A DNA stretch of 64,000 nt from Lachnospiraceae bacterium (lineage in GTDB: Bacteria > Bacillota > Clostridia > Lachnospirales > Lachnospiraceae): positions 152,530-216,529 of the forward strand of contig JAGBEO010000028.1 of NCBI GenBank assembly GCA_017936885.1, written 5' to 3'. A program made the position numbers and the translations under genes. Shown here piece by piece: positions 1-64,000 of this stretch. How positions within the stretch are numbered: position 1 is the first letter of the stretch; each line of letters starts with the position of its first letter. The notes beneath the pieces are model-generated. The model had not been told where the DNA came from and did no database searches. It saw only the letters and a list, made by a program, of their open reading frames with translations.

Positions 1-2051
1 CGTCAGCAGGTTTTTATCCCTATATACAAAAATTGGATCTTCCACTCGGGGATTTTAGTGATGAAATCCGTATGTCGTATCATCGTTCAAATAATTTAGA
101 GGAAAAGTATTTTCATTCTGAGCAAAAGAAAATAGATGCGCTGATAAAAGCTCATATCAATGTGATCGTTAGCGCACCGACAAGTTTTGGGAAAAGTATG
201 CTCATCGAAGAGATTGTTGCAAGCGAGGAATATAAAAATATAGTTATTATTCAACCTACATTGGCACTTCTTGATGAGACGAGAAGAAAACTGAAAGTTT
301 ATTCAGATAGGTATAAAATTATTGTTAAAACAACACAAACCTATTCTGAAAGCAAAGGTAATATTTTCCTTCTAACTGCTGAAAGAGTATTAGAATATCC
401 CAATATGCCTCCGATTCAATTACTTATACTTGATGAATTTTATAAACTTAGCAATAAGAGAGGGGATAACAGGAGTAGCATATTAAATATTGCTTTTGTA
501 CGTTTGATGAAGAATCCAGAGTGTAAATTTTACATGCTTGGTCCCAATATTGATTCCATTCCTGAAGGTTTTGTGGAAAAGTATAGTGCTGTTTTTTATA
601 AAACACAGTTTTCTATGGTATTGACTGAGAGTGAAAATCAATATGAGAACGTAAAAATTCAAAAAGGTGGGAAAGTAGTCGAGGAAGATGTGTTTGAGAT
701 TCTTGACGCAGTAGACGAGCAGACTTTGATTTATTGTGCGTCTCCTTCTGCGGCAAGAAAATTAGCATTTTCATATTGTAATCATTTATGTGATCAAGGA
801 AAAAATTCTGTAGAAGATTTGCCTTTGGTGAATTGGATAAGCGACAATCTTTCTTATAGATGGTCTTTAACTCGTTGCTTACAATATGAAATTGCGGTAC
901 ACGATGGTGCTATGCCAAAACATATTACTTCTTCTGTAATTCAATATTTTAATCAGAAGAAGATTAAATATTTATTTTGTACAAATACAATTATTGAAGG
1001 CGTTAATACTAGTGCAAAAAATGTGATTTTCTATGATAATAAAATCGGTTCAAAGAAAATTGATTTTTTTGATTATTCCAATATAAAAGGTCGTGCAGGA
1101 AGGATGATGGAGCATTATATTGGAAGAATTATTAACTTACATAAACCGCCCAAAGCAGAAAATACAGATGTTGATTTCCCATTTTTCGAGCAAAATCCAA
1201 TTTCATCAGAAATTTTAGTAAATTTGGATGAGAATGAAATCAAAGATGTTAATGATAATTTAACACGATATGCTGAATTTAAGTTAAAAGATCCAGACCT
1301 GCAAGAAATTTTAATACGAAATGGTGTTACGATCGAAGGACAAGAAAAGATATTAGAACGTCTCTTTACAGATTTAGCTGTTCCATCATATAGAGAATTG
1401 ATTATATGGAACAGAATCGATGGAAAATTATATAAACGTTTATCATATATTTTTGATTTGTGTTGGAATATATTGGCTACAAGTGAAGAAAGAAAATCAT
1501 TTGATGCGAAAGGATGGGTTGTAAACAAAATAGTCGGAAGTTGTTATCAAACATCTGTTAATCAAATGATTGAAAAAGATATTGAATACCGAGCGCAAAA
1601 ACTGGCGGAAGAAAGGAAAATAGATTATATATCTGTAGACGATATGTTTTTGAGATTTCCACTGGAAATGCAAGCAAGAACAGATCATATTATAGAAAAG
1701 ATTTTTGCTCTGCAAAAAAACTGGTTACAATATCGAGCACCAAAATGGATTAATGTAGTTGATTCGTTACAAAAATATGCCACTCAAAAACTTAATTTGC
1801 CATCTGGTGATTATTCCTACGTAGCTGAAATGATTGAAAACGAGTTCGTACAATCGAGCTTGAGAATTCTTCTTGAATATGGGATACCTCAGTCAGCAGT
1901 GCAAAAATTACAAGTTATTCTCAGAATACATAAAGTAGATATAAATAAAATTTCTGAGGATATGGCGATAAAAATAATTGATAAACATAGGGAAGAAATT
2001 CGACCATATTTAAGTGCTTATGAAATGGAAATCATTGATCGAGCAATATAG
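1..2051 (+). CDS. Superfamily 2 DEAD/DEAH-like helicase, 5'-truncated by window edge
   Basis: ATP-dependent nucleic-acid helicase or translocase, probably part of an anti-phage system. The reading frame stays open to base 3, so the TTG at 33 is not the real start. Numbering from that TTG: Walker A motif APTSFGKS at residues 48-55, a DEFY (DEAD-like) box at about 134-137, and a C-terminal helicase domain with TNTIIEGVN and then GRAGRMM near 355. The last 300 residues are not assignable. The domain order and the wording of these motifs recall HamB of the Hachiman system; its partner HamA would lie upstream, out of view, so that name is not proven. The gene is AT-rich, unlike the core chromosome, and is the last gene before the element's right end. 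Confidence 0.75.
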   Translation, partial: SAGFYPYIQKLDLPLGDFSDEIRMSYHRSNNLEEKYFHSEQKKIDALIKAHINVIVSAPTSFGKSMLIEEIVASEEYKNIVIIQPTLALLDETRRKLKVYSDRYKIIVKTTQTYSESKGNIFLLTAERVLEYPNMPPIQLLILDEFYKLSNKRGDNRSSILNIAFVRLMKNPECKFYMLGPNIDSIPEGFVEKYSAVFYKTQFSMVLTESENQYENVKIQKGGKVVEEDVFEILDAVDEQTLIYCASPSAARKLAFSYCNHLCDQGKNSVEDLPLVNWISDNLSYRWSLTRCLQYEIAVHDGAMPKHITSSVIQYFNQKKIKYLFCTNTIIEGVNTSAKNVIFYDNKIGSKKIDFFDYSNIKGRAGRMMEHYIGRIINLHKPPKAENTDVDFPFFEQNPISSEILVNLDENEIKDVNDNLTRYAEFKLKDPDLQEILIRNGVTIEGQEKILERLFTDLAVPSYRELIIWNRIDGKLYKRLSYIFDLCWNILATSEERKSFDAKGWVVNKIVGSCYQTSVNQMIEKDIEYRAQKLAEERKIDYISVDDMFLRFPLEMQARTDHIIEKIFALQKNWLQYRAPKWINVVDSLQKYATQKLNLPSGDYSYVAEMIENEFVQSSLRILLEYGIPQSAVQKLQVILRIHKVDINKISEDMAIKIIDKHREEIRPYLSAYEMEIIDRAI

Positions 2052-2100
2052 CGTAAATTCTAATGGCGTTCATAAAAAATGGTAGTAAAACACCCTCGTT

Positions 2101-2119
2101 CTTACTACGATTTTACTAC
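2101..2119. repeat. Candidate integrase arm sites, right end of element A
   Basis: Two copies of a TTACTACG-type sequence (2102-2109 and 2113-2120) lie 11 bp apart. The second begins about 147 bp before the ATG of the LMW-PTP-like core at 2259. A near-identical pair occupies the same place in element B (9066-9084) and a related TTTACCAA pair in element C (19887-19907). Confidence 0.5.
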
Positions 2120-2258
2120 GTTTCATGTCCTCAACTTGCCCCGATTTGCCGCATTTTGCTTATTCTGTGATAAATATAACAATCATCGTGGACGTGATAA
2201 GGTTCGCAAATTGGGGCAAAACACGGCATATTTTTGCCTTACGAAAGGAGTTTTTTAT

Positions 2259-2318
2259 ATGATACGAGTGCTTTTCTGTTGCCACGGCAAGATACTAACA
2301 TGTAGGCGGGAAGGCTGA
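2259..2318 (+). pseudogene. LMW-PTP gene 5' fragment (attachment-site copy 1)
   Basis: An ATG behind a good AAAGGAG site opens a frame reading MIRVLFCCHGKI and stopping after 19 codons. It matches the start of the intact phosphatase at 20045 (MIKVLFVCHGNI). At DNA level 22 of the first 31 bases agree, and the last ten, TGCCACGGCA (2280-2289), are identical. It contains no phosphatase domain beyond the start of the active-site loop. Read as the junction between elements A and B; the divergence suggests that element A came from a host with a different phosphatase allele. Confidence 0.65.
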
Positions 2319-2370
2319 CAAAATAAGGATTTCTTTGATTATTTATTGTAACTTGCAGCTGTTTTACAAC
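2316..2370. repeat. Left-end motif and arm-site candidate of element B
   Basis: TGACAAAATAAG at 2316-2327 and TTTACAAC at 2363-2370. In element C the corresponding TGATAAAATAC (9272) and TTTACCAA (9319) are also exactly 47 bp apart, which argues for a shared left-end structure. The second arm repeat expected 11 bp further on is degenerate here. Confidence 0.45.
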
Positions 2371-2494
2371 TTTTAAAAAGAATAAATGAAGCATGATACG
2401 GTAAGTCGTGGGAATGAAGAACATTCTCTCGACTTTTATTTCTGTGATAAAAGAATTTATTTTGCAAAAAAAATGCAAAACGAGAATATACAAT

Positions 2495-2523
2495 TTGACT
2501 TAGGTATATAATGAAAGTATAAT
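2495..2523 (+). promoter_or_regulatory. Sigma-A-type promoter of the ATPase/RloB operon
   Basis: TTGACT (2495-2500), a 17-bp spacer and TATAAT (2518-2523) lie about 45 bp before the ATPase start. A GGAGG site follows at about 2555. Confidence 0.7.
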
Positions 2524-2568
2524 TAAAGTGTAATTTTGCAAATAGTGAGCAAAATGGAGGAATGAAAT

Positions 2569-3897
2569 ATGTTACTTGAATTTAGGACAAAAAATTACAA
2601 ATCATTTGTAGAAGAAGTTAGGTTTTCAATGCTTGCCGCTCCAAAGCAAAAGGGGCTTGATTACAGCTTATGCATAGAAAAGATTAAAGGAAAAGCATGG
2701 AAAGGATTATCGTCTTCTGTTATTTATGGACCAAATGCAGCAGGTAAGACGAACATTATCGGAGCGATGGATGTATTCCGGTCTATTGTATTAAGAGGAA
2801 ATATTAGAAATTCTGAGGAAAAGTCTTCTCCAAATCCGGCATCGGCAGCGTTAGAACTTATTCCTAATAACAACTATACGGAGCCGCAGCCGGTAGAGTT
2901 TGCTGTAGAGTTCATAGAGGATGGACTAAGGATTGGATACAGTATCTGCTTGGATTTAGGAGTCTTTCTTGATAGTGAATATCGGAGAAATATATTGAAA
3001 GAGGAAATGACTGTTAATGGAGAATGTATTTTTTGTAGAGGTGAAGCACTTACAGTAGGGAAACTGAAAGAAATAAAACCATATATAACTGACACACTTT
3101 ACAAGAATACAGATGGATTAGTAGAAATAGCAAAGAATAGTTTGAATCAAGAGGAATTATTTTTAACCAATGGGTTTAAGCTGATATTTTCACAAGCGTT
3201 TGCAAAATTAGTTATCGATTGGTTTATGAATAAATTTATGATAATTTATAGAGCAGATTCTATGCAGCTGATTAAAAGATTTGCAGATCCACAAAAAAAA
3301 GCAGTATATGTTGAGAAGACAACGGATAAGGCGGCAAAGTTATTCGGTATTAACTCTAATGCAGTAGGATATGTAGTTACTGATGAGGATTCGGAAGCAA
3401 AGCTATATTCTTTGTTTAAGGACGTTAAAAATGGTAAAACGGCAGCAATGGCGGCGGAATTATTTGAATCCTATGGTACAATCCGTTTTGTTAATATGTT
3501 TCCATTAGTAATTAGAGCAATCTTAACAGGCGGTACATTGGTTGTAGATGAATTTGATGCATCTATTCATCCTATGGCACTTATGAGTATTATCAACATT
3601 TTCCACAATGATGATATTAACATCCATCATGCTCAGTTAATGTTCAATACACATAATCCTATATTTCTTAATTCTAATTTGTTCAGAAGAGATGAGATTA
3701 AATTTGTAGAGCGTGATGATAATAGTCATTGTAGTACCTTATATGCACTTTCTGATTTTGGGACATCTGGGGATAAAGGTGTTCGTATGCATGAGGATTA
3801 TATGAAAAATTACTTTATTAGTCAGTATGGTGCAATTAAGGACATTGACTTTACACCTATCTTTGAAGAAATCATTGTAGCAGAAGGTGAGGTGTAA
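2569..3897 (+). CDS. AAA family ATPase of an RloA/AbiL-like defence pair
   Basis: ATPase of the AAA_15/AAA_21 (SMC/OLD-related) type, 442 residues, presumed cytosolic. The N-terminus LLEFRTKNYKSF is the usual opening of these proteins. Walker A GPNAAGKT lies at about 54-61, Walker B VVDEFDASIHP at about 325-335, and the switch sequence FNTHNP near 363. There is no fused Toprim nuclease domain; that role may belong to the next gene, which starts 3 bp after the stop. ATPases paired with RloB are known from restriction-linked loci and from lactococcal abortive infection (AbiL). Promoter at 2495-2523 and a GGAGG ribosome-binding site. Start ATG is well supported. Biochemical target unknown. Confidence 0.85.
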   Translation: MLLEFRTKNYKSFVEEVRFSMLAAPKQKGLDYSLCIEKIKGKAWKGLSSSVIYGPNAAGKTNIIGAMDVFRSIVLRGNIRNSEEKSSPNPASAALELIPNNNYTEPQPVEFAVEFIEDGLRIGYSICLDLGVFLDSEYRRNILKEEMTVNGECIFCRGEALTVGKLKEIKPYITDTLYKNTDGLVEIAKNSLNQEELFLTNGFKLIFSQAFAKLVIDWFMNKFMIIYRADSMQLIKRFADPQKKAVYVEKTTDKAAKLFGINSNAVGYVVTDEDSEAKLYSLFKDVKNGKTAAMAAELFESYGTIRFVNMFPLVIRAILTGGTLVVDEFDASIHPMALMSIINIFHNDDINIHHAQLMFNTHNPIFLNSNLFRRDEIKFVERDDNSHCSTLYALSDFGTSGDKGVRMHEDYMKNYFISQYGAIKDIDFTPIFEEIIVAEGEV

Positions 3898-3900
3898 GCT

Positions 3901-4560
3901 ATGGCAAAAATGAAGAATACAAAAAAGTATTATTTTAGTGTAGAAGGCGAGACAGAACAATGGTATCTGAAATGGTTGCAGGATAGAATTAATGAAACGG
4001 AAGAATCGATAATCAAAGTGTCCTTTGATTGTCCGGTTCAAAAAAATCCTTTAAAACGAGCAAAATCAATGGTGATAACTGGAAGAACAGAAGTGTGGCA
4101 CATATCAGATTATGAAAGTGATGAACCAATTCATGTAAAACAGTTTATGGAGACCATGGACAATATGAAAGCAGTCAAAGGATTGGGAAAACAAATTTCT
4201 TATCAATTTGGATATAGCAATCTGACTTTTGATTTATGGATTATCTTACATAAGGCTGATTGTAATGGAACTATTGTTCATAGAAAAAATTATCTTGCGC
4301 CATTGAACAGAGCATTTGATGAACATTTTGAAAACATGGATGAATATAAACATGAAGCAAATTTTAAACGTTGCTTGGGAAAACTTCAATTATCAAATGT
4401 TATTGATGCAGTGAATCGGGCAAAAACAATTATGCAACGAAATCAGGATAGTGGATATGTATTACAACAATATAAAGGATATCGATATTATAAGGAAAAT
4501 CCATCGCTCGCAATATGGGAAGCAATCGATAGCATACTTAAGGATTGTGGGTTGATATGA
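3901..4560 (+). CDS. RloB-family protein, partner of the ATPase
   Basis: 219-residue protein of the RloB family, probably the effector of the two-gene defence unit. Visible support: the N-terminal strand and loop YYFSVEGETEQWYL (about 10-23), whose EGETE resembles the acidic motif of Toprim-like nucleases, and FDLWIILH at about 110-117, matching the F(E/D)LWxLLH signature of the family. It lies 3 bp downstream of the ATPase gene, with its ribosome-binding site (GGTGAGG) inside the upstream stop region, so translation is probably coupled. Family membership is firm by motif; nuclease activity is inference. Confidence 0.8.
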   Translation: MAKMKNTKKYYFSVEGETEQWYLKWLQDRINETEESIIKVSFDCPVQKNPLKRAKSMVITGRTEVWHISDYESDEPIHVKQFMETMDNMKAVKGLGKQISYQFGYSNLTFDLWIILHKADCNGTIVHRKNYLAPLNRAFDEHFENMDEYKHEANFKRCLGKLQLSNVIDAVNRAKTIMQRNQDSGYVLQQYKGYRYYKENPSLAIWEAIDSILKDCGLI

Positions 4561-4655
4561 TTTTTAATGAACTATTATAAGAAGCGTATTATGTGTAGAT
4601 AAGTGTTTGAGTTTTTTTTGCAAGGGAAACTGTAGTAAAAGAGGAGAAGATCAAT

Positions 4656-5240
4656 ATGTCTACAATCACAGATTGGTTAATGGTTATAATTACATTTGTA
4701 TATGTTGTTGCGACATGCTCTATTTGTTGGGCAAATATCAAATCTGCTAATGCGGCTAAGGCACAGCTTGAAGAAATGAGAAAGCAATATATTGATGAAA
4801 ATAGACCATATATTACGGTTGAAGTTATTTATGAGAAAAGATGTTTCTACGGATTGCGTTTGACAAATCATGGTAAACGTATAGCAAATCATGTTCAGAT
4901 TGATTTAGGACAAGCATTTTTGGATGGTTTAACAGAAACAAGCTTTAAAGAAATGTTAGAAAAGCAAAAAGGAAAAGAATGTATTATAGGGATTGGACAA
5001 CATTATGATTTATTTATTGGTTCTAATGAATATAGAAAGAAGGAAGATAAGCAGCCGATAAATGGTTGGATATCGTTTTCAGATGGTGTTAACAGATATA
5101 AAGAGCCACTATATATTGATTTTAAAAATTATGCAACGTTTTTTTCTGTAACAACAGAAGGAGAAGAGCTAGTTACGGCATTAAAGGAACAAACAAAAGA
5201 AATTAGGGAAATAAAAGCTACATTAGCTCAAATCAAGTAG
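4656..5240 (+). CDS. Small membrane-anchored protein, unknown function
   Basis: 194 residues. One N-terminal transmembrane helix (about 6-28, VIITFVYVVATCSICW), a short helical linker, the sequence ENRPYITVEV near 49, then a predicted beta-rich cytoplasmic domain and a C-terminal helix. Proteins with this plan (a membrane anchor followed by RPYI/V and a beta domain) are common on mobile elements; I know no function for them. GAGGAG ribosome-binding site at 4641. It follows rloB by 95 bp on the same strand and could be a third component of that unit or an independent gene. Confidence 0.7.
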   Translation: MSTITDWLMVIITFVYVVATCSICWANIKSANAAKAQLEEMRKQYIDENRPYITVEVIYEKRCFYGLRLTNHGKRIANHVQIDLGQAFLDGLTETSFKEMLEKQKGKECIIGIGQHYDLFIGSNEYRKKEDKQPINGWISFSDGVNRYKEPLYIDFKNYATFFSVTTEGEELVTALKEQTKEIREIKATLAQIK

Positions 5241-5831
5241 TAAAGGGATAGGTTTCTAACAAAAGTGTTCTTGTATGTGATAAAATACCAGGTAGAACAA
5301 CCCTTTGATTTAGGTAGATTGTAAGATTAGGTGGTCATTTTTTACAACCGATTTACAACTTTTGAAAGATGTTCCTGTATGATAAATATTACAGATAGGA
5401 AGATACAATGAATCAACAGGTAAATATAAAAAGATGTATATAGTGGATATTTTTCAGTCTTCAAATACGTTAGAGAAAGTAGAAAAATTTAGATTATATA
5501 AAGAAAAATGAGTGATTGTAGAATCTTTTTGTTTGACTAGGAATATTCAAATTTTGATGATTCTTTAAAAAACAAAAAAGAGGGATTTCAAACTGATATA
5601 ACAAAAGCTTTTATGGAGAGAGTGAGGACACATGTTGCTTTAGGAATCCTTTGTGTTTCCTTTTTTGTGGGAAAGGAAGGATGCCGAAAGCAGGAATAAT
5701 TACGGTTCCTATGCGGTACTTGGGGCACAGAAAGATATGAATTACCATTAATTGAAAAAACAGCTCTTTTTTGCTATATTTGTATCATGAAAATTAGCAG
5801 TTAATTTAAAATTTATGGGAGGTATATTAAG
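5241..5831. other. Gap of about 590 bp, AT-rich, no confident gene
   Basis: No convincing gene. A reading frame without an ATG near its start (5541-5699) has a plausible look but no recognisable domain and may be a gene remnant. The stretch contains a clear direct repeat at 5341-5359 (separate entry) and a short TGATAAAATAC at 5278 that matches the left-end motif of element C. Confidence 0.5.
5341..5359. repeat. Internal direct repeat resembling integrase arm sites
   Basis: TTTACAAC occurs at 5341-5348 and 5352-5359, 11 bp apart, the same spacing as the terminal arm-site candidates of all three elements and the same octamer as at 2363. It may mark a fossil boundary between two smaller elements fused inside element B. 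No LMW-PTP core is clearly recognisable nearby. Confidence 0.4.
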
Positions 5832-5852
5832 ATGGGCAAACAATGAGGATTT
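5832..5852 (+). other. Lost start of the nuclease gene: ATG with in-frame TGA at codon 5
   Basis: A strong GGGAGGT ribosome-binding site (about 5817) is followed 9 bp later by ATG GGC AAA CAA TGA and then, still in the same frame, GGA TTT TTG and the rest of the gene at 5853. The upstream initiation signals therefore belong to this gene, and the TGA (5844-5846) is most simply a nonsense change, for example CGA to TGA. Confidence 0.65.
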
Positions 5853-6434
5853 TTGAGAGAAACAAAAGAAAAGGCTATTAGTGCTAGAAAAGATGCAGAT
5901 ACTGGTATTTGCCGGACTGGTCTTGAAGAATATTTACAGGTGATTTTTCCTGATACAAACGATTGGATTCATGATAAAGTCATTGATAATTTGCCTAAGG
6001 GTATAAAAACGAGAAAACGCCCAGATTATAGAAGTGAATCATTAAAGTTAATAGTGGAGTTTGATGGACTTCAACATTATACAAATCCAGAAAAAATCAA
6101 AGATGATAAGGATACAATTGAATTTTATGAAAAGCTGGGATATAAGGTGGTTAGAATACCGTACTTTATTCAGCTTACAAATCAAGCAGTTAAAGAATTA
6201 TTTAATGTCTGTGTTAAAGAGCCTTTGTTTGATGGTAGTATTCCTTCTCTTGGAGTTAAAGGTAAAAATACACCTGCATACCTTTGTGTGGCGGGGATAG
6301 AGAGAATGGCAAAAGAGTTTGTGAGATTTCCAGAACAATTTGAAACAAACAAAAAAGCACTTTTACAAGTAGATGACGAGTATTTGACAGGGGTAAATGC
6401 ATTGATTAGATTATACGATCATGCTAGACAGTAA
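5853..6434 (+). CDS. Nuclease-fold protein (PD-(D/E)xK/Vsr-like), 5' end interrupted
   Basis: 193 residues from the TTG at 5853; the original start was probably the ATG at 5832, cut off by an in-frame TGA. Motifs RKRPDYR (about 55), IVEFDGLQHY (about 68-77) and KVVRIPYF (about 98-105) are those of the restriction-endonuclease-like fold in Vsr and DUF559-type proteins: an acidic residue, then E-F-D-G-x-Q-H, then a strand ending in RIP. The C-terminal 80 residues are not recognised. It may still be made at a low level by restart at TTG, losing only seven residues, or it may be a recent pseudogene. Likely a DNase with a defence role, inferred from neighbours. No partner methylase is seen. Confidence 0.6.
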   Translation: MRETKEKAISARKDADTGICRTGLEEYLQVIFPDTNDWIHDKVIDNLPKGIKTRKRPDYRSESLKLIVEFDGLQHYTNPEKIKDDKDTIEFYEKLGYKVVRIPYFIQLTNQAVKELFNVCVKEPLFDGSIPSLGVKGKNTPAYLCVAGIERMAKEFVRFPEQFETNKKALLQVDDEYLTGVNALIRLYDHARQ

Positions 6435-6601
6435 AAATTTTAGTATGATAAATTTCTTTTTGTGAATTAGATAAAAAATCAGTTGGAAATTGAATATGTT
6501 TTTTACATAGACACATGCCATAACAGCAAGTGCCTTTTTTAATGCATTTTTTCAGCGAGTTTTCGGTCTTCCTTTTTTGTGATTTGAGGAAGGTGAGGGG
6601 T
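6435..6601. other. Short gap, no gene
   Basis: AT-rich sequence between the nuclease-fold gene and the phage remnant. No convincing gene or regulatory site was recognised. Confidence 0.4.
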
Positions 6602-6960
6602 GTGGCATCAAGGATACAGGGCATCATGGTGGAGATTGTCAGCAATACAACGAAGCCCACTACCGCCTTAAAATCCGTCAACATCGATATCCGCACCACA
6701 CAGGTCACAGCTTTGGGATGTGAATATCCTCTTAAAGTTGTATCTCGGCGACACGGAACTGCTGGCACAGAAGCACAGGCTCCTTGCACAGGCGGTTTCG
6801 GAAACAAAAGAAAAAATGGAAACTCTAAAAGTCGCAGCGGAACAGGCAAATGAGGCACTGGCAAAAAGGGAGATTACTTAGGAGCAGTACGATGGTTTGC
6901 GGAAGGGAATCATTGAAACCGAGAAAAAGCTAAAAAGTTTGGATCGGAACAAGGAAGCTG
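6602..6960 (+). pseudogene. Remnant of a phage tail tape-measure gene (N-terminus)
   Basis: Two frames together rebuild the typical N-terminus of a Firmicute phage tape-measure protein. From GTG 6602: VASRIQGIMVEI, then TTKPTTALKSVN and IRTTQ. After a frame change near 6735: YLGDTELLAQKHRLL, AVSETKEKMETLK, and, after a TAG at about 6876, EQYDGLRKGIIETEKKLKSL. The register shift, the internal stop and the loss of all downstream sequence show decay. It is joined without a gap to an integrase fragment, so a deletion has fused prophage and element DNA. Confidence 0.65.
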
Positions 6961-6963
6961 TCC

Positions 6964-7413
6964 ATGACGGAGGATGTGGCACAGTGCTTCCGGACGATCA
7001 TCAAGGACAGGGTAGAGCCGAAATGCGAGAGGGTAGTGGATGGATATGCCGGATTCCTGTTCACAGACAAGAACGGCTATCCGGAAGTAGCCATGCATTG
7101 GGGATACCGTTTTCACCACATGATCAAGCGATACAATGATATGTACCGGGTGCAGATACCGAATGTCACTCTACACATCTGCCGCCATACTTACTGTAGT
7201 AATATGGCAAAGTCCGGCATGAACCCCAAGACGCTCCAATACCTGATGGGGCATAGCGATATCGGTGTCACGCTGAATACCTACACGTACCTTGGCTTGG
7301 AGGATGCCACGGATGAGTTGAAACGGATGGAAGAACTGGAGAACGCCAGAAAGGAGCTGGAAAAGAATAAGGAAGAGAAGCCCATTTCACAGAAAATGTT
7401 CCGGGCAATCTGA
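6964..7413 (+). pseudogene. C-terminal fragment of a tyrosine integrase
   Basis: 149 residues aligning with the last third of the integrase at 18661: MTEDVAQCF against MTEEVAACF, then the catalytic HICRHTYCSNM box, GHSDIGVTLNTY with the nucleophile tyrosine, and an extra basic/acidic tail. The arm-binding and core-binding domains and the first catalytic arginine are missing, so it cannot recombine DNA alone. The breakpoint lies right after tape-measure-like sequence. It is followed by a good terminator at 7430. Presumably the former integrase of element B. Confidence 0.75.
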
Positions 7414-7429
7414 ATAAAGAGAGTTTGTC

Positions 7430-7457
7430 TGCCCTGCTTCGGCAGGGCATTTTTTTG
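7430..7457 (+). terminator. Rho-independent terminator after integrase fragment
   Basis: Stem TGCCCTGC (7430-7437), loop TTCG, stem GCAGGGCA (7442-7449), then a run of seven T. Confidence 0.85.
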
Positions 7458-7545
7458 TTTTTTACATTACATATTTGCATTTATATGATAAAATTAATGT
7501 GATTAAAGCGTAGATGCTATTAGATATGAAAGAGAGATTATATAT

Positions 7546-8991
7546 ATGGAGCATACAGGGCACATAAAGATAGATAGAAAGAACGTGCCTTATCATTTGA
7601 TTGATGATAAGGTGACACTGATACCCTATGATACATACTCAGCACTTTTTCCAAGTGAGATTAAAGAAAAAGAACTTATAAAAGGTATTACAACAGGAAA
7701 TAGAGAAGTTGCATTTTTGAATTGTAGATATTCTAGCAGTAGGCTTGCATATCAAGTTTTGATAATTTCAACGTGTAATACAGGTTTATATGAAGATATT
7801 TCGTCATTTGACAGGGTTTGCTTTGAAGGTAAGCCAGTAAATGTATTTGCAGGACCGGGAAGGGCATATATTTCGGAAGATGGTTATGACATATCGAAAA
7901 GAATGAAATCAATAACTCCTAGAAATTGGGATGAACTTAATGTAGAGACAAATCTTAAAATAAAAAATAGGGAAATGAAATTATCAATAGATTACAGTAT
8001 TTGGCATAATAAAAAATTTATTGAAACTTCAATGGGGGAAGCAATTCCTCGGTTTTGCATCGAATACAGCAAGACCTTATCAATAAAAAATATACCAGCA
8101 ATTTATTTACAGGTGTATGATTTTTTTTCATTTATAAGTTTTAGGAGAAATATCGTGTTTGATAAAATATATATCCAAAGGAAAATCGATGGGAAATATA
8201 CTACAGTTGCAAAAGTAATAGTTAATTTGGAGGATTTTGGAGATTATAATAATACAGAAAGAAATTCGATTATTATTGATGACTGCCGTCAAAACTTTGG
8301 TGATTTATTTAAGTGTGTTGCCCAAAGGCGTCCTCAAAAAATTTATGATAATTTCTATATACCAAAAAACGGGAAAGAGAGTTCACAGCTTACATATGAA
8401 AAATTTTTATCGTGTGCATTAAGTTTGGAAAGTGAGTATGCGAGATTGTATCCAAGTAAGAAAGATGAAAATGAAAAATTTGCATATATACAAGGATTGT
8501 TTCAGGAATCCGCAGATAAGATGGATATGTTGTTTGCTTTAGCAACGGAAGATAGAATATCGCGTGATGAATTTGAAAAATGCTTTTATGGTGATGTAAA
8601 TTCAAAATTGAAGAAAAATTTTGAAAGAATGTCAAAAACCAAAGCTAAATCATACCAAAGCTACTATTTAAAAATAGTTGATGCTCTGTCGAAAATAGAT
8701 TATAGTTTGGGAGAAAAATACAAGAATGCATTAAATATGCATATGGATTTGGTGAAACCGGTTATAGATAGGATGAGCTCCGCTAATGGCGTGGTATTTC
8801 CAACTGAAAATGAGGCAGGAAAAATATTTGCAGATTTTAGGAATGGAATTGCTCATGGAAATCCACCAGAGATAGAAAAGATTCATTGTGTGCTTTTTGA
8901 AGTGGCCAGAGCATTAATTTATATAATGATATTAAAAAATGCAGAAATAGATGAAAAAAGCATTAAAAATATAGTAAGAAAGTTGTTTTGA
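7546..8991 (+). CDS. ApeA-like HEPN-domain protein (candidate abortive-infection RNase)
   Basis: 481 residues, cytosolic, no membrane segments. The C-terminal 150 residues are helical and contain FADFRNGIAHGNP (about 430-442), the R-x4-H signature of HEPN ribonucleases. The N-terminal 300 residues look beta-rich (for example the opening GHIKIDRKNVPYHLIDDKVTLI) as in the ApeA N-terminal domain. ApeA proteins are single-gene anti-phage systems that act on RNA. Start ATG 7546 has only a weak AAAGAGAG site. It stands alone between a terminator and the right end of element B, so it is probably transcribed from its own promoter in the AT-rich 7460-7540 stretch. ApeA assignment by overall layout; HEPN motif seen directly. 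Confidence 0.7.
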   Translation: MEHTGHIKIDRKNVPYHLIDDKVTLIPYDTYSALFPSEIKEKELIKGITTGNREVAFLNCRYSSSRLAYQVLIISTCNTGLYEDISSFDRVCFEGKPVNVFAGPGRAYISEDGYDISKRMKSITPRNWDELNVETNLKIKNREMKLSIDYSIWHNKKFIETSMGEAIPRFCIEYSKTLSIKNIPAIYLQVYDFFSFISFRRNIVFDKIYIQRKIDGKYTTVAKVIVNLEDFGDYNNTERNSIIIDDCRQNFGDLFKCVAQRRPQKIYDNFYIPKNGKESSQLTYEKFLSCALSLESEYARLYPSKKDENEKFAYIQGLFQESADKMDMLFALATEDRISRDEFEKCFYGDVNSKLKKNFERMSKTKAKSYQSYYLKIVDALSKIDYSLGEKYKNALNMHMDLVKPVIDRMSSANGVVFPTENEAGKIFADFRNGIAHGNPPEIEKIHCVLFEVARALIYIMILKNAEIDEKSIKNIVRKLF

Positions 8992-9226
8992 GAAATGATA
9001 TTGATTTTTACACCACTACATATCAAATTTATGCTAAAATACCACAGTAGTAAAACTCCCCAATTCCTACTACGTTTTTACTACTTTTGATGGCATCAAT
9101 TTGCCCCGTTTTGCCCTGATTTGGCATTTTTTTTGTTACATTTTTAACAATCTCAGAGCAAAATTTATATTTGGCAAACTGCGGCAAATCGGGGCAGAAT
9201 ACGGCATTTTAGGAGGGGTTTCGTTT
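8992..9226. other. Right end of element B (non-coding)
   Basis: About 235 bp without a gene. It has the arm-site candidates CTACTAC (9066 and 9077), a run of TTGCCCCG/TTGCCCTG words, and then an AGGAGGGG site immediately before the core copy at 9227. It is visibly similar to 2080-2258, confirming that elements A and B share a right-end type. Confidence 0.55.
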
Positions 9227-9265
9227 ATGATAAAAGTATTATTTGTCTGCCACGGCAGGATTTAA
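9227..9265 (+). pseudogene. LMW-PTP gene 5' fragment (attachment-site copy 2)
   Basis: ATG with AGGAGGGG site reading MIKVLFVCHGRI and then TAA. The 31 bases 9227-9257 are identical to 20045-20075, the start of the intact phosphatase gene; sequence on both sides of the repeat differs. This is what a site-specific integration leaves: one core copy at each end of element C. Confidence 0.8.
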
Positions 9266-9317
9266 CGGACATGATAAAATACTTATAAATCAAATGTTTT
9301 CTGCATCTCTGGCTCAA

Positions 9318-9338
9318 TTTTACCAATGATTTACCAAT
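9318..9338. repeat. Left arm-site candidates of element C
   Basis: TTTACCAAT at 9319-9327 and 9330-9338, 11 bp apart, about 61 bp inside the left core. The same octamer pair occurs at the right end (19887 and 19899), as expected if the element's own integrase binds both ends. Confidence 0.6.
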
Positions 9339-9374
9339 ATTTCTGGAGAGCCAGACTTGCAATTATAATACAAG

Positions 9375-9554
9375 AATGAAAAGAGTAGCAAAACAGAGGA
9401 CTTACGGCTTGCCGCCGGTCTTACCACAAATATGATTGCCAACATGGGAAAGGGAAAGCATATCAGCATGGAAACGCTGCTCCGTATCTGCGAAGCCCTG
9501 AATTGTGGTATTTTAGATGTGATTGCATTGGTACGGGATGAAGCAGATTCATAA
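9375..9554 (+). pseudogene. XRE-type helix-turn-helix regulator, 5' end missing
   Basis: Open frame without a start codon reading KTEDLRLAAGLTTNMIANMG, then ISMETLLRICEALNC and DVIAL, ending in TAA at 9552-9554. This is the typical small Cro/C1-like regulator (HTH_26 type) found on clostridial mobile elements. The first 15-20 residues and the start are gone, probably deleted when this end of the element was assembled. Confidence 0.55.
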
Positions 9555-9584
9555 AGCGAACATGGAATATATGGAGGACAGCAC

Positions 9585-9999
9585 ATGGATTACCGGGAAA
9601 ACGCCCTATGCTATGAAGATTATTGCCGTTTAAGGGAAAACGTTGGCTGGGTTAATTTTTCAAAAGAACAGGCGCAGGCGGCACTGAACAACAGTCTATA
9701 TACAGTGACTGTTTTTTGAAAATAATCAGGCTATTGGCATGGGAAGATTGATAGGCGACGGTATGTATTTGATGATAGCCGATATTGTAGTCGCTCCTAC
9801 TTATCAGAAAAAAGGGATTGGGAGCAGGATTATCAATATGCTTATAGGATATGCAGACAGGGAGCTGTCGGACGGAGGACGAGCCAGTATACAGTTGATT
9901 GCAGAAAAGGGAAAAGAACCTTTTTATGAGAAATTCGGTTTCAAGATTATTCCACATGAATTTTGCGGTTCCGGAATGAGAAAAGTTATCCGCAAGTGA
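9585..9999 (+). pseudogene. GNAT acetyltransferase broken by a frameshift in a T run
   Basis: Starts MDYRENALCYEDYCRL at ATG 9585 behind a GGAGG site and continues to VTVF with TGA at 9717. The missing remainder follows in the next frame: ENNQAIGMGRLIGDGMYLMI, then the acetyl-CoA-binding VVAPTYQKKGIGSRI and KFGFKI near the C-terminus, ending at 9999. Joining the two frames at the six-T run 9712-9717 gives a full-length GNAT of about 137 residues. Either a true pseudogene, a sequencing error in the homopolymer, or a slippery-site gene. The substrate is unknown. Confidence 0.75.
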
Positions 10000-10016
10000 G
10001 CGCAGGGAGAATAAAA

Positions 10017-10781
10017 ATGGAGAATTGGTTTACCGTAGAGCAAATAGACCCGGATACATTTGCTATCAGCGAATACAAGCACTGGGAAGAAACACATTGT
10101 TATCTATTATGCGGAGAAAAATGTGCTGTTCTTGTCGACACAGGTATAGGCATTTCCAATATCAAAAAAGTTGTAGACAGCCTGACAGACCTGCCCGTTA
10201 TGGTCGTTACTACTCATGTTCATTGGGATCACATTGGCGGGCATAAGTATTTTGATAATATTGCCGTACATGAAGCAGAAAAGGACTGGTTATCAGTCAG
10301 CTTCCCGATACCGCTGCAAGTCGTTAAGAAAAATCTGACAAGCCTCCCGTGTGATTTTCCAACAGATTTTGATATTAACGCTTATCAGATTTTTCAAGGT
10401 ATGCCGCAAAAGATCCTGCATGATGGCGATTCCCTGAATTTAGGCGGGCGGGAAATTCAGGTCATTCATACGCCGGGGCATTCGCCCGGACATTGCTGCT
10501 TTTACGAGCCAGTACGAAACTATCTGTATTCCGGGGATTTAATATACAAGGGCAGCCTTGACGCATTTTATCCAACCACCGACCCGCAGCTATTCTATCA
10601 ATCCATACGGCGGATACGGGAATACAGAATCAATAAGGTTTTGCCCGGACATCATCAGTTAGACATTCCCGTTTCATTGATAGCTGATATTGAAGCCGGA
10701 TTTGAACAATTAGAAAGAGCCGGAAAACTCAAACAGGGAAATGGACTGTTCGAGTTTGAGGATTTTCAAATTCATATATAA
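10017..10781 (+). CDS. MBL-fold metallo-hydrolase
   Basis: 254 residues, cytosolic. Metallo-beta-lactamase fold with all metal ligands visible: THVHWDHIGG (H-x-H-x-D-H), HTPGHSPGH, SGDLIY and the terminal LPGHH. This is the pattern of glyoxalase II-like and general MBL hydrolases; no substrate can be named. ATG 10017 is chosen because a GGGAG site precedes it by 6-7 bp; an in-frame upstream ATG at 9963 lies inside the acetyltransferase tail. It overlaps by 10 bp, tail to tail, with the regulator on the minus strand. Confidence 0.85.
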   Translation: MENWFTVEQIDPDTFAISEYKHWEETHCYLLCGEKCAVLVDTGIGISNIKKVVDSLTDLPVMVVTTHVHWDHIGGHKYFDNIAVHEAEKDWLSVSFPIPLQVVKKNLTSLPCDFPTDFDINAYQIFQGMPQKILHDGDSLNLGGREIQVIHTPGHSPGHCCFYEPVRNYLYSGDLIYKGSLDAFYPTTDPQLFYQSIRRIREYRINKVLPGHHQLDIPVSLIADIEAGFEQLERAGKLKQGNGLFEFEDFQIHI

Positions 10782-11464
10782 TTCAAAGCTGCCGTTGCAG
10801 GAACCACAATTCCCACAACGGCAGTTTTCATTTTCTCCTGCGCCATTTTCTTTGCGAGAGAGAAATCTGGCGTACTGTCAATGTCATGTTCATGGGCTTT
10901 CCGTATATCGTGGAGAATGGAATCCCATGTTTTATGCGTCACATGGCAGAAAAAATCTTCTTCCTCTAATTGGGCGGCAAGAAGCGTTTCCGAATATAAA
11001 TCCCCGTCCACATAGCGGTGCTTCTGAATGAGGGCAAGCCGCTGTTCTTCCAGCCCTTCGTTCATATCCCGGAAACGGGCAGTCGCATGACCGTCTATGT
11101 AAATTTCCGTATCGGTCATCAGCCGCTCAAACTTTCCATGGGTGATAATCTCACAGAGCAGTCGGTTATTGATTTTTCCGCTTTTCAAAAGCTCTACTGT
11201 TTCATCATTCAGGTGCAGCTCCATTAAAGGCGTGTTTATCTGCTCCCTGTTTTCTGTCCGGCACAGCAGGTAATCGAGGGAGACCCCGTAGAAGTCTGCC
11301 AGAATAACGAGGTTTCCATGATTGATTTCTTTGTAATCGTCCGCTTCATAGCTGCCGAGGGCAGACTTTGAAATGCCGGTCAGGTTTGATAGTTCTTCCA
11401 GCTTCAGCTTTCTCTCTGTGCGTAAATCCTTTAGTCGTTCCTGTATGCTAAGGCGTGATTTCAT
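10772..11464 (-). CDS. XRE-family transcriptional regulator of the mobile element
   Basis: 230 residues. N-terminal Cro/C1 helix-turn-helix (about 6-62: IQERLKDLRTERKLKLEELS, TGISKSALGSYE, LADFYGVSLDYLL), followed by a 160-residue helical domain with no name that I recognise. Regulators with this long tail are typical for Firmicute conjugative and mobilizable transposons and usually control their transfer genes. It is divergent from the mobilization operon, sharing the 530-bp region that contains the candidate oriT. Confidence 0.8.
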   Translation of the reverse strand: MKSRLSIQERLKDLRTERKLKLEELSNLTGISKSALGSYEADDYKEINHGNLVILADFYGVSLDYLLCRTENREQINTPLMELHLNDETVELLKSGKINNRLLCEIITHGKFERLMTDTEIYIDGHATARFRDMNEGLEEQRLALIQKHRYVDGDLYSETLLAAQLEEEDFFCHVTHKTWDSILHDIRKAHEHDIDSTPDFSLAKKMAQEKMKTAVVGIVVPATAALNYI

Positions 11465-11997
11465 AAGCGAATGGCTCCTTTCCGGCGGCTCCCCCGCCGC
11501 CCTCTAAAGATTATACCACACCATTTCCGGGAACGTGGAAATTTTCGATTTTCAGCCGGATTTCCTACTTTATGGACATACGGAGCAGGGTACAAAAATG
11601 TTCTATCATACAAGTAGTTCATCGGTGAATCAATTCAACCGAATGACCGACTTGTGTGGGATATGCGCCCCGGAGATGTAGCGCCGTGACCTGCGGCAGG
11701 GAAATGGAGGAACCCTGACCGCAGCGAGCGTACCAAGGGGAGCGAAACGCCGCCGTGGGAATCGGGGGCAGGAACGACACCGGGGAGAACCGGCAAAATG
11801 GACACCAAAACGATACCAAAAACCAACAATCGGGCAAGGTATAGCCTACCCTGCCCGTAATACCACGGGGGATTTTGGGGCGCTCTAAGGCTTGAATTTC
11901 CTTGAAAATCGCCCCGAAACACAACACGAAAATCTGCTATCCGTCCACCGGCGGCTGTTACCGCCAACATGGGCGGATTTTTCATTAAGGAGGCACC
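11465..11997. other. Intergenic control region with candidate oriT
   Basis: About 530 bp between the divergent regulator and the mobilization genes. Reading frames on the minus strand exist but look like GC-rich shadows. Contents: a CGGGCAAGGTA/TACCCTGCCCG hairpin and a nick-like GGGGCGCTCTAA (separate entry), and an AAGGAGG site for the next gene. Promoters were not assigned. Confidence 0.5.
11831..11890 (+). other. Candidate origin of transfer (oriT)
   Basis: An inverted repeat of 11-bp arms with one mismatch (11831-11841 and 11847-11857, loop TAGCC) is followed 20 bp later by GGGGCGCTCTAA (11877-11888). That resembles the nick region of RSF1010-type MobQ plasmids, AGGGCGCACTTA, in 10 of 12 positions. 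A hairpin next to a nick site, upstream of the relaxase genes of the same family, is the expected oriT layout. Inference; the strand and exact nick are unproven. Confidence 0.45.
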
Positions 11998-12186
11998 ATG
12001 CCGAGAATGTCAAAGAAGTTGAAGAAAGAGCTTGCTTTCTTCTTAAACGAGCGTGGACGCAGGAGCTACAACGAGCTTTGCCGGAAATGCCAGCATGATT
12101 GCAAACAGAGCTTCCGAGCGGTCATTGTGGATTGCCCCCGCTATCTTTCCAAACGCTCAAAACGAAAAAAGGAGGACACGGACTGA
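11998..12186 (+). CDS. Small cysteine-rich mobilization-region protein
   Basis: 62 residues, very basic, with LCRKCQHDC in the middle and a lysine/arginine tail, so possibly a zinc-binding nucleic-acid protein. ATG 11998 is preceded by AAGGAGG. Stop and the next start (12187) are adjacent, giving a tight operon. Similar short proteins occur at this place in clostridial mobilizable elements; no function is known to me. Confidence 0.7.
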   Translation: MPRMSKKLKKELAFFLNERGRRSYNELCRKCQHDCKQSFRAVIVDCPRYLSKRSKRKKEDTD

Positions 12187-12516
12187 ATGGAATATGAATT
12201 TATGACGATTGACACACCCCTGCCGCCCAGTATGCCGCTGCCGAGAGCCATGCTGCGGCTCCCGATCAGCAGCACCGCAAAAATCATGTATGCCCGTATG
12301 CTGGACGATATTCTGGCAAACGGCATAGAGGATATGAACGGAATTTTATTTATCTGTTTTCCGATTGTGGAACTGTCGGCGGCACTCTCCCGCAGCACCA
12401 TGACCGTGAAGCGTTCCTTGAACGAGCTGGAAGCTGCCGGGCTGATTGTGCGGGTACGTCAGGGCTTTGGAGAGCCGAACAAGATATATATACTCATTCC
12501 CAGAACGGAGGGCTGA
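12187..12516 (+). CDS. Winged-helix protein resembling the RepA N-terminal domain
   Basis: 109 residues with a winged helix-turn-helix: LPISSTAKIMYARMLDDIL, then LSAALSRSTMTVKRSLNELE and a wing ending GLIVRVRQG. The pattern is that of replication initiator protein A (RepA_N) N-terminal domains and of short regulators derived from them. It lacks the long C-terminal part of full initiators. Second gene of the small-gene operon, directly after the cysteine-rich protein. Confidence 0.65.
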   Translation: MEYEFMTIDTPLPPSMPLPRAMLRLPISSTAKIMYARMLDDILANGIEDMNGILFICFPIVELSAALSRSTMTVKRSLNELEAAGLIVRVRQGFGEPNKIYILIPRTEG

Positions 12517-12520
12517 CACT

Positions 12521-12820
12521 ATGAGTGAAAAGCTGGAAAAACTCAATCAGGAGATAGAGAAAACCGAAGCAAAGCTGCGGAGGGCGCAGCATGAGGAAAA
12601 GATTCTGGAACACCAGATAATGACGCTGACCCGAAAAGAACGGACGCACCGGCTCTGTACCAGAGGGGCGGAGCTGGAAAGATACCTGCCCCACCCGGAG
12701 CTTGTAACGGAGGAACAGGTCAAGCTGTTCTTGAAGCTGCTCTTTCATCGGGACAGCACCCGGCAGCTCATAGAACAGATATTTGCCGGAACCGGCACAG
12801 AAAAGGAGGATACGGAATAA
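12521..12820 (+). CDS. DUF3847-family coiled-coil protein
   Basis: 99 residues: an N-terminal coiled coil (LEKLNQEIEKTEAKLRRAQH), then the family's fixed KERTHRLCTRGAELE, then a helical tail. This is the DUF3847 type found next to relaxases in Firmicute mobile elements; it probably assists mobilization. The ATG at 12521 follows a GGAGGG site; a frame open further upstream to 12446 is only an overlap with the previous gene. Confidence 0.8.
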   Translation: MSEKLEKLNQEIEKTEAKLRRAQHEEKILEHQIMTLTRKERTHRLCTRGAELERYLPHPELVTEEQVKLFLKLLFHRDSTRQLIEQIFAGTGTEKEDTE

Positions 12821-12822
12821 AT

Positions 12823-13135
12823 ATGAAATTTTCAAAGGACGAGCTGGGTATGGTTTACCAGTATGCCACCGATACGAAACAGGAAACCCTTGCCGGACTT
12901 CGGGAAATCGTGCCGGTCATTCGTGACAGGCAGGCGAGAGTGTGTGGAAAGCACAATCCGAAAGCTGGACGCTATCCCGGAGCCGGAGTGCCGCCGCTTT
13001 ATCGCTGACACCAGACAGCGGTTTATCCAGAAGCGGGACAATTCAATCCGGCGCAGGCTGGCGGAAGCAAAGGCGCAGACAAGGGAGAAAACACCCCATT
13101 CCAAGAGAAAAGAACCAGACCGGGAACGGTCATAA
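12823..13135 (+). pseudogene. Transposon-transfer-assisting-type small protein, frameshifted
   Basis: Begins MKFSKDELGMVYQYATDTK at ATG 12823 (GGAGG upstream) and continues to IRDRQARVC. The natural continuation, VESTIRKLDAIPEPECRRFI and the tail KTPHSKRKEPDRERS, is in another frame. Adding one GT to the GTGTGT tract near 12940 restores a single 104-residue frame, so loss of one repeat unit is the likely cause. The N-terminal half resembles the small transfer-assisting proteins of Firmicute transposons. Not functional unless this is a sequencing error. Confidence 0.6.
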
Positions 13136-13518
13136 TGGCTTCCAGAGCGGCAAGCGTGGCTTCCCCCTCTGAAAGAGGGCGCAACTATACACCACCTGAA
13201 AGGTAGTGTGTTGCGTCCTGCCGGAAGCCCCTTGCAGGGAGCAGATGATTTCCGCAGATTTTCAATCCGCTCCAATCATCACAGGGGAAGCTACACTTCC
13301 CCTGCGCTGGCTGCCGCCAGCTACCCCTTAGTGGACTTGCCGCCTGAAAACACCTTGCTTTGCAAGCCGCTTCCAGCCAGCAAGTTTGATGAATCTGCCC
13401 ATGTTTCTTCCGGTATCTCCCGAAACGTGATATACTCAAAAAAATTGAAATTGCCTATTGACCCTCACGGAGCGTCATAGATTAAAGTGAATATATCAAG
13501 AGCAGGAGGCAGGCAGCT
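13136..13518. other. Non-coding region with hairpins before the MerR gene
   Basis: About 380 bp. Two strong hairpins: one around 13180-13216 (CGCAAC...GTTGCG with further pairing inside) and one at 13282-13300 (GGGGAAG, loop, CTTCCCC). The end carries the MerR-type promoter. The hairpins may separate the small-gene operon from the inserted MerR gene. No gene seen. Confidence 0.5.
13458..13488 (+). promoter_or_regulatory. MerR-type promoter with 19-bp spacer
   Basis: TTGACC (13458-13463), a 19-bp spacer containing GACCCTCACGGAGCGTCAT-like dyad sequence, and TAAAGT (13483-13488), about 30 bp before the MerR gene. The overlong spacer and the dyad in it are the hallmark of promoters activated by DNA untwisting by MerR-family proteins, so the gene is probably autoregulated. 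Confidence 0.65.
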
Positions 13519-14367
13519 ATGAGGACGGTAAAAGAAATATCAGATTTAACAGGTATCAGCGTGCGCACGCTCCACTATTATGATGAAATCGGGCTGTTAA
13601 AGCCGACAGATAAAAGTGAAGCGGGATACCGGCTTTATGACGATAAGGCATTGGAAACATTACAGTCAATTTTATTTTTCCGTGAATTTGATATTCCATT
13701 GAAAGAAATCAAAACTGTTATGGAAAATCCGGCACTTGAAAGAAATCAGATTTTGCAAATGCAGAGAAAAATGCTGGTAGCAAAGAAAGAACGCATGGAA
13801 CGTTTGATTGCCAGCATTGACAGAATTTTGAAAGGAGATAATAAAATGGATTTCGCAGTTTTCAGCAGAACAGAAATTGAAGAAATGTTTCAGACTATGT
13901 TGGAGCACATGCCGGAAAATATGAAAGAACTTTCAATTAAAGAGTTTGGAAGTATTGAACAATGGAAAGAGCATTATATGCAGGTAATGTCCAGAGAAGA
14001 AATGCAGAAAGGCTATGCAAAGGTTGTTGAGTGGTATGGCGGAAAAGACAATTTCCTATCAGTTGCCAACAAACCTATTAGTAAAGAAGTAGCCGAAAGT
14101 TATAACAGACGCATGGAGGCAATTTTACAAAAACTAATCGCAAAGAGAGCGTGCGATGTAAATTCTTTTGAAGTCAAGGAGGTAGTTGGAGAATTTGGTT
14201 TTGTTATGAAGCAGCTTACGCAAATAAAAAGCGAAGAAGGGCTTATGCTGGCACAGGCACAATACTATCGAAACGAAAAAATCAAGCCGATGATAGATGA
14301 AAAATATGGTGCAGGGGCTTCTGATTTTTTCGCACAAGCAATAGAAGCCTTTTACAAAAGCGAATGA
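13519..14367 (+). CDS. MerR-family regulator with TipAS-type ligand domain
   Basis: 282 residues. N-terminal MerR winged helix (about 1-70: VKEISDLTGISVRTLHYYDEIGLLKP, GYRLYDD), a dimerisation helix to about 110, then a TipAS-like antibiotic-recognition domain (TEIEEMF at the start, EEMQKGYAKVVEWYGG near 160, SDFFAQAIEAFY at the end). TipAS domains bind thiopeptides and other drugs and induce resistance genes. GGAGG site. It sits between the small mobilization genes and the relaxase, a cargo position; no obvious drug-efflux target is adjacent, so the regulated gene may be itself or lie elsewhere. Confidence 0.85.
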   Translation: MRTVKEISDLTGISVRTLHYYDEIGLLKPTDKSEAGYRLYDDKALETLQSILFFREFDIPLKEIKTVMENPALERNQILQMQRKMLVAKKERMERLIASIDRILKGDNKMDFAVFSRTEIEEMFQTMLEHMPENMKELSIKEFGSIEQWKEHYMQVMSREEMQKGYAKVVEWYGGKDNFLSVANKPISKEVAESYNRRMEAILQKLIAKRACDVNSFEVKEVVGEFGFVMKQLTQIKSEEGLMLAQAQYYRNEKIKPMIDEKYGAGASDFFAQAIEAFYKSE

Positions 14368-14478
14368 TCTAAAGTTTAATTAAATACCCGCCGCCCACCG
14401 GCGGCACCACCAAGCAGGAAATCTTTGATTAGGTTCCCTGCTCTTTTTATGCCCGGAAACGGAAGAAAGGAGGAATCC

Positions 14479-16083
14479 ATGCCAAGAAAGCCATGCCCCC
14501 ACTTTGATGTACGGATTATACAACGCAGCAATCGACAGTCAGCCGTTGCTTCCGCTGCCTACCAGAGCGGCGAGCGGCTCTTTTCCGAATACGACCAGAA
14601 GCAGAAATACTATTCCCATAAAAGCGAGATTGTCCACACGGAAATCATGTTGCCGCCCCATGCCCCGCCGGAGTACGCAGACCGCAACACCCTATGGAAC
14701 GCCGCCGAAGCTGCCGAGAAGCAATGGAACGCCCAGCTTGCCCGGAGAATCATTCTTGCCATTCCAAGGGAAATCCCCCCGGAGCGGCAGGCTGACCTTA
14801 TCCGGGACTATTGCCGGGAGTTTTTCGTTTCCAAAGGCATGATTGTCGATTTTGCCGTCCACGACAAAGGAGACGGCAACCCCCACGCCCATATCCTCTT
14901 TACCATGCGGGCTATGGACGAATCCGGCAAATGGCTTCCCAAGTCCCGCAAGGTCTATGACCTTGACGGGAACGGCGAGCGAATCCGGCTACCGTCCGGG
15001 CGCTGGAAAAGCCACAAGGAGGACACCGTGGACTGGAACGACCAGAAGTATTGCGGGATCTGGCGGCAGGGCTGGGAGGACACCGCCAACCGCTATCTGG
15101 AAGAACTGGAAAGCCCGGTGCGCTTGAACTTAAAATCCTATGCGGAACAGGGCATAGACCAGATTCCCACCGTCCACATGGGAGCCGCCGCCAGCCACAT
15201 GGAGAAGAAAGGCGTTAAGACCGGCATTGGAAACCTGAACCGGGACATTGCAGCCGCCAACCGGCTCATGCGCTCAATCCGGCAGACGGTACGGAGTTTA
15301 AAGGGCTGGCTCTCCGACCTGAAAGAGAAAAAGGCGGCGCTTATGGAAACCCTGACCCAGACAAGGGAGCCGACCCTGCCGGCGCTTCTTTCCCGCTATA
15401 TGGACTTGCGGCGGGAGGAACGCTCTGACTGGACAGCCAAAGGGCAGCTTAAAGGCGCTGTCTCCGATTTTAACAAGGTCATGGCGGCGATTGACTTCTT
15501 GCAAAAGCAGCAAATCTCCACCGTGGAGAGCCTTGACAAGCGGCTGGACGAAATCAGCCAGACCGCACAAGCTATCCGAAAGGAAATGAAGAAATCCGAG
15601 CGCCGGATCAATGCCATTGATACCATGCTCTCCCACATTGACCGCTACGAAGCCGCACAGCCTGTCCATGCCGAGTATGCCGCTATCCGCTGGAAAGGGA
15701 AGAAAGAGAAATTCGCCGCCGCCCACCGGGACGAGCTGGACGCTTATAATGCCGCCGTCCGCTATTTCAAAGCGAACCCAAAAGACAAGGAATACAGCCG
15801 GAAAGACCTGACTGCCGAGCGCAAGACGCTTTCCGATTCCCAGCCGGAGCAGACGGAGAAGCTGGAAGCGGTTCAGGCAGACCTAAACGTGCTGCGGGAC
15901 GTGCGTTACTGGATAAACCAAGTGCTGCCGCCGGAGCAGTACCGCCAGCCCCCGGAAGCGGACGGGCGGAAGTCGCTCCAAAGCGAGCTAAAGGGACGGG
16001 CAGAACGCACCAAGCGGCAACAGGCGGCACAGAGCCGGAGTCAGCCGCCCCGCCCCCAGAAAAAACAGGATATGGAGCTATGA
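14479..16083 (+). CDS. MobA/MobL-family relaxase (MobQ type)
   Basis: 534 residues. Relaxase that would nick oriT and pilot single-stranded DNA in conjugal mobilization. N-terminal catalytic domain: PHFDVRIIQRSNRQSAVASAAYQSGE, the tyrosines near 29-39, and the metal-binding GNPHAHILFTMR at about 132-143. The C-terminal 250 residues are coiled coil and highly charged, probably for helper contacts. ATG 14479 has a perfect AAGGAGG 5 bp upstream; the longer frame from 14425 does not. Its stop overlaps a small ORF start (ATGA), then the primase gene follows. No mating-pore genes nearby. Confidence 0.9.
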   Translation: MPRKPCPHFDVRIIQRSNRQSAVASAAYQSGERLFSEYDQKQKYYSHKSEIVHTEIMLPPHAPPEYADRNTLWNAAEAAEKQWNAQLARRIILAIPREIPPERQADLIRDYCREFFVSKGMIVDFAVHDKGDGNPHAHILFTMRAMDESGKWLPKSRKVYDLDGNGERIRLPSGRWKSHKEDTVDWNDQKYCGIWRQGWEDTANRYLEELESPVRLNLKSYAEQGIDQIPTVHMGAAASHMEKKGVKTGIGNLNRDIAAANRLMRSIRQTVRSLKGWLSDLKEKKAALMETLTQTREPTLPALLSRYMDLRREERSDWTAKGQLKGAVSDFNKVMAAIDFLQKQQISTVESLDKRLDEISQTAQAIRKEMKKSERRINAIDTMLSHIDRYEAAQPVHAEYAAIRWKGKKEKFAAAHRDELDAYNAAVRYFKANPKDKEYSRKDLTAERKTLSDSQPEQTEKLEAVQADLNVLRDVRYWINQVLPPEQYRQPPEADGRKSLQSELKGRAERTKRQQAAQSRSQPPRPQKKQDMEL

Positions 16084-16142
16084 CCAGACAACCGAATATC
16101 AAACCTTATCAACCGGCGCTTGCCATTTTCAACCGAGAATGA
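16080..16142 (+). CDS. Possible 20-residue leader peptide overlapping relaxase stop
   Basis: ATG overlaps the relaxase stop as ATGA and encodes MTRQPNIKPYQPALAIFNRE. It could couple translation into the primase gene 41 bp on, or be the stump of a lost gene. No domain; low support. Confidence 0.25.
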   Translation: MTRQPNIKPYQPALAIFNRE

Positions 16143-16183
16143 CAGGTGCTTTTTCTATTTCAGGATTTTCAGGAGGACTTTTA

Positions 16184-16831
16184 TTGAATGTATTTGAAGC
16201 CGTGAAGCAGGCTGTCACGACAAGGCAGGCTGCCGAGCATTATGGAATCCGGGTGAACCGCAACGGAATGTGCGCCTGCCCGTTTCACAACGACAAGACC
16301 CCCAGCATGAAAGTTGACCGCCGCTTCCATTGCTTCGGCTGTCAGGCGGACGGGGACGTGATTGACTTTGTTTCCCGCCTGACCGGAATCGGCACAAGGA
16401 AAGCCGCCGTCATGCTGGCGCAGGATTTCTCTATTCCCTACGAGGACAGAGCGCCCACCGGCAGGAGTCGCCCCAGACCCAAAGCGCCGCCCGAAACGCC
16501 GGAGCAGCAATTTAGGCGCATGGAGCGGTATGCGTTTCGTGTACTGTCCGACTATTATCATTTCCTGCGCCGCTGGGAGAAAGACCTTGCCCCGCAAACG
16601 CCGGAGGAAACATGGAACCCGCTGTTTACGGAAGCCCTGCAAAACAAGGCAAAGGTGGAATACCTGCTGGACACCCTGCTTTTTTCCGGCATGGAGGAGC
16701 GGGCTTCCCTCATTACCGAGTATGGAAAGGAAGTGAAACGCCTTGAGCGAAGAATGGCAGAGCTTACCGCCGAAGATAAGGCAGGACGTGACCGAAGCCA
16801 TCGCCGCAGCGCCCCCGCCCCGAAGCGTTGA
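16184..16831 (+). CDS. CHC2 zinc-finger (DnaG-like) primase domain protein
   Basis: 215 residues. Zinc-binding domain of DnaG-type primases near the N-terminus: CPFHNDKTPSM followed by RFHCFGCQADGDVIDFV, the complete C-H...C-C pattern. No Toprim catalytic domain follows; the rest is helical and charged. TTG 16184 is chosen as start because AGGAGG lies 7 bp upstream and the product then begins MNVFEAVKQAV. The 3' end overlaps the next gene by 89 bp in another frame, so the two are probably translated together and work as a replication pair for the excised circle. Confidence 0.8.
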   Translation: MNVFEAVKQAVTTRQAAEHYGIRVNRNGMCACPFHNDKTPSMKVDRRFHCFGCQADGDVIDFVSRLTGIGTRKAAVMLAQDFSIPYEDRAPTGRSRPRPKAPPETPEQQFRRMERYAFRVLSDYYHFLRRWEKDLAPQTPEETWNPLFTEALQNKAKVEYLLDTLLFSGMEERASLITEYGKEVKRLERRMAELTAEDKAGRDRSHRRSAPAPKR

Positions 16832-18140
16832 CGAGGTAAAGTCCATGCTGGAAACTACGGAGAAAGGCGGCTTCCGCAACAGCATACGGAACTGCCTGAC
16901 CGTGTTCCAGTGTGATCCGCTCCTTTCCGGCGCAATCGCCTACAATATGCTGACTGACCGCAACGACATCATAAAGCCGCTGGGCTATGAGCGCACCACC
17001 GGCAAGGCAATCACGGACACGGATATGCGGTATATCCGGCTGTATCTGGAAGAAACCTACGGGCTTACCAGTGAGAAAAAGATTGCGGACGCCTGCGAGC
17101 TTGCCGCCCACCAGAACAGCTACCACCCGGTCAGAGATTACTTAAACAGCCTGACATGGGACGGGACAGAGCGAATCCGCTTCTGCCTGCGGCGCTTTCT
17201 GGGAGCTGACGCAGACGATTACACCTATGAAGCCCTGCGGCTTTTCATGCTGGGAGCCATTCACCGGGCATTCTGCCCCGGTTGCAAATTTGAGGTCATG
17301 CTCTGTCTGGTAGGCGGTCAGGGAGCCGGGAAGTCCAGCTTCTTTAGGCTGCTTGCCGGAAAGGACGAATGGTTTTCCGATGATTTGCGGAAGCTGGACG
17401 ATGAAAACGTCTACCGCAAGCTGCAAGGCTTCTGGATTATCGAAATGTCGGAAATGATTGCCACCGCAAACGCAAAGAGCATTGAGGAAATCAAGTCATT
17501 TTTAAGCCGCCAGAAAGAGGTCTACAAGACCCCCTATGCCATCCACCCGGAGGACAGACCAAGGCAATGCGTGTTCGGCGGCACTTCAAACGCCCTTGAC
17601 TTCCTGCCCCTTGACCGTTCCGGCAACCGCCGCTTCCTGCCGGTTCTGGTATGCCCCGAACAGGCGGAAGTCCACATTTTGGAGGATGAAGCCGCTTCAC
17701 GGGCTTATATCAGCCAGATGTGGGCGGAAGCCATGACAATATACAAAAGCGGCGGCTGGAAGCTGGCACTCACTCCCGAAATGGGACGCTACCTAAAGGA
17801 ACACCAGCGGGACTTTATGCCGGAGGACACCAAGGCGGGGCAGATTCAGGCGTTCCTTGACAGCTACACCGGCGGGGCGGTCTGCTCCAAGCAGCTCTAC
17901 AAGGAAGCCTTAAACCATGCCTTTGACGAGCCGAAGCAATGGGAAATCCGGGAAATCAACGAGATAATGAACCAGTGTGTCACCGGCTGGAAGTATTTCT
18001 CCAATCCCCGTATGTTCGCCGGGTACGGCAGACAAAAGGGCTGGGAACGGGAGCAACCGGCAACGGGCATCGACAACGGAGGGGAAAAAACGCCGGACGG
18101 ATTCGAGCCGGTCACGGAGCAAATGGAGCTTCCGTTCTGA
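16743..18140 (+). CDS. VapE/VirE-like P-loop protein (replicative helicase type)
   Basis: 465 residues. Virulence-associated E family ATPase: Walker A GGQGAGKSSFF near 198-208, FWIIEMSEM as Walker B region near 235, KEVYKTPYA and GTSNALDFLPLDRSGNRRF (sensor and arginine-finger area). Such proteins usually sit next to a CHC2 primase domain on satellites and mobilizable elements and are thought to drive replication of the excised form. Starts at TTG 16743, overlapping the primase gene. The C-terminal tail of 60 residues is low complexity. GC-rich like its neighbours. Confidence 0.8.
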   Translation: MSEEWQSLPPKIRQDVTEAIAAAPPPRSVDEVKSMLETTEKGGFRNSIRNCLTVFQCDPLLSGAIAYNMLTDRNDIIKPLGYERTTGKAITDTDMRYIRLYLEETYGLTSEKKIADACELAAHQNSYHPVRDYLNSLTWDGTERIRFCLRRFLGADADDYTYEALRLFMLGAIHRAFCPGCKFEVMLCLVGGQGAGKSSFFRLLAGKDEWFSDDLRKLDDENVYRKLQGFWIIEMSEMIATANAKSIEEIKSFLSRQKEVYKTPYAIHPEDRPRQCVFGGTSNALDFLPLDRSGNRRFLPVLVCPEQAEVHILEDEAASRAYISQMWAEAMTIYKSGGWKLALTPEMGRYLKEHQRDFMPEDTKAGQIQAFLDSYTGGAVCSKQLYKEALNHAFDEPKQWEIREINEIMNQCVTGWKYFSNPRMFAGYGRQKGWEREQPATGIDNGGEKTPDGFEPVTEQMELPF

Positions 18141-18306
18141 AAAAATCCGGGCAGGAACGACCCCGTTGCCGACTTCGTTGCTATCCCGTTGCCGACCCTT
18201 TCCTTGTCTGGCTCATTTCATGTGCGCGGGCAACGAGCCAAGCGGATATGCTTACATATCCATTTGGCGACTGCCGCGACAACGACAGTTATGGAGGTAA
18301 ATGCCT

Positions 18307-18540
18307 ATGGCAAATAACAGGATGAATGACGATACAAAAAGATATTCAGATATTCCGGTCTGGTGTAGATATACGCTGACCATTGAAGAAGCTGCCGGAT
18401 ACTACCATATCGGCGAGGGAAAGCTGCGAATGCTCATTGATGCACATCCCAATGAGGATTTTTATGTTATGAATGGGAACAGAGCCTTGATTAAGCGTGA
18501 GAAATTCGAGCGGTATCTGGATCAGGCAACGGTTGTATAA
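18307..18540 (+). CDS. xis: Excisionase (Tn916 Xis-like)
   Basis: 77 residues with a MerR-like winged helix: YTLTIEEAAGYYHIGEGKLRMLI, then DFYVMNGNRALIKREKFERYLD. Small basic excisionase that would bind near the element ends and favour excision by the downstream integrase. GGAGG at 18293-18297 gives 9-bp spacing to ATG 18307, better than to the ATG at 18301. Base composition changes here from GC-rich to the lower GC of the int gene. Confidence 0.85.
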   Translation: MANNRMNDDTKRYSDIPVWCRYTLTIEEAAGYYHIGEGKLRMLIDAHPNEDFYVMNGNRALIKREKFERYLDQATVV

Positions 18541-18633
18541 AAAGTTCAAAAAGAGAAATAGCAGATTGCCGTTATCCTATGATAAAGCTATACGGAGAGT
18601 CAAATTTGTGGTATTATAACCTTGCAAGTTTGG

Positions 18634-18655
18634 CTCTCCTTTTTTGAAAGGAGAG
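18634..18655 (+). promoter_or_regulatory. Hairpin sequestering the integrase ribosome-binding site
   Basis: Perfect 9-bp inverted repeat CTCTCCTTT (18634-18642), loop TTTG, AAAGGAGAG (18647-18655). The right arm is the Shine-Dalgarno sequence of int (ATG 18661). In mRNA the hairpin would hide the site, so int translation may be limited or depend on an alternative upstream structure. Confidence 0.6.
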
Positions 18656-18660
18656 TTTCG

Positions 18661-19860
18661 ATGAGTGAGAAAAGACGAGATAACCGTAATCGGATTTTGC
18701 GTGAGGGCGAGTACCAGCGCACAGATGGGAGGTATCGGTTCCGTTATATTGATGAGGACGGCAAGGAGAAAAATGTTTACAGTTGGCGTTTGGATAAGAA
18801 TGACCCTACGCCCAAAGGAAAAAAGAGGGAGCCTTCGCTGCGGGAAAAAGAGAAGCAGATTGAAGCTGATTTGTTTGACCACATTGTAACCAATGGCGGT
18901 AACTACACGGTATTGGAGCTGGTAGAGAAGTATGTGTCTTTGAAAACCGGCGTTCGTCATAATACCGTTGCCGGGTACAAGACGGTCATTAACATCCTGA
19001 AAAAAGAAGCGTTTGGCAGGCAGCGCATTGATAAGGTACGTTTGTCGGATGCAAAGGCGTGGCTTATCAAACTTCAGCAGGTAGACGGCAGAGGGTATAG
19101 CTCCATTCATTCTATCAGAGGCGTTCTCAGACCGGCATTTCAGATGGCGGTAGATGATGACCTAATTCGCAAAAATCCTTTCGGATTTGAACTGGCATCG
19201 GTTATTGTCAATGATTCTGTTACGAGAGAAGCGATTACCCGGAAGCAGGAGAGGGATTTGCTGAAATTCATTAAAGAAGATAATCATTTCAACAGATATT
19301 ATGATGCAATCTATATCCTTTTCCACACGGGGCTTCGGATTTCAGAGTTTTGTGGATTGACAATACCTGATATTGAGTTTGAGGAGATGCGTATTAAGGT
19401 AGACCACCAACTACAGCGTACATCACAGATGGAATATGTGATTCAGGAGCCGAAAACCGAAAGCGGCATTCGCTATGTGCCTATGACAGAAGAAGTTGCG
19501 GCGTGCTTTAGCAGGATAATTGCCAAGCGGGAAGCTCCGAAAGTAGAGCCGATGGTGGATGGATATATCCGTTTCTTATGTTTGGACAAGAACGATATGC
19601 CTATGGTTGCGCTTCACTGGGAAAAGTATCTGGAACATATCATTGAAAAGTATAACAAGATTTATCGTATCCAGATGCCGAAAGTAACCCCTCATGTATG
19701 CAGACATACCTTTTGTTCCAATATGGCAAAGTCGGGGATGAACCCCAAGACTTTACAGTATATCATGGGTCATGCAGACATTAGCGTAACCTTGAACACC
19801 TACACCCATGTGAATTTTGACGATGCCAAGGAGGAATTGCATCGAGTAGCGAATGGCTGA
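18661..19860 (+). CDS. int: Tyrosine integrase of element C (Tn916 Int family)
   Basis: 399 residues. Integrates and excises the element at the LMW-PTP gene. N-terminal arm-binding domain as in Tn916 Int (GEYQRTDGRYRFRYIDEDGK), core-binding SAM-like domain about 85-175, catalytic domain with R226 (HTGLRISE), H345-x-x-R348 (HVCRHTFC), H371 (GHADIS) and nucleophile Y381 (NTYTHV). ATG 18661 follows AAAGGAGAG. The gene ends 184 bp before the right core, the usual place for a phage-like int. The fragment at 6964 is a relative. Confidence 0.93.
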   Translation: MSEKRRDNRNRILREGEYQRTDGRYRFRYIDEDGKEKNVYSWRLDKNDPTPKGKKREPSLREKEKQIEADLFDHIVTNGGNYTVLELVEKYVSLKTGVRHNTVAGYKTVINILKKEAFGRQRIDKVRLSDAKAWLIKLQQVDGRGYSSIHSIRGVLRPAFQMAVDDDLIRKNPFGFELASVIVNDSVTREAITRKQERDLLKFIKEDNHFNRYYDAIYILFHTGLRISEFCGLTIPDIEFEEMRIKVDHQLQRTSQMEYVIQEPKTESGIRYVPMTEEVAACFSRIIAKREAPKVEPMVDGYIRFLCLDKNDMPMVALHWEKYLEHIIEKYNKIYRIQMPKVTPHVCRHTFCSNMAKSGMNPKTLQYIMGHADISVTLNTYTHVNFDDAKEELHRVANG

Positions 19861-19869
19861 AAAGCCCGT

Positions 19870-19907
19870 TGGTAAGACAGCTTATTTTACCAACGTATTT
19901 ACCAATT
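19870..19907. repeat. Right arm-site candidates of element C
   Basis: TTTACCAA at 19887 and 19899 (12 bp apart) plus an inverted TTGGTAA at 19870-19876. The direct pair matches the left-end pair at 9319/9330. Confidence 0.6.
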
Positions 19908-20044
19908 TTGCAGGAACAAATATGAGAAAGTATGGGACGATTTGAGAAAATACTCTGGAAACAGAGATTTTCGGAACAGCCCACAAACCCTGTAAAATCA
20001 AGCATTTGAGAAGAAATACAGGACTTATAAGGAGTTACAGAAAA

Positions 20045-20497
20045 ATGATAAAAGTATTATTTGTCTGCCACGGCAACATCTGCCGCAGCACCATGGCCCA
20101 AAGCGTCATGACCCACCTTCTAACCCAACATCACACAGCAGACAATTTTCAAATTGACTCCGCAGCAACCAGCCGCGAAGAAATCGGCAACCCGCCCCAT
20201 TACGGAACCGTCAATAAGCTGCGCCAGGTAGGTATCCCGTTGGTGCCTCACAGGGCGCGCCAGATGACGAAACAGGACTACACCGAATGCGATTACTTAA
20301 TCGGTATGGACGATGCCAACATCCGCAACATGGAACGGATAGCAGGCGGTGACCCGGAACATAAGATCCATAAATTGTTGGAATATGCCGGAAGCAGCAG
20401 GGCGATCGCAGACCCTTGGTACACAGGGAATTTTGATGTGACATACGAAGATGTGTTAGAAGGATGCGAAGCATTCCTAAGGTATCTCGGATTATAA
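20045..20497 (+). CDS. Low-molecular-weight protein tyrosine phosphatase (integration target)
   Basis: 150 residues, cytosolic. Active-site loop VCHGNICRST near the N-terminus (C-x5-R, C8 and R14) and the conserved DP of IADPWYTG near 121, so a complete LMW-PTP that dephosphorylates phosphotyrosine or arginine (the arsenate-reductase-like fold). ATG 20045 follows GGAG; an in-frame TTG at 20006 has no site. The first 31 bp are repeated at 9227 and, diverged, at 2259, so this gene is the attachment site of the tandem elements, and its first ten codons, ribosome-binding site and promoter now come from the end of element C. Followed by a terminator. Confidence 0.9.
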   Translation: MIKVLFVCHGNICRSTMAQSVMTHLLTQHHTADNFQIDSAATSREEIGNPPHYGTVNKLRQVGIPLVPHRARQMTKQDYTECDYLIGMDDANIRNMERIAGGDPEHKIHKLLEYAGSSRAIADPWYTGNFDVTYEDVLEGCEAFLRYLGL

Positions 20498-20526
20498 CCA
20501 TATAAACAAATAACGCAAACAAATAA

Positions 20527-20563
20527 AAAGACGGTCATCGAGGAAAAGTAGATGGCCGTCTTT
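20527..20563. terminator. Bidirectional terminator between phosphatase and chemoreceptor
   Basis: AAAGACGGTCATC (20527-20539) pairs with GATGGCCGTCTTT (20551-20563), flanked by A and T runs on the two sides, between convergent genes. Confidence 0.8.
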
Positions 20564-20631
20564 CCATTATATAGTTATTGGTGGTAACTAATAAGAGGAA
20601 ACTAAATTAAATTATTAAAAAGAATTGGAAA

Positions 20632-22689
20632 TTACAGCGTAAAGCTGTCTACAATCTCTTTCAAGCTGTCCGAATAAGCAATCGTCTTCTCTACCATGTT
20701 GTAAGTATCCGTAGTCAGAGCCACGATATTAGCGTTGTTATCCACTACATTATTGACACCGTTAGTGGTCTCGGTAATAGAAGAATTGATCTGGCTGATC
20801 GCATCTGACATCTTGAGCATCGTATTATTTAAGTTGTCAATAGAAGTATCAATATCGCTCATAGTCTGGTTGACGAATCTCGCATCATTTGAATACTGTT
20901 CACTGACATTCATAAAGTTGCCATAGTCAGCCAGTACCGTTTCGTCTAAGAACGTCAGGGTAGCAGTCAGGCTGCGTTCCATTTTCTGTACAGCAGCGAT
21001 TACCTCAGAAACAATCTGTGTAATATCGCCCACAGTCTCAGAGGACTGATCTGCCAGTTTGCCGATCTCATCAGCAACCACCGCGAAACCGCGTCCCTGT
21101 TCTCCGGCTCTGGCAGCTTCGATAGAAGCATTCAGGGACAGAAGAGAAGTCTGCTTTGCGATATCCATAATGTTCTTAGCCAGTTCATTGATCTTGGAAA
21201 CTGACTTGGAATTTTCAATTGCCAGTTCGGAATCATCCTTCACAGACTCATACATATGTTTTGTCCGTTCGCTGGCGGATACGGTGTCAGCCTTTAGTTT
21301 TTCTGCACGTTTCATGATTTCCTCTGACAGGGTAACACCCTCGGAGGCCTTACGGTTGATGGCGGAGGTGTTTTCTTCAATTTCACGTATTTCATCACTG
21401 ATTGCCGCGGTATTTGCAGCAGTCTCTTCCATGGTAGCGGACAGCTCTTCTGCGGTAGCAGAGTTGTCATTGGCGTTATCATTGACGGTGTTTGCTATGT
21501 CATGCAATCTGCCTGCACTTTCACTGATGGAAGTGGAAGCGGAGGAAATATCGCTCATCATTTGGCTGAAAGACTGCCGCATTTTCTGTACGGCACGGCT
21601 CATTTCACCGGTCTCATCATGGTGTTTTAAGAGTGAATGATAGGATTCATCATGAGAGATATCCAAGTCAGCTGTTTTGCGGATAACCTTGGTAACTACT
21701 TTAATAGGAGTGGTGATAGTGCTTGCAAAGATGAAGCCCAGTCCCATAAAGATTACAATAATAACGATACAGCTTATCACGCTGGTGTGGATAGCGCTGT
21801 CACGCATCTGGGCGATGGGCTCCAGGACGATATCCTTGTCGATTGCCAGACAGAGAATCCAATTGTTTAAGTCGGATACATTGTAAGCCAGATACTGTCC
21901 TGTACTTTCATCAGTAGTAACAGCAGTTTCCGGGGGATTACCGCTGTTGATCTGTGCCACAATATCCGTGATCAGAGCATTATCGGCAGTGGTACCGATC
22001 TTGGTTTCATCAGGATGATAGATATACACGCCGTTACTGTCCAGCAGATAAGCATAACTGGTATCGGAATCAAACACATGGATATCAGCCAGGGTATCAG
22101 ATAACAGGGATACTTTAATATTAGTAAAAAGAACACCCGCCAGGGTAATATCATCAAAATGGCTTGTCTGGGGAACACCGATGGAGATCATCGGTTCGCC
22201 GGTTTCTTCATCGAAGAACACATCACTCTGTGCGGGCGCATTATTCTCCATAATATATTGTACGAAAGGTTCATCGGCATAGGAGACTACTTCAGCATCC
22301 AGATTAGAACTGCAGTAAAGCATCAGATCGTCACCGCATACATAGTTAATGCTTTCGTGGGTTGGATTAGATTTTAAATAATTATGTAAGGCAGCCCGTA
22401 CTTCTTTGGCATATTTCTGCCCGTTGTTAGTGCTGAATACATAGAAGTTCTCGGAACTGTCCAGGTATTTCATGGTTGCATTGTATTTCTCGATTGATTC
22501 ATCAATACTGCGGCCCTGTGTCTTCACTATTTCTGTCAGGGAATCCTCCGTGTAGGAAATCAGGGACTCCTTGGATGTTTTTGTAAGAGAATTATAGTTA
22601 ACAACCACAGCAATGATAACCGCCACAATAATAAACAGGATAAGAATACAGGAAATCTTTGTCTGAATAGATGATAATTTCTTTGACAT
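20632..22689 (-). CDS. Methyl-accepting chemotaxis protein, Cache sensor
   Basis: 685 residues, inner membrane. One TM at about 12-31, a large extracellular dCache-type sensor (about 35-300, with the [15 protein letters not shown] strand), a second TM at about 303-325, HAMP, then the cytoplasmic signalling coiled coil with the highly conserved tip [18 protein letters not shown] (about 535-552). Ligand unknown; such sensors often bind small acids or amino acids. It does not carry a C-terminal CheR-binding pentapeptide. GGAGG site before ATG. Ends at the shared terminator. Confidence 0.92.
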
Positions 22690-23082
22690 ATAACTCCTCC
22701 ATGGTGCCCGTTTTCGGGCAACTTAATCGTTTTAGTTATAATATCATATCTGAAAGGAAAAAAATAGTTATTATTTTATAAAAATATCAAATTTGACAAA
22801 AATGCCAAATGAAGCACACCCAAATTAAGCATAATGACAACTAAAATCTTTTCTTAAATTGAAAAAAGAGGAACTTAAACGTTTACTTACGGAATTTACA
22901 TAAAATTTACCCTGATTTTGCAGTGTTTTGATAGTGAACAGGGAGCATTTTGCGTATCCTATTATTATGTAATTTATCATGTAATATGTGTCCGGATGTA
23001 GGAAGTTTTCCCGGACAGAAACAGCTTTATTGAATGAAGCGCAGAAGAATAGCGGGTGAAAAACGGCAGGGAGGAAAAGCAT
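22690..23082. other. Intergenic region with Pho-box-like repeats
   Basis: About 390 bp between divergent genes. A small GCCCG-TTTT-CGGGC hairpin lies in the chemoreceptor leader (about 22712-22725). TTTAC repeats at 22895 and 22906, 11 bp apart, with a weaker TTTAC at 22882, look like a Pho box for the phosphate genes. Confidence 0.5.
22882..22911 (+). promoter_or_regulatory. Pho-box-like direct repeats before the phosphate cluster
   Basis: TTTACA (22895) and TTTACC (22906) are 11 bp apart, the helical-turn spacing of PhoP boxes; another TTTAC lies at 22882. A second candidate set, GTAAA at 23335/23346 and TTTACA/ATTACC at 23357/23368, again 11 bp apart, precedes pstS itself. Confidence 0.45.
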
Positions 23083-23331
23083 ATGAAAATAATCATGTCG
23101 ATAATCGGTAAAATGGGAAATATGGAATTGGAGAACGTGGCAATGATAAGCCTGATACTGCACACGTTATTATGGTTTATACTTGGCGGATGTGCAGGAA
23201 GTGTTACAGCCCTTTGTATGCAGGCATCCGGAGAGCTACAGTTGTCCTATATGATTACGGCAGGTTCCGTATGTGCACTTGTATTCGGATATGTATGCGG
23301 TATGGTATATCTGCTGCGCAGGGAAGCATAA
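23083..23331 (+). CDS. Small membrane protein upstream of pstS, unknown
   Basis: 82 residues with two transmembrane helices (about 21-41, ISLILHTLLWFILGGCAG, and 55-78, YMITAGSVCALVFGYVCGM). ATG 23083 is preceded by GGGAGG; an in-frame GTG at 23056 is less likely. No domain recognised. Its place between the first Pho-box candidate and pstS suggests co-regulation with phosphate uptake. Confidence 0.6.
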   Translation: MKIIMSIIGKMGNMELENVAMISLILHTLLWFILGGCAGSVTALCMQASGELQLSYMITAGSVCALVFGYVCGMVYLLRREA

Positions 23332-23501
23332 ATTGTAAAAGAAAGGTAAAAAAAGATTTACAAACAAATTACCGGAACGTGATAGTTTGTAAAGTGCTCC
23401 GGCTGGTAGACTGTGGTTCAGATGAAGCGAAACAACTGTTGAAATAGTGACGGCTGTTTCCTGCATACTTATAAAACATTATGAAAAAGAGGAGTGGAAT
23501 T

Positions 23502-24461
23502 ATGAAAAAGAACAGAGTAACTAAGATGATGGCATTGGTGGGTGTAACAGCACTTATGTTAGGAAGCTTAAGCGGCTGCGGAAACACAGACAGCACGGTG
23601 CAGACGACACAGCAGGAACCTGCAGAAACAGCCGGTGCAGATATCGCCGCAGAGACCACAGACAGCTTTGCAGAGGCGGCAGAAGATGCGGGACAGACCG
23701 CTGGGGACACTGCAGATAAGACAGTCAGCGGTACCATTACCATGGCCGGTTCTACTTCCATGGAGAAGCTTGCCAATGCGGTAGCAGAGAGCTTTATGGC
23801 GAAGTATCCTGATGTGACGGTGACAGCAGAGTTTACCGGATCTTCCGCAGGCGTAGAGGCGGTATTAAACGGCAGCGTAGATATCGGCAATTCTTCCAGA
23901 AATTTAAAAGGGGAAGAGAAGACTTCCGGCGCGGTGGAAAATATCGTAGCAATTGATGGTATTGCAGTCATTACAGATAAAGAAAACAAAGCAGCGGATC
24001 TGACCACAGAGGAGCTTGTCGGCATTTATACCGGCGAGATTAAGAATTGGAGTGAAGTAGGCGGTAATGATGAAGCGATTGTCGTAGTAGGCAGAGAAGC
24101 GGGCAGCGGTACGAGAGGCGCTTTCGAGGAACTGCTTGAGATCGAGGATGCCTGTGCTTATGCCAATGAATTAGACTCTACGGGTGCAGTTATGGCCAAG
24201 GTGGCGTCCACACCGGGAGCAATCGGATATGTATCTTTAGATGTGTTGGATGACACAGTAGCGGCATTATCTTTAGATGGTGTGGCAGCCACAGAAGATA
24301 ACATCAAGGCAGGCACTTATTCACTTTGCAGACCTTTCGTGATGGCAACAAACGGTGAGATCAGTGCGCAGAGCGATGCGGTACAGGAACTCTTTGCATA
24401 CTTACAGTCTGATGAAGGCAAAGACTTGATTAAGACAGTAGGACTGATTATTCCGGATTAA
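23502..24461 (+). CDS. pstS: Phosphate ABC transporter substrate-binding lipoprotein
   Basis: 319 residues, exported and lipid-anchored: basic start, hydrophobic core and lipobox LSGC at C26, then an acidic linker rich in A, E and T. The binding domain opens with TITMAGSTSMEKLA, has TGSSAGVEAVLNGSVDIGNSSR and GREAGSGTRGAFEE, the standard phosphate-contacting loops. ATG 23502 follows GAGGAG; an ATG at 23481 is in frame but has no site. First gene of the high-affinity Pi importer. Confidence 0.95.
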   Translation: MKKNRVTKMMALVGVTALMLGSLSGCGNTDSTVQTTQQEPAETAGADIAAETTDSFAEAAEDAGQTAGDTADKTVSGTITMAGSTSMEKLANAVAESFMAKYPDVTVTAEFTGSSAGVEAVLNGSVDIGNSSRNLKGEEKTSGAVENIVAIDGIAVITDKENKAADLTTEELVGIYTGEIKNWSEVGGNDEAIVVVGREAGSGTRGAFEELLEIEDACAYANELDSTGAVMAKVASTPGAIGYVSLDVLDDTVAALSLDGVAATEDNIKAGTYSLCRPFVMATNGEISAQSDAVQELFAYLQSDEGKDLIKTVGLIIPD

Positions 24462-24523
24462 ACAGACTTGATGCCGGATGCATTCATACATAATGCAGGC
24501 GGGAACAGATAGGAAGAATTAGG

Positions 24524-25462
24524 ATGAGTAAAAACAACAAAAATTCATTAACAGGCAGCACGCTTCAGGTGCAGATAGTAGAACTCATTGCACAGATAAT
24601 CTTTACGATATGCGCTTTCTTTGCGGTGCTCGCAGTAATATCTATTACATTATATATGATCGCAAATGGTACACCGGCTGTTTTTCAGGTGGGGATCAAG
24701 GATATCTTGTTCTCCACCGTATGGAAACCGACGGCATCAGAACCGTCTTTCGGTATTCTTTATGTTATTCTGACATCCGTTGTCGGTACGGTTATGGCGA
24801 TTGTGCTGGGTGTGCCGATGGGATTGTTAACCGCTGTGTTTTTGGCAGAGGTGGCGCCTAAGCGTCTGGCGGCGGTGGTGAAACCGGCAGTGGAGCTTTT
24901 GGCGGGAATTCCTTCGGTTATTTATGGATTGTTGGGACTGATGATCCTGAATCCTTTGATGTACCGATGGGAGAAGGCGCTGTTTCAGGGATCTGAAACC
25001 CATCAGTTTACCGGCGGTGCGAATTTGATTTCAGCCGTACTTGTGCTGGCAATTATGATTCTGCCAACGGTCATCAATATCAGTGAATCCGCTTTAAAAG
25101 CAGTATCGCCGGAACTGAAAGCCTCTTCACTGGCCCTGGGAGCATCTCACATTCAGACCATTTTCAGGGTCATGATACCGGCGGCAAAGTCTGGGATTAT
25201 GACTGCTATCGTGCTGGGAGTAGGGCGTGCCATCGGAGAAGCGATGGCAATCAGTCTGGTATCGGGCAGCTCGGTTAATTTGCCGCTGCCGTTTAACTCG
25301 GTGCGGTTTCTGACCACTGCGATTGTCAGTGAGATGGGATATGCCAGCGGCCTGCACAGACAGGTATTGTTTACCATCGGGCTGGTGCTGTTTATCTTTA
25401 TCATGCTGATTAATATAGTATTGAACAGTATTTTGAAGAAAGGGGAGAAAGGCAATGACTAG
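24524..25462 (+). CDS. pstC: Phosphate ABC transporter permease PstC
   Basis: 312 residues, six membrane segments. Inner-membrane half of the phosphate channel: EAA-type loop ELKASSLALGASHIQTIFRVMIPAAKSGI and GRAIGEAMA near 235. Its end overlaps pstA by 8 bp. Confidence 0.95.
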   Translation: MSKNNKNSLTGSTLQVQIVELIAQIIFTICAFFAVLAVISITLYMIANGTPAVFQVGIKDILFSTVWKPTASEPSFGILYVILTSVVGTVMAIVLGVPMGLLTAVFLAEVAPKRLAAVVKPAVELLAGIPSVIYGLLGLMILNPLMYRWEKALFQGSETHQFTGGANLISAVLVLAIMILPTVINISESALKAVSPELKASSLALGASHIQTIFRVMIPAAKSGIMTAIVLGVGRAIGEAMAISLVSGSSVNLPLPFNSVRFLTTAIVSEMGYASGLHRQVLFTIGLVLFIFIMLINIVLNSILKKGEKGND

Positions 25463-26306
25463 GAAAGTAAAAGACAATTTGCTCCTTGCGCTGATCTATC
25501 TGGCAGCTTTTTTCTCTGTAATTTTATTGGCGGTCATTATTTTGTATGTATTTATAAAAGGGGTGCCGGGCATCAGTTGGAATTTCTTAACAACAGTGAC
25601 CAGTGCGCTGAAAGGAACCACGGGAATTGCGGGAAATATTGTAAATACACTTTATATCGTCATTTTGACACTGTTGATTGCAACACCGATTGGTATCGGG
25701 TCGGCAATTTATCTGAATGAATACGCTAAGCCCGGGAGGATTGTGCGGATGATTGAATTTACCACAGAGACGCTTTCCGGTATTCCATCCATTATTTTCG
25801 GTCTGTTTGGCATGGTGTTCTTCGGCACCACATTGGGCTTTGGCTATTCTATTTTAACCGGAGCACTAACCCTGACGCTGATGGTGCTGCCGCTTATTAC
25901 AAGAAATACACAGGAGGCGCTTAAGACGGTGCCTGACAGCTACCGAAGCGGTGCAGTGGGAATGGGAGCTACCAAATGGTATATGATAAGAACTATCCTG
26001 CTTCCCTGTGCAATGCCGGGGATTGTTACGGGAGTCATTCTGGCCATCGGACGTATTGTGGGAGAGTCAGCCGCTCTTTTGTTTACGGCGGGAAGTGGCT
26101 ATCTGCTGCCGAAGGCCGGAACAGGGCTGTTACATAAAATTATGGAATCCGGCGGAACGCTTACCATACAGTTGTATTTAAGCATGTCGAAGGCACAGTA
26201 TGATGTGGCATTTGGCATTGCGGTGGTGCTGTTGTGTATTGTGCTGGTAATCAATTTTATAACGAAAGTTTTGGCGCAGAAGTTAGATGTATCAAAACGC
26301 AGATAA
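25455..26306 (+). CDS. pstA: Phosphate ABC transporter permease PstA
   Basis: 283 residues, six membrane segments. Second channel half; conserved loop SYRSGAVGMGATKWYMIRTILLP and GRIVGESAALLFTAG. GGGGAG site lies inside the end of pstC, so translation is coupled. Confidence 0.95.
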   Translation: MTRKVKDNLLLALIYLAAFFSVILLAVIILYVFIKGVPGISWNFLTTVTSALKGTTGIAGNIVNTLYIVILTLLIATPIGIGSAIYLNEYAKPGRIVRMIEFTTETLSGIPSIIFGLFGMVFFGTTLGFGYSILTGALTLTLMVLPLITRNTQEALKTVPDSYRSGAVGMGATKWYMIRTILLPCAMPGIVTGVILAIGRIVGESAALLFTAGSGYLLPKAGTGLLHKIMESGGTLTIQLYLSMSKAQYDVAFGIAVVLLCIVLVINFITKVLAQKLDVSKRR

Positions 26307-26437
26307 AATAAGCGCAGAAGAATTAAGATACGGAAAGAAGAAAGCGCAGACAGATTAAAACACAGATAGTGAAACAGAATGTGAGAGGAATCGTCTGCCT
26401 GGTAAAAGTACGGGCAGACCAAGAGGACATAAATAAT

Positions 26438-27196
26438 ATGGAGAATGCGAAGATAAGCACGAACAAATTGAACTTATATTATGGCAGCAATCATGCATTG
26501 AAGGATATTGACATGCGGATTCGCGCCAACACGGTGACTGCTTTTATCGGGCCGTCGGGATGCGGTAAGTCTACCTTTCTTAAGACACTCAACCGTATGA
26601 ACGATCTGATCGACTGCGTCAGGATAGAGGGTAACGTCTATCTGGATGGGGAAGACATTTACGGACCGAAGGTGGATACGACGGTGTTGCGCAAAAGAGT
26701 GGGGATGGTGTTTCAGCAGCCGAATCCTTTTCCTATGAGTATCTATGATAATATAGCTTACGGACCTAGAATACACGGAATCAGGAATAAGGCGAAATTA
26801 GATGAAATCGTGGAACGCAGCCTGCGGGGAGCAGCAATCTGGGATGAGGTCAAAGACCGTCTGAAGAAGTCAGCATTAGGATTGTCCGGCGGGCAGCAGC
26901 AGAGATTATGTATCGCCCGTGCGCTGGCAGTGGAACCTGAGGTGCTGTTAATGGATGAACCCACTTCCGCGCTTGACCCAATCTCCACATTGAAAGTAGA
27001 AGAGTTGATGATAGCCTTGAAAAAGGAATACACGATCGTGGTAGTCACCCATAATATGCAGCAGGCCACACGTGTGTCGGACGACACAGCATTCTTTTTA
27101 GTAGGTGAGGTTGTGGAGTTCGACACTACGGATAATTTGTTTTCCAGACCGAGAGACAAGAGGACGGAAGATTATATCACTGGAAGATTCGGTTAG
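26438..27196 (+). CDS. pstB: Phosphate ABC transporter ATP-binding protein
   Basis: 252 residues. ATPase of the Pst importer: Walker [10 protein letters not shown] near 35-43, Q-loop [10 protein letters not shown], signature LSGGQQQRL, Walker [15 protein letters not shown]-loop VTHNM. The ATG at 26438 (AGAGGA upstream) gives the usual PstB length; the frame is open to 26369 but without initiation signals. Confidence 0.95.
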
Positions 27197-27246
27197 AGAA
27201 AGAGGCGGTTTCTTTGCGATGAAGCGCTTCGGAATGGAGGAAGGGT

Positions 27247-27909
27247 ATGTCACCAAGAACATTATTTGAACAGGAATTGAGTCAATTGAGGGATGAACTT
27301 AAGAAAATGTGTTTTCAGGTAGAAGCTGTTTATGACAGACTGTTTACTGCTATGGAAGTGAAGGATGAGGATACGATTCTTGCCATATTAGAGCAGGACA
27401 GAATGGTGAAGGACATGGAGAAAAACATTGAGTCCAGATGTCTTTCTCTGATTACCAAGCAACACCCGATAGCGAGAGATTTGCGGACGGTATCGGCAAG
27501 TCTTAAAGTAGTAACGGATATCAAGAGAGTCGGAGATATCGTAACCGATATGGCAGAACTGGTTTTACGGCTGCAGATGAAAGATGTATCGGTATATTCC
27601 GGGAATCTGCCCCTTATGGTCAAAGAAAGCAAAGCGCTGCTTCATAATGCCGTAGGAGCCTTCCTGAGGCGCAGTAAAGAAGAAGCGGAGAATGTCATTG
27701 CCGGAGATGACAAGGTGGATGAACTTTTTAACCGGGTGAAGGATGATCTGGTAGCACACCTGAAAGAGGAAACTGCCAATGCAGATGATTGTATTGATGT
27801 CCTGATGATTGCAAAGTATCTTGAGAAAATCGGAGATCATGCAGTCAATGTGGGAGAGTGGGAAATCTTTCAGGAAACCGGAAATATGAGAGATACGAGA
27901 TTACTCTAA
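27247..27909 (+). CDS. phoU: Phosphate signalling/transport regulator PhoU
   Basis: 220 residues, all helical, cytosolic. Two PhoU repeats with the metal-binding motif types VKDMEKNIESRC and KYLEKIGDHAVNVGEW. Links the Pst transporter to the PhoR kinase, repressing it when phosphate is plentiful. GGAGG site; 50 bp after pstB. Confidence 0.93.
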   Translation: MSPRTLFEQELSQLRDELKKMCFQVEAVYDRLFTAMEVKDEDTILAILEQDRMVKDMEKNIESRCLSLITKQHPIARDLRTVSASLKVVTDIKRVGDIVTDMAELVLRLQMKDVSVYSGNLPLMVKESKALLHNAVGAFLRRSKEEAENVIAGDDKVDELFNRVKDDLVAHLKEETANADDCIDVLMIAKYLEKIGDHAVNVGEWEIFQETGNMRDTRLL

Positions 27910-27971
27910 AGCTTGAGATAGTATGCATAATTTTACGGGAAATGCCGCATAATAGTATTAGCAGGGCGGCA

Positions 27972-28000
27972 TTTTACATAGATTTTACATTCTTTTTACA
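27972..28000 (+). promoter_or_regulatory. Pho box: three TTTTACA repeats at 11-bp spacing
   Basis: TTTTACA starts at 27972, 27983 and 27994. Tandem TT(A/T)ACA-like heptamers every 11 bp are the binding pattern of PhoP-type regulators in Gram-positive bacteria. They lie about 155 bp before the cotransporter gene, whose regulator is encoded directly downstream. Confidence 0.65.
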
Positions 28001-28153
28001 AAAGGCTGATTGTGGCAGGGATAAATCCATGATAATTTCAAATCATATAAAAGAGTGAAAATAGATTTTTACTCATAAGTTTGTGTGATCGCAGACTTAT
28101 AAATATGTTACTATATAACTGCATGTATACGATGCAGTGTGCAGGAGGTTGCC

Positions 28154-29962
28154 ATGGATTTTTTCAGTATACTCACGATGATTGGTGGACTGGCTCTGTT
28201 TCTATATGGTATGCATGTGCTGGGGGAGGGATTATCCAAAGCCAGCGGCGGCAGAATGGAGCAGATTTTGGAGAAGCTTACTTCCGGTAAATGGAAAGCG
28301 GTCTTACTGGGAGCAGGCGTTACGGCAGTGATACAGTCTTCTTCGGCAACTACTGTTATGGTAGTAGGTTTCGTAAATTCGGGTATTATGAAACTGTCCA
28401 ATGCCATCGGTGTTATTATGGGTGCCAATGTGGGTACCACGGTTACTTCATGGCTGTTGAGTCTGACGGGAATTGAAAGCAGTAATTTCTTTGTGCAGTT
28501 ATTAAAACCTACATCCTTTTCTCCTATTCTTGCCATCATCGGTGTAGGATTCCTTCTGTTTTCCAAAAAGGATAAATATAAAAACGTGGCTATCATCATG
28601 ATCGGATTTGCGGTACTGATGTTCGGTATGGAGACTATGTCTTCGGCGGTGAAACCGTTGGCAGATGTACCGGAATTCAGAAATCTGCTTCTGGTATTTT
28701 CTAACCCGGTTCTTGGCATGATAGCAGGTCTTGTGCTGACAGCGATTATACAGAGTTCTTCTGCCTCTGTCGGTATATTGCAGGCGCTGTGCGCGACCGG
28801 GTCTGTATCCTATGGTACGGCATTGCCTATTATTATGGGACAGAATATCGGAACTTGCGTGACTGCTTTATTGTCAGCGGTGGGAACCTCTAAGAATGCG
28901 AAGAGAGCAGCGATTATCCATTTGTATTTTAACCTGATCGGTACGATTGTGTTTATGATCGTATTTTACACCTTAAATGCGGTGATCGGCTTTGCCTTTA
29001 TGGACGCCGCGGCGCAGCCCTTCGGGATTGCCGTGATACACAGTGTCTTTAATTTGTTTGCGACTTGCCTGCTGCTGCCTTTTTCCCGGCTGTTAGAGAA
29101 ACTGGCATATATGACGATTAAGGAGGACCCGTCAGAGTATGTCAGAGCACGTTATATCGATGAAGATATCAAGGTGCTGGACAGTCGTTTTATGAACAAT
29201 CCGGCGCTGGCAATGGAACAGTGCCGACGGGTTATTTCCCATATGGCGGATACGGCGCAGGAGTCGTATAATAAAGCTGTCAGTCTGTTGGGAGGATATG
29301 TTGAAGAGGTCGCGGAAGGTGTGATACAGATGGAGGAAGATGTGGACCGTTACGAGGATGTGCTGGGAACTTACCTGCTTAAGCTTACAGGAAGGGAATT
29401 GTCGGAACGGGACAGCCAGTCATTGACTTTGTATCTGCAGAGCATTGGGGATTTCGAACGGATCTCGGATCATGCGGTCAGCATAGCCAAAGCCTGTGAA
29501 GAGATGTGGCGCAAAGAGATGCAGTTTTCCAATAAGGCACAGGAAGAACTGGAAATTTTCACAAGAGCGATACAGCAGATTATTTCCACATCTCTCAAGG
29601 TGTTTCGTGATGAAGATACCGCGTTATCCTATGAAGTGGAAGCCTTACAGGCGGTTGTGGAAGACTTGAGCGTAGAAGTCAGAAAGCGTCATGTGAAACG
29701 TCTGCGCAAAGGAAAATGTACCATAGAATTAGGATTTTTATTATCAGATATTGTGACCAGTTACGAAAGAATAGCGGCACACTGTATGCATATAGCGGTC
29801 AATATGGTGCAGGTGAGAGAAGATTCTTTGGAAATGCACGGTTATCATGCAGAGATCAAAGAGCGGGATACGGAGAAATACCGTCATTTGTATGAGAGTT
29901 ATATACAGGAGTATGCGCTTCCCGAGAAAGAAAAAAATAAGAAAAATGCGGAAAACAGGTGA
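28154..29962 (+). CDS. Na+/phosphate cotransporter (NptA/PNaS family) with PhoU-like tail
   Basis: 602 residues. The N-terminal half has about eight membrane segments with two inverted Na/Pi-cotransporter repeats, each with the QSSSA signature (AVIQSSSATTVMVVGF near 60, AIIQSSSASVGILQAL near 200). The cytoplasmic C-terminal 230 residues form PhoU-like helices (FERISDHAVSIAKACEE, YERIAAHCMHIAVNM). It imports or exports phosphate and may be gated by its PhoU domain. ATG 28154 follows AGGAGG. Its stop lies 6 bp before the response-regulator start. Confidence 0.92.
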   Translation: MDFFSILTMIGGLALFLYGMHVLGEGLSKASGGRMEQILEKLTSGKWKAVLLGAGVTAVIQSSSATTVMVVGFVNSGIMKLSNAIGVIMGANVGTTVTSWLLSLTGIESSNFFVQLLKPTSFSPILAIIGVGFLLFSKKDKYKNVAIIMIGFAVLMFGMETMSSAVKPLADVPEFRNLLLVFSNPVLGMIAGLVLTAIIQSSSASVGILQALCATGSVSYGTALPIIMGQNIGTCVTALLSAVGTSKNAKRAAIIHLYFNLIGTIVFMIVFYTLNAVIGFAFMDAAAQPFGIAVIHSVFNLFATCLLLPFSRLLEKLAYMTIKEDPSEYVRARYIDEDIKVLDSRFMNNPALAMEQCRRVISHMADTAQESYNKAVSLLGGYVEEVAEGVIQMEEDVDRYEDVLGTYLLKLTGRELSERDSQSLTLYLQSIGDFERISDHAVSIAKACEEMWRKEMQFSNKAQEELEIFTRAIQQIISTSLKVFRDEDTALSYEVEALQAVVEDLSVEVRKRHVKRLRKGKCTIELGFLLSDIVTSYERIAAHCMHIAVNMVQVREDSLEMHGYHAEIKERDTEKYRHLYESYIQEYALPEKEKNKKNAENR

Positions 29963-29968
29963 GTGCGG

Positions 29969-30652
29969 ATGAGCATAATTTATATTGTGGAAGATGACAG
30001 AAATATCAGTGAGATAGAAAGTTTTTCTCTGAAAAACAGCGGCTATGATGTGTCGGTGTATGAGAATGCAGACAGCTTTTACCGGGCGCTTAAGAACAAG
30101 GTGCCAAATCTCATTTTGTTAGATATCATGCTGCCGGATGAGGACGGATTAACGATTGTTAAGAAACTCCGGGAGGATTCCCTTACCAAGAAAATCCCCA
30201 TCATACTGGTCACTGCCAAAACCACGGAGATGGATAAGGTTAAGGGATTGGATATCGGAGCAGACGATTATCTGACGAAGCCCTTCGGTGTTATGGAATT
30301 GATCTCCCGCGTCAAAGCTTTGCTTAGAAGAAGCGGAGAAGATAAGGGGGATAAGAGTCTCTCCATCGGCAAGATCTTTTTAGACAGAGAACGTCATGCG
30401 GTGTATGTGGACAATAAGCTCTGCGAACTGACTTATAAAGAATATGAACTGCTCAAAATGCTGATGCTTCATGCGGGCATTGTGACGAGCAGGGATGAAA
30501 TCTTAAATCAGGTATGGGGGACGGATTTTCAAGGAGAATCAAGAACACTGGATATGCATATTAAGACGCTCAGGCAGAAATTAGGTGCGGCAGGAGCGAT
30601 GATTAAGACAGTTCGTAACGTGGGGTATATCTTAGACTGCGTGAGCGAATAG
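29969..30652 (+). CDS. PhoB/PhoP-type response regulator
   Basis: 227 residues, OmpR/PhoB family. Receiver with acidic pocket ED near 9-10, phospho-acceptor D in LILLDIMLP near 52 and K in YLTKPFG near 101; C-terminal winged helix with the WGTDFQGESRTLDMHIKTLR recognition segment. ATG 29969 has GGTGAG overlapping the upstream stop; GTG 29963 is the alternative. Context marks it as the phosphate regulator. Confidence 0.9.
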   Translation: MSIIYIVEDDRNISEIESFSLKNSGYDVSVYENADSFYRALKNKVPNLILLDIMLPDEDGLTIVKKLREDSLTKKIPIILVTAKTTEMDKVKGLDIGADDYLTKPFGVMELISRVKALLRRSGEDKGDKSLSIGKIFLDRERHAVYVDNKLCELTYKEYELLKMLMLHAGIVTSRDEILNQVWGTDFQGESRTLDMHIKTLRQKLGAAGAMIKTVRNVGYILDCVSE

Positions 30653-30687
30653 ATTTTGAGTGCGGATGAGAAAGCGTTTCAGAATGG

Positions 30688-32040
30688 ATGGTTAACGTGA
30701 AGAAGAAAATTAATAAACAATTAATGCTGATATCGTCTATTGCAGTTGTCATCACAGTGTTGTTGATGGCAACTGTTTTCTATCATATTTTACAGGCACA
30801 GGTGATAGAGGATCTGAGGGTGTACGCTTATATGCTTGCCCCAAGCGGCATTCCGTACGGGACAGAAACTGATCAGAATCGGTTAAATAAGGATGGTATG
30901 CGTATTACGGTGATTGGTGCTGACGGTAGTGTGCTTTATGAAAGCGATGCCGATGTGACGGCGATGGATAATCATCTGGAGCGGCCGGAGGTGCAGGAAG
31001 CCATCCAAAACGGGGAGGGACAGACTGTACGGCGTTCTTCCACCATGGGAATGAATACCTTCTATTATACGGTGCTGCTTGATGACGGAAGTGTTCTGCG
31101 GGTGGCGAGAGAATCTCATAGTATCTGGAGTATTCTGTATCAGTCTCTGCCGGTATTCCTGGTGACCCTTATTTTGCTTCTGATCGTCTGTCTGGTTTTG
31201 TCCCGGTATCTGACGAAAAGTCTGGTATCGCCTATCGAACAGATGGCGGCGGACATGGATCATATTGAGGGAGCTAATGTATATGAGGAGCTGGTGCCTT
31301 TTGCGGAAACGATCAAAGCACAGCATGAGGCCATCCTGAGTAATGCCAATATGCGGCAGGAATTTACAGCCAACGTATCCCATGAACTGAAAACGCCGTT
31401 AGCTGCTATTTCAGGGTACTCGGAGTTGATTGAGAGCGGTATGGCATCGGGGCAGGATGCGGTCAGATTCGCATCCGGCATTCATCAGAGCGCCAACCGT
31501 CTGCTGACACTGATTAATGATACGATCAGATTGTCGGAGCTGGATGTGATGAAGCAGGTGGAGCCCTTTGAGGAAATCAACCTCTATGAGCTGGCAAGAG
31601 ACAGTGTGGAGATGCTGCAGATCCGTGCAGATGAGCATGGTGTGATTTTGTCAATGGAAGGCAGCCCATGTACCGTACGGGGCGACAAACAGATGCTTGA
31701 GGAGCTGATTTACAATCTGTGCGACAATGCCATCTGTTATAACAATATAGGAGGTTCGGTATCTGTCAATGTAGGTATTGAGGCGGGGCAAACGATTCTT
31801 CGGGTTCGGGACACGGGGATAGGAATTCCGAAAGAGAGCCAGGAGCGTATTTTCGAACGGTTTTACAGAGTGGATAAGAGCCGTTCCAAGTCCACCGGAG
31901 GTACCGGACTCGGACTTGCTATCGTGAAACATATTGTGGCAGTTCATGATGCCCATATTTCTCTGGTCAGTGAAGTGGGGAGAGGAACAGAGATTACAAT
32001 TACTTTTTCGAACCAAAATCAGTCCTGTGCGGCACTATGA
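30688..32040 (+). CDS. PhoR-type sensor histidine kinase
   Basis: 450 residues, membrane. TM1 about 12-32, short extracytoplasmic region, TM2 about 152-174, HAMP-like linker, HisKA with NVSHELKTPLAAISGYSEL (His near 235), and HATPase_c with N-box NLCDNAI, DTGIGIP and GGTGLGLAI. Partner of the preceding regulator. Start ATG 30688 has a weak site; GTG 30697 is possible. Confidence 0.9.
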   Translation: MVNVKKKINKQLMLISSIAVVITVLLMATVFYHILQAQVIEDLRVYAYMLAPSGIPYGTETDQNRLNKDGMRITVIGADGSVLYESDADVTAMDNHLERPEVQEAIQNGEGQTVRRSSTMGMNTFYYTVLLDDGSVLRVARESHSIWSILYQSLPVFLVTLILLLIVCLVLSRYLTKSLVSPIEQMAADMDHIEGANVYEELVPFAETIKAQHEAILSNANMRQEFTANVSHELKTPLAAISGYSELIESGMASGQDAVRFASGIHQSANRLLTLINDTIRLSELDVMKQVEPFEEINLYELARDSVEMLQIRADEHGVILSMEGSPCTVRGDKQMLEELIYNLCDNAICYNNIGGSVSVNVGIEAGQTILRVRDTGIGIPKESQERIFERFYRVDKSRSKSTGGTGLGLAIVKHIVAVHDAHISLVSEVGRGTEITITFSNQNQSCAAL

Positions 32041-32152
32041 AATAAGTACCAAAAATAAAGTTTCATATTGCAATCTGTACAACAATATATTAAAGTAAAT
32101 AGAAATGGCTTGATAGTCAAACTAATTTACACAGGTGAGAGGAGAATTGTCT

Positions 32153-32932
32153 ATGTGGACAAGAGCGGAATTGAAGGAGAATGCGAAGAAATACTTCAAG
32201 TTCAATTATTGGAAAATGGTGCTGGTGGCATTCATCTTAAGTATAATAGGCGGCGGTGGGGGCGCATCCTTTAATTACAGCCGTAATTATACATCATCTA
32301 CAGAAGGCATGAGTTCTGCGCAATTGGCAGAATTTATGGAATTTATGGTTGCATTTATGGCGATTTTCACAGCTATTATGCTGGTGGCGTGTGTGCTGGA
32401 TATTTTCGTCTTTGCGCCGCTGAGAGTGGGAGCGCATCGTTTCTTCGTAGTCAGCCACTATCAGAAAGCGGATCTGAATGAATTGGGCTTTGTATTCAAT
32501 CACTCATATCTGAATGTAGTAAAGACTATGTTTTTAAGAGGACTGTATATTACATTATGGTCACTGTTGCTTATTATTCCGGGCATTATCAAATCTTATG
32601 AGTACCGGATGATTCCCTATATCATGGCAGAGCATCCCGAACTTAGCTCGAAGGAAGCCTTTGCTGTAAGCAAACAGATGATGACGGGCAATAAGTGGGA
32701 TGCCTTCGTGCTTGACTTATCTTTCTTAGGATGGGTTATCTTAAGTATTTTTACTTGCGGTATCTTATCAATTTTCTGGGTAAATCCGTATATTTATATG
32801 ACAGATGCGGAATTGTATGTGGCATTGAAAGAGATCACATACGGTGGCAGAGGACAGTATTCCGGTAACGCATATGCACAGAACATGAATCAACAGTGGA
32901 ATGGTCAGCAGAACATGAATCAGCAGTTCTGA
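32153..32932 (+). CDS. DUF975-family membrane protein
   Basis: 259 residues with four to five membrane segments. DUF975 features: an N-terminal WTRAELKENAK, a helix WKMVLVAFILSIIGGG, PLRVGAHRFF, IPGIIKSYEYRMIPYIMAEHP and the CGILSIFWVNPY segment. C-terminal glutamine/asparagine-rich tail (NMNQQ repeated). Function unknown; some relatives are linked to membrane stress. ATG 32153 with GAGGAG. Monocistronic, ending in a terminator. Confidence 0.85.
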   Translation: MWTRAELKENAKKYFKFNYWKMVLVAFILSIIGGGGGASFNYSRNYTSSTEGMSSAQLAEFMEFMVAFMAIFTAIMLVACVLDIFVFAPLRVGAHRFFVVSHYQKADLNELGFVFNHSYLNVVKTMFLRGLYITLWSLLLIIPGIIKSYEYRMIPYIMAEHPELSSKEAFAVSKQMMTGNKWDAFVLDLSFLGWVILSIFTCGILSIFWVNPYIYMTDAELYVALKEITYGGRGQYSGNAYAQNMNQQWNGQQNMNQQF

Positions 32933-32967
32933 TAACCCCCTATAAAATGAAATATGATAATACAAAG

Positions 32968-33000
32968 AATCTGCAGGAAGATAAATCTTGCAGATTTTTT
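32968..33000 (+). terminator. Rho-independent terminator after DUF975 gene
   Basis: AATCTGCA (32968-32975) and TGCAGATT (32989-32996) with inner AGA/TCT pairing and a T run. Confidence 0.8.
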
Positions 33001-33185
33001 GTTATGAAAACGGTTATGGAAATGTGCAGGATGCCATGAATGGGAGAAAATAAGGCATGAATTGCGGACGCAGGCACTTGGTAAAAAGCAGAATTGAGCC
33101 GATAAATTAAGCATAGAACGGATAAAACGGATTTTATTCGTACGAAAATCGTAAGAAGTTACCGGAGACAAGGAGGTTTTAGGTG

Positions 33186-34268
33186 ATGCAGGTCAAAGCA
33201 AATAACAATGAAAATCAAGTTATAAATGTCAGCAGTGCCGCGCAGTCAAGGAATAAAGAACGCGCAGGGCGCAATTCCCATTCACAAAATAAAAACAGCA
33301 TCTATGCAGGAGACTTGGGCTTTTGTAAGGATACAGTTACGCTGCGCAAGGAGCGGGCGCAGAAGAAGGCGCTTAAGCTGATTTCCGATGTTTGGGCAGG
33401 AGATCAGAAGATAGACCAGAATATTGCCGATATCAGGACTAAAGTGAATGAACTGCGGGCGGATATAGATGCCGACTGGGAGATCGTGAATCAGGGTGAA
33501 GCCCAGAAGGAAGCCCTCAGACAACAGTACGGTGTGGAAGCGGACAGTCAGGAGCAGAAGGATTTGGAACTGTTGGAAAAAGAAGCGGATATGATGCGGT
33601 TAGGCAACGGCCCTGAAGGAGTACAGTTAACAGAGGAAGAACAGGCGCGTCTTGAGGAAATTAAAGATCCGGTTACCGGAGCATATAAGATCTCTCTTAC
33701 GGAGTACCAGAAGCGCTGTCTGGATATAGATAACAGCCAGAGTATTTATGAAAGAAGAATCACTGACGCCCGGCAGCAGATTGAGGCGGGGTATGCTTCT
33801 ATTCGCGGAATCAAGCTGGAGCGGCTTAAACATCATGAGATGGTAGACGGGCAGAAAAAAGCTGATGAGATTATGGAGCAGGCGAGCAAAGATGTGATCG
33901 GTATGCTTGTGGATGAAGCGAAAGACCATGTGGATGAGACCTACGAAGAACAGCGGGAAGAAGCCAAGGAGAAAGCCGAAGAGAAGGAAGAACAGGAAGA
34001 AAAAATCGAGGACAGGCGGGAAGAGAAGGAAGAATTGGAAGCCCGCATCGATGAAGCATCCGCAGAACGTCATGAAGCGGAGAACGCAAGAAGAGAGCAG
34101 GAGAAGGATGCCAGAGAGGGCGCTAACCTGTTAGAAAATATGGCAAAAGCAGGTATGGATGTGGCAGGCTCTTCTGATGTAGTGCAGGCTGAAATCAAGG
34201 ATATGCTGCATAAGATGAAGCTTTTGGAGGAAGATTTAAAGGGTGCGGCTGTGGACGAAGAAGTGTAG
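33186..34268 (+). CDS. Uncharacterised coiled-coil protein
   Basis: 360 residues, no signal peptide or membrane segment. N-terminal 35 residues polar and low complexity; then helical throughout, with strong coiled coil at about 75-130 and a very acidic/basic stretch rich in E, K and R (about 240-310). A PVTGAYKISLTEYQKR segment near 160 is the only non-repetitive block. I recognise no family. ATG 33186 lies 9 bp after AAGGAGG; GTG 33183 is the alternative. Followed 26 bp later by a second unknown gene and then a LytTR regulator, likely one operon. The 250-bp upstream region holds a terminator and no clear operator. Confidence 0.6.
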   Translation: MQVKANNNENQVINVSSAAQSRNKERAGRNSHSQNKNSIYAGDLGFCKDTVTLRKERAQKKALKLISDVWAGDQKIDQNIADIRTKVNELRADIDADWEIVNQGEAQKEALRQQYGVEADSQEQKDLELLEKEADMMRLGNGPEGVQLTEEEQARLEEIKDPVTGAYKISLTEYQKRCLDIDNSQSIYERRITDARQQIEAGYASIRGIKLERLKHHEMVDGQKKADEIMEQASKDVIGMLVDEAKDHVDETYEEQREEAKEKAEEKEEQEEKIEDRREEKEELEARIDEASAERHEAENARREQEKDAREGANLLENMAKAGMDVAGSSDVVQAEIKDMLHKMKLLEEDLKGAAVDEEV

Positions 34269-34294
34269 CTTGTATGCAGAGAGCAGGTGAAGAG

Positions 34295-34966
34295 ATGAAT
34301 GTGGTGACGAACAATCATATCCGCATGAAAAATAATGCGATAAACAGCTATATGAAATCAAAAACCGGTGTGACGAAATATAAGGAAGGAAAGAGCACAA
34401 TTACCATTCATAAGCACAGTGGTTATTATGCCGGCTCTGATCTGGCCCGTATTGCGGCTGCGCGTAATGTGCAGGAAGTGAAAACGGTCAGCCGTTATGT
34501 GGAATTTAAGATGATGAGCGTGAAAAAGAGCGGTGCTTCCAGGAACGAAATCAGGACATCCCTTCGTCAGATGGAGAAGGTGTTAGGCAAAGCTAAGAAG
34601 AAAGTGAAAGGGCTTAAGAAGGAAGAACAGCTTAAAGCGCAGGAGAAGTGTGCTGAAAAAGCACGGAAGGAGAAACTGCGAAAACGCCGGGAGGAAGAAT
34701 ATCTGGAACATAAACGCAAGCGGCAGGCGAGGGAGAGAAATGATGCCGCGACACCTTTTCCTACTACCGGCGAGGGCGCCAGACAAATCGTTGACGAGGC
34801 ATACCGCAGGGCGATGGAGACGATGTTTCACAGTGATTTGGACTGCTCAGCTGACAGTATGGATGCAGCAGAAAGTACAATAGATGTGACGGTGGATGAT
34901 GCAATGACAGCAGGCTGCTGCGGCGTTGTGGATGCGGCAGGCGCAGTGCTTGATATGGTATTATAA
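34295..34966 (+). CDS. Uncharacterised lysine-rich protein
   Basis: 223 residues. The N-terminal half includes NSYMKSKTGVTKYKEGKST and HKHSGYYAGSDLARI; the middle (about 100-160) is a charged helix of K, R and E; the C-terminus carries acidic residues and a small hydrophobic end, AGCCGVVDAAGAVLDMVL, which might insert in a membrane or be processed. No family recognised. It follows the coiled-coil gene closely and precedes the LytTR gene by 22 bp. Confidence 0.55.
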   Translation: MNVVTNNHIRMKNNAINSYMKSKTGVTKYKEGKSTITIHKHSGYYAGSDLARIAAARNVQEVKTVSRYVEFKMMSVKKSGASRNEIRTSLRQMEKVLGKAKKKVKGLKKEEQLKAQEKCAEKARKEKLRKRREEEYLEHKRKRQARERNDAATPFPTTGEGARQIVDEAYRRAMETMFHSDLDCSADSMDAAESTIDVTVDDAMTAGCCGVVDAAGAVLDMVL

Positions 34967-34988
34967 TACAGAGAGAAATGAGGATAGT

Positions 34989-35723
34989 ATGATACAGATC
35001 GCAGTCTGTGATGATGAACCGCTTTTATTGGAAGAGATAGAGAAAGAAACAAGGCAGTGTCTTGAGGAACAGAAAGTATTTTCTGTGATCTCAGCGTTTT
35101 CAACAGGAGAGAATCTTCTGTATGAAATAGAAGAAGGCAGTGCCTTTGATCTGTTGCTATTGGATATTGAGCTGCCGGGTATTTCCGGTATGGAGCTTGC
35201 AGGCAGGATTCACAAGCTTCTGCCCTATGCGCTGATTCTGTTCGTGACAGCCCATTACAAGTACGCGGTTGATGCCTATGAACTGAATATTTTCCGTTAT
35301 ATTCCGAAGAATCAGTTGAAGGAGAGACTGCCCCATGCTGTTCGTGATGCAGTCAGCATACTGGAGATTCAGAATGTGGATTCCTATCTGATCAGCAACC
35401 AGAACCGGATGGAGCGGATTTTGTTAAAGGATGTTCTCTATATTATGCGGGATGGCAAGAATGCCGTATTTTATCTGACGGTGCCGCAATCGGATCATAG
35501 GAAAGAATACAGAGTCCGCAGAACCCTTGCGGAGGTCTATGAGGAACTTAATCGCGATGATTTTATCTTTATTGACAGGGGATGTATTGTCAATCTGCGT
35601 CATATTTCCGGGATTGAGCATTCTGACTGTATCCTGACGGATGGAGGGGTGCTGGCTGTTGCATCCAGCAGGCTGTCGGAACTGAAGAAGAAGCTAAATG
35701 AATTTTGGCGTGACAAGATATAG
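34989..35723 (+). CDS. LytTR-family response regulator
   Basis: 244 residues. Receiver domain with DDE near 8-10 and the phosphorylation site LLLLDIELPG; C-terminal LytTR DNA-binding domain (RILLKDVLYIMRDGKNAVF to FIFIDRGCIVNLRHISGIE). AgrA-like transcription factor, normally driven by a GHKL kinase such as the next gene. ATG 34989 is the first of the receiver; the frame is open upstream within the previous gene. Confidence 0.88.
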   Translation: MIQIAVCDDEPLLLEEIEKETRQCLEEQKVFSVISAFSTGENLLYEIEEGSAFDLLLLDIELPGISGMELAGRIHKLLPYALILFVTAHYKYAVDAYELNIFRYIPKNQLKERLPHAVRDAVSILEIQNVDSYLISNQNRMERILLKDVLYIMRDGKNAVFYLTVPQSDHRKEYRVRRTLAEVYEELNRDDFIFIDRGCIVNLRHISGIEHSDCILTDGGVLAVASSRLSELKKKLNEFWRDKI

Positions 35724-35788
35724 GGATTTGAGAGTGAAAGCATCTTTGACGCACACATGATATAAGCGGATATATTTAGGAGAGAGGA

Positions 35789-36514
35789 ATGGCGCGTATA
35801 GAAACAGTCTGGGCGAGAAAGAGATTTCTGGAACGGAAAAATCAGGTGTTGGAGGAAAACTATCATCTGCTCAGTGAGGTCTACAGGGAAAATGAACGAC
35901 TGTACCATGACATGAACCATCATCTGCAGATGATTTATTATCTGGCACAGAAAGCAGGACAGACAGAGGTAATGGACTATGTTACTTCTGTCAGCACACC
36001 GATTAACCAGCTTTCCAATGTGATTTGGAGCGGGGTGGATATTGTTGATGCGATTTTGAACCATGCCATTGCAGAGGCTAAGCAAAACGGGATTACCATG
36101 GATGTGAATGTGGAGTTCCCAAGGAACAGCAATATCGCTTCCGATGATCTCTGCGTGATTTTATTTAATCTGTTGGATAATGCCATGGATGCGTGCAAGA
36201 AGTGTAAAGTGGATTATAAAGAACAAACTGCCGGAATACGGGAAAAAGAAAGCATCGTAGAAATGCAGCAAATGATTTCCGTCACAATCCGCCGTATCCA
36301 GAAATTTCTTATGATTAAAGTGCGCAACCCCTGCACAAGAGCGCCTAAACGCCGTTTCGGATGGTTTCTGTCCACCAAAGAAAATCCCGCCCATCATGGC
36401 ATCGGGCTTCGCAATGTAAGGGAAAAAGCAGAAAAATATAACGGTAATGTAGAGTTTGAGATAAAAGACGGCATGTTTGTGACCAGTGTTCTTTTGTTTA
36501 TACCGCAACAGTAA
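35789..36514 (+). CDS. GHKL-domain sensor kinase lacking membrane segments
   Basis: 241 residues. Begins directly in a dimerisation coiled coil; H-box RLYHDMNHHLQMIYYL near 39-54, N-box NLLDNAMDACKK near 120, G-box HHGIGLRNVREKA near 205. AgrC-type kinases normally carry six membrane helices ahead of this part; none is present and none is encoded in the 65-bp gap before it. So this may be a soluble kinase or one that lost its sensor. A basic insert (CTRAPKRRFGWFLS) precedes the G-box. GGAGAG site. Confidence 0.75.
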   Translation: MARIETVWARKRFLERKNQVLEENYHLLSEVYRENERLYHDMNHHLQMIYYLAQKAGQTEVMDYVTSVSTPINQLSNVIWSGVDIVDAILNHAIAEAKQNGITMDVNVEFPRNSNIASDDLCVILFNLLDNAMDACKKCKVDYKEQTAGIREKESIVEMQQMISVTIRRIQKFLMIKVRNPCTRAPKRRFGWFLSTKENPAHHGIGLRNVREKAEKYNGNVEFEIKDGMFVTSVLLFIPQQ

Positions 36515-36554
36515 TTCAGACCGAAGCAGCAGCCACTGCCCGATCTGAATTTTA
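36513..36554. terminator. Bidirectional terminator between kinase and ABC genes
   Basis: AATTCAGA (36513-36520) pairs with TCTGAATT (36544-36551), extended by CCG/CGG inner pairs, between convergent genes. Confidence 0.6.
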
Positions 36555-36610
36555 TGTATGCATATTCATACACATACATTTTCAATGATTAAAGGAGTAT
36601 TGTGCTGCAC

Positions 36611-38449
36611 TCATGAAATGGATGTATGATATAAGGAAGCCTGCACGTTCCACATGGCGGCATATTTGCCGCCCAGTGCAAGCAGCTTCTCATGGGTGCC
36701 GGATTCAATGATTCGACCGTGATCCATCATATAGATGCAGTCTGCATCCCGTGTCGTGGACAGACGGTGGGAGATGAAGATAACGGTTTTGTCTTTGGCA
36801 ATTTCATTCAATTCCTGATTGAGCAGATACTCGGAGAGCGGGTCTAAAGCGCTGCTTGGCTCATCCATAATAATCAGATTCTGTCTCCGGTAGAGGGTAC
36901 GGGCGATGGCAACCTTCTGTGCCTCGCCGCCGGAAAGGTTCACACCGTCTTTTTCAAATTCTGTTGTGAGCGGTGTCTCGATTTGGTAGAGCAGTCTGTG
37001 GTCGCGCAGCGTAAAGCGTGCATCGTATAATGCCTTTTCTACGTCATAATATTCTTCCTTCGTGTCGGAGGCAACATCCATCAGTACATTTTCTTTTAAA
37101 GTAGCCGCATAGATTTTAAAATCCTGAAAGACGGAGCCGATGGCGTTTCTGTATTCCATCACATCATAATCCCGGATATCCGTGTTGCCTAAGAAGATTT
37201 GTCCCTCTGTGGGGTCATACAATCTAAGCAGGAGCTTGACAAGTGTTGTCTTACCGGAGCCGTTGTAGCCTACCAGAGCAATTTTTTGTCCGGGTTTAAT
37301 CTGCAGGCTGATATCCTGAAGCACCGGACGATCCGGTACGTAGGCGAAGCTGACATGGGAGAGCCGCAGTTCGCAGGGATGTTTTGGCACGCTCTGTCCT
37401 TTACGGGATAGGATTGTCGGCGGGATATCTAAGAGGGTGCGTATCTGCGCCACGTAGGTGGAATTCTCCGCAATCGTTTTCCAACTCATCACCAGATAGG
37501 TAAGTCTGTCGGTGACCGTGGTAGCAGCGTAAAAGACAGTAACCAGATTTGCTAATGACAATGATTTTAAGATCATGGCCTGATAAAGAAGCAGGGAAAG
37601 GGTTATGCCATAGGAAACAATCAGTATGTTGAAGGCTTCAGCTAAAAAGCCAAAAAGCGTGATGGTCTTGCCGTAGTGCCGGTTGATTTTCCCGATTTCG
37701 TCATTGGAATGTTGAAAATCCATGCCGCATTTTTCCTGCATTTTGGGATTCTGTCTTAAGTCTCTGGCATAATCTGCCAGATAGAATACGCGGTTTTGGT
37801 ATTCTCGTCTCTGTTCGTATGGCACACGTTCCATACGCGCCTGAATCACTGCTTTGTTTTCTTTCATACAGCTCCATAATAAAAACGGAGAAGCTAGCAG
37901 CGGTATGATCAGGACATATGGATCCAGGGAAAGACAGAAAGATAATGCCAGAATAAACTGCACCGTATGTCCGCAGTAAATCCAAAGTGTTTCGAGATAG
38001 CGGTCAATGCAGGCGTCAGCTTCTCCGGTGGCGAGGATAAACTTCTGATAAAATGCCGTATCATCGTAATATGCAAGATCAATCTGGGCGGAACTTTTAT
38101 AGATTTCCATGCGGAAAGCGCGGTAAAGGGCCGGCTTCATTTTGGGCTGGACAGAGTGCTCGTAGATAGCTGCCGATACGGTGGAGAGGATGATGGCAGC
38201 GATCAAAATGCCCATACACCACAGTATTTTGCTCCACGGCTCTCCGCGCTCAGCCACTTCCAGTACATAGTTGGTACACCACGTAAACTCGAAAAAGATG
38301 GACACCTGAAGTTTCACTGCTTCGAAAATATGCAGCGTCATGGCACCCGGAGCGGTTCTGAAGCAGAGTCTGGTTAAGTAGAGCTGCTGCATCAGGATAT
38401 CATGAAATGTTAATTTCTGTGTGTCGGTTTTGGAATTTAATTTATTCAT
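36611..38449 (-). CDS. ABC exporter, fused permease-ATPase (half 2)
   Basis: 612 residues. Six membrane helices in the first 320 residues, then an ATPase with Walker A VGYNGSGKTT, signature LSGGEAQKVAIA, Walker B NLIIMDEPSSALDP and H-loop FISHRLST. Together with the gene 23 bp upstream in transcription (38473-40350) it forms a heterodimeric type IV exporter for peptides, lipids or drugs. Its signature (LSGGEAQ) is canonical while the partner's is altered. Confidence 0.9.
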   Translation of the reverse strand: MNKLNSKTDTQKLTFHDILMQQLYLTRLCFRTAPGAMTLHIFEAVKLQVSIFFEFTWCTNYVLEVAERGEPWSKILWCMGILIAAIILSTVSAAIYEHSVQPKMKPALYRAFRMEIYKSSAQIDLAYYDDTAFYQKFILATGEADACIDRYLETLWIYCGHTVQFILALSFCLSLDPYVLIIPLLASPFLLWSCMKENKAVIQARMERVPYEQRREYQNRVFYLADYARDLRQNPKMQEKCGMDFQHSNDEIGKINRHYGKTITLFGFLAEAFNILIVSYGITLSLLLYQAMILKSLSLANLVTVFYAATTVTDRLTYLVMSWKTIAENSTYVAQIRTLLDIPPTILSRKGQSVPKHPCELRLSHVSFAYVPDRPVLQDISLQIKPGQKIALVGYNGSGKTTLVKLLLRLYDPTEGQIFLGNTDIRDYDVMEYRNAIGSVFQDFKIYAATLKENVLMDVASDTKEEYYDVEKALYDARFTLRDHRLLYQIETPLTTEFEKDGVNLSGGEAQKVAIARTLYRRQNLIIMDEPSSALDPLSEYLLNQELNEIAKDKTVIFISHRLSTTRDADCIYMMDHGRIIESGTHEKLLALGGKYAAMWNVQASLYHTSIS

Positions 38450-38472
38450 AGTAATCTCCGTTACAAAGTAAT

Positions 38473-40350
38473 TTATTGTTGAGTCGGGGAATAGCCATAG
38501 TCTGCGGCAGTGTCATCAGCACAGCTTATATCTTCCGTTGTCTTTACATGGGCCTGATAATTCTGTGCCTGAATCTTATACAGGCTTGCATAGCTTCCGT
38601 TTCGGCGCATCAGTTCTTTATGATTTCCGCGTTCCGTGATTCTGCCATGTTCCATAAAGAACACGGTATCGGCGTTCTGGACGGAGGAAAGCCGGTGGGA
38701 TATAAAGAACAGAATTTTATCTTTGCTGTAGTCTTGTATATTCTGAAATAATTCGTTTTCTGCCAATGGGTCAAGAGCACTGCTTGGTTCGTCAAAGATG
38801 GCAACAGGCTTGTTTCCGGCAAAGGCGCGGGCGGCAATGATTTTCTGATTCTGTCCGCCGGAGAGAACCAGCCCGTCAGGGGAAAATTCCCGTGTCAGAA
38901 CAGTGTGTTCTTTCTGTGGAAAGGCAGACACTTCCTCTGCCATACCCGCAAGCTTAAGGGATTCCCAGACAATCCTTGTATCCTCTTCTTTACTGCCATG
39001 CCGTCCCATCAGGATATTTTCCTGTACGGTATCTGCGAATATCTTACCATCCTGAAAAGCAGTGGAAAATAATGCCCGATAGGATTTCAGATGATAGCTG
39101 CGGATATCCGTGCCGTTTAGCAGGATTGTGCCTTTGTCAGGGTCGTAGAACCGCAGCAGCAGCTTAATCAGTGTACTTTTGCCGGCACCGTTGTATCCGG
39201 CGATAGCGGTAGACTGTCCGGGAGATATTTGGAAGCTGATATCTTTTAATATCCATTCCCCTTTCTTATAACCAAACCATACATGGGAAAATTCAATGGA
39301 GCGGATCGGGAGGACGGGCACGGTACCGTCTGCGTCCTCCGGGATTTTAGGCTCGTATTCCAGAAAATTCTGAATTTGTTCGATATAGAGGCTGTCTTTC
39401 ACACTCTGCATCATTGCCTCGGAGCAATCCAGAATATCCCACGCAGCAGCGCAAAGAGCGCCCTGAAATACTGCCATTGCCGAAAAAGTCATGCTGCCGC
39501 TTACTAAAACCCGGTATCCGGCATAGATTGCACCGCCTTCAAACAGTGTGGCGAAGGTGAGAAACTGGCGCAGATAATAAAATAGCATATTGAGCGGGGC
39601 ATATCTGTCAATGGTTTGGTGTATGGAATTGACGGAACGGTCATACTGCTTCTGTAAAAGTCTGAATACGTTGGAAAGACGGATTTCCTTGGCGTAATCC
39701 GACAGATGAATGGTACGGTTGACATAATCTGCAATTCGTTGAAATGCAATGTTATCACGATCCATCTGGAATACCCGTTCTATCAAAAGCTTGTTAAAAA
39801 TAAAATTTCCAAAAATCGGCAGAACCAAAAGAAGAACTGCATAACGGTCAAGATAGAAGATGAGTACACAGGATGCGGCAGATGCAGCAAAACAGGTCAG
39901 ACCGTGGCTGACATTGTGTAGTACGTTCGGAATCTGCGTCTGTGCCTGACGGATTGCCAACATGTATTGATTATAGAATTCACTGTCTTCAAAGCATTGT
40001 AAATCGACATGGCATGCCTTTTGGTACAACAGCCGGTTAATACCATCATAGAAACGGACATCAGTGACCGGAATGACCATATTCCGAAACCATTGATGCT
40101 GCAGACGATTGACAATGGCACAGCCGATAATCCCCCAGATAAAAAACATGACGCGGGAAAAAGATACTCCCTGAGTCACCATATCAAGCATCAGTTTAAT
40201 AAAATAGACGGAAAAAACCAATTCTTCTATGTTCATAAACGTATCGTGCAGAAATTCTAAAAGAACCCGTTTTTTGCTGATTGACCATGCAAGCTTCAGC
40301 ACGAAGCAGTGGGTGGAGATAATTTTGCGGATGGAACTGTTTTTTTTCAT
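38473..40350 (-). CDS. ABC exporter, fused permease-ATPase (half 1)
   Basis: 625 residues, first gene of the pair. Six membrane helices, then ATPase with Walker A AGYNGAGKST, LSGGQNQKIIAARA as signature, Walker B VAIFDEPSSALDP and FISHRLSS. AAGGAGC site before ATG. Cargo is unknown; no small peptide gene with a leader or modifying enzyme was found beside it. The neighbouring LytTR gene, divergently placed, may control it. Confidence 0.9.
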   Translation of the reverse strand: MKKNSSIRKIISTHCFVLKLAWSISKKRVLLEFLHDTFMNIEELVFSVYFIKLMLDMVTQGVSFSRVMFFIWGIIGCAIVNRLQHQWFRNMVIPVTDVRFYDGINRLLYQKACHVDLQCFEDSEFYNQYMLAIRQAQTQIPNVLHNVSHGLTCFAASAASCVLIFYLDRYAVLLLVLPIFGNFIFNKLLIERVFQMDRDNIAFQRIADYVNRTIHLSDYAKEIRLSNVFRLLQKQYDRSVNSIHQTIDRYAPLNMLFYYLRQFLTFATLFEGGAIYAGYRVLVSGSMTFSAMAVFQGALCAAAWDILDCSEAMMQSVKDSLYIEQIQNFLEYEPKIPEDADGTVPVLPIRSIEFSHVWFGYKKGEWILKDISFQISPGQSTAIAGYNGAGKSTLIKLLLRFYDPDKGTILLNGTDIRSYHLKSYRALFSTAFQDGKIFADTVQENILMGRHGSKEEDTRIVWESLKLAGMAEEVSAFPQKEHTVLTREFSPDGLVLSGGQNQKIIAARAFAGNKPVAIFDEPSSALDPLAENELFQNIQDYSKDKILFFISHRLSSVQNADTVFFMEHGRITERGNHKELMRRNGSYASLYKIQAQNYQAHVKTTEDISCADDTAADYGYSPTQQ

Positions 40351-40811
40351 GGGATGCTCCTTGTCTTTTGGAGTGTTTCAGCAGTAATTTTTCACTCCCG
40401 ATTCAGTGTCTGATTGCTGCCTGAGTGCAGTCTTGTAAAGCAAATTCCGGCAGAACCGAAAAGAAAGGCTGTGCGGAAATAAAAATACTTATGAAATAAG
40501 TATAACATGGAAAAAGGATGGGAAAAGCTATGGCTGCGAATTGGCATATTTTGACCACGAAATTTGATGTGGTTGTTTGCTGAGGGGTGACTTGTAAGGT
40601 TGACTTTTGGTGACAAAAAATGAAGTTTTCGTGACATGCCAAAGAAAAAATGAGCAAAGTGTGCCGATAAATAATAAAGAAAGAAAAGAGTTAGAGCAGC
40701 CGGCTGATTTGTACGGTACTTTTGCAGTGTGCCTAAGATGCAATAAATTTGCGGATTCGGAGAGAAGTATCATAATATGTATAACGACCGGCTGCAAGAT
40801 ATGAGGGAAGC
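40351..40811. other. Divergent control region with LytTR-type repeats
   Basis: About 460 bp between the exporter pair and a LytTR regulator gene. The notable feature is the pair TTTTGGTGAC (40606) and TTTTCGTGAC (40626). No gene seen. Confidence 0.55.
40603..40635 (+). promoter_or_regulatory. Candidate LytTR operator
   Basis: TTTTGGTGAC (40606-40615) and TTTTCGTGAC (40626-40635), 20 bp apart, two helical turns, the layout of LytTR direct repeats. The 13-mer GACTTTTGGTGAC (40603-40615) recurs exactly at 41539-41551 ahead of the next gene. Confidence 0.55.
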
Positions 40812-41507
40812 ATGAGAATAGCGATTTGCGATGATGAAGTAAGAGGGCGAGAACGGATTCGAACCTTACTTGAGAAAGAGTTTTCTCAGGCGCTTAGAAG
40901 TGAGTTTGATTCAGGGATGAAGCTATTGGAGGCTGTAGAGAAAGGCTACCGGCCGGATATTGTACTGTTGGACATAGCAATGGACGGAATGAATGGCATG
41001 GAAACGGCGAAGCGTTTAAAGGAGCTGGCGGATGTCATTCTCATTTTTGTGACAGGGGTAAAGGAGCAGGTTTTCGAAGCCTTCGACGTGGGGGCTTTTC
41101 ATTATTTGATGAAACCGGTAGATGAGGCGAAGCTGAAAGATGTGTTAGTCCGTGCCATGCAGGAAACGGACAAGCGGCAGAGCGCACCGAGGTACCTGTT
41201 AGTCAAGGCTGCCGGAAACCATCGCAGAGTACCAGTGGAGGATATTCTGTATGTGGAAAATGTAGGGAGGAAGGTAATTCTTCATACGAAGCAGGAAGCG
41301 ATCGAATATTATGAGCGCATGAATCATTTAGAGGAAGTATTGGGAGACGGGTTCTACAGGTGCCACAGAGGGTATCTGGTAGCACTTTCTGCGGTCAGCG
41401 GCTATAATAACACCAGCATTACGGTCAATCAGGGGGATACAATCTATTTGTCGAAACAAAAATACAGTGAGTTTGTGAAGATTTATTCCCAATTTATAAA
41501 CGCTTAG
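40812..41507 (+). CDS. LytTR-family response regulator
   Basis: 231 residues. Receiver (DDE near 7-9, phospho-site IVLLDIAMDG near 51, K in YLMKPVDE) and LytTR domain (PVEDILYVENVGRKVIL to FYRCHRGYLVALSAVSGY). No kinase is adjacent, so its partner is elsewhere or the kinase at 35789. Candidate operators lie before this gene and before the next one, suggesting autoregulation. The start codon follows a GGGAAG site. Confidence 0.88.
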   Translation: MRIAICDDEVRGRERIRTLLEKEFSQALRSEFDSGMKLLEAVEKGYRPDIVLLDIAMDGMNGMETAKRLKELADVILIFVTGVKEQVFEAFDVGAFHYLMKPVDEAKLKDVLVRAMQETDKRQSAPRYLLVKAAGNHRRVPVEDILYVENVGRKVILHTKQEAIEYYERMNHLEEVLGDGFYRCHRGYLVALSAVSGYNNTSITVNQGDTIYLSKQKYSEFVKIYSQFINA

Positions 41508-41741
41508 AATTTATAAATTTGTTTTACCTTTCCCAAGAGACTTTTGGTGACGAAAAGGCGGCAGTTGGTTACAAAGCCCTTTATTTTGGGATTTCGTAAA
41601 CGATATACTCTGTGTAAGGCAGTGATGCATGAATTAGTGATACATGAATGATAGAATGTATTACTTGCACAATTTATGCAGAATGTATGAGTTATAGAAT
41701 ATATAAGTTACGTAATACGTGAATAACAGGAGGAATATGAC
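41508..41741. promoter_or_regulatory. Leader region with second LytTR-type operator
   Basis: TTTTGGTGAC (41542-41551) and AGTTGGTTAC (41563-41572) are 21 bp apart; the first lies in the 13-mer shared with 40603. The rest of this 230-bp region is AT-rich. It probably contains the promoter of the orphan gene at 41742. Confidence 0.55.
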
Positions 41742-42470
41742 ATGAGAGTACCCAGAAATTATATGAGCAGCCTGCTGAATGGAAGGAATATGAACAGCCT
41801 GCTGAGTGGAAACAGCAAAAGCAGCGGGACATCCTCATTACTGCAGAGGGCGTTGAGCAGAACAAACGGCAGCAGACGCTCACGCCTTAGTTTACAGGAC
41901 AGTAAAACGAATGGGATTAACAGAAGCAGTTCAGGGAATTTGACCGGCAGTGTAAATGCAGAGAAATTATACTATAATATGAAGTATCATGCAGGGCAGG
42001 TGTGCGACTATGCGGATAAGCTGAGTGACAAAGGTGAGGATTCTGTCTATGAGAAAGCCAAGTCAAGCGGGGATACGGAGGAAATACTTACAAACATCAG
42101 AGGCTTTGTGAAGCAATATAACAGCATGATGGCGAATATGAAAGAATCCGGCAGCAGATCAGATGTGAATTATCAGACACAGCTTAACAACCTGGCGCGG
42201 TTAAGCAGTTCGGAACTCGCTTCTACGGGTGTGACCAGAAAGACAGACGGAACGCTTGTGATTGATGAAAAGAAGCTTGCGGCAGCGGATATTGAGACGC
42301 TTGAGAAAGTATGGGGCGGCAGCAGTTCTTTCGCAAGTCGGGCGGCGCTTCGTGCAGACTCCGTAGAAGCTTACGCAGAGCGCAGCATGGAAGCACAGGC
42401 AAGCACTGCGTACAGCAATCTGTTTAACAGCTATGGCAGTAAAGGAAATTATTTTAACTTCTTTAGTTAG
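41742..42470 (+). CDS. Orphan serine/asparagine-rich protein, FliD-like C-terminus
   Basis: 242 residues, no classical signal peptide. N-terminus SSLLNGRNMNSLLSGNSKSS and a Ser/Asn/Arg-rich linker to about 60, then a helical part; FVKQYNSMMANMK near 126 and TGVTRKTDGTLVIDEKKL near 165 resemble the C-terminal part of flagellar cap proteins (YNs... and GIT...DGTLsiDe.kL). It is far shorter than FliD and lies outside any flagellar operon. It could be an exported or surface protein. GGAGGA site; LytTR-like operator upstream; terminator after it. Confidence 0.6.
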   Translation: MRVPRNYMSSLLNGRNMNSLLSGNSKSSGTSSLLQRALSRTNGSRRSRLSLQDSKTNGINRSSSGNLTGSVNAEKLYYNMKYHAGQVCDYADKLSDKGEDSVYEKAKSSGDTEEILTNIRGFVKQYNSMMANMKESGSRSDVNYQTQLNNLARLSSSELASTGVTRKTDGTLVIDEKKLAAADIETLEKVWGGSSSFASRAALRADSVEAYAERSMEAQASTAYSNLFNSYGSKGNYFNFFS

Positions 42471-42509
42471 AGATTGCAGATATAGTATATTAGGGAAATA
42501 GAATGACAC

Positions 42510-42552
42510 GGAAGAGATATCTTGTACCCGAAGGATAGCTCTTCCTTTTTTT
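42510..42552 (+). terminator. Rho-independent terminator after orphan gene
   Basis: GGAAGAG (42510-42516) pairs with CTCTTCC (42539-42545), with inner TATC/GATA pairing, then seven T. Confidence 0.75.
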
Positions 42553-42718
42553 GTGCAGATTGTTATAAAAAATTAAGAATCCTTTTATTGTTTTTGGTTG
42601 ATTTATGATATATGATGTGTGAGTAAAGAAAAAAAGACATGCAGGATTACAGACTTGAAATGCAGGATTTCCTGCAAGTGAATAAAAACATATGTTATTA
42701 ATGGAGGACGTAAGAAAA

Positions 42719-43507
42719 ATGAGTGGAAATCCTTTTTTTCCATTGGATGAGATAAGTCAGGATTCTAATGAAACGCAGACAATGATCATTCCAAATGTGG
42801 ATAAAGCGATCTACGACCATCGCAGGAAGATGGCGGATACAGTGGTGGATTACAGAGAGATGCGGATGCGTTATAGCTGTGCGATCAAGGAGGTGCGGAC
42901 GAAGTTCGATGTGCTGAATTCGGAATTTAATGTACGATATCAGCGCAACCCGATTACTTCCATCAATTCACGATTAAAAAGCAGTTCCAGCATTATGGAT
43001 AAGCTGGCACGCAAGGGGCTTGATTTTACGGTGGAAAATGTGGAAGATAATTTATATGACGTGGCTGGAATCCGTGTAGTGTGTTCCTATGTGGATGATA
43101 TCTATCTTTTGGCGCAGGCGTTGGCGAAGCAGGATGATATCACGGTGATTAAGGAGAAAGATTATATTAAGAATCCCAAACCAAACGGCTACCGCAGCTA
43201 TCACATGATCGTCAGTGTACCGGTATTTTTCTCGGATCAGACCAAAGATATGGCAGTGGAGGTACAGATTCGTACGATTGCAATGGATTTCTGGGCAAGT
43301 TTAGAGCATCAGTTGAAATACAAGCAGGAGATCCCGAATCAGCAGGAGATTGTGGATCAGCTTACGGCATGTGCGGAACAGATTGCATCGATTGACAAGC
43401 AGATGTATCAGGTCAGACAGCAGATAGAATTGTCTGAGGATCTGCCCACGGAGGAAGAGATTCTGTTTGAGAAACTGCGCAGAATTGATATTGCCACGAA
43501 TGAGTGA
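42719..43507 (+). CDS. Small alarmone synthetase, GTP pyrophosphokinase (RelQ-like)
   Basis: 262 residues. RelA/SpoT synthetase domain alone: NPITSINSRLKSS, VEDNLYDVAGIRVVCSY, KNPKPNGYRSYHMIV and VEVQIRTIAMDFWASLEHQ (catalytic residues near 185). No hydrolase or regulatory domains, so it makes (p)ppGpp from GTP/GDP and ATP without ribosome control. C-terminal coiled helix (about 210-262). ATG 42719 lies after a GGAGG; an ATG at 42692 is in frame but lies before that site. Confidence 0.9.
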   Translation: MSGNPFFPLDEISQDSNETQTMIIPNVDKAIYDHRRKMADTVVDYREMRMRYSCAIKEVRTKFDVLNSEFNVRYQRNPITSINSRLKSSSSIMDKLARKGLDFTVENVEDNLYDVAGIRVVCSYVDDIYLLAQALAKQDDITVIKEKDYIKNPKPNGYRSYHMIVSVPVFFSDQTKDMAVEVQIRTIAMDFWASLEHQLKYKQEIPNQQEIVDQLTACAEQIASIDKQMYQVRQQIELSEDLPTEEEILFEKLRRIDIATNE

Positions 43508-43660
43508 ATGTTGTAATGTAGTAAGGAATAGATGGAAGAATAAACGGAGCAGTTATTTTTGCAATGATTTGTTTGAGATTCCAATATAGAGAGCAGTTCG
43601 ATGAGAATATATAAATAACAAGCGATACCAAATGAAATATACAGATGCAGGAGATATATC

Positions 43661-44824
43661 ATGAAAAGACTGAGTACCAGAACAGAAAATTTTACAGATT
43701 CCGTGATTCGCCGGATGACCAGAATTTCCAATCAATACGGAGCAGTTAATTTATCGCAGGGGTTTCCTGATTTTGATCCGCCCAAGGCAATTACAGACAG
43801 ACTGGCAGAAGTATCCGGGATTGGGCCTCACCAGTATGCATTGACTTGGGGGGCACAGAATTTCCGGGAAGCGGTAGCGAAGAAACAGGAGCATTTCCGG
43901 GGCATGAAGGTGGACCCGAATGCAGAGATTACGGTCACCTGCGGCAGCACGGAAGCCATGATGGCTGCGATGATGTCTGTGTGCAATCCGGGTGATAAAG
44001 TAGTGATTTTCTCACCTTTCTATGAGAATTACGGCGCGGATACGATTCTGTCAGGTGCGGAGCCGGTTTATGTGCCGTTAGTTCCGCCTGCTTACTGCTT
44101 TGACGGCGATGTGCTGGAAAGTGCCATGAAGCAGGAAGGGGTAAAAGCTATGGTACTGTGTAATCCTTCGAATCCCTGCGGCAAAGTATTTACTTATGAA
44201 GAATTGAAGATTATCGCGGATCTGGCGGTCAAATATGATATTTATGTGATTACGGATGAAGTATATGAGCATATTCTTTATAAGCCCCATGAACATATCT
44301 GCATTGCCACATTGCCGGGGATGCGGGAGAGGACGATTATCTGTAACTCCTTATCTAAGACCTATTCTATTACAGGCTGGCGTCTGGGGTATGTGATTGC
44401 TCCGTCGGAGATTACGGACAGAGTTAAGAAAGTACATGATTTTCTGACGGTAGGAGCGGCAGCACCGCTTATGGAAGCTGCGGTAGTAGGACTGAATTTT
44501 CCGGATACTTATTATGAAGAGTTGCAGCAGCATTATACCCATATGAGAGCACTTTTTACAGAGGGGCTTGCGCAGATTGGTCTGTCTTTTACCAAACCGG
44601 AGGGTGCCTACTATGTGATGGTGGATATCAGTGAGTTTGGTTATGAAAGTGACTTGCAGTTTTGTGAAGATTTGGCGCGCAAGGCAGGTGTGGGAGCCGT
44701 TCCGGGGTCGAGCTTTTTTAAGGAACCTGAGAACCGTTATATCAGATTTCATTTTGCCAAACAGGACGCCACATTGCAGAGTGCATTGGAGCGTCTTGCG
44801 GATATAAGAACAAAAATGAAGTGA
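43661..44824 (+). CDS. PLP-dependent class I/II aminotransferase
   Basis: 387 residues, cytosolic. Fold-type I aminotransferase: NLSQGFPDFDPP near 30, VTCGSTEAMMAA, NPSNPCGKVF (near 166), ITDEVYEHILY, the PLP-lysine loop SLSKTYSITGWRLGYV (K near 233), and RIHF-like end YIRFHFA. Closest in wording to aspartate/methionine-type aminotransferases (YbdL/KAT group, SQGFPDF). Exact substrate not decidable. Single gene. Confidence 0.88.
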   Translation: MKRLSTRTENFTDSVIRRMTRISNQYGAVNLSQGFPDFDPPKAITDRLAEVSGIGPHQYALTWGAQNFREAVAKKQEHFRGMKVDPNAEITVTCGSTEAMMAAMMSVCNPGDKVVIFSPFYENYGADTILSGAEPVYVPLVPPAYCFDGDVLESAMKQEGVKAMVLCNPSNPCGKVFTYEELKIIADLAVKYDIYVITDEVYEHILYKPHEHICIATLPGMRERTIICNSLSKTYSITGWRLGYVIAPSEITDRVKKVHDFLTVGAAAPLMEAAVVGLNFPDTYYEELQQHYTHMRALFTEGLAQIGLSFTKPEGAYYVMVDISEFGYESDLQFCEDLARKAGVGAVPGSSFFKEPENRYIRFHFAKQDATLQSALERLADIRTKMK

Positions 44825-45036
44825 TATTACCAATGAATATACAAATTTGTAAAATATTTTATTAAAATATAAAGAAAAAGATTGAAGATGATGAGTGTTT
44901 CTGATATAGTAAAAGTGCAAGCAGTTATCTGCTTATCAGAAATGCTCGTCATTTTTTCATGAGATGCATAGTAATGAAAGGCATTGAAAAAAGAAAAGAC
45001 AGACGATAAAAGCATAAAGAAAAAGGAGAAGGGATT
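44825..45036. other. Intergenic region before the secreted GH43 gene
   Basis: About 210 bp, AT-rich. Contains AAATATTTTATTAAAATATA near 44853, a palindrome-like AT element similar to those near the ArsR-like gene. A GGAGAAGGG site precedes the next start. Confidence 0.4.
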
Positions 45037-46662
45037 ATGATGAAAAAGAAGGCGTTACTTGCCTGTGCTTTAAGCGCATCTATGATGCTTGGGGTTACAG
45101 CCTGCGGTTCTGATGGAAGCGGGCAGAGTACGAGCAGTGATGATGCGGCACAGACACAAGAGGGGGCTGCGAATACTGAAGAAGCGGCTGGGGAAGCTCC
45201 TGAGGATTTGGATTATACGGTCAGCTATGACGGCATTGCCACAGCTAAGATCGAAGCCGGAGCCAGTGTACATGATCCGTCTATTATTAAGGTAGACGGT
45301 AAATATTATATCTTTGGCTCTCATATGTCTACGGCGGTATCAGACGATCTGCGGACATGGACATCCATCGGTGATGGCTATAAGGTTAAAGATCCGATTT
45401 ATTATGAACTGATGGCGAATGAAGATGCTTTTGCATATGCAGGAAGTAAGAAGAGCGTTATTCCTACGGATGACAGGGGATGGCATGTGTGGGCGCCGGA
45501 TGTGATCTATAATGAGGCAACAGGACTTTACTATTTGTATTTCTGCACATCTTCCACATGGAATGCTTCTAATCTGTGTTATGCAACCAGCGAGAATATC
45601 GAGGGACCTTATGAGTGGAAGGGTGCTTTGATTTATTCCGGATTTACGGCAGAGACATTGGAAAATACCGATGTGACAGAGTATGTAGATAAGGATACGG
45701 CGAAAGATACATATATTAAAAAGAGCAATGAATACAATTTCGATAAATACCCGAATGCCATTGATCCTACCGTGTTATATGATGAGGACGGCAGACTGTG
45801 GATGGTATACGGTTCCTGGTCCGGCGGTATGTATCTGTTAGAGTTGGATGAAGAGAATGGCGAAGTGATTCACCCGGAAGCAGATGAGGAGAACAGAGTA
45901 GACGCTTATTTCGGCAAGCGTCTGATGGGCGGTAATCATACCTCTATGGAAGGGCCGTATATCTTATACGATGAACAGAGCGGATATTACTATCTGTTTG
46001 TATCATACGGCGGACTGGCGAGAGAGGGTGGTTATCAGATCAGAGTATTCCGTTCTGAGACAATAGACGGAGATTATGTGGATATGAACGGTGAGTTCCC
46101 GTTAGATACCCAGAATATGGAGCAGGCACCATATGGTTTGAAGCTTTCCGGAAATTATTATCTTCCGAGTCTGGAGATGGCATACATGGCTACCGGACAT
46201 AATTCGGCATTTGTGGATGACGACGGTAAGAAATATATTGTCAACCACACCAGATTTGATAATAAGACCGAAGATCATGAACCTCGTGTTCATCAGTTTA
46301 TTGTCAATGAAGAAGGCTGGCCCTGTATGCTGCCTTATGCAACAGACGGCGAGACAGTCAGCGAGACCGGATATGAAATGTCTGACGTGGCAGGAAGATA
46401 CTATGTGATTAATCAGGGTACGGCGATTGATGCTAACATTGCAGAGCCGTTCATTCTGTATTTAGAGGAAGACGGTAAGGTATACGGTGACGGAGTAGAA
46501 GGCAGTTGGGAAACTAAAGATAACACTTGTTACATGAATATCACATATGGTGATACAAGTTATAGCGGTGTATTCTGCCAGATGAATGATGAGGCAGGAA
46601 CGCAGGTTATGACGTTTAGTGCAGTAGGCAACAACGAGAGTGTATGGGGTGTAAAGTATTAA
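45037..46662 (+). CDS. GH43 glycoside hydrolase lipoprotein (arabinan-degrading type)
   Basis: 541 residues, exported lipoprotein: lipobox TACG near C24, then an acidic low-complexity linker. GH43 five-bladed propeller with the three acidic catalytic positions visible: VHDPSIIKVDGKYYIFGSH (Asp near 82), NAIDPTVLYDEDGRLWMVYGSWSGG (second Asp) and SMEGPYILYDEQSGYYYLF (Glu near 307). GHNSAF and HEPRVHQF complete the family core. A C-terminal lipocalin-like beta domain follows (from about 440). The cell-surface member of a pair; the cytosolic paralogue is at 48130. Likely endo-arabinanase; specificity is inference. Confidence 0.88.
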   Translation: MMKKKALLACALSASMMLGVTACGSDGSGQSTSSDDAAQTQEGAANTEEAAGEAPEDLDYTVSYDGIATAKIEAGASVHDPSIIKVDGKYYIFGSHMSTAVSDDLRTWTSIGDGYKVKDPIYYELMANEDAFAYAGSKKSVIPTDDRGWHVWAPDVIYNEATGLYYLYFCTSSTWNASNLCYATSENIEGPYEWKGALIYSGFTAETLENTDVTEYVDKDTAKDTYIKKSNEYNFDKYPNAIDPTVLYDEDGRLWMVYGSWSGGMYLLELDEENGEVIHPEADEENRVDAYFGKRLMGGNHTSMEGPYILYDEQSGYYYLFVSYGGLAREGGYQIRVFRSETIDGDYVDMNGEFPLDTQNMEQAPYGLKLSGNYYLPSLEMAYMATGHNSAFVDDDGKKYIVNHTRFDNKTEDHEPRVHQFIVNEEGWPCMLPYATDGETVSETGYEMSDVAGRYYVINQGTAIDANIAEPFILYLEEDGKVYGDGVEGSWETKDNTCYMNITYGDTSYSGVFCQMNDEAGTQVMTFSAVGNNESVWGVKY

Positions 46663-46708
46663 TATAACATATTATATAGCGTGCGTTATGATATAGAATA
46701 TGCAACAG

Positions 46709-46762
46709 AAAGATAAGAAAGGCTCTGCAGGAAATCCTGTAGAGCCTTTCTTATCTTTCTTA
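46709..46762. terminator. Strong bidirectional terminator
   Basis: A 24-bp near-perfect inverted repeat, AAAGATAAGAAAGGCTCT... (46709-46732) and its partner (46735-46758), between the convergent GH43 and regulator genes, with A and T runs on each side. Confidence 0.85.
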
Positions 46763-46851
46763 TGTTTGCATGTGATTCTATTTATGATTGCAATTGTTAT
46801 TTATAATTTCTGCCAATAAAAATATACTTTTTATATTTTGATAAGCCGGGG

Positions 46852-47802
46852 TTACTGTACCTCATCCATCGGAGCATAGTGGATATTTACCTTGATGTCC
46901 TGCCCGTAGTTTCCAAAGGTTTTGCCGAAGATGGTAAGCCCGCCGATATGTTCGGCATCGTCATCAACTGCCATGCGGAACCGGATACTGCTTCGGTAAT
47001 CTAAATGAAAGCTATCAATGGTAACGTCTGATATTTTTAAACCGTCAATATAGGTTCCCTTTTTGTTAATAACGAGTAATTTGAGCAGACCGTACTGATT
47101 CCAGTTAGGGAACCACCAGTCAGGGGTAAATAATCCGCGGGAATCCCCGAAGTCTCCGGGAGAGAGCCAGTTGCCGATACATACATCATTCAGATAGAAG
47201 CTGATATCCGAAGGCCATACGTTATTGACACCGGGCGCTTCGGAGCTTAACTCCGCTGAGATGGTAAGCTGTGTGATTTTCTGGAAGCTGGGGATAAAGT
47301 TTGGAATATTATATTCCACAAATCCCTTAGTAAACCAAAGAATATCCGCACTGTAACGATCCGGGTGGTCGAAGTATCTGGAGTCGTCGACCTCGCCGAT
47401 CAGAGCCTTGTCCGAGGCAAGTCCGCAGGTAGGACAGATACGGTAATTGGAGTAATGACCAACCTTTAAATCCGTACTGTACAAATTCTGGAAATCCTCT
47501 TGTCTCTCCAGATCAATCAGGATCTTATCGAGATGTACCGAGCAGATTTTCTGATTACCGTGTCCTACAGATTCACTGGAGGTCGTAATAAGACCGCAGC
47601 CTTCCAGTTTCTTAATATGACTGGTGAGAGCACCGTTAGTAATGTTTAAGCGGGATGCCAGCTCATTCATACTCATATTATTATTGTCTAACAGGATATT
47701 AAGTATCTCAATGCGGACATCGGAACCTAAGGCTTTAAAGATATCTAATCCGTCATTTAGTGAAGTAATGTGTAACAATGTTATGTACCTCCGATACAGC
47801 AC
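46852..47802 (-). CDS. ArsR-like winged-helix regulator with large C-terminal domain
   Basis: 316 residues. N-terminal winged helix (about 20-90: FKALGSDVRIEILNILLDN, MNELASRLNITNGALTSHIKKLE) of ArsR type. The 210-residue C-terminus is beta-rich, begins near YRICPTCGLASDKALIGEVDD and contains many Trp/Tyr residues (PDWWFPNWNQYG), like a carbohydrate-binding sandwich. It is flanked by two GH43 genes and divergent from the second, so it probably senses an arabino-oligosaccharide and controls both; that is inference from context. Confidence 0.75.
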   Translation of the reverse strand: MLYRRYITLLHITSLNDGLDIFKALGSDVRIEILNILLDNNNMSMNELASRLNITNGALTSHIKKLEGCGLITTSSESVGHGNQKICSVHLDKILIDLERQEDFQNLYSTDLKVGHYSNYRICPTCGLASDKALIGEVDDSRYFDHPDRYSADILWFTKGFVEYNIPNFIPSFQKITQLTISAELSSEAPGVNNVWPSDISFYLNDVCIGNWLSPGDFGDSRGLFTPDWWFPNWNQYGLLKLLVINKKGTYIDGLKISDVTIDSFHLDYRSSIRFRMAVDDDAEHIGGLTIFGKTFGNYGQDIKVNIHYAPMDEVQ

Positions 47803-48129
47803 ATTTTATATTTCTATATCAATCTTATAGTCTCATAAAAACTTATAATTTTATAAAATACTAAAATAAAAATATAAAATGATTCATTTCTAGTTAAATT
47901 ATAGTCAAAAAATCCCATTCCGTCAATTAATTGTAAAGAAATTTATAAAAAGATAAAAATAATGGATAAAAATATTGAAAAATCTTGTGAATTCAAACAA
48001 AAAGAAGTATAATTTATATTATATTGAAATAGTTTAGAAACATATAAATATAAATAAAAATACAATTGTTTGTCATGGAAATTCAAAAAACAGGATGTTT
48101 CGATTTGGGAATGATATGACTGGGAAGGT
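47803..48129. other. Divergent promoter region between regulator and GH43
   Basis: About 330 bp, very AT-rich, with several TTTATAAA/AATATAAAA words near 47845-47880 that could be regulator sites. The forward promoter is given separately. No gene seen. Confidence 0.5.
47985..48013 (+). promoter_or_regulatory. Sigma-A-type promoter of cytosolic GH43 gene
   Basis: TTGTGA (47985-47990), 17-bp spacer, TATAAT (48008-48013), about 117 bp before the start codon. Confidence 0.65.
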
Positions 48130-49581
48130 ATGGTATGTTACATGAAAAAGGGAAATTTTCATGTCGGTGTTTCAGTACATGATCCGTCTGTCTATGTGGG
48201 GCAGACAGGGGAATATTATATATTCGGTACGCATATGACGGCGGCTGTGTCTACGGATCTGCGGTATTGGAAGAGCATTGCTGAGGGCGTTGATGCTCAC
48301 AATCCGCTTTTCACGAATCTGTTTGATGAAGAAAGGAAGGCATTTCGTTTCTGCGGCAAATTTAATGGTAAGGAATATAGTGTATGGGCACCTGATGTAT
48401 CCTACAATCCTGTGATGGGTAAATATGTTATGTATTTCTGCACTTCCGGTTCTTATGTGAAATCCAGCATATGTATGGCAGTGGCTGACAGACCGGAAGG
48501 CCCGTATACTTATATGGATACCATTCTATGTTCCGGGTTTGATGAGAAAACAGTGGATCTTACGAACGTACGGCAGGTGCTGGGAGAAGAGGCAGACATT
48601 AGCCGTTATCTGAAGAAAAACGGAAAATACAATAATTTACAATGGCCCAACTGTATTGATCCGAATACGTTCCGGGATAAAGAAGGCAGATTGTTTATGG
48701 TATACGGTTCCTGGTCGGGTGGGATCTTTTTGCTGGAACTGGATGAGAGGAGCGGATATCCGGTCAGGACGCAGGAAAATGGCAGAAACCGGGTTGATCC
48801 TTATTTTGGCAGGAAACTGTTGGGCGGCGGGCATAAGTCCATTGAAGGGCCTTATATTCTGTATGATGCGGTATCGGATTATTATTATCTGTTTGTGTCC
48901 TTTGGGTGGCTTGCCAGAGACGGCGGTTACCAGATTCGTTTGTTCCGGTCTAAGAAAGTAGAAGGTCCTTACGTGGATATGGAGGGCAAAACCTTCAGAC
49001 GCGTCAGCCATCACGATCCCTATGGACTTAAGCTGATCGGTAATTATCTGTTCCCCAGTATGGAATACGGATATAAGTCTCCGGGACATAATTCGGCTTT
49101 TATCGATCAGGACGGTAAGATGTATATTGTATACCACCAGCGTTTTGATATGAACAGTGAGTTGCATGAGCCGCGGGTTCATCAGTTGTTCCGAACGAAA
49201 AACGGCTGGCTTACGGTTGCACCTTTCGCCACGGAAGGTGAAATGCTGTGCACCAAATCCTATCAGGAAGCGGAAATCTGCGGAACCTATTATGTGGTGG
49301 AGCATGGACTGGATATCTCGGCAGAGGTAAAGAATGCCGTTAAGATGATTTGGAAACCGGGCGGAAAGATTGTTGCAAAGCATAAGCAGGACAATGAGCA
49401 GACGCAAGAGCAGATAGTAGGACAGTACCGGCTGGAAGATGAGAGTCGTATTATTATTTCCCTCGGAAATATGATCTATGACTGTGTGGTAGTGCAGCTT
49501 AATGATGAGGCCGGCAATCCTACCATGTGTTTTACCGGTGTGGGCAATAATCAGAGCGTGTGGGCAGTGCGGTATCTGTAA
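48130..49581 (+). CDS. GH43 glycoside hydrolase, cytosolic paralogue
   Basis: 483 residues without signal peptide. Same domain plan and most motifs of the lipoprotein at 45037: VSVHDPSVYVGQTGEYYIFGTH, NCIDPNTFRDKEGRLFMVYGSWSGG, SIEGPYILYDAVSDYYYLF, GHNSAF, HEPRVHQLF and a lipocalin-like C-terminus ending NNQSVWAVRYL. It would split imported arabino-oligosaccharides produced at the surface. Start uncertain: ATG 48130 sits too close to GGGAAGG (48122), while ATG 48142 gives a long spacing. Confidence 0.87.
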   Translation: MVCYMKKGNFHVGVSVHDPSVYVGQTGEYYIFGTHMTAAVSTDLRYWKSIAEGVDAHNPLFTNLFDEERKAFRFCGKFNGKEYSVWAPDVSYNPVMGKYVMYFCTSGSYVKSSICMAVADRPEGPYTYMDTILCSGFDEKTVDLTNVRQVLGEEADISRYLKKNGKYNNLQWPNCIDPNTFRDKEGRLFMVYGSWSGGIFLLELDERSGYPVRTQENGRNRVDPYFGRKLLGGGHKSIEGPYILYDAVSDYYYLFVSFGWLARDGGYQIRLFRSKKVEGPYVDMEGKTFRRVSHHDPYGLKLIGNYLFPSMEYGYKSPGHNSAFIDQDGKMYIVYHQRFDMNSELHEPRVHQLFRTKNGWLTVAPFATEGEMLCTKSYQEAEICGTYYVVEHGLDISAEVKNAVKMIWKPGGKIVAKHKQDNEQTQEQIVGQYRLEDESRIIISLGNMIYDCVVVQLNDEAGNPTMCFTGVGNNQSVWAVRYL

Positions 49582-49599
49582 AAGGGATGCGGTAACATA

Positions 49600-49672
49600 A
49601 AACGCCTTCGGATTATATTTTCTTCATAACCTTCTTTGAGAGGTTGTTTGGAAAAGTAACCCGGAGGCGTTT
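49600..49672. terminator. Bidirectional terminator between GH43 and symporter genes
   Basis: AAACGCCTTCGG (49600-49611) pairs over 12 bp with CCGGAGGCGTTT (49661-49672); the loop holds a second small hairpin. Convergent genes on both sides. Confidence 0.7.
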
Positions 49673-49712
49673 CATAGTTCTCTAGATTTTATACGATCAT
49701 TTATTTTCAGTT

Positions 49713-51236
49713 CTATTGATTCACTTCTTCAAATGTCTTTACAATTTCTGCAGAAGGAGCGGCAGTAACAAGAGATACCACCACATTTACAACCAAAGCG
49801 ATGATAAATGCAGGAAGTAATTCGTAGATTGCAAATGCACCGCCTAATGTTGCGATACCGTATTTCCATACGAAGACCATAACACCGCCGACAATCATGC
49901 CTGCCAGAGCACCCTGCTTATTGGAACGTTTCCAGAACAGGGCAAGCAGTACAACAGGGCCGAATGCCGCACCAAATCCTGCCCAGGCAAAGGACACGAT
50001 CTTGAAGATGGAGCTGTCCGGGTCGCGTGCAATAAAGACTGCAATCAGGGAGATCACAATAACGGTTGCTCTTGCGATAAGCAGGGAGGTTTTGGACTCT
50101 AACTTCTTCTTGCCGAAATCCTGAACCAGATTCTGGGAGATACTGGAAGCGGCAGCCAGAAGCTGGGAATCTGCGGTTGACATGGTCGCCGCAAGAATAC
50201 CTGCAAGTATAACACCTGCAACTAATGCCGGAATTACACCATGTGTGCTGAGCACGGATGCGATCTGAATGATAATTGTCTCGGAGTTATTACCCTCTAA
50301 CATCGGTATTACGCCTGTCTGGGACATGCTGTAGCCGACAATTCCGATCAAAATAGCGACAGCCATGGAAATCACCACCCATACAGTAGCGATTCTCCTG
50401 GATAATTTCAGTTTGTTTTCATCTTCGATTGCCATGAATCTAAGAAGAATATGCGGCATACCGAAGTAACCTAAGCCCCATGCCAATGTAGATACGATGG
50501 TAAGAGGGGTATATGGCTTAGAGGATGCTGTGTCAGCCACATAGGTCTGTACCATGCTTAAATATCCGGGAAGCGCCTGGGCATTTGCTGCGACCGCATC
50601 GAATCCGCCGGTAACCACAGCACCATAGCCGACTACGATAATCAGCGCGATCGTCATGGTAATACCCTGAATTAAATCAGTGGTGCTTACTGCAAGGAAA
50701 CCGCCTAAGGTACAGTATAATACGATGACAGCAGCACTGAGCAGCATGGCAGCCATGTAATTCATACCGAATAAGGTACTGAATAATTTACCGCAGGCTG
50801 CAAAGCCGGAAGCTGTGTAAGGTACGAAGAAAATAACGATAATAACAGCGGCGATACAGGTTAAGAGATGTTTGTCATCGCCGTATCTTTTGGCAAAGAA
50901 CTCCGGAATGGTGAAGGAACCGATTTTGCTGGAGTATCGTCTGATCCGTTTGGATACTAAGAGCCAGTTAACGTAGGTACCGATTGCAAGACCGATTGCA
51001 GTCCAGCCTACATCGGCGATACCGGATATGTAGGCGAGTCCGGGCAGACCCATGAGCAGATAGCTGCTCATATCGGAGGCTTCCGCACTCATAGCTGTAA
51101 CGAGCGGTCCTAATTTACGTCCCCCCAAATAGAAGTCATCCGCCTGAGCGTTGTTTTTGGAGTAGCGTACTCCAACGTAGATCATCAGGCACAGATAGAC
51201 CAAAATGGAAATCAGAATACAAATCTGTGATGTCAT
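49713..51236 (-). CDS. Sodium/solute symporter, PutP-like (SSS family)
   Basis: 507 residues, about 13 membrane segments. SSS-family signs: YLGGRKLGPLVTAMSAEASDMSSYLLMGLPG near the N-terminus, the sodium-site TMSTADSQLLAAAS near 345 and FGAAFGPVVLLALFWKR. Wording is closest to the sodium/proline symporter PutP. Proline import is likely, not proven. Single gene with a terminator after it and a TetR gene upstream. Confidence 0.88.
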   Translation of the reverse strand: MTSQICILISILVYLCLMIYVGVRYSKNNAQADDFYLGGRKLGPLVTAMSAEASDMSSYLLMGLPGLAYISGIADVGWTAIGLAIGTYVNWLLVSKRIRRYSSKIGSFTIPEFFAKRYGDDKHLLTCIAAVIIVIFFVPYTASGFAACGKLFSTLFGMNYMAAMLLSAAVIVLYCTLGGFLAVSTTDLIQGITMTIALIIVVGYGAVVTGGFDAVAANAQALPGYLSMVQTYVADTASSKPYTPLTIVSTLAWGLGYFGMPHILLRFMAIEDENKLKLSRRIATVWVVISMAVAILIGIVGYSMSQTGVIPMLEGNNSETIIIQIASVLSTHGVIPALVAGVILAGILAATMSTADSQLLAAASSISQNLVQDFGKKKLESKTSLLIARATVIVISLIAVFIARDPDSSIFKIVSFAWAGFGAAFGPVVLLALFWKRSNKQGALAGMIVGGVMVFVWKYGIATLGGAFAIYELLPAFIIALVVNVVVSLVTAAPSAEIVKTFEEVNQ

Positions 51237-51346
51237 AATGTTTCTCCTCTTTATTCGTAATATGTACTTTATTTATATAAGTAGCTTTATATAAATCCTT
51301 TGCAAGTCTATCATAAGAAAAGACAGAATAGAATATGAACTAAAGT

Positions 51347-51967
51347 CTAGAATGGAGTCTGTACTTTGGCACCTGCAGTGCTGTAACCTTCCAGAAAGGT
51401 GGACAATAATGTGCCAGAATACTGGTACAGGGAGTATTCCCCGTTGCAGATACACCAGTCATACATGATAGCCCGCTCAAAGAGAGAGTAGCCTTTTACA
51501 ATCTCATTGACAGATAAATCCTGTCGTAATTCGCCGCTTTTCTGCCCTTCGATAATAATTTTGCGAAGCAGTCTGTAATAGGTACGGTCATGGTCTAACA
51601 GATGCTTTTCTCCGGTGGTGATTAATTGGGTTGAGAGAAGACGGGCTAACAGATCCAGAGGAACCCGGTTCTCAATCATTAAAAATAATTCATGGTTGAG
51701 ATAGATTAGTTTTTCAAAACAGGAAGGATAGTTTTCCAATGAGGGCATCAATTCTTCGTATTTTTTGTCAAACAGATAGGACAGAGAGGAGAGCAGAGAG
51801 TCTTTGCTGTCAAAATAGTGATAGAAAGATCCTTTTGAAGTTTCAGAGTGATCCACGATGTCATCTATCGTGGTATTTTCATATCCTTGTTCATAGAAAA
51901 GTTCCCATGCGGATTCTATAATTCGTCCTTTTGTATTGCGGCTGTCTTTTCTGGGCATTTTGTGCAT
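51347..51967 (-). CDS. TetR-family transcriptional regulator
   Basis: 206 residues. N-terminal helix-turn-helix (about 10-55: GRIIESAWELFYEQGYENTTIDDIVDHSETSKGSFYHYFDSKDSLL), then a helical ligand domain with no recognised ligand. It lies 110 bp upstream of the symporter gene on the same strand and may control it. Start may be ATG 51967 or 51958; the AAAGGA site fits the second better. Confidence 0.85.
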   Translation of the reverse strand: MHKMPRKDSRNTKGRIIESAWELFYEQGYENTTIDDIVDHSETSKGSFYHYFDSKDSLLSSLSYLFDKKYEELMPSLENYPSCFEKLIYLNHELFLMIENRVPLDLLARLLSTQLITTGEKHLLDHDRTYYRLLRKIIIEGQKSGELRQDLSVNEIVKGYSLFERAIMYDWCICNGEYSLYQYSGTLLSTFLEGYSTAGAKVQTPF

Positions 51968-52160
51968 TTTCCTTTCTTAATATAATAGAAATTAGTTATT
52001 ATAGTCTGGTTTTGATATAATATGAGTATTATATACGGTTTGGTTGTAGTACGCAAGAAAAAGGTTGCTGTAACAGAAAAAGGATGAACCATATATGCAG
52101 CATTGTATATGCCATTGACAGAAAAGATGAGAAACATTAGTATATACTCATCAACCAAAA

Positions 52161-53696
52161 ATGCGGCTCTTCGGGATGGATAAGAAGATGAACGAGAAGA
52201 TACAATTACCGGAAGCGTTTGAGAAACGCATGCAAAGTCTTTTGGGGACAGAGTATGAAGCTTTCAGACAAAGTTATGAGCAGGACAGATATTACGGGCT
52301 GCGCTGTAATCTGTTAAAGACTGATACAGAAGAATTTACGGACAAGATGCCTTTTGAACTGGATCGAATCAGTTGGGCGAAGGAAGGCTTCTATTATGAT
52401 GCAAAGGAGCAGCCGGGCAAATATATTCTGCATGAGGCGGGAGCCTACTATATTCAGGAACCTTCCGCCATGGCAGTGGTGGAAATTTTAGACCCGCAGC
52501 CGGGGGAGGTTATCTTAGACCTCTGTGCGGCGCCCGGAGGCAAAAGTACGCAGATTGCAGGCAGAATGCAGGGACAGGGGCTGCTTGTTGCCAATGAAAT
52601 CATACCAAACCGTGCTAAAATACTGGCACAGAATATAGAACGCATGGGGATTAAGAACTGTGTGGTGTGCAACGAGCCGCCTGAGCGCATGGCGATGTTC
52701 TTTCCGGCTTTCTTTGACCGGATCGTGGTGGATGCGCCGTGTTCCGGGGAAGGAATGTTCCGCAAGGACGAAACGGCTGTTTCCGAGTGGAGCCCTGAAC
52801 ATGTGCAGATGTGTGCGAAGAGACAGCAGATGATTCTGAATGAAGCAGCCGGGATGCTGAAACCCGGGGGAGTGCTGGTGTATTCTACCTGTACCTTTGC
52901 GCCGGATGAGAATGAAGGTGTGATCAGTCGTTTTATAAAAGAACATACGGAATTTACCATAGAAAAAGTTCCCCACGATCAGTCCTTTGAAGGAGGACGT
53001 CCCGATTGGACGGATGATCCGGTGGTCGGTCTGGAGAATACCATGCGTCTTTTTCCGCATAAGCTAAACGGCGAGGGGCATTATATAGCAGCACTGCGTA
53101 AGGCGGGAACATTGTTCCCGGAAACTTCTGGTATGTCCGGGCAGGAGAATACAGACGGTATGCTGTCTCAGGAGACTATGTGCAATAAACGTCTGCAGAA
53201 TATGGTTCGTTGTGACGGCAGGAAGAAAGCCGGGAAAAATAAGGCAGACAGTCATACGATAAAAAATGGTAAGATAGAAAAGACAGAAGAGGAAACGGCA
53301 CAATTCCTGCATAAGGAACTGGGACTGTCTAAAGACTGGATTGACAGTCAGGGCGGGATTTTGCAGTTTTTCGGGGAACAGATTTATCTGGTGCCGGAGC
53401 AGATGATTCCTCTAAAAGGGCTGAAAGTCGTAAGACCCGGACTGCATCTGGCAGCGGATAAGAAGAACCGCTTGGAACCGTCACATGCACTGGCGCTGGC
53501 ATTACGGCCGCAGGAGACGGAGCAGAGAAGAGAATTGACGAAAGAAGAAGCCAGGCGGTATCTCCACGGCGAGAGCCTTGCCTGCGGAGCGGAGAAAGGC
53601 TGGATCTTGCTGACCTACTTGGATTATCCTGTCGGATTCGGTAAAGCCTCCGGAGGACAGATTAAAAATCATTATCCGAAAGGGCTGCGGAAGTAA
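52161..53696 (+). CDS. rRNA/tRNA cytosine-C5 methyltransferase (NOL1/NOP2/Sun, RsmF-like)
   Basis: 511 residues. SAM-binding DLCAAPGGKSTQIAGRM near 116, catalytic VDAPCSGEGMFR with Cys near 195 and the second Cys in YSTCTFAPDE. The C-terminal 200 residues include a linker rich in K/N and a PUA-like RNA-binding domain (GLHLAADKKNRLEPSHALA, YPVGFGK). Modifies a cytosine in rRNA, by analogy with RsmF of Firmicutes. The start is ambiguous among ATG 52161, 52176 and 52188; none has a good site. Confidence 0.88.
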   Translation: MRLFGMDKKMNEKIQLPEAFEKRMQSLLGTEYEAFRQSYEQDRYYGLRCNLLKTDTEEFTDKMPFELDRISWAKEGFYYDAKEQPGKYILHEAGAYYIQEPSAMAVVEILDPQPGEVILDLCAAPGGKSTQIAGRMQGQGLLVANEIIPNRAKILAQNIERMGIKNCVVCNEPPERMAMFFPAFFDRIVVDAPCSGEGMFRKDETAVSEWSPEHVQMCAKRQQMILNEAAGMLKPGGVLVYSTCTFAPDENEGVISRFIKEHTEFTIEKVPHDQSFEGGRPDWTDDPVVGLENTMRLFPHKLNGEGHYIAALRKAGTLFPETSGMSGQENTDGMLSQETMCNKRLQNMVRCDGRKKAGKNKADSHTIKNGKIEKTEEETAQFLHKELGLSKDWIDSQGGILQFFGEQIYLVPEQMIPLKGLKVVRPGLHLAADKKNRLEPSHALALALRPQETEQRRELTKEEARRYLHGESLACGAEKGWILLTYLDYPVGFGKASGGQIKNHYPKGLRK

Positions 53697-53767
53697 CGCA
53701 GCAGATTATGCAGGGGATTTACAATAATAATATAAGAAAATAATTATAAAATAACAGGTGGTACAAT

Positions 53768-55336
53768 ATGGTAGAATGGTTAAAAAATGCAATTTTTTAT
53801 GAAATTTATCCGCAGTCTTTTCTGGATTCTGACGGAGACGGTATCGGTGACTTTAATGGTATGATAGAGAAATTGGATTATATAAAGGGACTGGGCTGCA
53901 ACGCAATCTGGATGAATCCGTGTTATGATTCGCCTTTTAAGGATGCAGGATATGATGTGCGGGACTACCTGAAGGTGGCAGAGCGTTACGGAACAGAAGA
54001 AGATCTGTGCAGGTTGTTTGAGGAAGTTCATGCAAGAGACATGCATATCCTTCTGGATCTGGTGCCGGGACATACTTCGGAGGAGCATCCCTGGTTTATA
54101 CAGAGCAGTAAGAGGGAATCTAATGAATATTCGGGACGTTATATCTGGACGGACAGTTGGTTTCAGAGAGCGGAAGGGTTCCCTTATATAGCGGGGGAAT
54201 GTGAGAGAAACGGTGCTTATATTCTGAACTATTTTAAGTGTCAGCCTGCCTTGAATTACGGTTTTCTGGAGCCGAAAGAGAGTTGGCAGAAGCCGATTGA
54301 CCATCCGGATTGTGCGGCGACCAGAGCGGCGATGAAAGATATCATGTGTTATTGGCTTGCAAAAGGCTGCGACGGCTTCCGTGTGGATATGGCAGATTCC
54401 CTTGTCAAGAACGATGATGAAGAAAAGAGCGGTACTTGTCGGGTATGGCGAGATATTATTTCGGGAGTGCAGGAGCAGTACCCGGATGTGGCATTGGTAT
54501 CCGAGTGGAATAATCCGGCATCCGCTATTGGCATGGCTGGTTTTCAGATGGATTTCTTCTTAGACTGGTTTGGCAACGGCTATAATTTTCTGATGCGCGA
54601 TTACGATGATTCGGGGCGGGATGACAGTTTCTTTAAGAAAGACAGTAAGCGCAGTATTTTGGATTTTCTGGATGAATATCTGCCCAAATATGAGGCGGTT
54701 AAGGATAAGGGGCTTTATTGTCTCATCACCGGAAATCATGATATGATCCGGGCTGCCTATAATTTAGAGGAAAGAGAATTAAAGTTGGCGTATGCCTTCC
54801 TGTTCACCATGCCGGGAGCACCTTTTCTCTATTACGGAGATGAAATCGGGATGCATTACCAGCATCTGCCCTGTAAAGAGGGCGGGTATACCAGAACCGG
54901 CTCCCGTACACCGATGCAGTGGGATAACGGCATCAACTGCGGTTTTTCAGCGGCAGACAGTAAGATGCTGTATCTTCCGGTAGAACAGGGGGAGAATATT
55001 CCAACCGTAGCCGGGCAGGAAGAAAGAGCAGATTCTCTGCTTCATATGGTTCGGGATATTCTGGCAATCCGAAGAAACCATGCGGCTTTCCAAGATCATG
55101 CCAACTTAGAGATTGTATGTGCGTCCGGGAAACAGAGAAGTTTTGCTTATCAAAGAGGCAGCTTATTGATGATGTGCAATCCTTCCGGGCAGGAAGAAGA
55201 AATTGATTTATCCGGTATGGCGAAGAAAACATGGAATAAATTGTACGAAATCGGCACAGGAACATGGAGAGAAGATGCCTGTGTATTAGGAGAACAGTCT
55301 TTTGTTATTTTCTCCTGTGAGCCGGATTGCATCTAA
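53768..55336 (+). CDS. GH13 alpha-glucosidase/alpha-amylase-family enzyme
   Basis: 522 residues, cytosolic. TIM-barrel GH13 with FYEIYPQSFLDSDGDGIGDFNG, GCNAIWMNP, catalytic nucleophile D207 (GFRVDMAD), acid/base E246 (VSEWNNP) and D325 (GNHDM), then a beta domain. The QSF...DSDGDGIGD region resembles oligo-1,6-glucosidases and trehalose-type enzymes. Actual sugar not decidable. GGTGG start site. Confidence 0.88.
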   Translation: MVEWLKNAIFYEIYPQSFLDSDGDGIGDFNGMIEKLDYIKGLGCNAIWMNPCYDSPFKDAGYDVRDYLKVAERYGTEEDLCRLFEEVHARDMHILLDLVPGHTSEEHPWFIQSSKRESNEYSGRYIWTDSWFQRAEGFPYIAGECERNGAYILNYFKCQPALNYGFLEPKESWQKPIDHPDCAATRAAMKDIMCYWLAKGCDGFRVDMADSLVKNDDEEKSGTCRVWRDIISGVQEQYPDVALVSEWNNPASAIGMAGFQMDFFLDWFGNGYNFLMRDYDDSGRDDSFFKKDSKRSILDFLDEYLPKYEAVKDKGLYCLITGNHDMIRAAYNLEERELKLAYAFLFTMPGAPFLYYGDEIGMHYQHLPCKEGGYTRTGSRTPMQWDNGINCGFSAADSKMLYLPVEQGENIPTVAGQEERADSLLHMVRDILAIRRNHAAFQDHANLEIVCASGKQRSFAYQRGSLLMMCNPSGQEEEIDLSGMAKKTWNKLYEIGTGTWREDACVLGEQSFVIFSCEPDCI

Positions 55337-55468
55337 GTTGCATCATTGTTGCATGAGTGTTGCATAAATGTGGTGTTTGTCCTTGTAAAATAATCCCGCC
55401 TGGAATATACTAGATCTAGGGTCATTCCTAAGGGGAAATGCCTTAATTTGTATAGGGGAGCAGTATCT

Positions 55469-56890
55469 ATGTTATTTTCCAGTGTGGGATTTCTATTTCG
55501 GTTTTTACCTGTTTTTATGATGATATATCTGATCGTTCCTGCGAAATACCGTAATATCATACTTGTGGCAGGAAGCTTGATCTTTTATGGAGTGGGAGAA
55601 CCTTATTTTGTTCTGCTGCTTATTTTTTCGGTTTTGGTCAATTACGGTCTTGCTGAATATATGTTCTGGGAACCTGAGGCGCCGCAGAATGACCGCAAGA
55701 AGAAAGCCGACAGAAGACGTCAAGGGGCGTTCATAGCAGCCTTGATATTTGATTTGGGATTTTTGTTTGTGTTTAAGTATTGGGACTTCGCGGCAAGTAA
55801 TGTCAATGGACTGCTGGGGAGAGAATATGTACCCCTTTTATCCCTGGCGTTGCCACTTGGTATCAGCTTTTATACGTTTCAGATGATATCTTATCAGATA
55901 GACTGCTATAAGGGAACGATAAAGCAGCGTGCCGATCTGACCGGGTTTGCTGCCTATGTAAGTATGTTCCCACAGTTGATTGCCGGTCCCATTGTCCGAT
56001 ATGAAGAGATTGCCGACCGGATGCAGAAGAGGAAAATTCGTGTCAGGGATATAGAAAACGGTTTGAAACTTTTTGCGGCAGGTCTGGGGCTTAAGGTGCT
56101 GCTGGCGAATCAAATCGGTACGTTATGGAATACGATTATGACGGCGGGAGCGGGAAACTTACATATATCAGTGGCATGGCTTGGAGCGATAGCCTATTCG
56201 TTCCAGATTTATTTTGATTTCTGGGGATATTCGGTGATGGCGATGGGGCTTGGCAAGATGCTGGGATTTAGAATCCCGCGCAACTTTGATGATCCTTATG
56301 CGTCTAAATCCATTTCGGAATTTTGGCGAAGATGGCATATGACGCTGGGAAGATGGTTTAAAGAGTATGTCTATATTCCGATGGGAGGCAACCGGAACGG
56401 TGCACTCAGAACTATCTGCAATCTGTTTGTGGTTTGGTCGCTTACCGGGCTATGGCATGGTGCCAGTTGGAATTTTGTATTGTGGGGAATTTTGTTTTTC
56501 GTACTGTTAACCATGGAAAAGAGAAGCTTTGGAAAGTGGCTGGAGCAGACGAAATTACTGGGACATGTATATACACTGGTGCTGATTCCCATAACATGGG
56601 TTATATTTGCCATTACCGATGTCAGACAGCTTGGCGCTTATCTGGGGAATATGGCAGGAGTCCACAGCGGGGAAATCATGGTGGGGGTATCACAGTGTAT
56701 GAGATATCTGCGGGAATACGGCATTCTTTTAATTGCATGTGTTTTGTTTGCTACGCCGTATCCGAGAAAGTGGTACTATAAGTGGAAGGACAGATGGTTT
56801 ACGGTGTTGATTCTGCTGGTGATCTTCTGGTTTTCCGTGCATGAAATCATAGTGGGCAGTAACAATCCGTTTCTGTATTTCAGATTTTAG
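55469..56890 (+). CDS. MBOAT O-acyltransferase (AlgI/DltB-like)
   Basis: 473 residues, about 11 membrane segments. Typical MBOAT features: FFRFLPVFMMIYLIVP-like start, LPLGISFYTFQMISYQIDCYKG, SISEFWRRWHMTLGRWFKEYVYIPMGGN and the catalytic His in LTGLWHGASWNF. Transfers acyl (usually acetyl) groups across the membrane onto a cell-envelope polymer, with a SGNH partner outside, which is the next gene. ATG 55469 follows AGGGGAG; an upstream ATG (55448) does not. Confidence 0.9.
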   Translation: MLFSSVGFLFRFLPVFMMIYLIVPAKYRNIILVAGSLIFYGVGEPYFVLLLIFSVLVNYGLAEYMFWEPEAPQNDRKKKADRRRQGAFIAALIFDLGFLFVFKYWDFAASNVNGLLGREYVPLLSLALPLGISFYTFQMISYQIDCYKGTIKQRADLTGFAAYVSMFPQLIAGPIVRYEEIADRMQKRKIRVRDIENGLKLFAAGLGLKVLLANQIGTLWNTIMTAGAGNLHISVAWLGAIAYSFQIYFDFWGYSVMAMGLGKMLGFRIPRNFDDPYASKSISEFWRRWHMTLGRWFKEYVYIPMGGNRNGALRTICNLFVVWSLTGLWHGASWNFVLWGILFFVLLTMEKRSFGKWLEQTKLLGHVYTLVLIPITWVIFAITDVRQLGAYLGNMAGVHSGEIMVGVSQCMRYLREYGILLIACVLFATPYPRKWYYKWKDRWFTVLILLVIFWFSVHEIIVGSNNPFLYFRF

Positions 56891-56969
56891 AAATTCGGAA
56901 ATGAGATACATATTTAGAATCTATATCGAATCATAGGATGGCAGTTTTGAGAATACGATAAAAGATAAA

Positions 56970-58181
56970 ATGACAGAGAAGCAATCGATGAAAAAAAATG
57001 AGAATGAAACAGAAAAGAAAACAAATAACAAAATAAAGGATAAAGCGGATCATAAAAAATCAGACAGTAAAACTGGGAAAAGAAGCTGGAAAGAAACGCT
57101 GTATAACTGTCCTTTTTTTCTGCTGATGATACTAACTACTGCGGTGGCTATGCTTTGTTCGGATGAAATCGGTGTAAACATGATACCCATAGGAAAAGCT
57201 GCTGTTGCGAAAGTAGTTGAAACAAACACAGAGACGGATCGGGTAGAAGCCGCGGAGGAAGAGAAACTGCCGGATGAGAGTGCGACAGCGGAGGATGTGA
57301 GAGAATCATCCCAAGCCGGTCAGGAAACCGGAGAGGTTCCGGAGAAGCCGGCAGAGGATAAGCGTGATGATTTAGAACCGGCCGCAGAGAAGGAAGAGGA
57401 CAGCAGCCCGGGGATAACCAGATTTGAATTTTATGAACCCAGACAGATTGATTCCCGCTACTATTCTGACGCAGGCAAGGTCGCCATGACTACCGAGTAT
57501 GATTATACGACAGAGAACGATAGTTATTTTAATGATGCGGTATTTCTGGGGGATTCCAGAACGCTCGGAATATCAGATTATGCCGGACTGGATGGCGCGG
57601 ATTTTTATTGTGACAGCGGTATGACGATCTTTAAGCTCCTGGGAGAAGATGGGGTTACTTACCAGAAGACGGGCAAAAAGGTAGATTTAAATCAGGTGCT
57701 GCAGCAGGAGCATTACGGCAAGATTTATCTGATGCTCGGTATGAATGAACTCGGATATGGTAATACAGAAATGTATCTGAAGCAGTACCGTGAAGTGGTG
57801 GAACAGATTCGGGAATGGCAGCCGGATGCGATTATTTATATTATGGCAAATCTGCATGTGAGTGAAGAAAAGAATAATCCTGAGACAGAGTTTAATAATA
57901 TTAATATTAATGATAAGAATGCAGCCTCCGCATTGCTGGCAAACGGAACGGATATTTTTTATTTAGACTGCAATCCTCTGTTCACAGATGAGAATGGATT
58001 TTTAAACGCAGATTTAACTTTTGACGGTGTCCACCTCTATGCACAGCATTATGGCGTATGGCGGCAATTTCTCTTGGAGCATGGTGTAGAACGCAAGAAA
58101 ACAGAGGATACAAAAGAAGCGATACCGCTTGAAGACAGAAAGGCTGGTAATCAGGACAATGACGGAAATACGGTTGAATAA
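56970..58181 (+). CDS. Membrane-anchored SGNH-hydrolase partner of the MBOAT
   Basis: 403 residues: Lys-rich cytoplasmic tail, one TM near 45-65 (CPFFLLMILTTAVAMLC), an acidic Glu/Ala/Pro linker to about 155, then an extracellular SGNH domain with FLGDSRTLG (catalytic Ser), LMLGMNELGYGN (Gly/Asn block) and DGVHLYAQHY (His). This DltD/AlgX-like plan fits the final acetyl transfer to a wall polysaccharide. It follows the MBOAT gene by 79 bp. Its 3' end overlaps the next gene by 23 bp. Confidence 0.85.
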   Translation: MTEKQSMKKNENETEKKTNNKIKDKADHKKSDSKTGKRSWKETLYNCPFFLLMILTTAVAMLCSDEIGVNMIPIGKAAVAKVVETNTETDRVEAAEEEKLPDESATAEDVRESSQAGQETGEVPEKPAEDKRDDLEPAAEKEEDSSPGITRFEFYEPRQIDSRYYSDAGKVAMTTEYDYTTENDSYFNDAVFLGDSRTLGISDYAGLDGADFYCDSGMTIFKLLGEDGVTYQKTGKKVDLNQVLQQEHYGKIYLMLGMNELGYGNTEMYLKQYREVVEQIREWQPDAIIYIMANLHVSEEKNNPETEFNNININDKNAASALLANGTDIFYLDCNPLFTDENGFLNADLTFDGVHLYAQHYGVWRQFLLEHGVERKKTEDTKEAIPLEDRKAGNQDNDGNTVE

Positions 58182-58878
58182 ATATCTGGCTGCCTGTGGG
58201 ATTTGTTCCAGAAGAGATGCGGATAAGCTGATCGAACAGGGGGCTGTTCTGGTCAATGGCAGTGTGGCGGCAACAGGATGCAAGGTGACGGAAACGGATG
58301 AAGTTACGGTTCGTGGAAAAAAAGTCAGCAGTCCTGATAAGAAAGTCGTGCTGGCATATTATAAACCTGTCGGGGTGACCTGTACGGAGCGGGATACCCA
58401 TGCCCATAAGATTGTGGCAGAAGAAATTAAATATCCGATCCGTGTGACATATGCGGGACGTCTGGATAAAGATTCCGAGGGACTTTTGCTGATGACCAAC
58501 GACGGGGATTTAATTAATGCCATGATGCGCGGCGCCAATGGACATGAGAAGGAGTATATCGTCAAGGTGACGAAGGCATGGACACCGGAGGCGCTTAATC
58601 ATATGCGGCAGGGTGTCTATTTGAAGGAATTGGATCTGGTGACCCGTCCCTGTGAGATAGAGCAGACCGGACCTAAAACAATACGGATGGTTCTGACGCA
58701 GGGTGTCAACCGGCAAATCCGGCGTATGTGCCAAAACGAGGGCTATGAGGTCACTTCTTTAAAGAGAACACGTGTTATTGACGTAAATCTTGCAAATTTA
58801 AAACCGGGAGAATATCGGGAACTAACACAGACGGAAATGCAGAGCCTTTATGCAAGGTGCGGATTAAGGATATCATAA
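58159..58878 (+). CDS. RNA pseudouridine synthase, RsuA/RluB/F family
   Basis: 239 residues. S4 RNA-binding domain (about 3-60: IRLNKYLAACGICSRRDADKLIEQGAVLVNG) and catalytic domain with AGRLDKDSEGLLLMTNDG (the catalytic Asp in RLDxxS/T), then GVNRQIRRMCQNEGY. Makes pseudouridine in 23S or 16S rRNA; RluF-like by length and wording. ATG 58159 with AGGA inside the SGNH gene; translation may be coupled. Confidence 0.88.
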   Translation: MTEIRLNKYLAACGICSRRDADKLIEQGAVLVNGSVAATGCKVTETDEVTVRGKKVSSPDKKVVLAYYKPVGVTCTERDTHAHKIVAEEIKYPIRVTYAGRLDKDSEGLLLMTNDGDLINAMMRGANGHEKEYIVKVTKAWTPEALNHMRQGVYLKELDLVTRPCEIEQTGPKTIRMVLTQGVNRQIRRMCQNEGYEVTSLKRTRVIDVNLANLKPGEYRELTQTEMQSLYARCGLRIS

Positions 58879-58967
58879 TGCGGCAGACAAGATGTTGTGG
58901 CTGCAGAGATTGGTACAGAAATATTTTATTGTGTATAAAAATATAGAAAACGGCAGGTGTATTCGTT

Positions 58968-60932
58968 ATGAATGAAAAAAAGATGAATCGTATGAAGGAG
59001 CTGGTCACTACTTTGAATAGTGCCTCGAAAGCATACTATGCACAAGATATGGAAATTATGAGTAATTTTGAGTATGACCGGCTGTATGATGAACTGATGG
59101 AGCTGGAAAAAGAAACGGGTGTTATATTGGCAAACAGCCCGACCATACATGTAGGGTATGAAGCAGTGGATGAATTGCCAAAGGAAAGACATGAAAAACC
59201 GATGCTTTCTCTTGCCAAGACGAAGGACAGAGAAGAACTGCGGGAATGGTTAAACGGAAAAACGGCACTTTTGTCATGGAAATTAGACGGACTGACCATT
59301 GTGCTGACCTATCATGCAGGAAAACTTGCAAAGGCTGTTACCCGCGGAAACGGTGAGGTCGGAGAGGTAATTACCAATAATGCGAAGGTATTTAAGAACG
59401 TACCGCTGTCAATCCCCTATCAGGGAGAATTAATTCTGCGCGGAGAGGCGGTTATCAGCTACAGTGATTTTGAGAAGATTAACAGCGGGATTCAGGAGGC
59501 AGATGCCAAATATAAAAACCCCCGTAATTTATGCAGCGGTTCGGTCAGACAGCTAAACAATGAAATTACCGCTCACAGAAATGTAAATTTCTATGCCTTT
59601 AGTCTGGTGAAAGCAGACGGAGTGGATTTTGTAAATTCCAGAGAGGAGCAGTTTTCTTTTCTGACCAGACAGGGATTTGATGTGGTGGAATACCGTAAGG
59701 TAACACCTGATACTATATTGGATACAATCGGTTATTTTGAAAAGAAGATTGAAACCTATGATATACCGTCTGACGGATTGGTATTGACTTATGAAGATAT
59801 CGGTTACGGACAATCTCTTGGAAGGACGGCGAAGTTTCCCCGGGATTCCATCGCTTTTAAATGGGCGGATGAATTGAGGGAGACGGTGCTTACTGATATG
59901 GAGTGGAGTGCCAGCCGGACGGGATTGATTAATCCGGTGGCAATTTTTGAGCCGGTGGAGTTAGAGGGGACGACAGTCAGCCGTGCATCCGTGCATAATA
60001 TCAGTATTGTGCGGGGACTGAAACTGGGAATCGGTGATCATATCACGGTCTATAAGGCGAATATGATTATTCCGCAGATCGCTGAGAACCTGACAGAAAG
60101 TGATACGCTGGAGGTTCCGAAGCTTTGTCCCGTGTGCGGGCAGCCCACGGAAATCCGGCAGGTGAATGAGGTACAGTCGCTTTACTGTAATAATCCTGCA
60201 TGTGATGCGAAGAAGATCAAGTCTTTCACATTATTTGTAAGCCGGGATGCGATGAACGTGGATGGCTTGTCAGAATCTACTTTGGAGAAATTCTTAGCCA
60301 AAGGTTATTTGCATGAGTTTGCGGATCTTTTTAAATTGAGCCGGTATGAACAGGAAATCACGCAGATGGATGGCTTCGGGGAGAAATCCTACCGGAATCT
60401 GATGGATAGTATTGAACGTGCACGAAATACAACGCTTCCGAGAGTAATCTACGGGCTTGGAATCGAGAATATCGGTGTGGCTAATGCGAAGATGCTGTGC
60501 AGACATTTTCAATATGATCTGGAGGCTCTTATTAATGCGGACTTAGAAGAGCTTAGTGCAATAGATGGAATCGGGGACGTGATTGCTGCTAGTATTTATG
60601 CTTTTTTCAGAAATGAAGAGCGCATGGGACAGTTACGGCATCTGATGCAGGAAATTACGGTTGCAAAAGAAGTGATTGAGGAAGGAAGTCAGACCCTTGC
60701 GGGGATGAATTTCGTGATTACAGGCAGTCTGGAACATTATGAGAACCGAAACGCTTTAAAGGATGTGATTGAGGCAAAGGGGGGCAAAGTAACCGGCAGT
60801 GTCACGGGCAAGACCACCTGTCTGATCAACAACGATACGGCATCCATGTCTTCTAAGAATAAGAAAGCGAAGGAATTGGGAATACGGATCGTGTCGGAAG
60901 AGAAGTTCATGCAGGAATATCTGGAAGTATGA
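58968..60932 (+). CDS. ligA: NAD-dependent DNA ligase
   Basis: 654 residues, complete. Adenylation domain with the nucleotidyl-transfer lysine in SWKLDGLTIV near K105 and TRGNGEVGE, OB fold, a zinc finger (CPVCGQP and CNNPACDAK), helix-hairpin-helix region (IDGIGDVIAASIY near 530) and C-terminal BRCT (GMNFVITGSLEHYENRNALKDVIEAKGGK). Seals nicks using NAD+ in replication and repair. Near the usual length of 660-670. AGGTG start site. Confidence 0.93.
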   Translation: MNEKKMNRMKELVTTLNSASKAYYAQDMEIMSNFEYDRLYDELMELEKETGVILANSPTIHVGYEAVDELPKERHEKPMLSLAKTKDREELREWLNGKTALLSWKLDGLTIVLTYHAGKLAKAVTRGNGEVGEVITNNAKVFKNVPLSIPYQGELILRGEAVISYSDFEKINSGIQEADAKYKNPRNLCSGSVRQLNNEITAHRNVNFYAFSLVKADGVDFVNSREEQFSFLTRQGFDVVEYRKVTPDTILDTIGYFEKKIETYDIPSDGLVLTYEDIGYGQSLGRTAKFPRDSIAFKWADELRETVLTDMEWSASRTGLINPVAIFEPVELEGTTVSRASVHNISIVRGLKLGIGDHITVYKANMIIPQIAENLTESDTLEVPKLCPVCGQPTEIRQVNEVQSLYCNNPACDAKKIKSFTLFVSRDAMNVDGLSESTLEKFLAKGYLHEFADLFKLSRYEQEITQMDGFGEKSYRNLMDSIERARNTTLPRVIYGLGIENIGVANAKMLCRHFQYDLEALINADLEELSAIDGIGDVIAASIYAFFRNEERMGQLRHLMQEITVAKEVIEEGSQTLAGMNFVITGSLEHYENRNALKDVIEAKGGKVTGSVTGKTTCLINNDTASMSSKNKKAKELGIRIVSEEKFMQEYLEV

Positions 60933-60958
60933 GTTAACAGTCTTGCCCGTTGCCGGGA

Positions 60959-61873
60959 TTAAATATTACGCACGTCATAGGGCGTGGTCTGATATACATA
61001 ATAGTTCAGCCAGTTGGAATACAGAAGCTGACCCGTGGAACGCCAGTTGACAATCGGTGCTTTCGCGGGATCATCATCCGGGAAATAGTTGGCGGGAATC
61101 TTCGGGTTCATGCCTTTATTCAAATCTCTGAAATACTCCTGTGATAAAGTATCGGCATCATATTCCGGGTGGCAGGTGATGAAGAAATGTCTGCTGTCAG
61201 TGGTCTTGACAATGGTAACTCCGGCTTCATCGGAAACCGCCATAAGCTCCAGTTCCGGTACGGAAGCAATCTTTTCTTCCGTGATACCCATTGCACGGGA
61301 CTGGGGAGCGTAGAAGATATCGTCAAATCCGCGGAAGAGCGGAGAGGTTCTCTTGACGATTCTGTGAGCATACACACCGGATAGCTTTTCTTCCATATCG
61401 TACCGCTCCAAACCGTAGAAATAGTAGAGCGCCGCAAAGGCACCCCAGCAAAGATGCAGGGTACAATGTACGTGTGTCTTACCCCATTCCATGATTTCAC
61501 AGATTTCCTTCCAGTAAGTAACATCTTCGAATTTGACATAGTCAAGCGGGGCACCGGTAATAATCATGCCATCGAATTTACGGTCTTTGACCTGATCAAA
61601 AGTAGTATAGAAGGATTCTAAGTGGTTGGAATCTACATGCTGCGGTTTATAGCTTGCTGTCTGCAAAAATTCCACATTGACCTGCAAGGGGGTATTGGAA
61701 AGCTTGCGCAGCAGTTGTGTTTCCGTCACGATCTTGGTCGGCATCAGATTCAGAATCAGCACATTAAGCGGACGGATATCCTGATGCATGGCACGGAACT
61801 CCGTCATAACGAATATATTCTCATTCTCTAATATAGTAGTTGCCGGTAATGAATCTGCGACTTTGATAGGCAT
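60959..61873 (-). CDS. metAA: Homoserine O-acyltransferase (MetA/HTS family)
   Basis: 304 residues. First step of methionine branch: acylates L-homoserine. Class I glutamine-amidotransferase-like fold with catalytic C142 (HLCWGA), H235 and E237 (CHPEYD). The residue that sets acyl preference, 111 in the family numbering, is Asp here (GAPLDYV), neither Gly (succinyl-CoA type) nor Glu (acetyl-CoA type); an acidic residue favours acetyl-CoA by analogy. GAGGA site. Its leader is 150-350 bp with a hairpin. Confidence 0.92.
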   Translation of the reverse strand: MPIKVADSLPATTILENENIFVMTEFRAMHQDIRPLNVLILNLMPTKIVTETQLLRKLSNTPLQVNVEFLQTASYKPQHVDSNHLESFYTTFDQVKDRKFDGMIITGAPLDYVKFEDVTYWKEICEIMEWGKTHVHCTLHLCWGAFAALYYFYGLERYDMEEKLSGVYAHRIVKRTSPLFRGFDDIFYAPQSRAMGITEEKIASVPELELMAVSDEAGVTIVKTTDSRHFFITCHPEYDADTLSQEYFRDLNKGMNPKIPANYFPDDDPAKAPIVNWRSTGQLLYSNWLNYYVYQTTPYDVRNI

Positions 61874-62232
61874 ATGAAATCCTCGTCTTTCTGTATAAGT
61901 ATTCGGGTAATCCGGACAAATACCATGGTTTTAAGATTACCCACGATAGAGTAGAATATATCATAAAAACAGGGCAAATGCAACCGGAGGGAGAGTGTTG
62001 GAGACATACAAATTGAAAATAATAACAAAAAATATCGAATCGCAGATATAAAATTGACAAAAAACGCACAATAATGTTATAATTTTGCTACTGTATTTGT
62101 ACAAAATAACAAAAGAAAAAGGAATCTTATCTCAGACAGTGAGTAATTTTATAGGTGATAAGGTCTTTTATCATATATACATATTGAAAGGCATTTTAGG
62201 CTAAATAAAAATGTGTTTTAGGAGGAAAAGTT
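61874..62232. other. Divergent control region of metA and chemoreceptor
   Basis: About 360 bp. On the minus strand, TTGCAT-N18-TATATT is a likely metA promoter; its 5' leader includes a GGGTAATC...GGATTACCC inverted repeat (61904-61943), possibly a regulatory hairpin. No SAM-riboswitch consensus was recognised. The plus-strand promoter is listed next. Confidence 0.5.
62054..62083 (+). promoter_or_regulatory. Sigma-A-type promoter of the second chemoreceptor
   Basis: TTGACA (62054-62059), 18-bp spacer, TATAAT (62078-62083); both boxes match the consensus perfectly. About 150-bp leader before the ATG. Confidence 0.75.
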
Positions 62233-63708
62233 ATGCAGGTACAATCAATGAAAAACGAGGAAAAGCTTGTAAATAATATTATGTTTATTTACATTCTCGG
62301 AGTAGCAATTGCGGGTTGGGCTTTTGTTATGATCTTTTTAAACGGCGGTATACGGGAATGCGTGTTTCTGTTAACCGGGGTATGCGGGGTATTAACGAAG
62401 GTCTTTGAAAAGCAACTGGGTGAGAAAGCGAAATATGTATATGCCTGTATTCCCCCTGTAATCGGTGCGGTTACGGCTGCGGTAAGCAACACCAGTGATT
62501 GTGCCGGTTATGTTTGTCTGACACATTATTATTTTGTGGCAACATTGTTGTTAGTTCCGTATTATAAACAGAAGCTGCTTAAGGTCAGTGTGATTGTTAC
62601 TATTGTTGTCAATGCGGGAATGATGATTGTATTTCCGGCAGGTTTCTTAAAGCTTCATAATGTAATCGGATGGATTTTTACGGGAATCGTTTATGTAATA
62701 TTATTTGCGGCATGCAGTTTTATTTGTTATCGTGCGACTGCTTTATTCGGAATGGTGGAGGAGAAAGGAAAAGAAGTCGAAAGCGTTTTGGATTCGGTGC
62801 AAATGTTATCGGAAAGACTGCATACTGCGGGGGCTGCACTTTCACAAGTCTCTGAAAATGAAAGCGCTTCGGCGGAAGAGTTGGCGGCTACCAGTGAGCA
62901 GCTAGTCAAAAACAGTAATGTGCTCAGCTCCAAAACAGTTGAAAGTATGGAAAATCTTGGTGAATTAAGTAACTGGGAAGGCGTTGTCGCTGATAATGTG
63001 GAAAAGGTGGAAATGACTTCTCAAAATCTTCTTGATAAATCAAGGGAAAATGAAAAACTGCTGAATGATTTACATACCATCAATGGCGAAGTATCAGAAT
63101 CCATGAAGGCTACCACCGACATAGCTAAAAAGCTGTCAGAAGCAGTGCAGGAAATAGGCGTGACATTAAAGCTGATAAGCGATATTTCTTCTTCCACCAA
63201 TTTGCTTGCATTGAACGCCTCCATTGAAGCGGCAAGGGCGGGTGAAGCAGGAAGGGGCTTTGCCGTAGTTGCAACGGAGGTCGGCAATCTTGCAAACAGC
63301 ACACAGGATTCTTTGAAAGAAGTAGAGTTGGTCATTGAACGGGTGCAGCATAATGTCAGGGAAATTACCCTGCAGGTTGAAGAAAACTCTGAGAAGCTGG
63401 GTACTCAGAACGAGTATTTTGCAAATGTATTTCGAAGTATGCAGGATATGACAGAGCTTCTTAATACTTCGGTCAGTGTGGTCAATACTATGGGAGATGC
63501 GCATAGCAAGCAGGCCCAGGTAATTGAAAAGACAGTATCTTTCAATCAGGATATTGCCGAAAGTATCAGAAATGAAAATGAACAGTTTAATTCCATTAAT
63601 GCCATGGCGGAGAGCAATGCAAAAGATATAGGTGAGGTGGCTGCGCAGGCAAATGCGATTAATGAGATGGTTGATGAAATAAGCAGATTGCTGAAACGCG
63701 ATGAGTAA
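62233..63708 (+). CDS. Methyl-accepting chemotaxis protein with polytopic N-terminus
   Basis: 491 residues. The first 175 residues hold about six membrane segments (for example [22 protein letters not shown] and [16 protein letters not shown]), with no large extracellular sensor. The cytoplasmic part is an MCP coiled coil with the conserved tip [21 protein letters not shown]. No HAMP domain seen. It may sense membrane or internal state. AGGAGG site and a terminator at 63716. Confidence 0.88.
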
Positions 63709-63715
63709 TGGATTA

Positions 63716-63746
63716 AGAGGGCTATTCCGGAGAATGGCCCTCTTTT
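63716..63746 (+). terminator. Rho-independent terminator after chemoreceptor
   Basis: AGAGGGCTATTC (63716-63727) pairs with GAATGGCCCTCT (63732-63743), then T. Confidence 0.85.
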
Positions 63747-64000
63747 GCTGATACCATTTATTTTAACGTCATCTACGACATCACGCGGCGAGTGCATGAT
63801 GTGATCCCAAAGTAGCGCAGAAGCTGTATGTGAAAAACGCAGATGGTTGTATTTGAAAAAGTTAGTGTATAATTTTCATTGGCAAGAAAGGCAACAAGGA
63901 ATAGTTATGTAAACGAAAAGAGGAAGCAGGGATGAAAATCCCTGCTTCCCAATCATACAGTTTTTCTTTATGATGTTAATTGTCGAGAAAAACACGTAAA
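63747..64000. other. Right edge, non-coding in this window
   Basis: No gene recognised. A perfect hairpin at 63922-63949 is listed separately. Confidence 0.5.
63922..63949 (-). terminator. Terminator of a minus-strand gene beyond the right edge
   Basis: Perfect 12-bp inverted repeat GGAAGCAGGGAT (63922-63933), loop GAAA, ATCCCTGCTTCC (63938-63949). Read on the minus strand it is followed by a U-rich TCTTTTC tract. Confidence 0.6.

Follow-up and report, generated by a model that had tools for sequence, protein, structure and literature searches.

Start of a LMW protein tyrosine phosphatase gene as a probable attachment site for elements with Tn916-type integrases in Lachnospiraceae and relatives

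Core copies and units upstream of the phosphatase gene

We analysed a 64-kb window from the genome of a Lachnospiraceae bacterium (C18:152530-216529, C18 being the source contig), in which the gene for a LMW protein tyrosine phosphatase (LMW-PTP) follows a run of units bounded by copies of its own first 31 bp, here called the core. Units are numbered U1 to U6, the last adjoining the phosphatase gene. The features are as follows.

33-2051, + strand: 3' part of the HamB helicase gene of U4, from a Hachiman-like pair; the left core of U4 lies outside the window at C18:147732
2079-2258, + strand: right end of U4, with a TACTAC pair 11 bp apart, inverted GTAGT and a ribosome-binding site
2259-2289, + strand: core copy 5, at the U4/U5 junction; 22/31 identical, reads MIRVLFCCHG
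2569-3897, + strand: U5 cargo, AbiLi-like AAA ATPase (Pfam AAA_21, 1.1e-23; PADLOC AbiLi, 2.8e-68)
3901-4560, + strand: U5 cargo, RloB / AbiLii-like protein (Pfam RloB, 7.2e-16; PADLOC AbiLii, 3.3e-13)
5300-5367, + strand: probable relic of another element's left end, inside U5, with TTTACAAC twice, 11 bp apart
6964-7413, + strand: U5 integrase remnant, C-terminal part (Pfam Phage_integrase, 5.7e-12)
7546-8991, + strand: U5 cargo gene between the integrase remnant and the right end, without a Pfam or PADLOC match
9040-9226, + strand: right end of U5, with a TACTAC pair 11 bp apart, inverted GTAGT and a ribosome-binding site
9227-9257, + strand: core copy 6, attL of U6, identical to the gene start
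9319-9337, + strand: left arm-type repeats of U6, TTTACCAA at 9319 and 9330
14425-16083, + strand: U6 MobA/MobL relaxase (Pfam, 5.1e-88)
16139-18140, + strand: U6 primase zinc ribbon and VapE-like replication genes (Pfam, 4.1e-16 and 1.4e-68)
18301-18540, + strand: U6 excisionase of the Tn916-Xis family (Pfam PF09035, 1.6e-18)
18661-19860, + strand: U6 integrase of Tn916 type (PF02920, 1.6e-31; PF00589, 1.4e-31)
19869-19905, + strand: right arm-type repeats of U6, inverted TTGGTAA at 19869 and TTTACCAA at 19886 and 19898
20045-20075, + strand: core copy 7, attR of U6 and first phosphatase codons, exact 31-bp match
20045-20497, + strand: LMW protein tyrosine phosphatase, the target gene (Pfam LMWPc, 5.7e-34)

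The core occurs exactly at 9227-9257 and 20045-20075 (expected 0.00; none of 100 shuffles had as many), and the copy at 2259-2289 matches it at 71% of positions and ends in TGCCACGGCA, a 10-mer found three times in the window against 0.13 expected (again none of 100 shuffles). These repeats had been described in the earlier note, and all were confirmed. Its reading of the locus as a tandem array of integrative elements is supported as well, but not the extent of three copies: because the window edge cuts the array, it is longer than was visible to that reader, with at least seven. Four further copies lie upstream of the window at C18:139301, 142910, 146630 and 147732, with 5, 6, 3 and 0 mismatches; beyond these seven, no core with 10 or fewer mismatches was found on either strand in 116.5 kb (C18:100001-216529). 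The array here comprises at least six units between seven cores, with defence genes retained.

Although the copies were picked by mismatch count, using no coding pattern, each of the seven has a GGAG-type ribosome-binding site and reads MI(K/R)(V/I)LF(V/I/C)CHG, that is ATG and the first ten phosphatase codons. Compared with the gene copy they hold 23 base differences in all, which change merely 6 residues; the same number of substitutions placed at random changed 14.9 residues, and none of 20,000 placements changed as few as 6.

The last unit, U6 (9227-20075), carries a relaxase, a Tn916-type excisionase and integrase, all in open frames, and paired repeats at each end. Four of the five occurrences of TTTACCAA on the + strand of the window lie at its two ends, and TTACCAA was present in the right ends of 64 of 75 relatives of its integrase. 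The + strand of the U6 right end showed no promoter-like site. The integrase has an N-terminal arm-binding domain and a catalytic domain, and matched the 'Int protein' of PDB 6emy at 1.4e-86; this entry, which we take to be the Tn1549 integrase, and 1b69 were the Tn916 / Tn1549 structures matched by sequence search. A Pfam scan of 12 U6 proteins showed no transfer apparatus. Having a relaxase and an integrase but no transfer apparatus of its own among the scanned proteins, U6 would class as an integrative mobilizable element.

The upstream units hold genes for AbiE, Hachiman and AbiL. HamB, whose whole gene lies at 16325-18577 of locus L005, matched the PADLOC HamB model at 4.4e-215; HamA, before the window, is present as two overlapping ORFs, one HamA model matching at 3-177 and 181-310. 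Judged by eye, the right end of U4 is similar to those of U5 and of prophage CHVD 5762, and the probable relic at 5300-5367 resembles the left ends at C18:139301 and 146630. Searched with the U6 integrase, U1, U2 and U5 showed integrase fragments, the U5 remnant being 60% identical to U6 residues 269-396; no integrase was found in U3 or U4 with this query. The view of the array as integrative elements is borne out by its link to integrases, with the correction that those of the upstream units are fragments or missing. Among the proteins scanned with Pfam, a subset of the ORFs, no transfer genes were found in U1-U5.

The integrase link and the position of the junction

Integrase-linked duplication of the core, which the earlier note had proposed to look for in other genomes, recurs widely and in unrelated hosts. 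Of 80 relatives of the U6 integrase in named genomes, 77 had at least 300 bp after the integrase (three loci end too soon), and in 74 of these the core follows the integrase at a distance of 99-222 bp. Blautia wexlerae (locus L126) and Coprococcus catus (L125) are among the hosts of such elements. Sixty-four of the 74 cores continue as LMW-PTP genes, recognised by the motif CHGN-x-CRS (one has an early stop), and 10 are orphan. The three relatives lacking a full core comprise two degenerate copies (L098, L127) and one locus with none (L105). Starting from the phosphatase instead, 30 LMW-PTP genes were picked by Pfam score from genera of one family, and 14 of them have a Tn916-type integrase or remnant 154-299 bp upstream. 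Four genes of this sample read CLG, CYG or CWG, and these lack an upstream integrase. Among 20 loci selected for showing one core on a long contig, six had an intact gene and neither an integrase matching the U6 query nor an orphan core within 17 kb.

An integrase tree was built from 172 full-length matches, reduced to 88 rows by keeping one in four of L088-L167 and excluding identical proteins and coreless rows with less than 450 bp after the integrase. Linkage to the phosphatase (core within 700 bp) requires 7 changes on this tree against 27.2 in shuffles, none of 500 being as low. Thirty-four of the 88 integrases were scored as not linked. In L230, L233, L237, L239, L068 and L069 a core or phosphatase gene stands further on, past cargo, and none was found for the remaining ones.

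Carriers of the integrase include prophages, in which portal and minor head genes are followed by the integrase and then by the phosphatase gene at +216; the sequence of phage CHVD 5762 runs into an LMW-PTP gene. Streptococcus phage Javan141 was not counted, its LMW-PTP gene lying beside ruvB, away from the integrase. In PV036440.1 the LMW-PTP gene lies 31 kb from the integrase. Circular forms were not observed; MT839341.1, a small record with a 75% identical integrase, has neither a core nor a terminal repeat.

To locate the point at which element sequence gives way to host sequence, 33 of 117 gene loci gave 40 pairs whose hosts differ but whose right ends match over 100 bp at 97% identity or more; the pairs are not independent. 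The ratio of mismatches to background was 0-0.2 at variable bases 6-15, except for 0.70 at base 13, with 0.41 at base 5; it was 0.25-0.50 at bases 18-21 and 0.8-1.5 at bases 24-33, and some later bases (46, 58, 68, 70) were low too. Near-identical right ends in different hosts thus share a core that is mostly common to base 15 and host-like from base 24. This profile places the switch to host DNA around bases 16-24, either immediately ahead of the catalytic Cys codon or at it. Since the core follows the element early and the host from base 24, the element supplies the translation start and about six codons, and at the level of sequence the host gene keeps its frame with this start. The earlier note, which has the core end inside the catalytic loop, has to be amended in that the element contributes the start and these six or so codons. 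Within tight clusters, mismatches at base 13 and bases 18-21 are at odds with a single sharp crossover. A 6-bp overlap at codons 4-5, considered by analogy with Tn916, was dropped, as the base-by-base mismatch profile gives it no support.

An empty site with matching flanks was not found via the neighbours TtcA-like, PstS and radical SAM in 60 genomes of the genus, nor did an all-against-all ORF comparison of the fetched loci, or the genus of one relative (one genome only), yield an empty/occupied pair. In 20 genomes core and PstS share a contig; in 17 of them PstS is downstream, and in the other three (G303, G330, G352) it is upstream and faces away.

Explanations of the array

We consider it very probable that a lineage of Tn916-type integrases uses the LMW-PTP gene start as a site-specific attachment site, and that remnants of the inserted elements stack into an array. 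Carriers of the lineage would be mobilizable elements and prophages, and possibly conjugative elements of larger size. The integrase would bind the paired arm repeats at both element ends, and the element core would recombine with bases 1-31 of the phosphatase gene, strands switching around bases 16-24, at codons F-V/I-C. After integration the element would give the gene its 5' leader, ribosome-binding site, ATG and about the first six codons, and perhaps a promoter, with the frame kept and host DNA resuming from the codon of the catalytic Cys. Along with the previous insert, the old gene start would be displaced upstream. In this order of insertions U6 would be the latest arrival; it may still be mobile. 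Repeated insertion and decay of older inserts would build up a row of remnants in which every one closes with a gene-start copy of its own.

If the site is real, the array itself could nevertheless be inert, its upstream units dead and their defence genes passengers that bring no gain to host or elements. Such a view is compatible with the attachment-site explanation of how the array arose. It would fit the split of HamA into two ORFs and the fragmentary integrases of U1, U2 and U5; the frames of the U6 relaxase, excisionase and integrase and those of AbiE, AbiL, HamB and RhuM-Fic are open and speak against it. For a comparison of defence genes, 100 of 146 array ORFs and 100 of 334 downstream ORFs were drawn at random, after dropping ORFs below 120 aa, above 900 aa or with unread bases, and also the array ORFs of L062, a near-copy of L058. 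The array sample matched 106 PADLOC models against 39 in the downstream control, but because these counts are of models and not of proteins they are no test of defence enrichment, and enrichment that is not proven leaves room for inertness. We regard an inert array as rather unlikely.

Much less probable is an integron-like cassette array, in which one integrase shuffles small one-gene units and the core is the cassette site. One upstream unit is indeed only 1.1 kb long, with a single RhuM-Fic gene that ends 20 bp short of the next core, and all five upstream units lack an intact integrase. Against this, units elsewhere are mobilizable elements or prophages with diverged integrases of their own, ends bearing two kinds of repeats exist, three units of the array itself contain integrase fragments, and the target is a gene start and not an integron platform.

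Local duplication and decay, with the outer copies as leftovers of tandem phosphatase genes, would explain why the copies have the frame and N-terminal residues of the gene. In 63 orphan copies, however, base 31 is A in every case and divergence from the genes sets in from base 32 onward, the search pattern having stopped at base 30; sequence after the cores is left-end sequence that recurs behind cores in other genomes, and integrases adjoin the core in nearly all relatives. Because the likeness stops sharply at base 31 and the units between copies carry different genes, duplication, which the earlier note had named among the findings that would overturn its reading, is untenable and almost certainly wrong. 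Convergent coding, by which the likeness of the conserved family motif MIKVLFVCHG arises by chance or choice of pattern, has a comparably negligible chance of being correct: a family-wide pattern built from the motif does condition the pattern-search counts, but the reversed-pattern control gave 0 in every genome, the scan of the source contig used mismatches alone, and the idea is refuted by the Pfam-chosen and integrase-chosen samples, which did not start from the motif and show the same link.

Known systems and meaning

In the searched literature, chiefly open papers, no title or abstract among the matches listed names LMW-PTP as an attachment site. Precedents exist in dusA, rbgA and the accretion of CIMEs. 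According to PMC8409611, dusA-specific elements (IMEVchUSA3) of Proteobacteria use a 5'-end site that serves prophages and mobilizable elements. The elements described here resemble them in integrating site-specifically at the 5' end of a protein gene. They differ in the catalytic-loop junction and the frequent multi-unit arrays, and also in that the new 5' coding sequence of dusA elements diverges markedly from the native one, whereas the residues of the phosphatase cores are almost unchanged. Streptococcal ICEs insert at the 5' ends of ftsK, ebfC and rbgA (PMC4701971); they too are Gram-positive elements with tyrosine integrases, conserved host-gene 5' ends and direct-repeat flanks, but their target genes are different, and 'phosphatase' occurs nowhere in the main text of that source.

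An integrase in phage records that is 45.8% identical to the U6 type is presumably that of Tn916. With its Integrase_DNA N-terminal and tyrosine recombinase domains, a Tn916-Xis excisionase and paired end repeats, the U6 system would belong to the Tn916 integrase family, and it shares this domain plan, type of excisionase and repeat arrangement with Tn916 / Tn1549 (PMC4701971 and PMC12084037). Tn916 is described in the former as having low target specificity and no flanking direct repeats; the U6 lineage does not behave in this style, being confined to one site and leaving a 31-bp repeat. CIMEs are portrayed in PMC5704250 as decayed elements that keep their att sites, with later elements inserted at the target-side attR. 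U1-U5, as att-bounded units without an intact integrase, would class as such, and share with CIMEs the tandem accretion beside a target gene; unlike those described there, they form part of at least six units at one gene, several with defence genes, and the same gene serves as target across many genera.

A wider reading, to which we give an even chance, is that the phosphatase start serves mobile elements throughout gut Clostridia as a landing pad, which in about half of the genera examined in one family (14/30) is, or at one time was, occupied. Promiscuous Tn916-type integrases would have become strictly site-specific by relying on catalytic-loop bases that are under codon constraint and that no host can lose, and stacked remnants would be a self-building defence island. 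Since each element supplies a leader and a start, the last to arrive would set phosphatase expression.

The picture for gut Clostridia is one of phages and other mobile elements that all enter a phosphatase gene at one short stretch of its start, each bringing a replacement start, and in the genome of this Lachnospiraceae bacterium their stacked remains form an island holding several anti-phage genes. The phosphatase start is a very widely used addition to the short list of gene-start attachment sites, and the integrases that use it have a strict target although their type, that of Tn916, is known for promiscuous insertion. Expression of a host phosphatase from element-borne leaders and the collection of defence genes at such sites are now testable. 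Orphan gene starts with their own ribosome-binding sites provide a simple marker, one that records the insertion history of an island and helps to locate where, in Lachnospiraceae and relatives, the right ends of phages and of mobilizable elements lie.

Core copies and units of the array

The window occupies C18:152530-216529 of a 3.57-Mb draft genome. Scanning C18:100001-216529 for the first 31 bp of the LMW-PTP gene (the core) with at most 10 mismatches revealed seven copies, every one on the + strand, as direct repeats. The exact repeat of the gene start (window 20045) at 9227 and the partial copy at 2259 (22 of 31 identities), both of which the earlier note had described, were confirmed, and shuffled sequences never gave as many matches.

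Units (U0 to U6, left to right) and the core copies between them, from the mismatch scan; the last three copies lie inside the window
U0, left of the first core copy: AbiEi/AbiEii and an NYN protein
C18:139301, +, core copy
U1, 3.6 kb: integrase fragment and KAP NTPase (PADLOC candidate PDC-S20)
C18:142910, +, core copy
U2, 3.7 kb: integrase fragment at its end
C18:146630, +, core copy
U3, 1.1 kb, C18:146630-147732, upstream of the window: single RhuM-Fic gene (PDC-S23)
C18:147732, +, core copy
U4, 7.1 kb: HamA (split, two ORFs) and HamB
C18:154788, +, core copy
U5, 7.0 kb: AbiLi/AbiLii, DUF559 protein, integrase fragment and a gene with no Pfam or PADLOC match
C18:161756, +, core copy
U6, 10.8 kb: MobA/MobL relaxase, primase zinc ribbon, VapE-like protein, Tn916-Xis and Tn916-type integrase
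C18:172574, +, core copy (LMW-PTP gene)

The reading frame is retained throughout. All seven copies have a GGAG-type ribosome-binding site and an ATG, translate as MI(K/R)(V/I)LF(V/I/C)CHG, and when fused to the gene body yield a stop-free 150-residue frame. Relative to the gene copy, 23 base differences cause 6 residue changes where 14.9 are expected (as few in 0 of 20,000). We infer that each unit terminates in a gene start that was probably once under coding selection.

By its gene content U6 is a mobilizable element. It carries repeats at both ends: TTTACCAA is present in two copies per end, and five times in total on the + strand of the window. TTTACTAC is complementary to the arm site of Tn916. 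The right ends of U4 and U5, which adjoin the next core, have a different repeat, TACTAC twice with 11-bp spacing, plus an inverted GTAGT. The U2 integrase fragment has 29 residues with 93% identity to the U6 integrase, and window 5300-5367 in U5 is a probable relic left end. The RhuM-Fic gene of U3 stops 20 bp before the next core, a gap too short for right-end repeats. HamA of the Hachiman-like pair is two overlapping ORFs (C18:151331-152313; L005:15331-16313), while HamB is open. The cargo of U6 (window 9739-10778 and 13519-14367) includes an apparently truncated GNAT-domain ORF, a metallo-beta-lactamase-fold protein and a MerR/TipAS regulator.

Integrases beside the gene start in other genomes

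The earlier note had proposed looking for the core beside related tyrosine integrases in other genomes, and the two do lie together: 74 of 77 integrase loci have the core, and 14 of 30 LMW-PTP genes have an integrase or fragment upstream. The first sample comprised 80 named loci whose integrases share 78-97% identity with that of U6 (the best 80 of 554); 77 of these loci had at least 300 bp available past the integrase. Among these best 80, the 74 cores lay 99-222 bp beyond the integrase end; 64 run on as LMW-PTP genes, recognised by the motif CHGN-x-CRS (L147 among them stops early), and the remaining 10 are orphan cores that lead into different sequence. In the three exceptions the core was degenerate (L098, L127) or absent (L105). 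Hosts titled in the records include Lachnospiraceae, Oscillospiraceae, Gemmiger, Faecalibacterium and Blautia wexlerae.

The second sample started from the gene. Pfam LMWPc gave 88 matches across 60 family genomes, one per genus, and among the best 30 genes (30 genomes) 14, the window's own included, were preceded by a Tn916-type integrase, whole or fragmentary, that ends 154-299 bp before the gene; a few of the 16 negatives had little upstream sequence (L267 132 bp, L268 none). Cys-His-Gly was present in all 14 linked genes, and an integrase in none of the four CLG, CYG or CWG genes. In the third sample the core pattern, which is conditioned on coding, was present in 152 of 299 family genomes and the reversed pattern in none, with at least 17 genomes besides our own holding two or more cores on the same contig and strand. 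Thirty loci fetched from this survey contained an LMW-PTP gene in 23 cases, 13 of them with an integrase upstream. The mapped loci are our own array and 40 fetched stretches, many picked for holding several cores. The three samples agree in pointing to the LMW-PTP gene start as a real attachment site.

Neither neighbour genes nor locus comparison yielded an empty/occupied pair sharing flanks, and no circular form was seen in the one small record examined. Among 20 loci chosen for one core on a long contig (17 kb taken, ~14 kb of it upstream), six have an intact gene, no orphan core and no integrase by the U6 query.

Several loci were unusual. L087 (G352:C45:50000-69000) has cores in both orientations round the phosphatase gene (55201+, 62059+ at the gene, 66555-, 67271-); PstS lies upstream rather than downstream in L074, L084 and L087, as does the MCP gene in L075. 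These arrangements suggest that gene plus array was inverted, perhaps between inverted cores. Draft contigs G284:C121, G306:C9, G328:C48, G353:C2, G338:C49 and G117:C2 begin or end no more than ~200 bp from a core, as though repeats or mixed populations made assemblies break there. In L055 (G047:C27:8000-20500; locus 11023-11127) an orphan core just 104 bp ahead of the LMW-PTP start is perhaps a solo end left by deletion.

Exchange within the core

Gene pairs from different hosts whose right ends share at least 97% identity across 100 bp (40 pairs, not independent, from 33 of 117 loci) were compared with pairs having unrelated right ends. The resulting profile is that of a mosaic start. Relative mismatch stayed at 0-0.2 across variable bases 6-15, apart from 0.70 at base 13, and was 0.41 at base 5. 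It came to 0.25-0.50 for bases 18-21, to 0.8-1.5 for bases 24-33 and to ~1 beyond, where bases 46, 58, 68 and 70 gave low values. Base 31, one base past the search pattern, is A in all 63 distinct orphan copies, which are unlike the genes from base 32. Taken with the mismatch profile, this boundary indicates that the element brings the leader and the ATG together with about six codons, and that the host retains the catalytic Cys codon and everything after it. In TGC CAC GGC the third positions vary unusually little, with minor forms at 5-9%, which would be expected of bases that the integrase reads. Silent differences at bases 13 and 18-21 persist within tight clusters and are incompletely explained; drift or heteroduplex repair is possible.

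Element types, proposed array growth and precedents

On an integrase tree of 88 rows, linkage to the gene (a core within 700 bp) is strongly grouped: it needs 7 changes against 27.2 in shuffles (as low in 0 of 500), and the starred branches force at least 5. Our integrase falls in a clade of 31, all linked, and so are the four members of a clade at 46-49% identity. In a clade scored mostly unlinked, some members have cargo separating integrase and core (L230 at +1871, L233 at +1031, L237 at +3065), a plan that U5 follows with integrase fragment, gene and right end. Phages use the site as well: prophage L222 runs from portal and minor head genes through the integrase to the phosphatase gene at +216, and the 52-kb phage CHVD 5762 runs on into an LMW-PTP gene, its right end resembling those of U4 and U5. 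The CHVD 5762 prophage has a DNA methyltransferase gene in the ~6.6 kb that separate its integrase from the phosphatase start (PV036456.1:380-6995). The 79.5-kb Ruminococcus phage record PV036440.1 has an LMW-PTP-like gene (7562-8032) among phage genes, 31 kb from the integrase, which may be either a phage gene or host flank. Two genus members have same-strand cores 59 kb apart (G346:C6:37037-96148, G343:C21:96362-155508); these intervals, fetched at their ends, would fit conjugative-element size and are possibly whole conjugative elements.

U6 may still be capable of excision, and the element would supply the promoter; a simple promoter scan of the + strand of the U6 right end found none. The array would grow at the gene and displace older units upstream, consistent with the integrase being intact in the unit nearest the gene and with the integrase fragments farther upstream.

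Earlier papers describe 5'-end integration with a replacement gene start for dusA (PMC8409611), 5'-end insertion at ftsK, ebfC and rbgA (PMC4701971) and accretion of decayed elements (PMC5704250). IME_Rho_tet is reported mostly in MAFF2 ORFs, and Tn7088 at a tRNA gene. Tn916 itself is described in PMC4701971 as having low specificity and no direct repeats, whereas the integrase lineage here has one target. No paper found in the open-access literature names the LMW-PTP start as an attachment site. What is new here is the target and such specificity for a Tn916-type integrase, and the scale is unusual.
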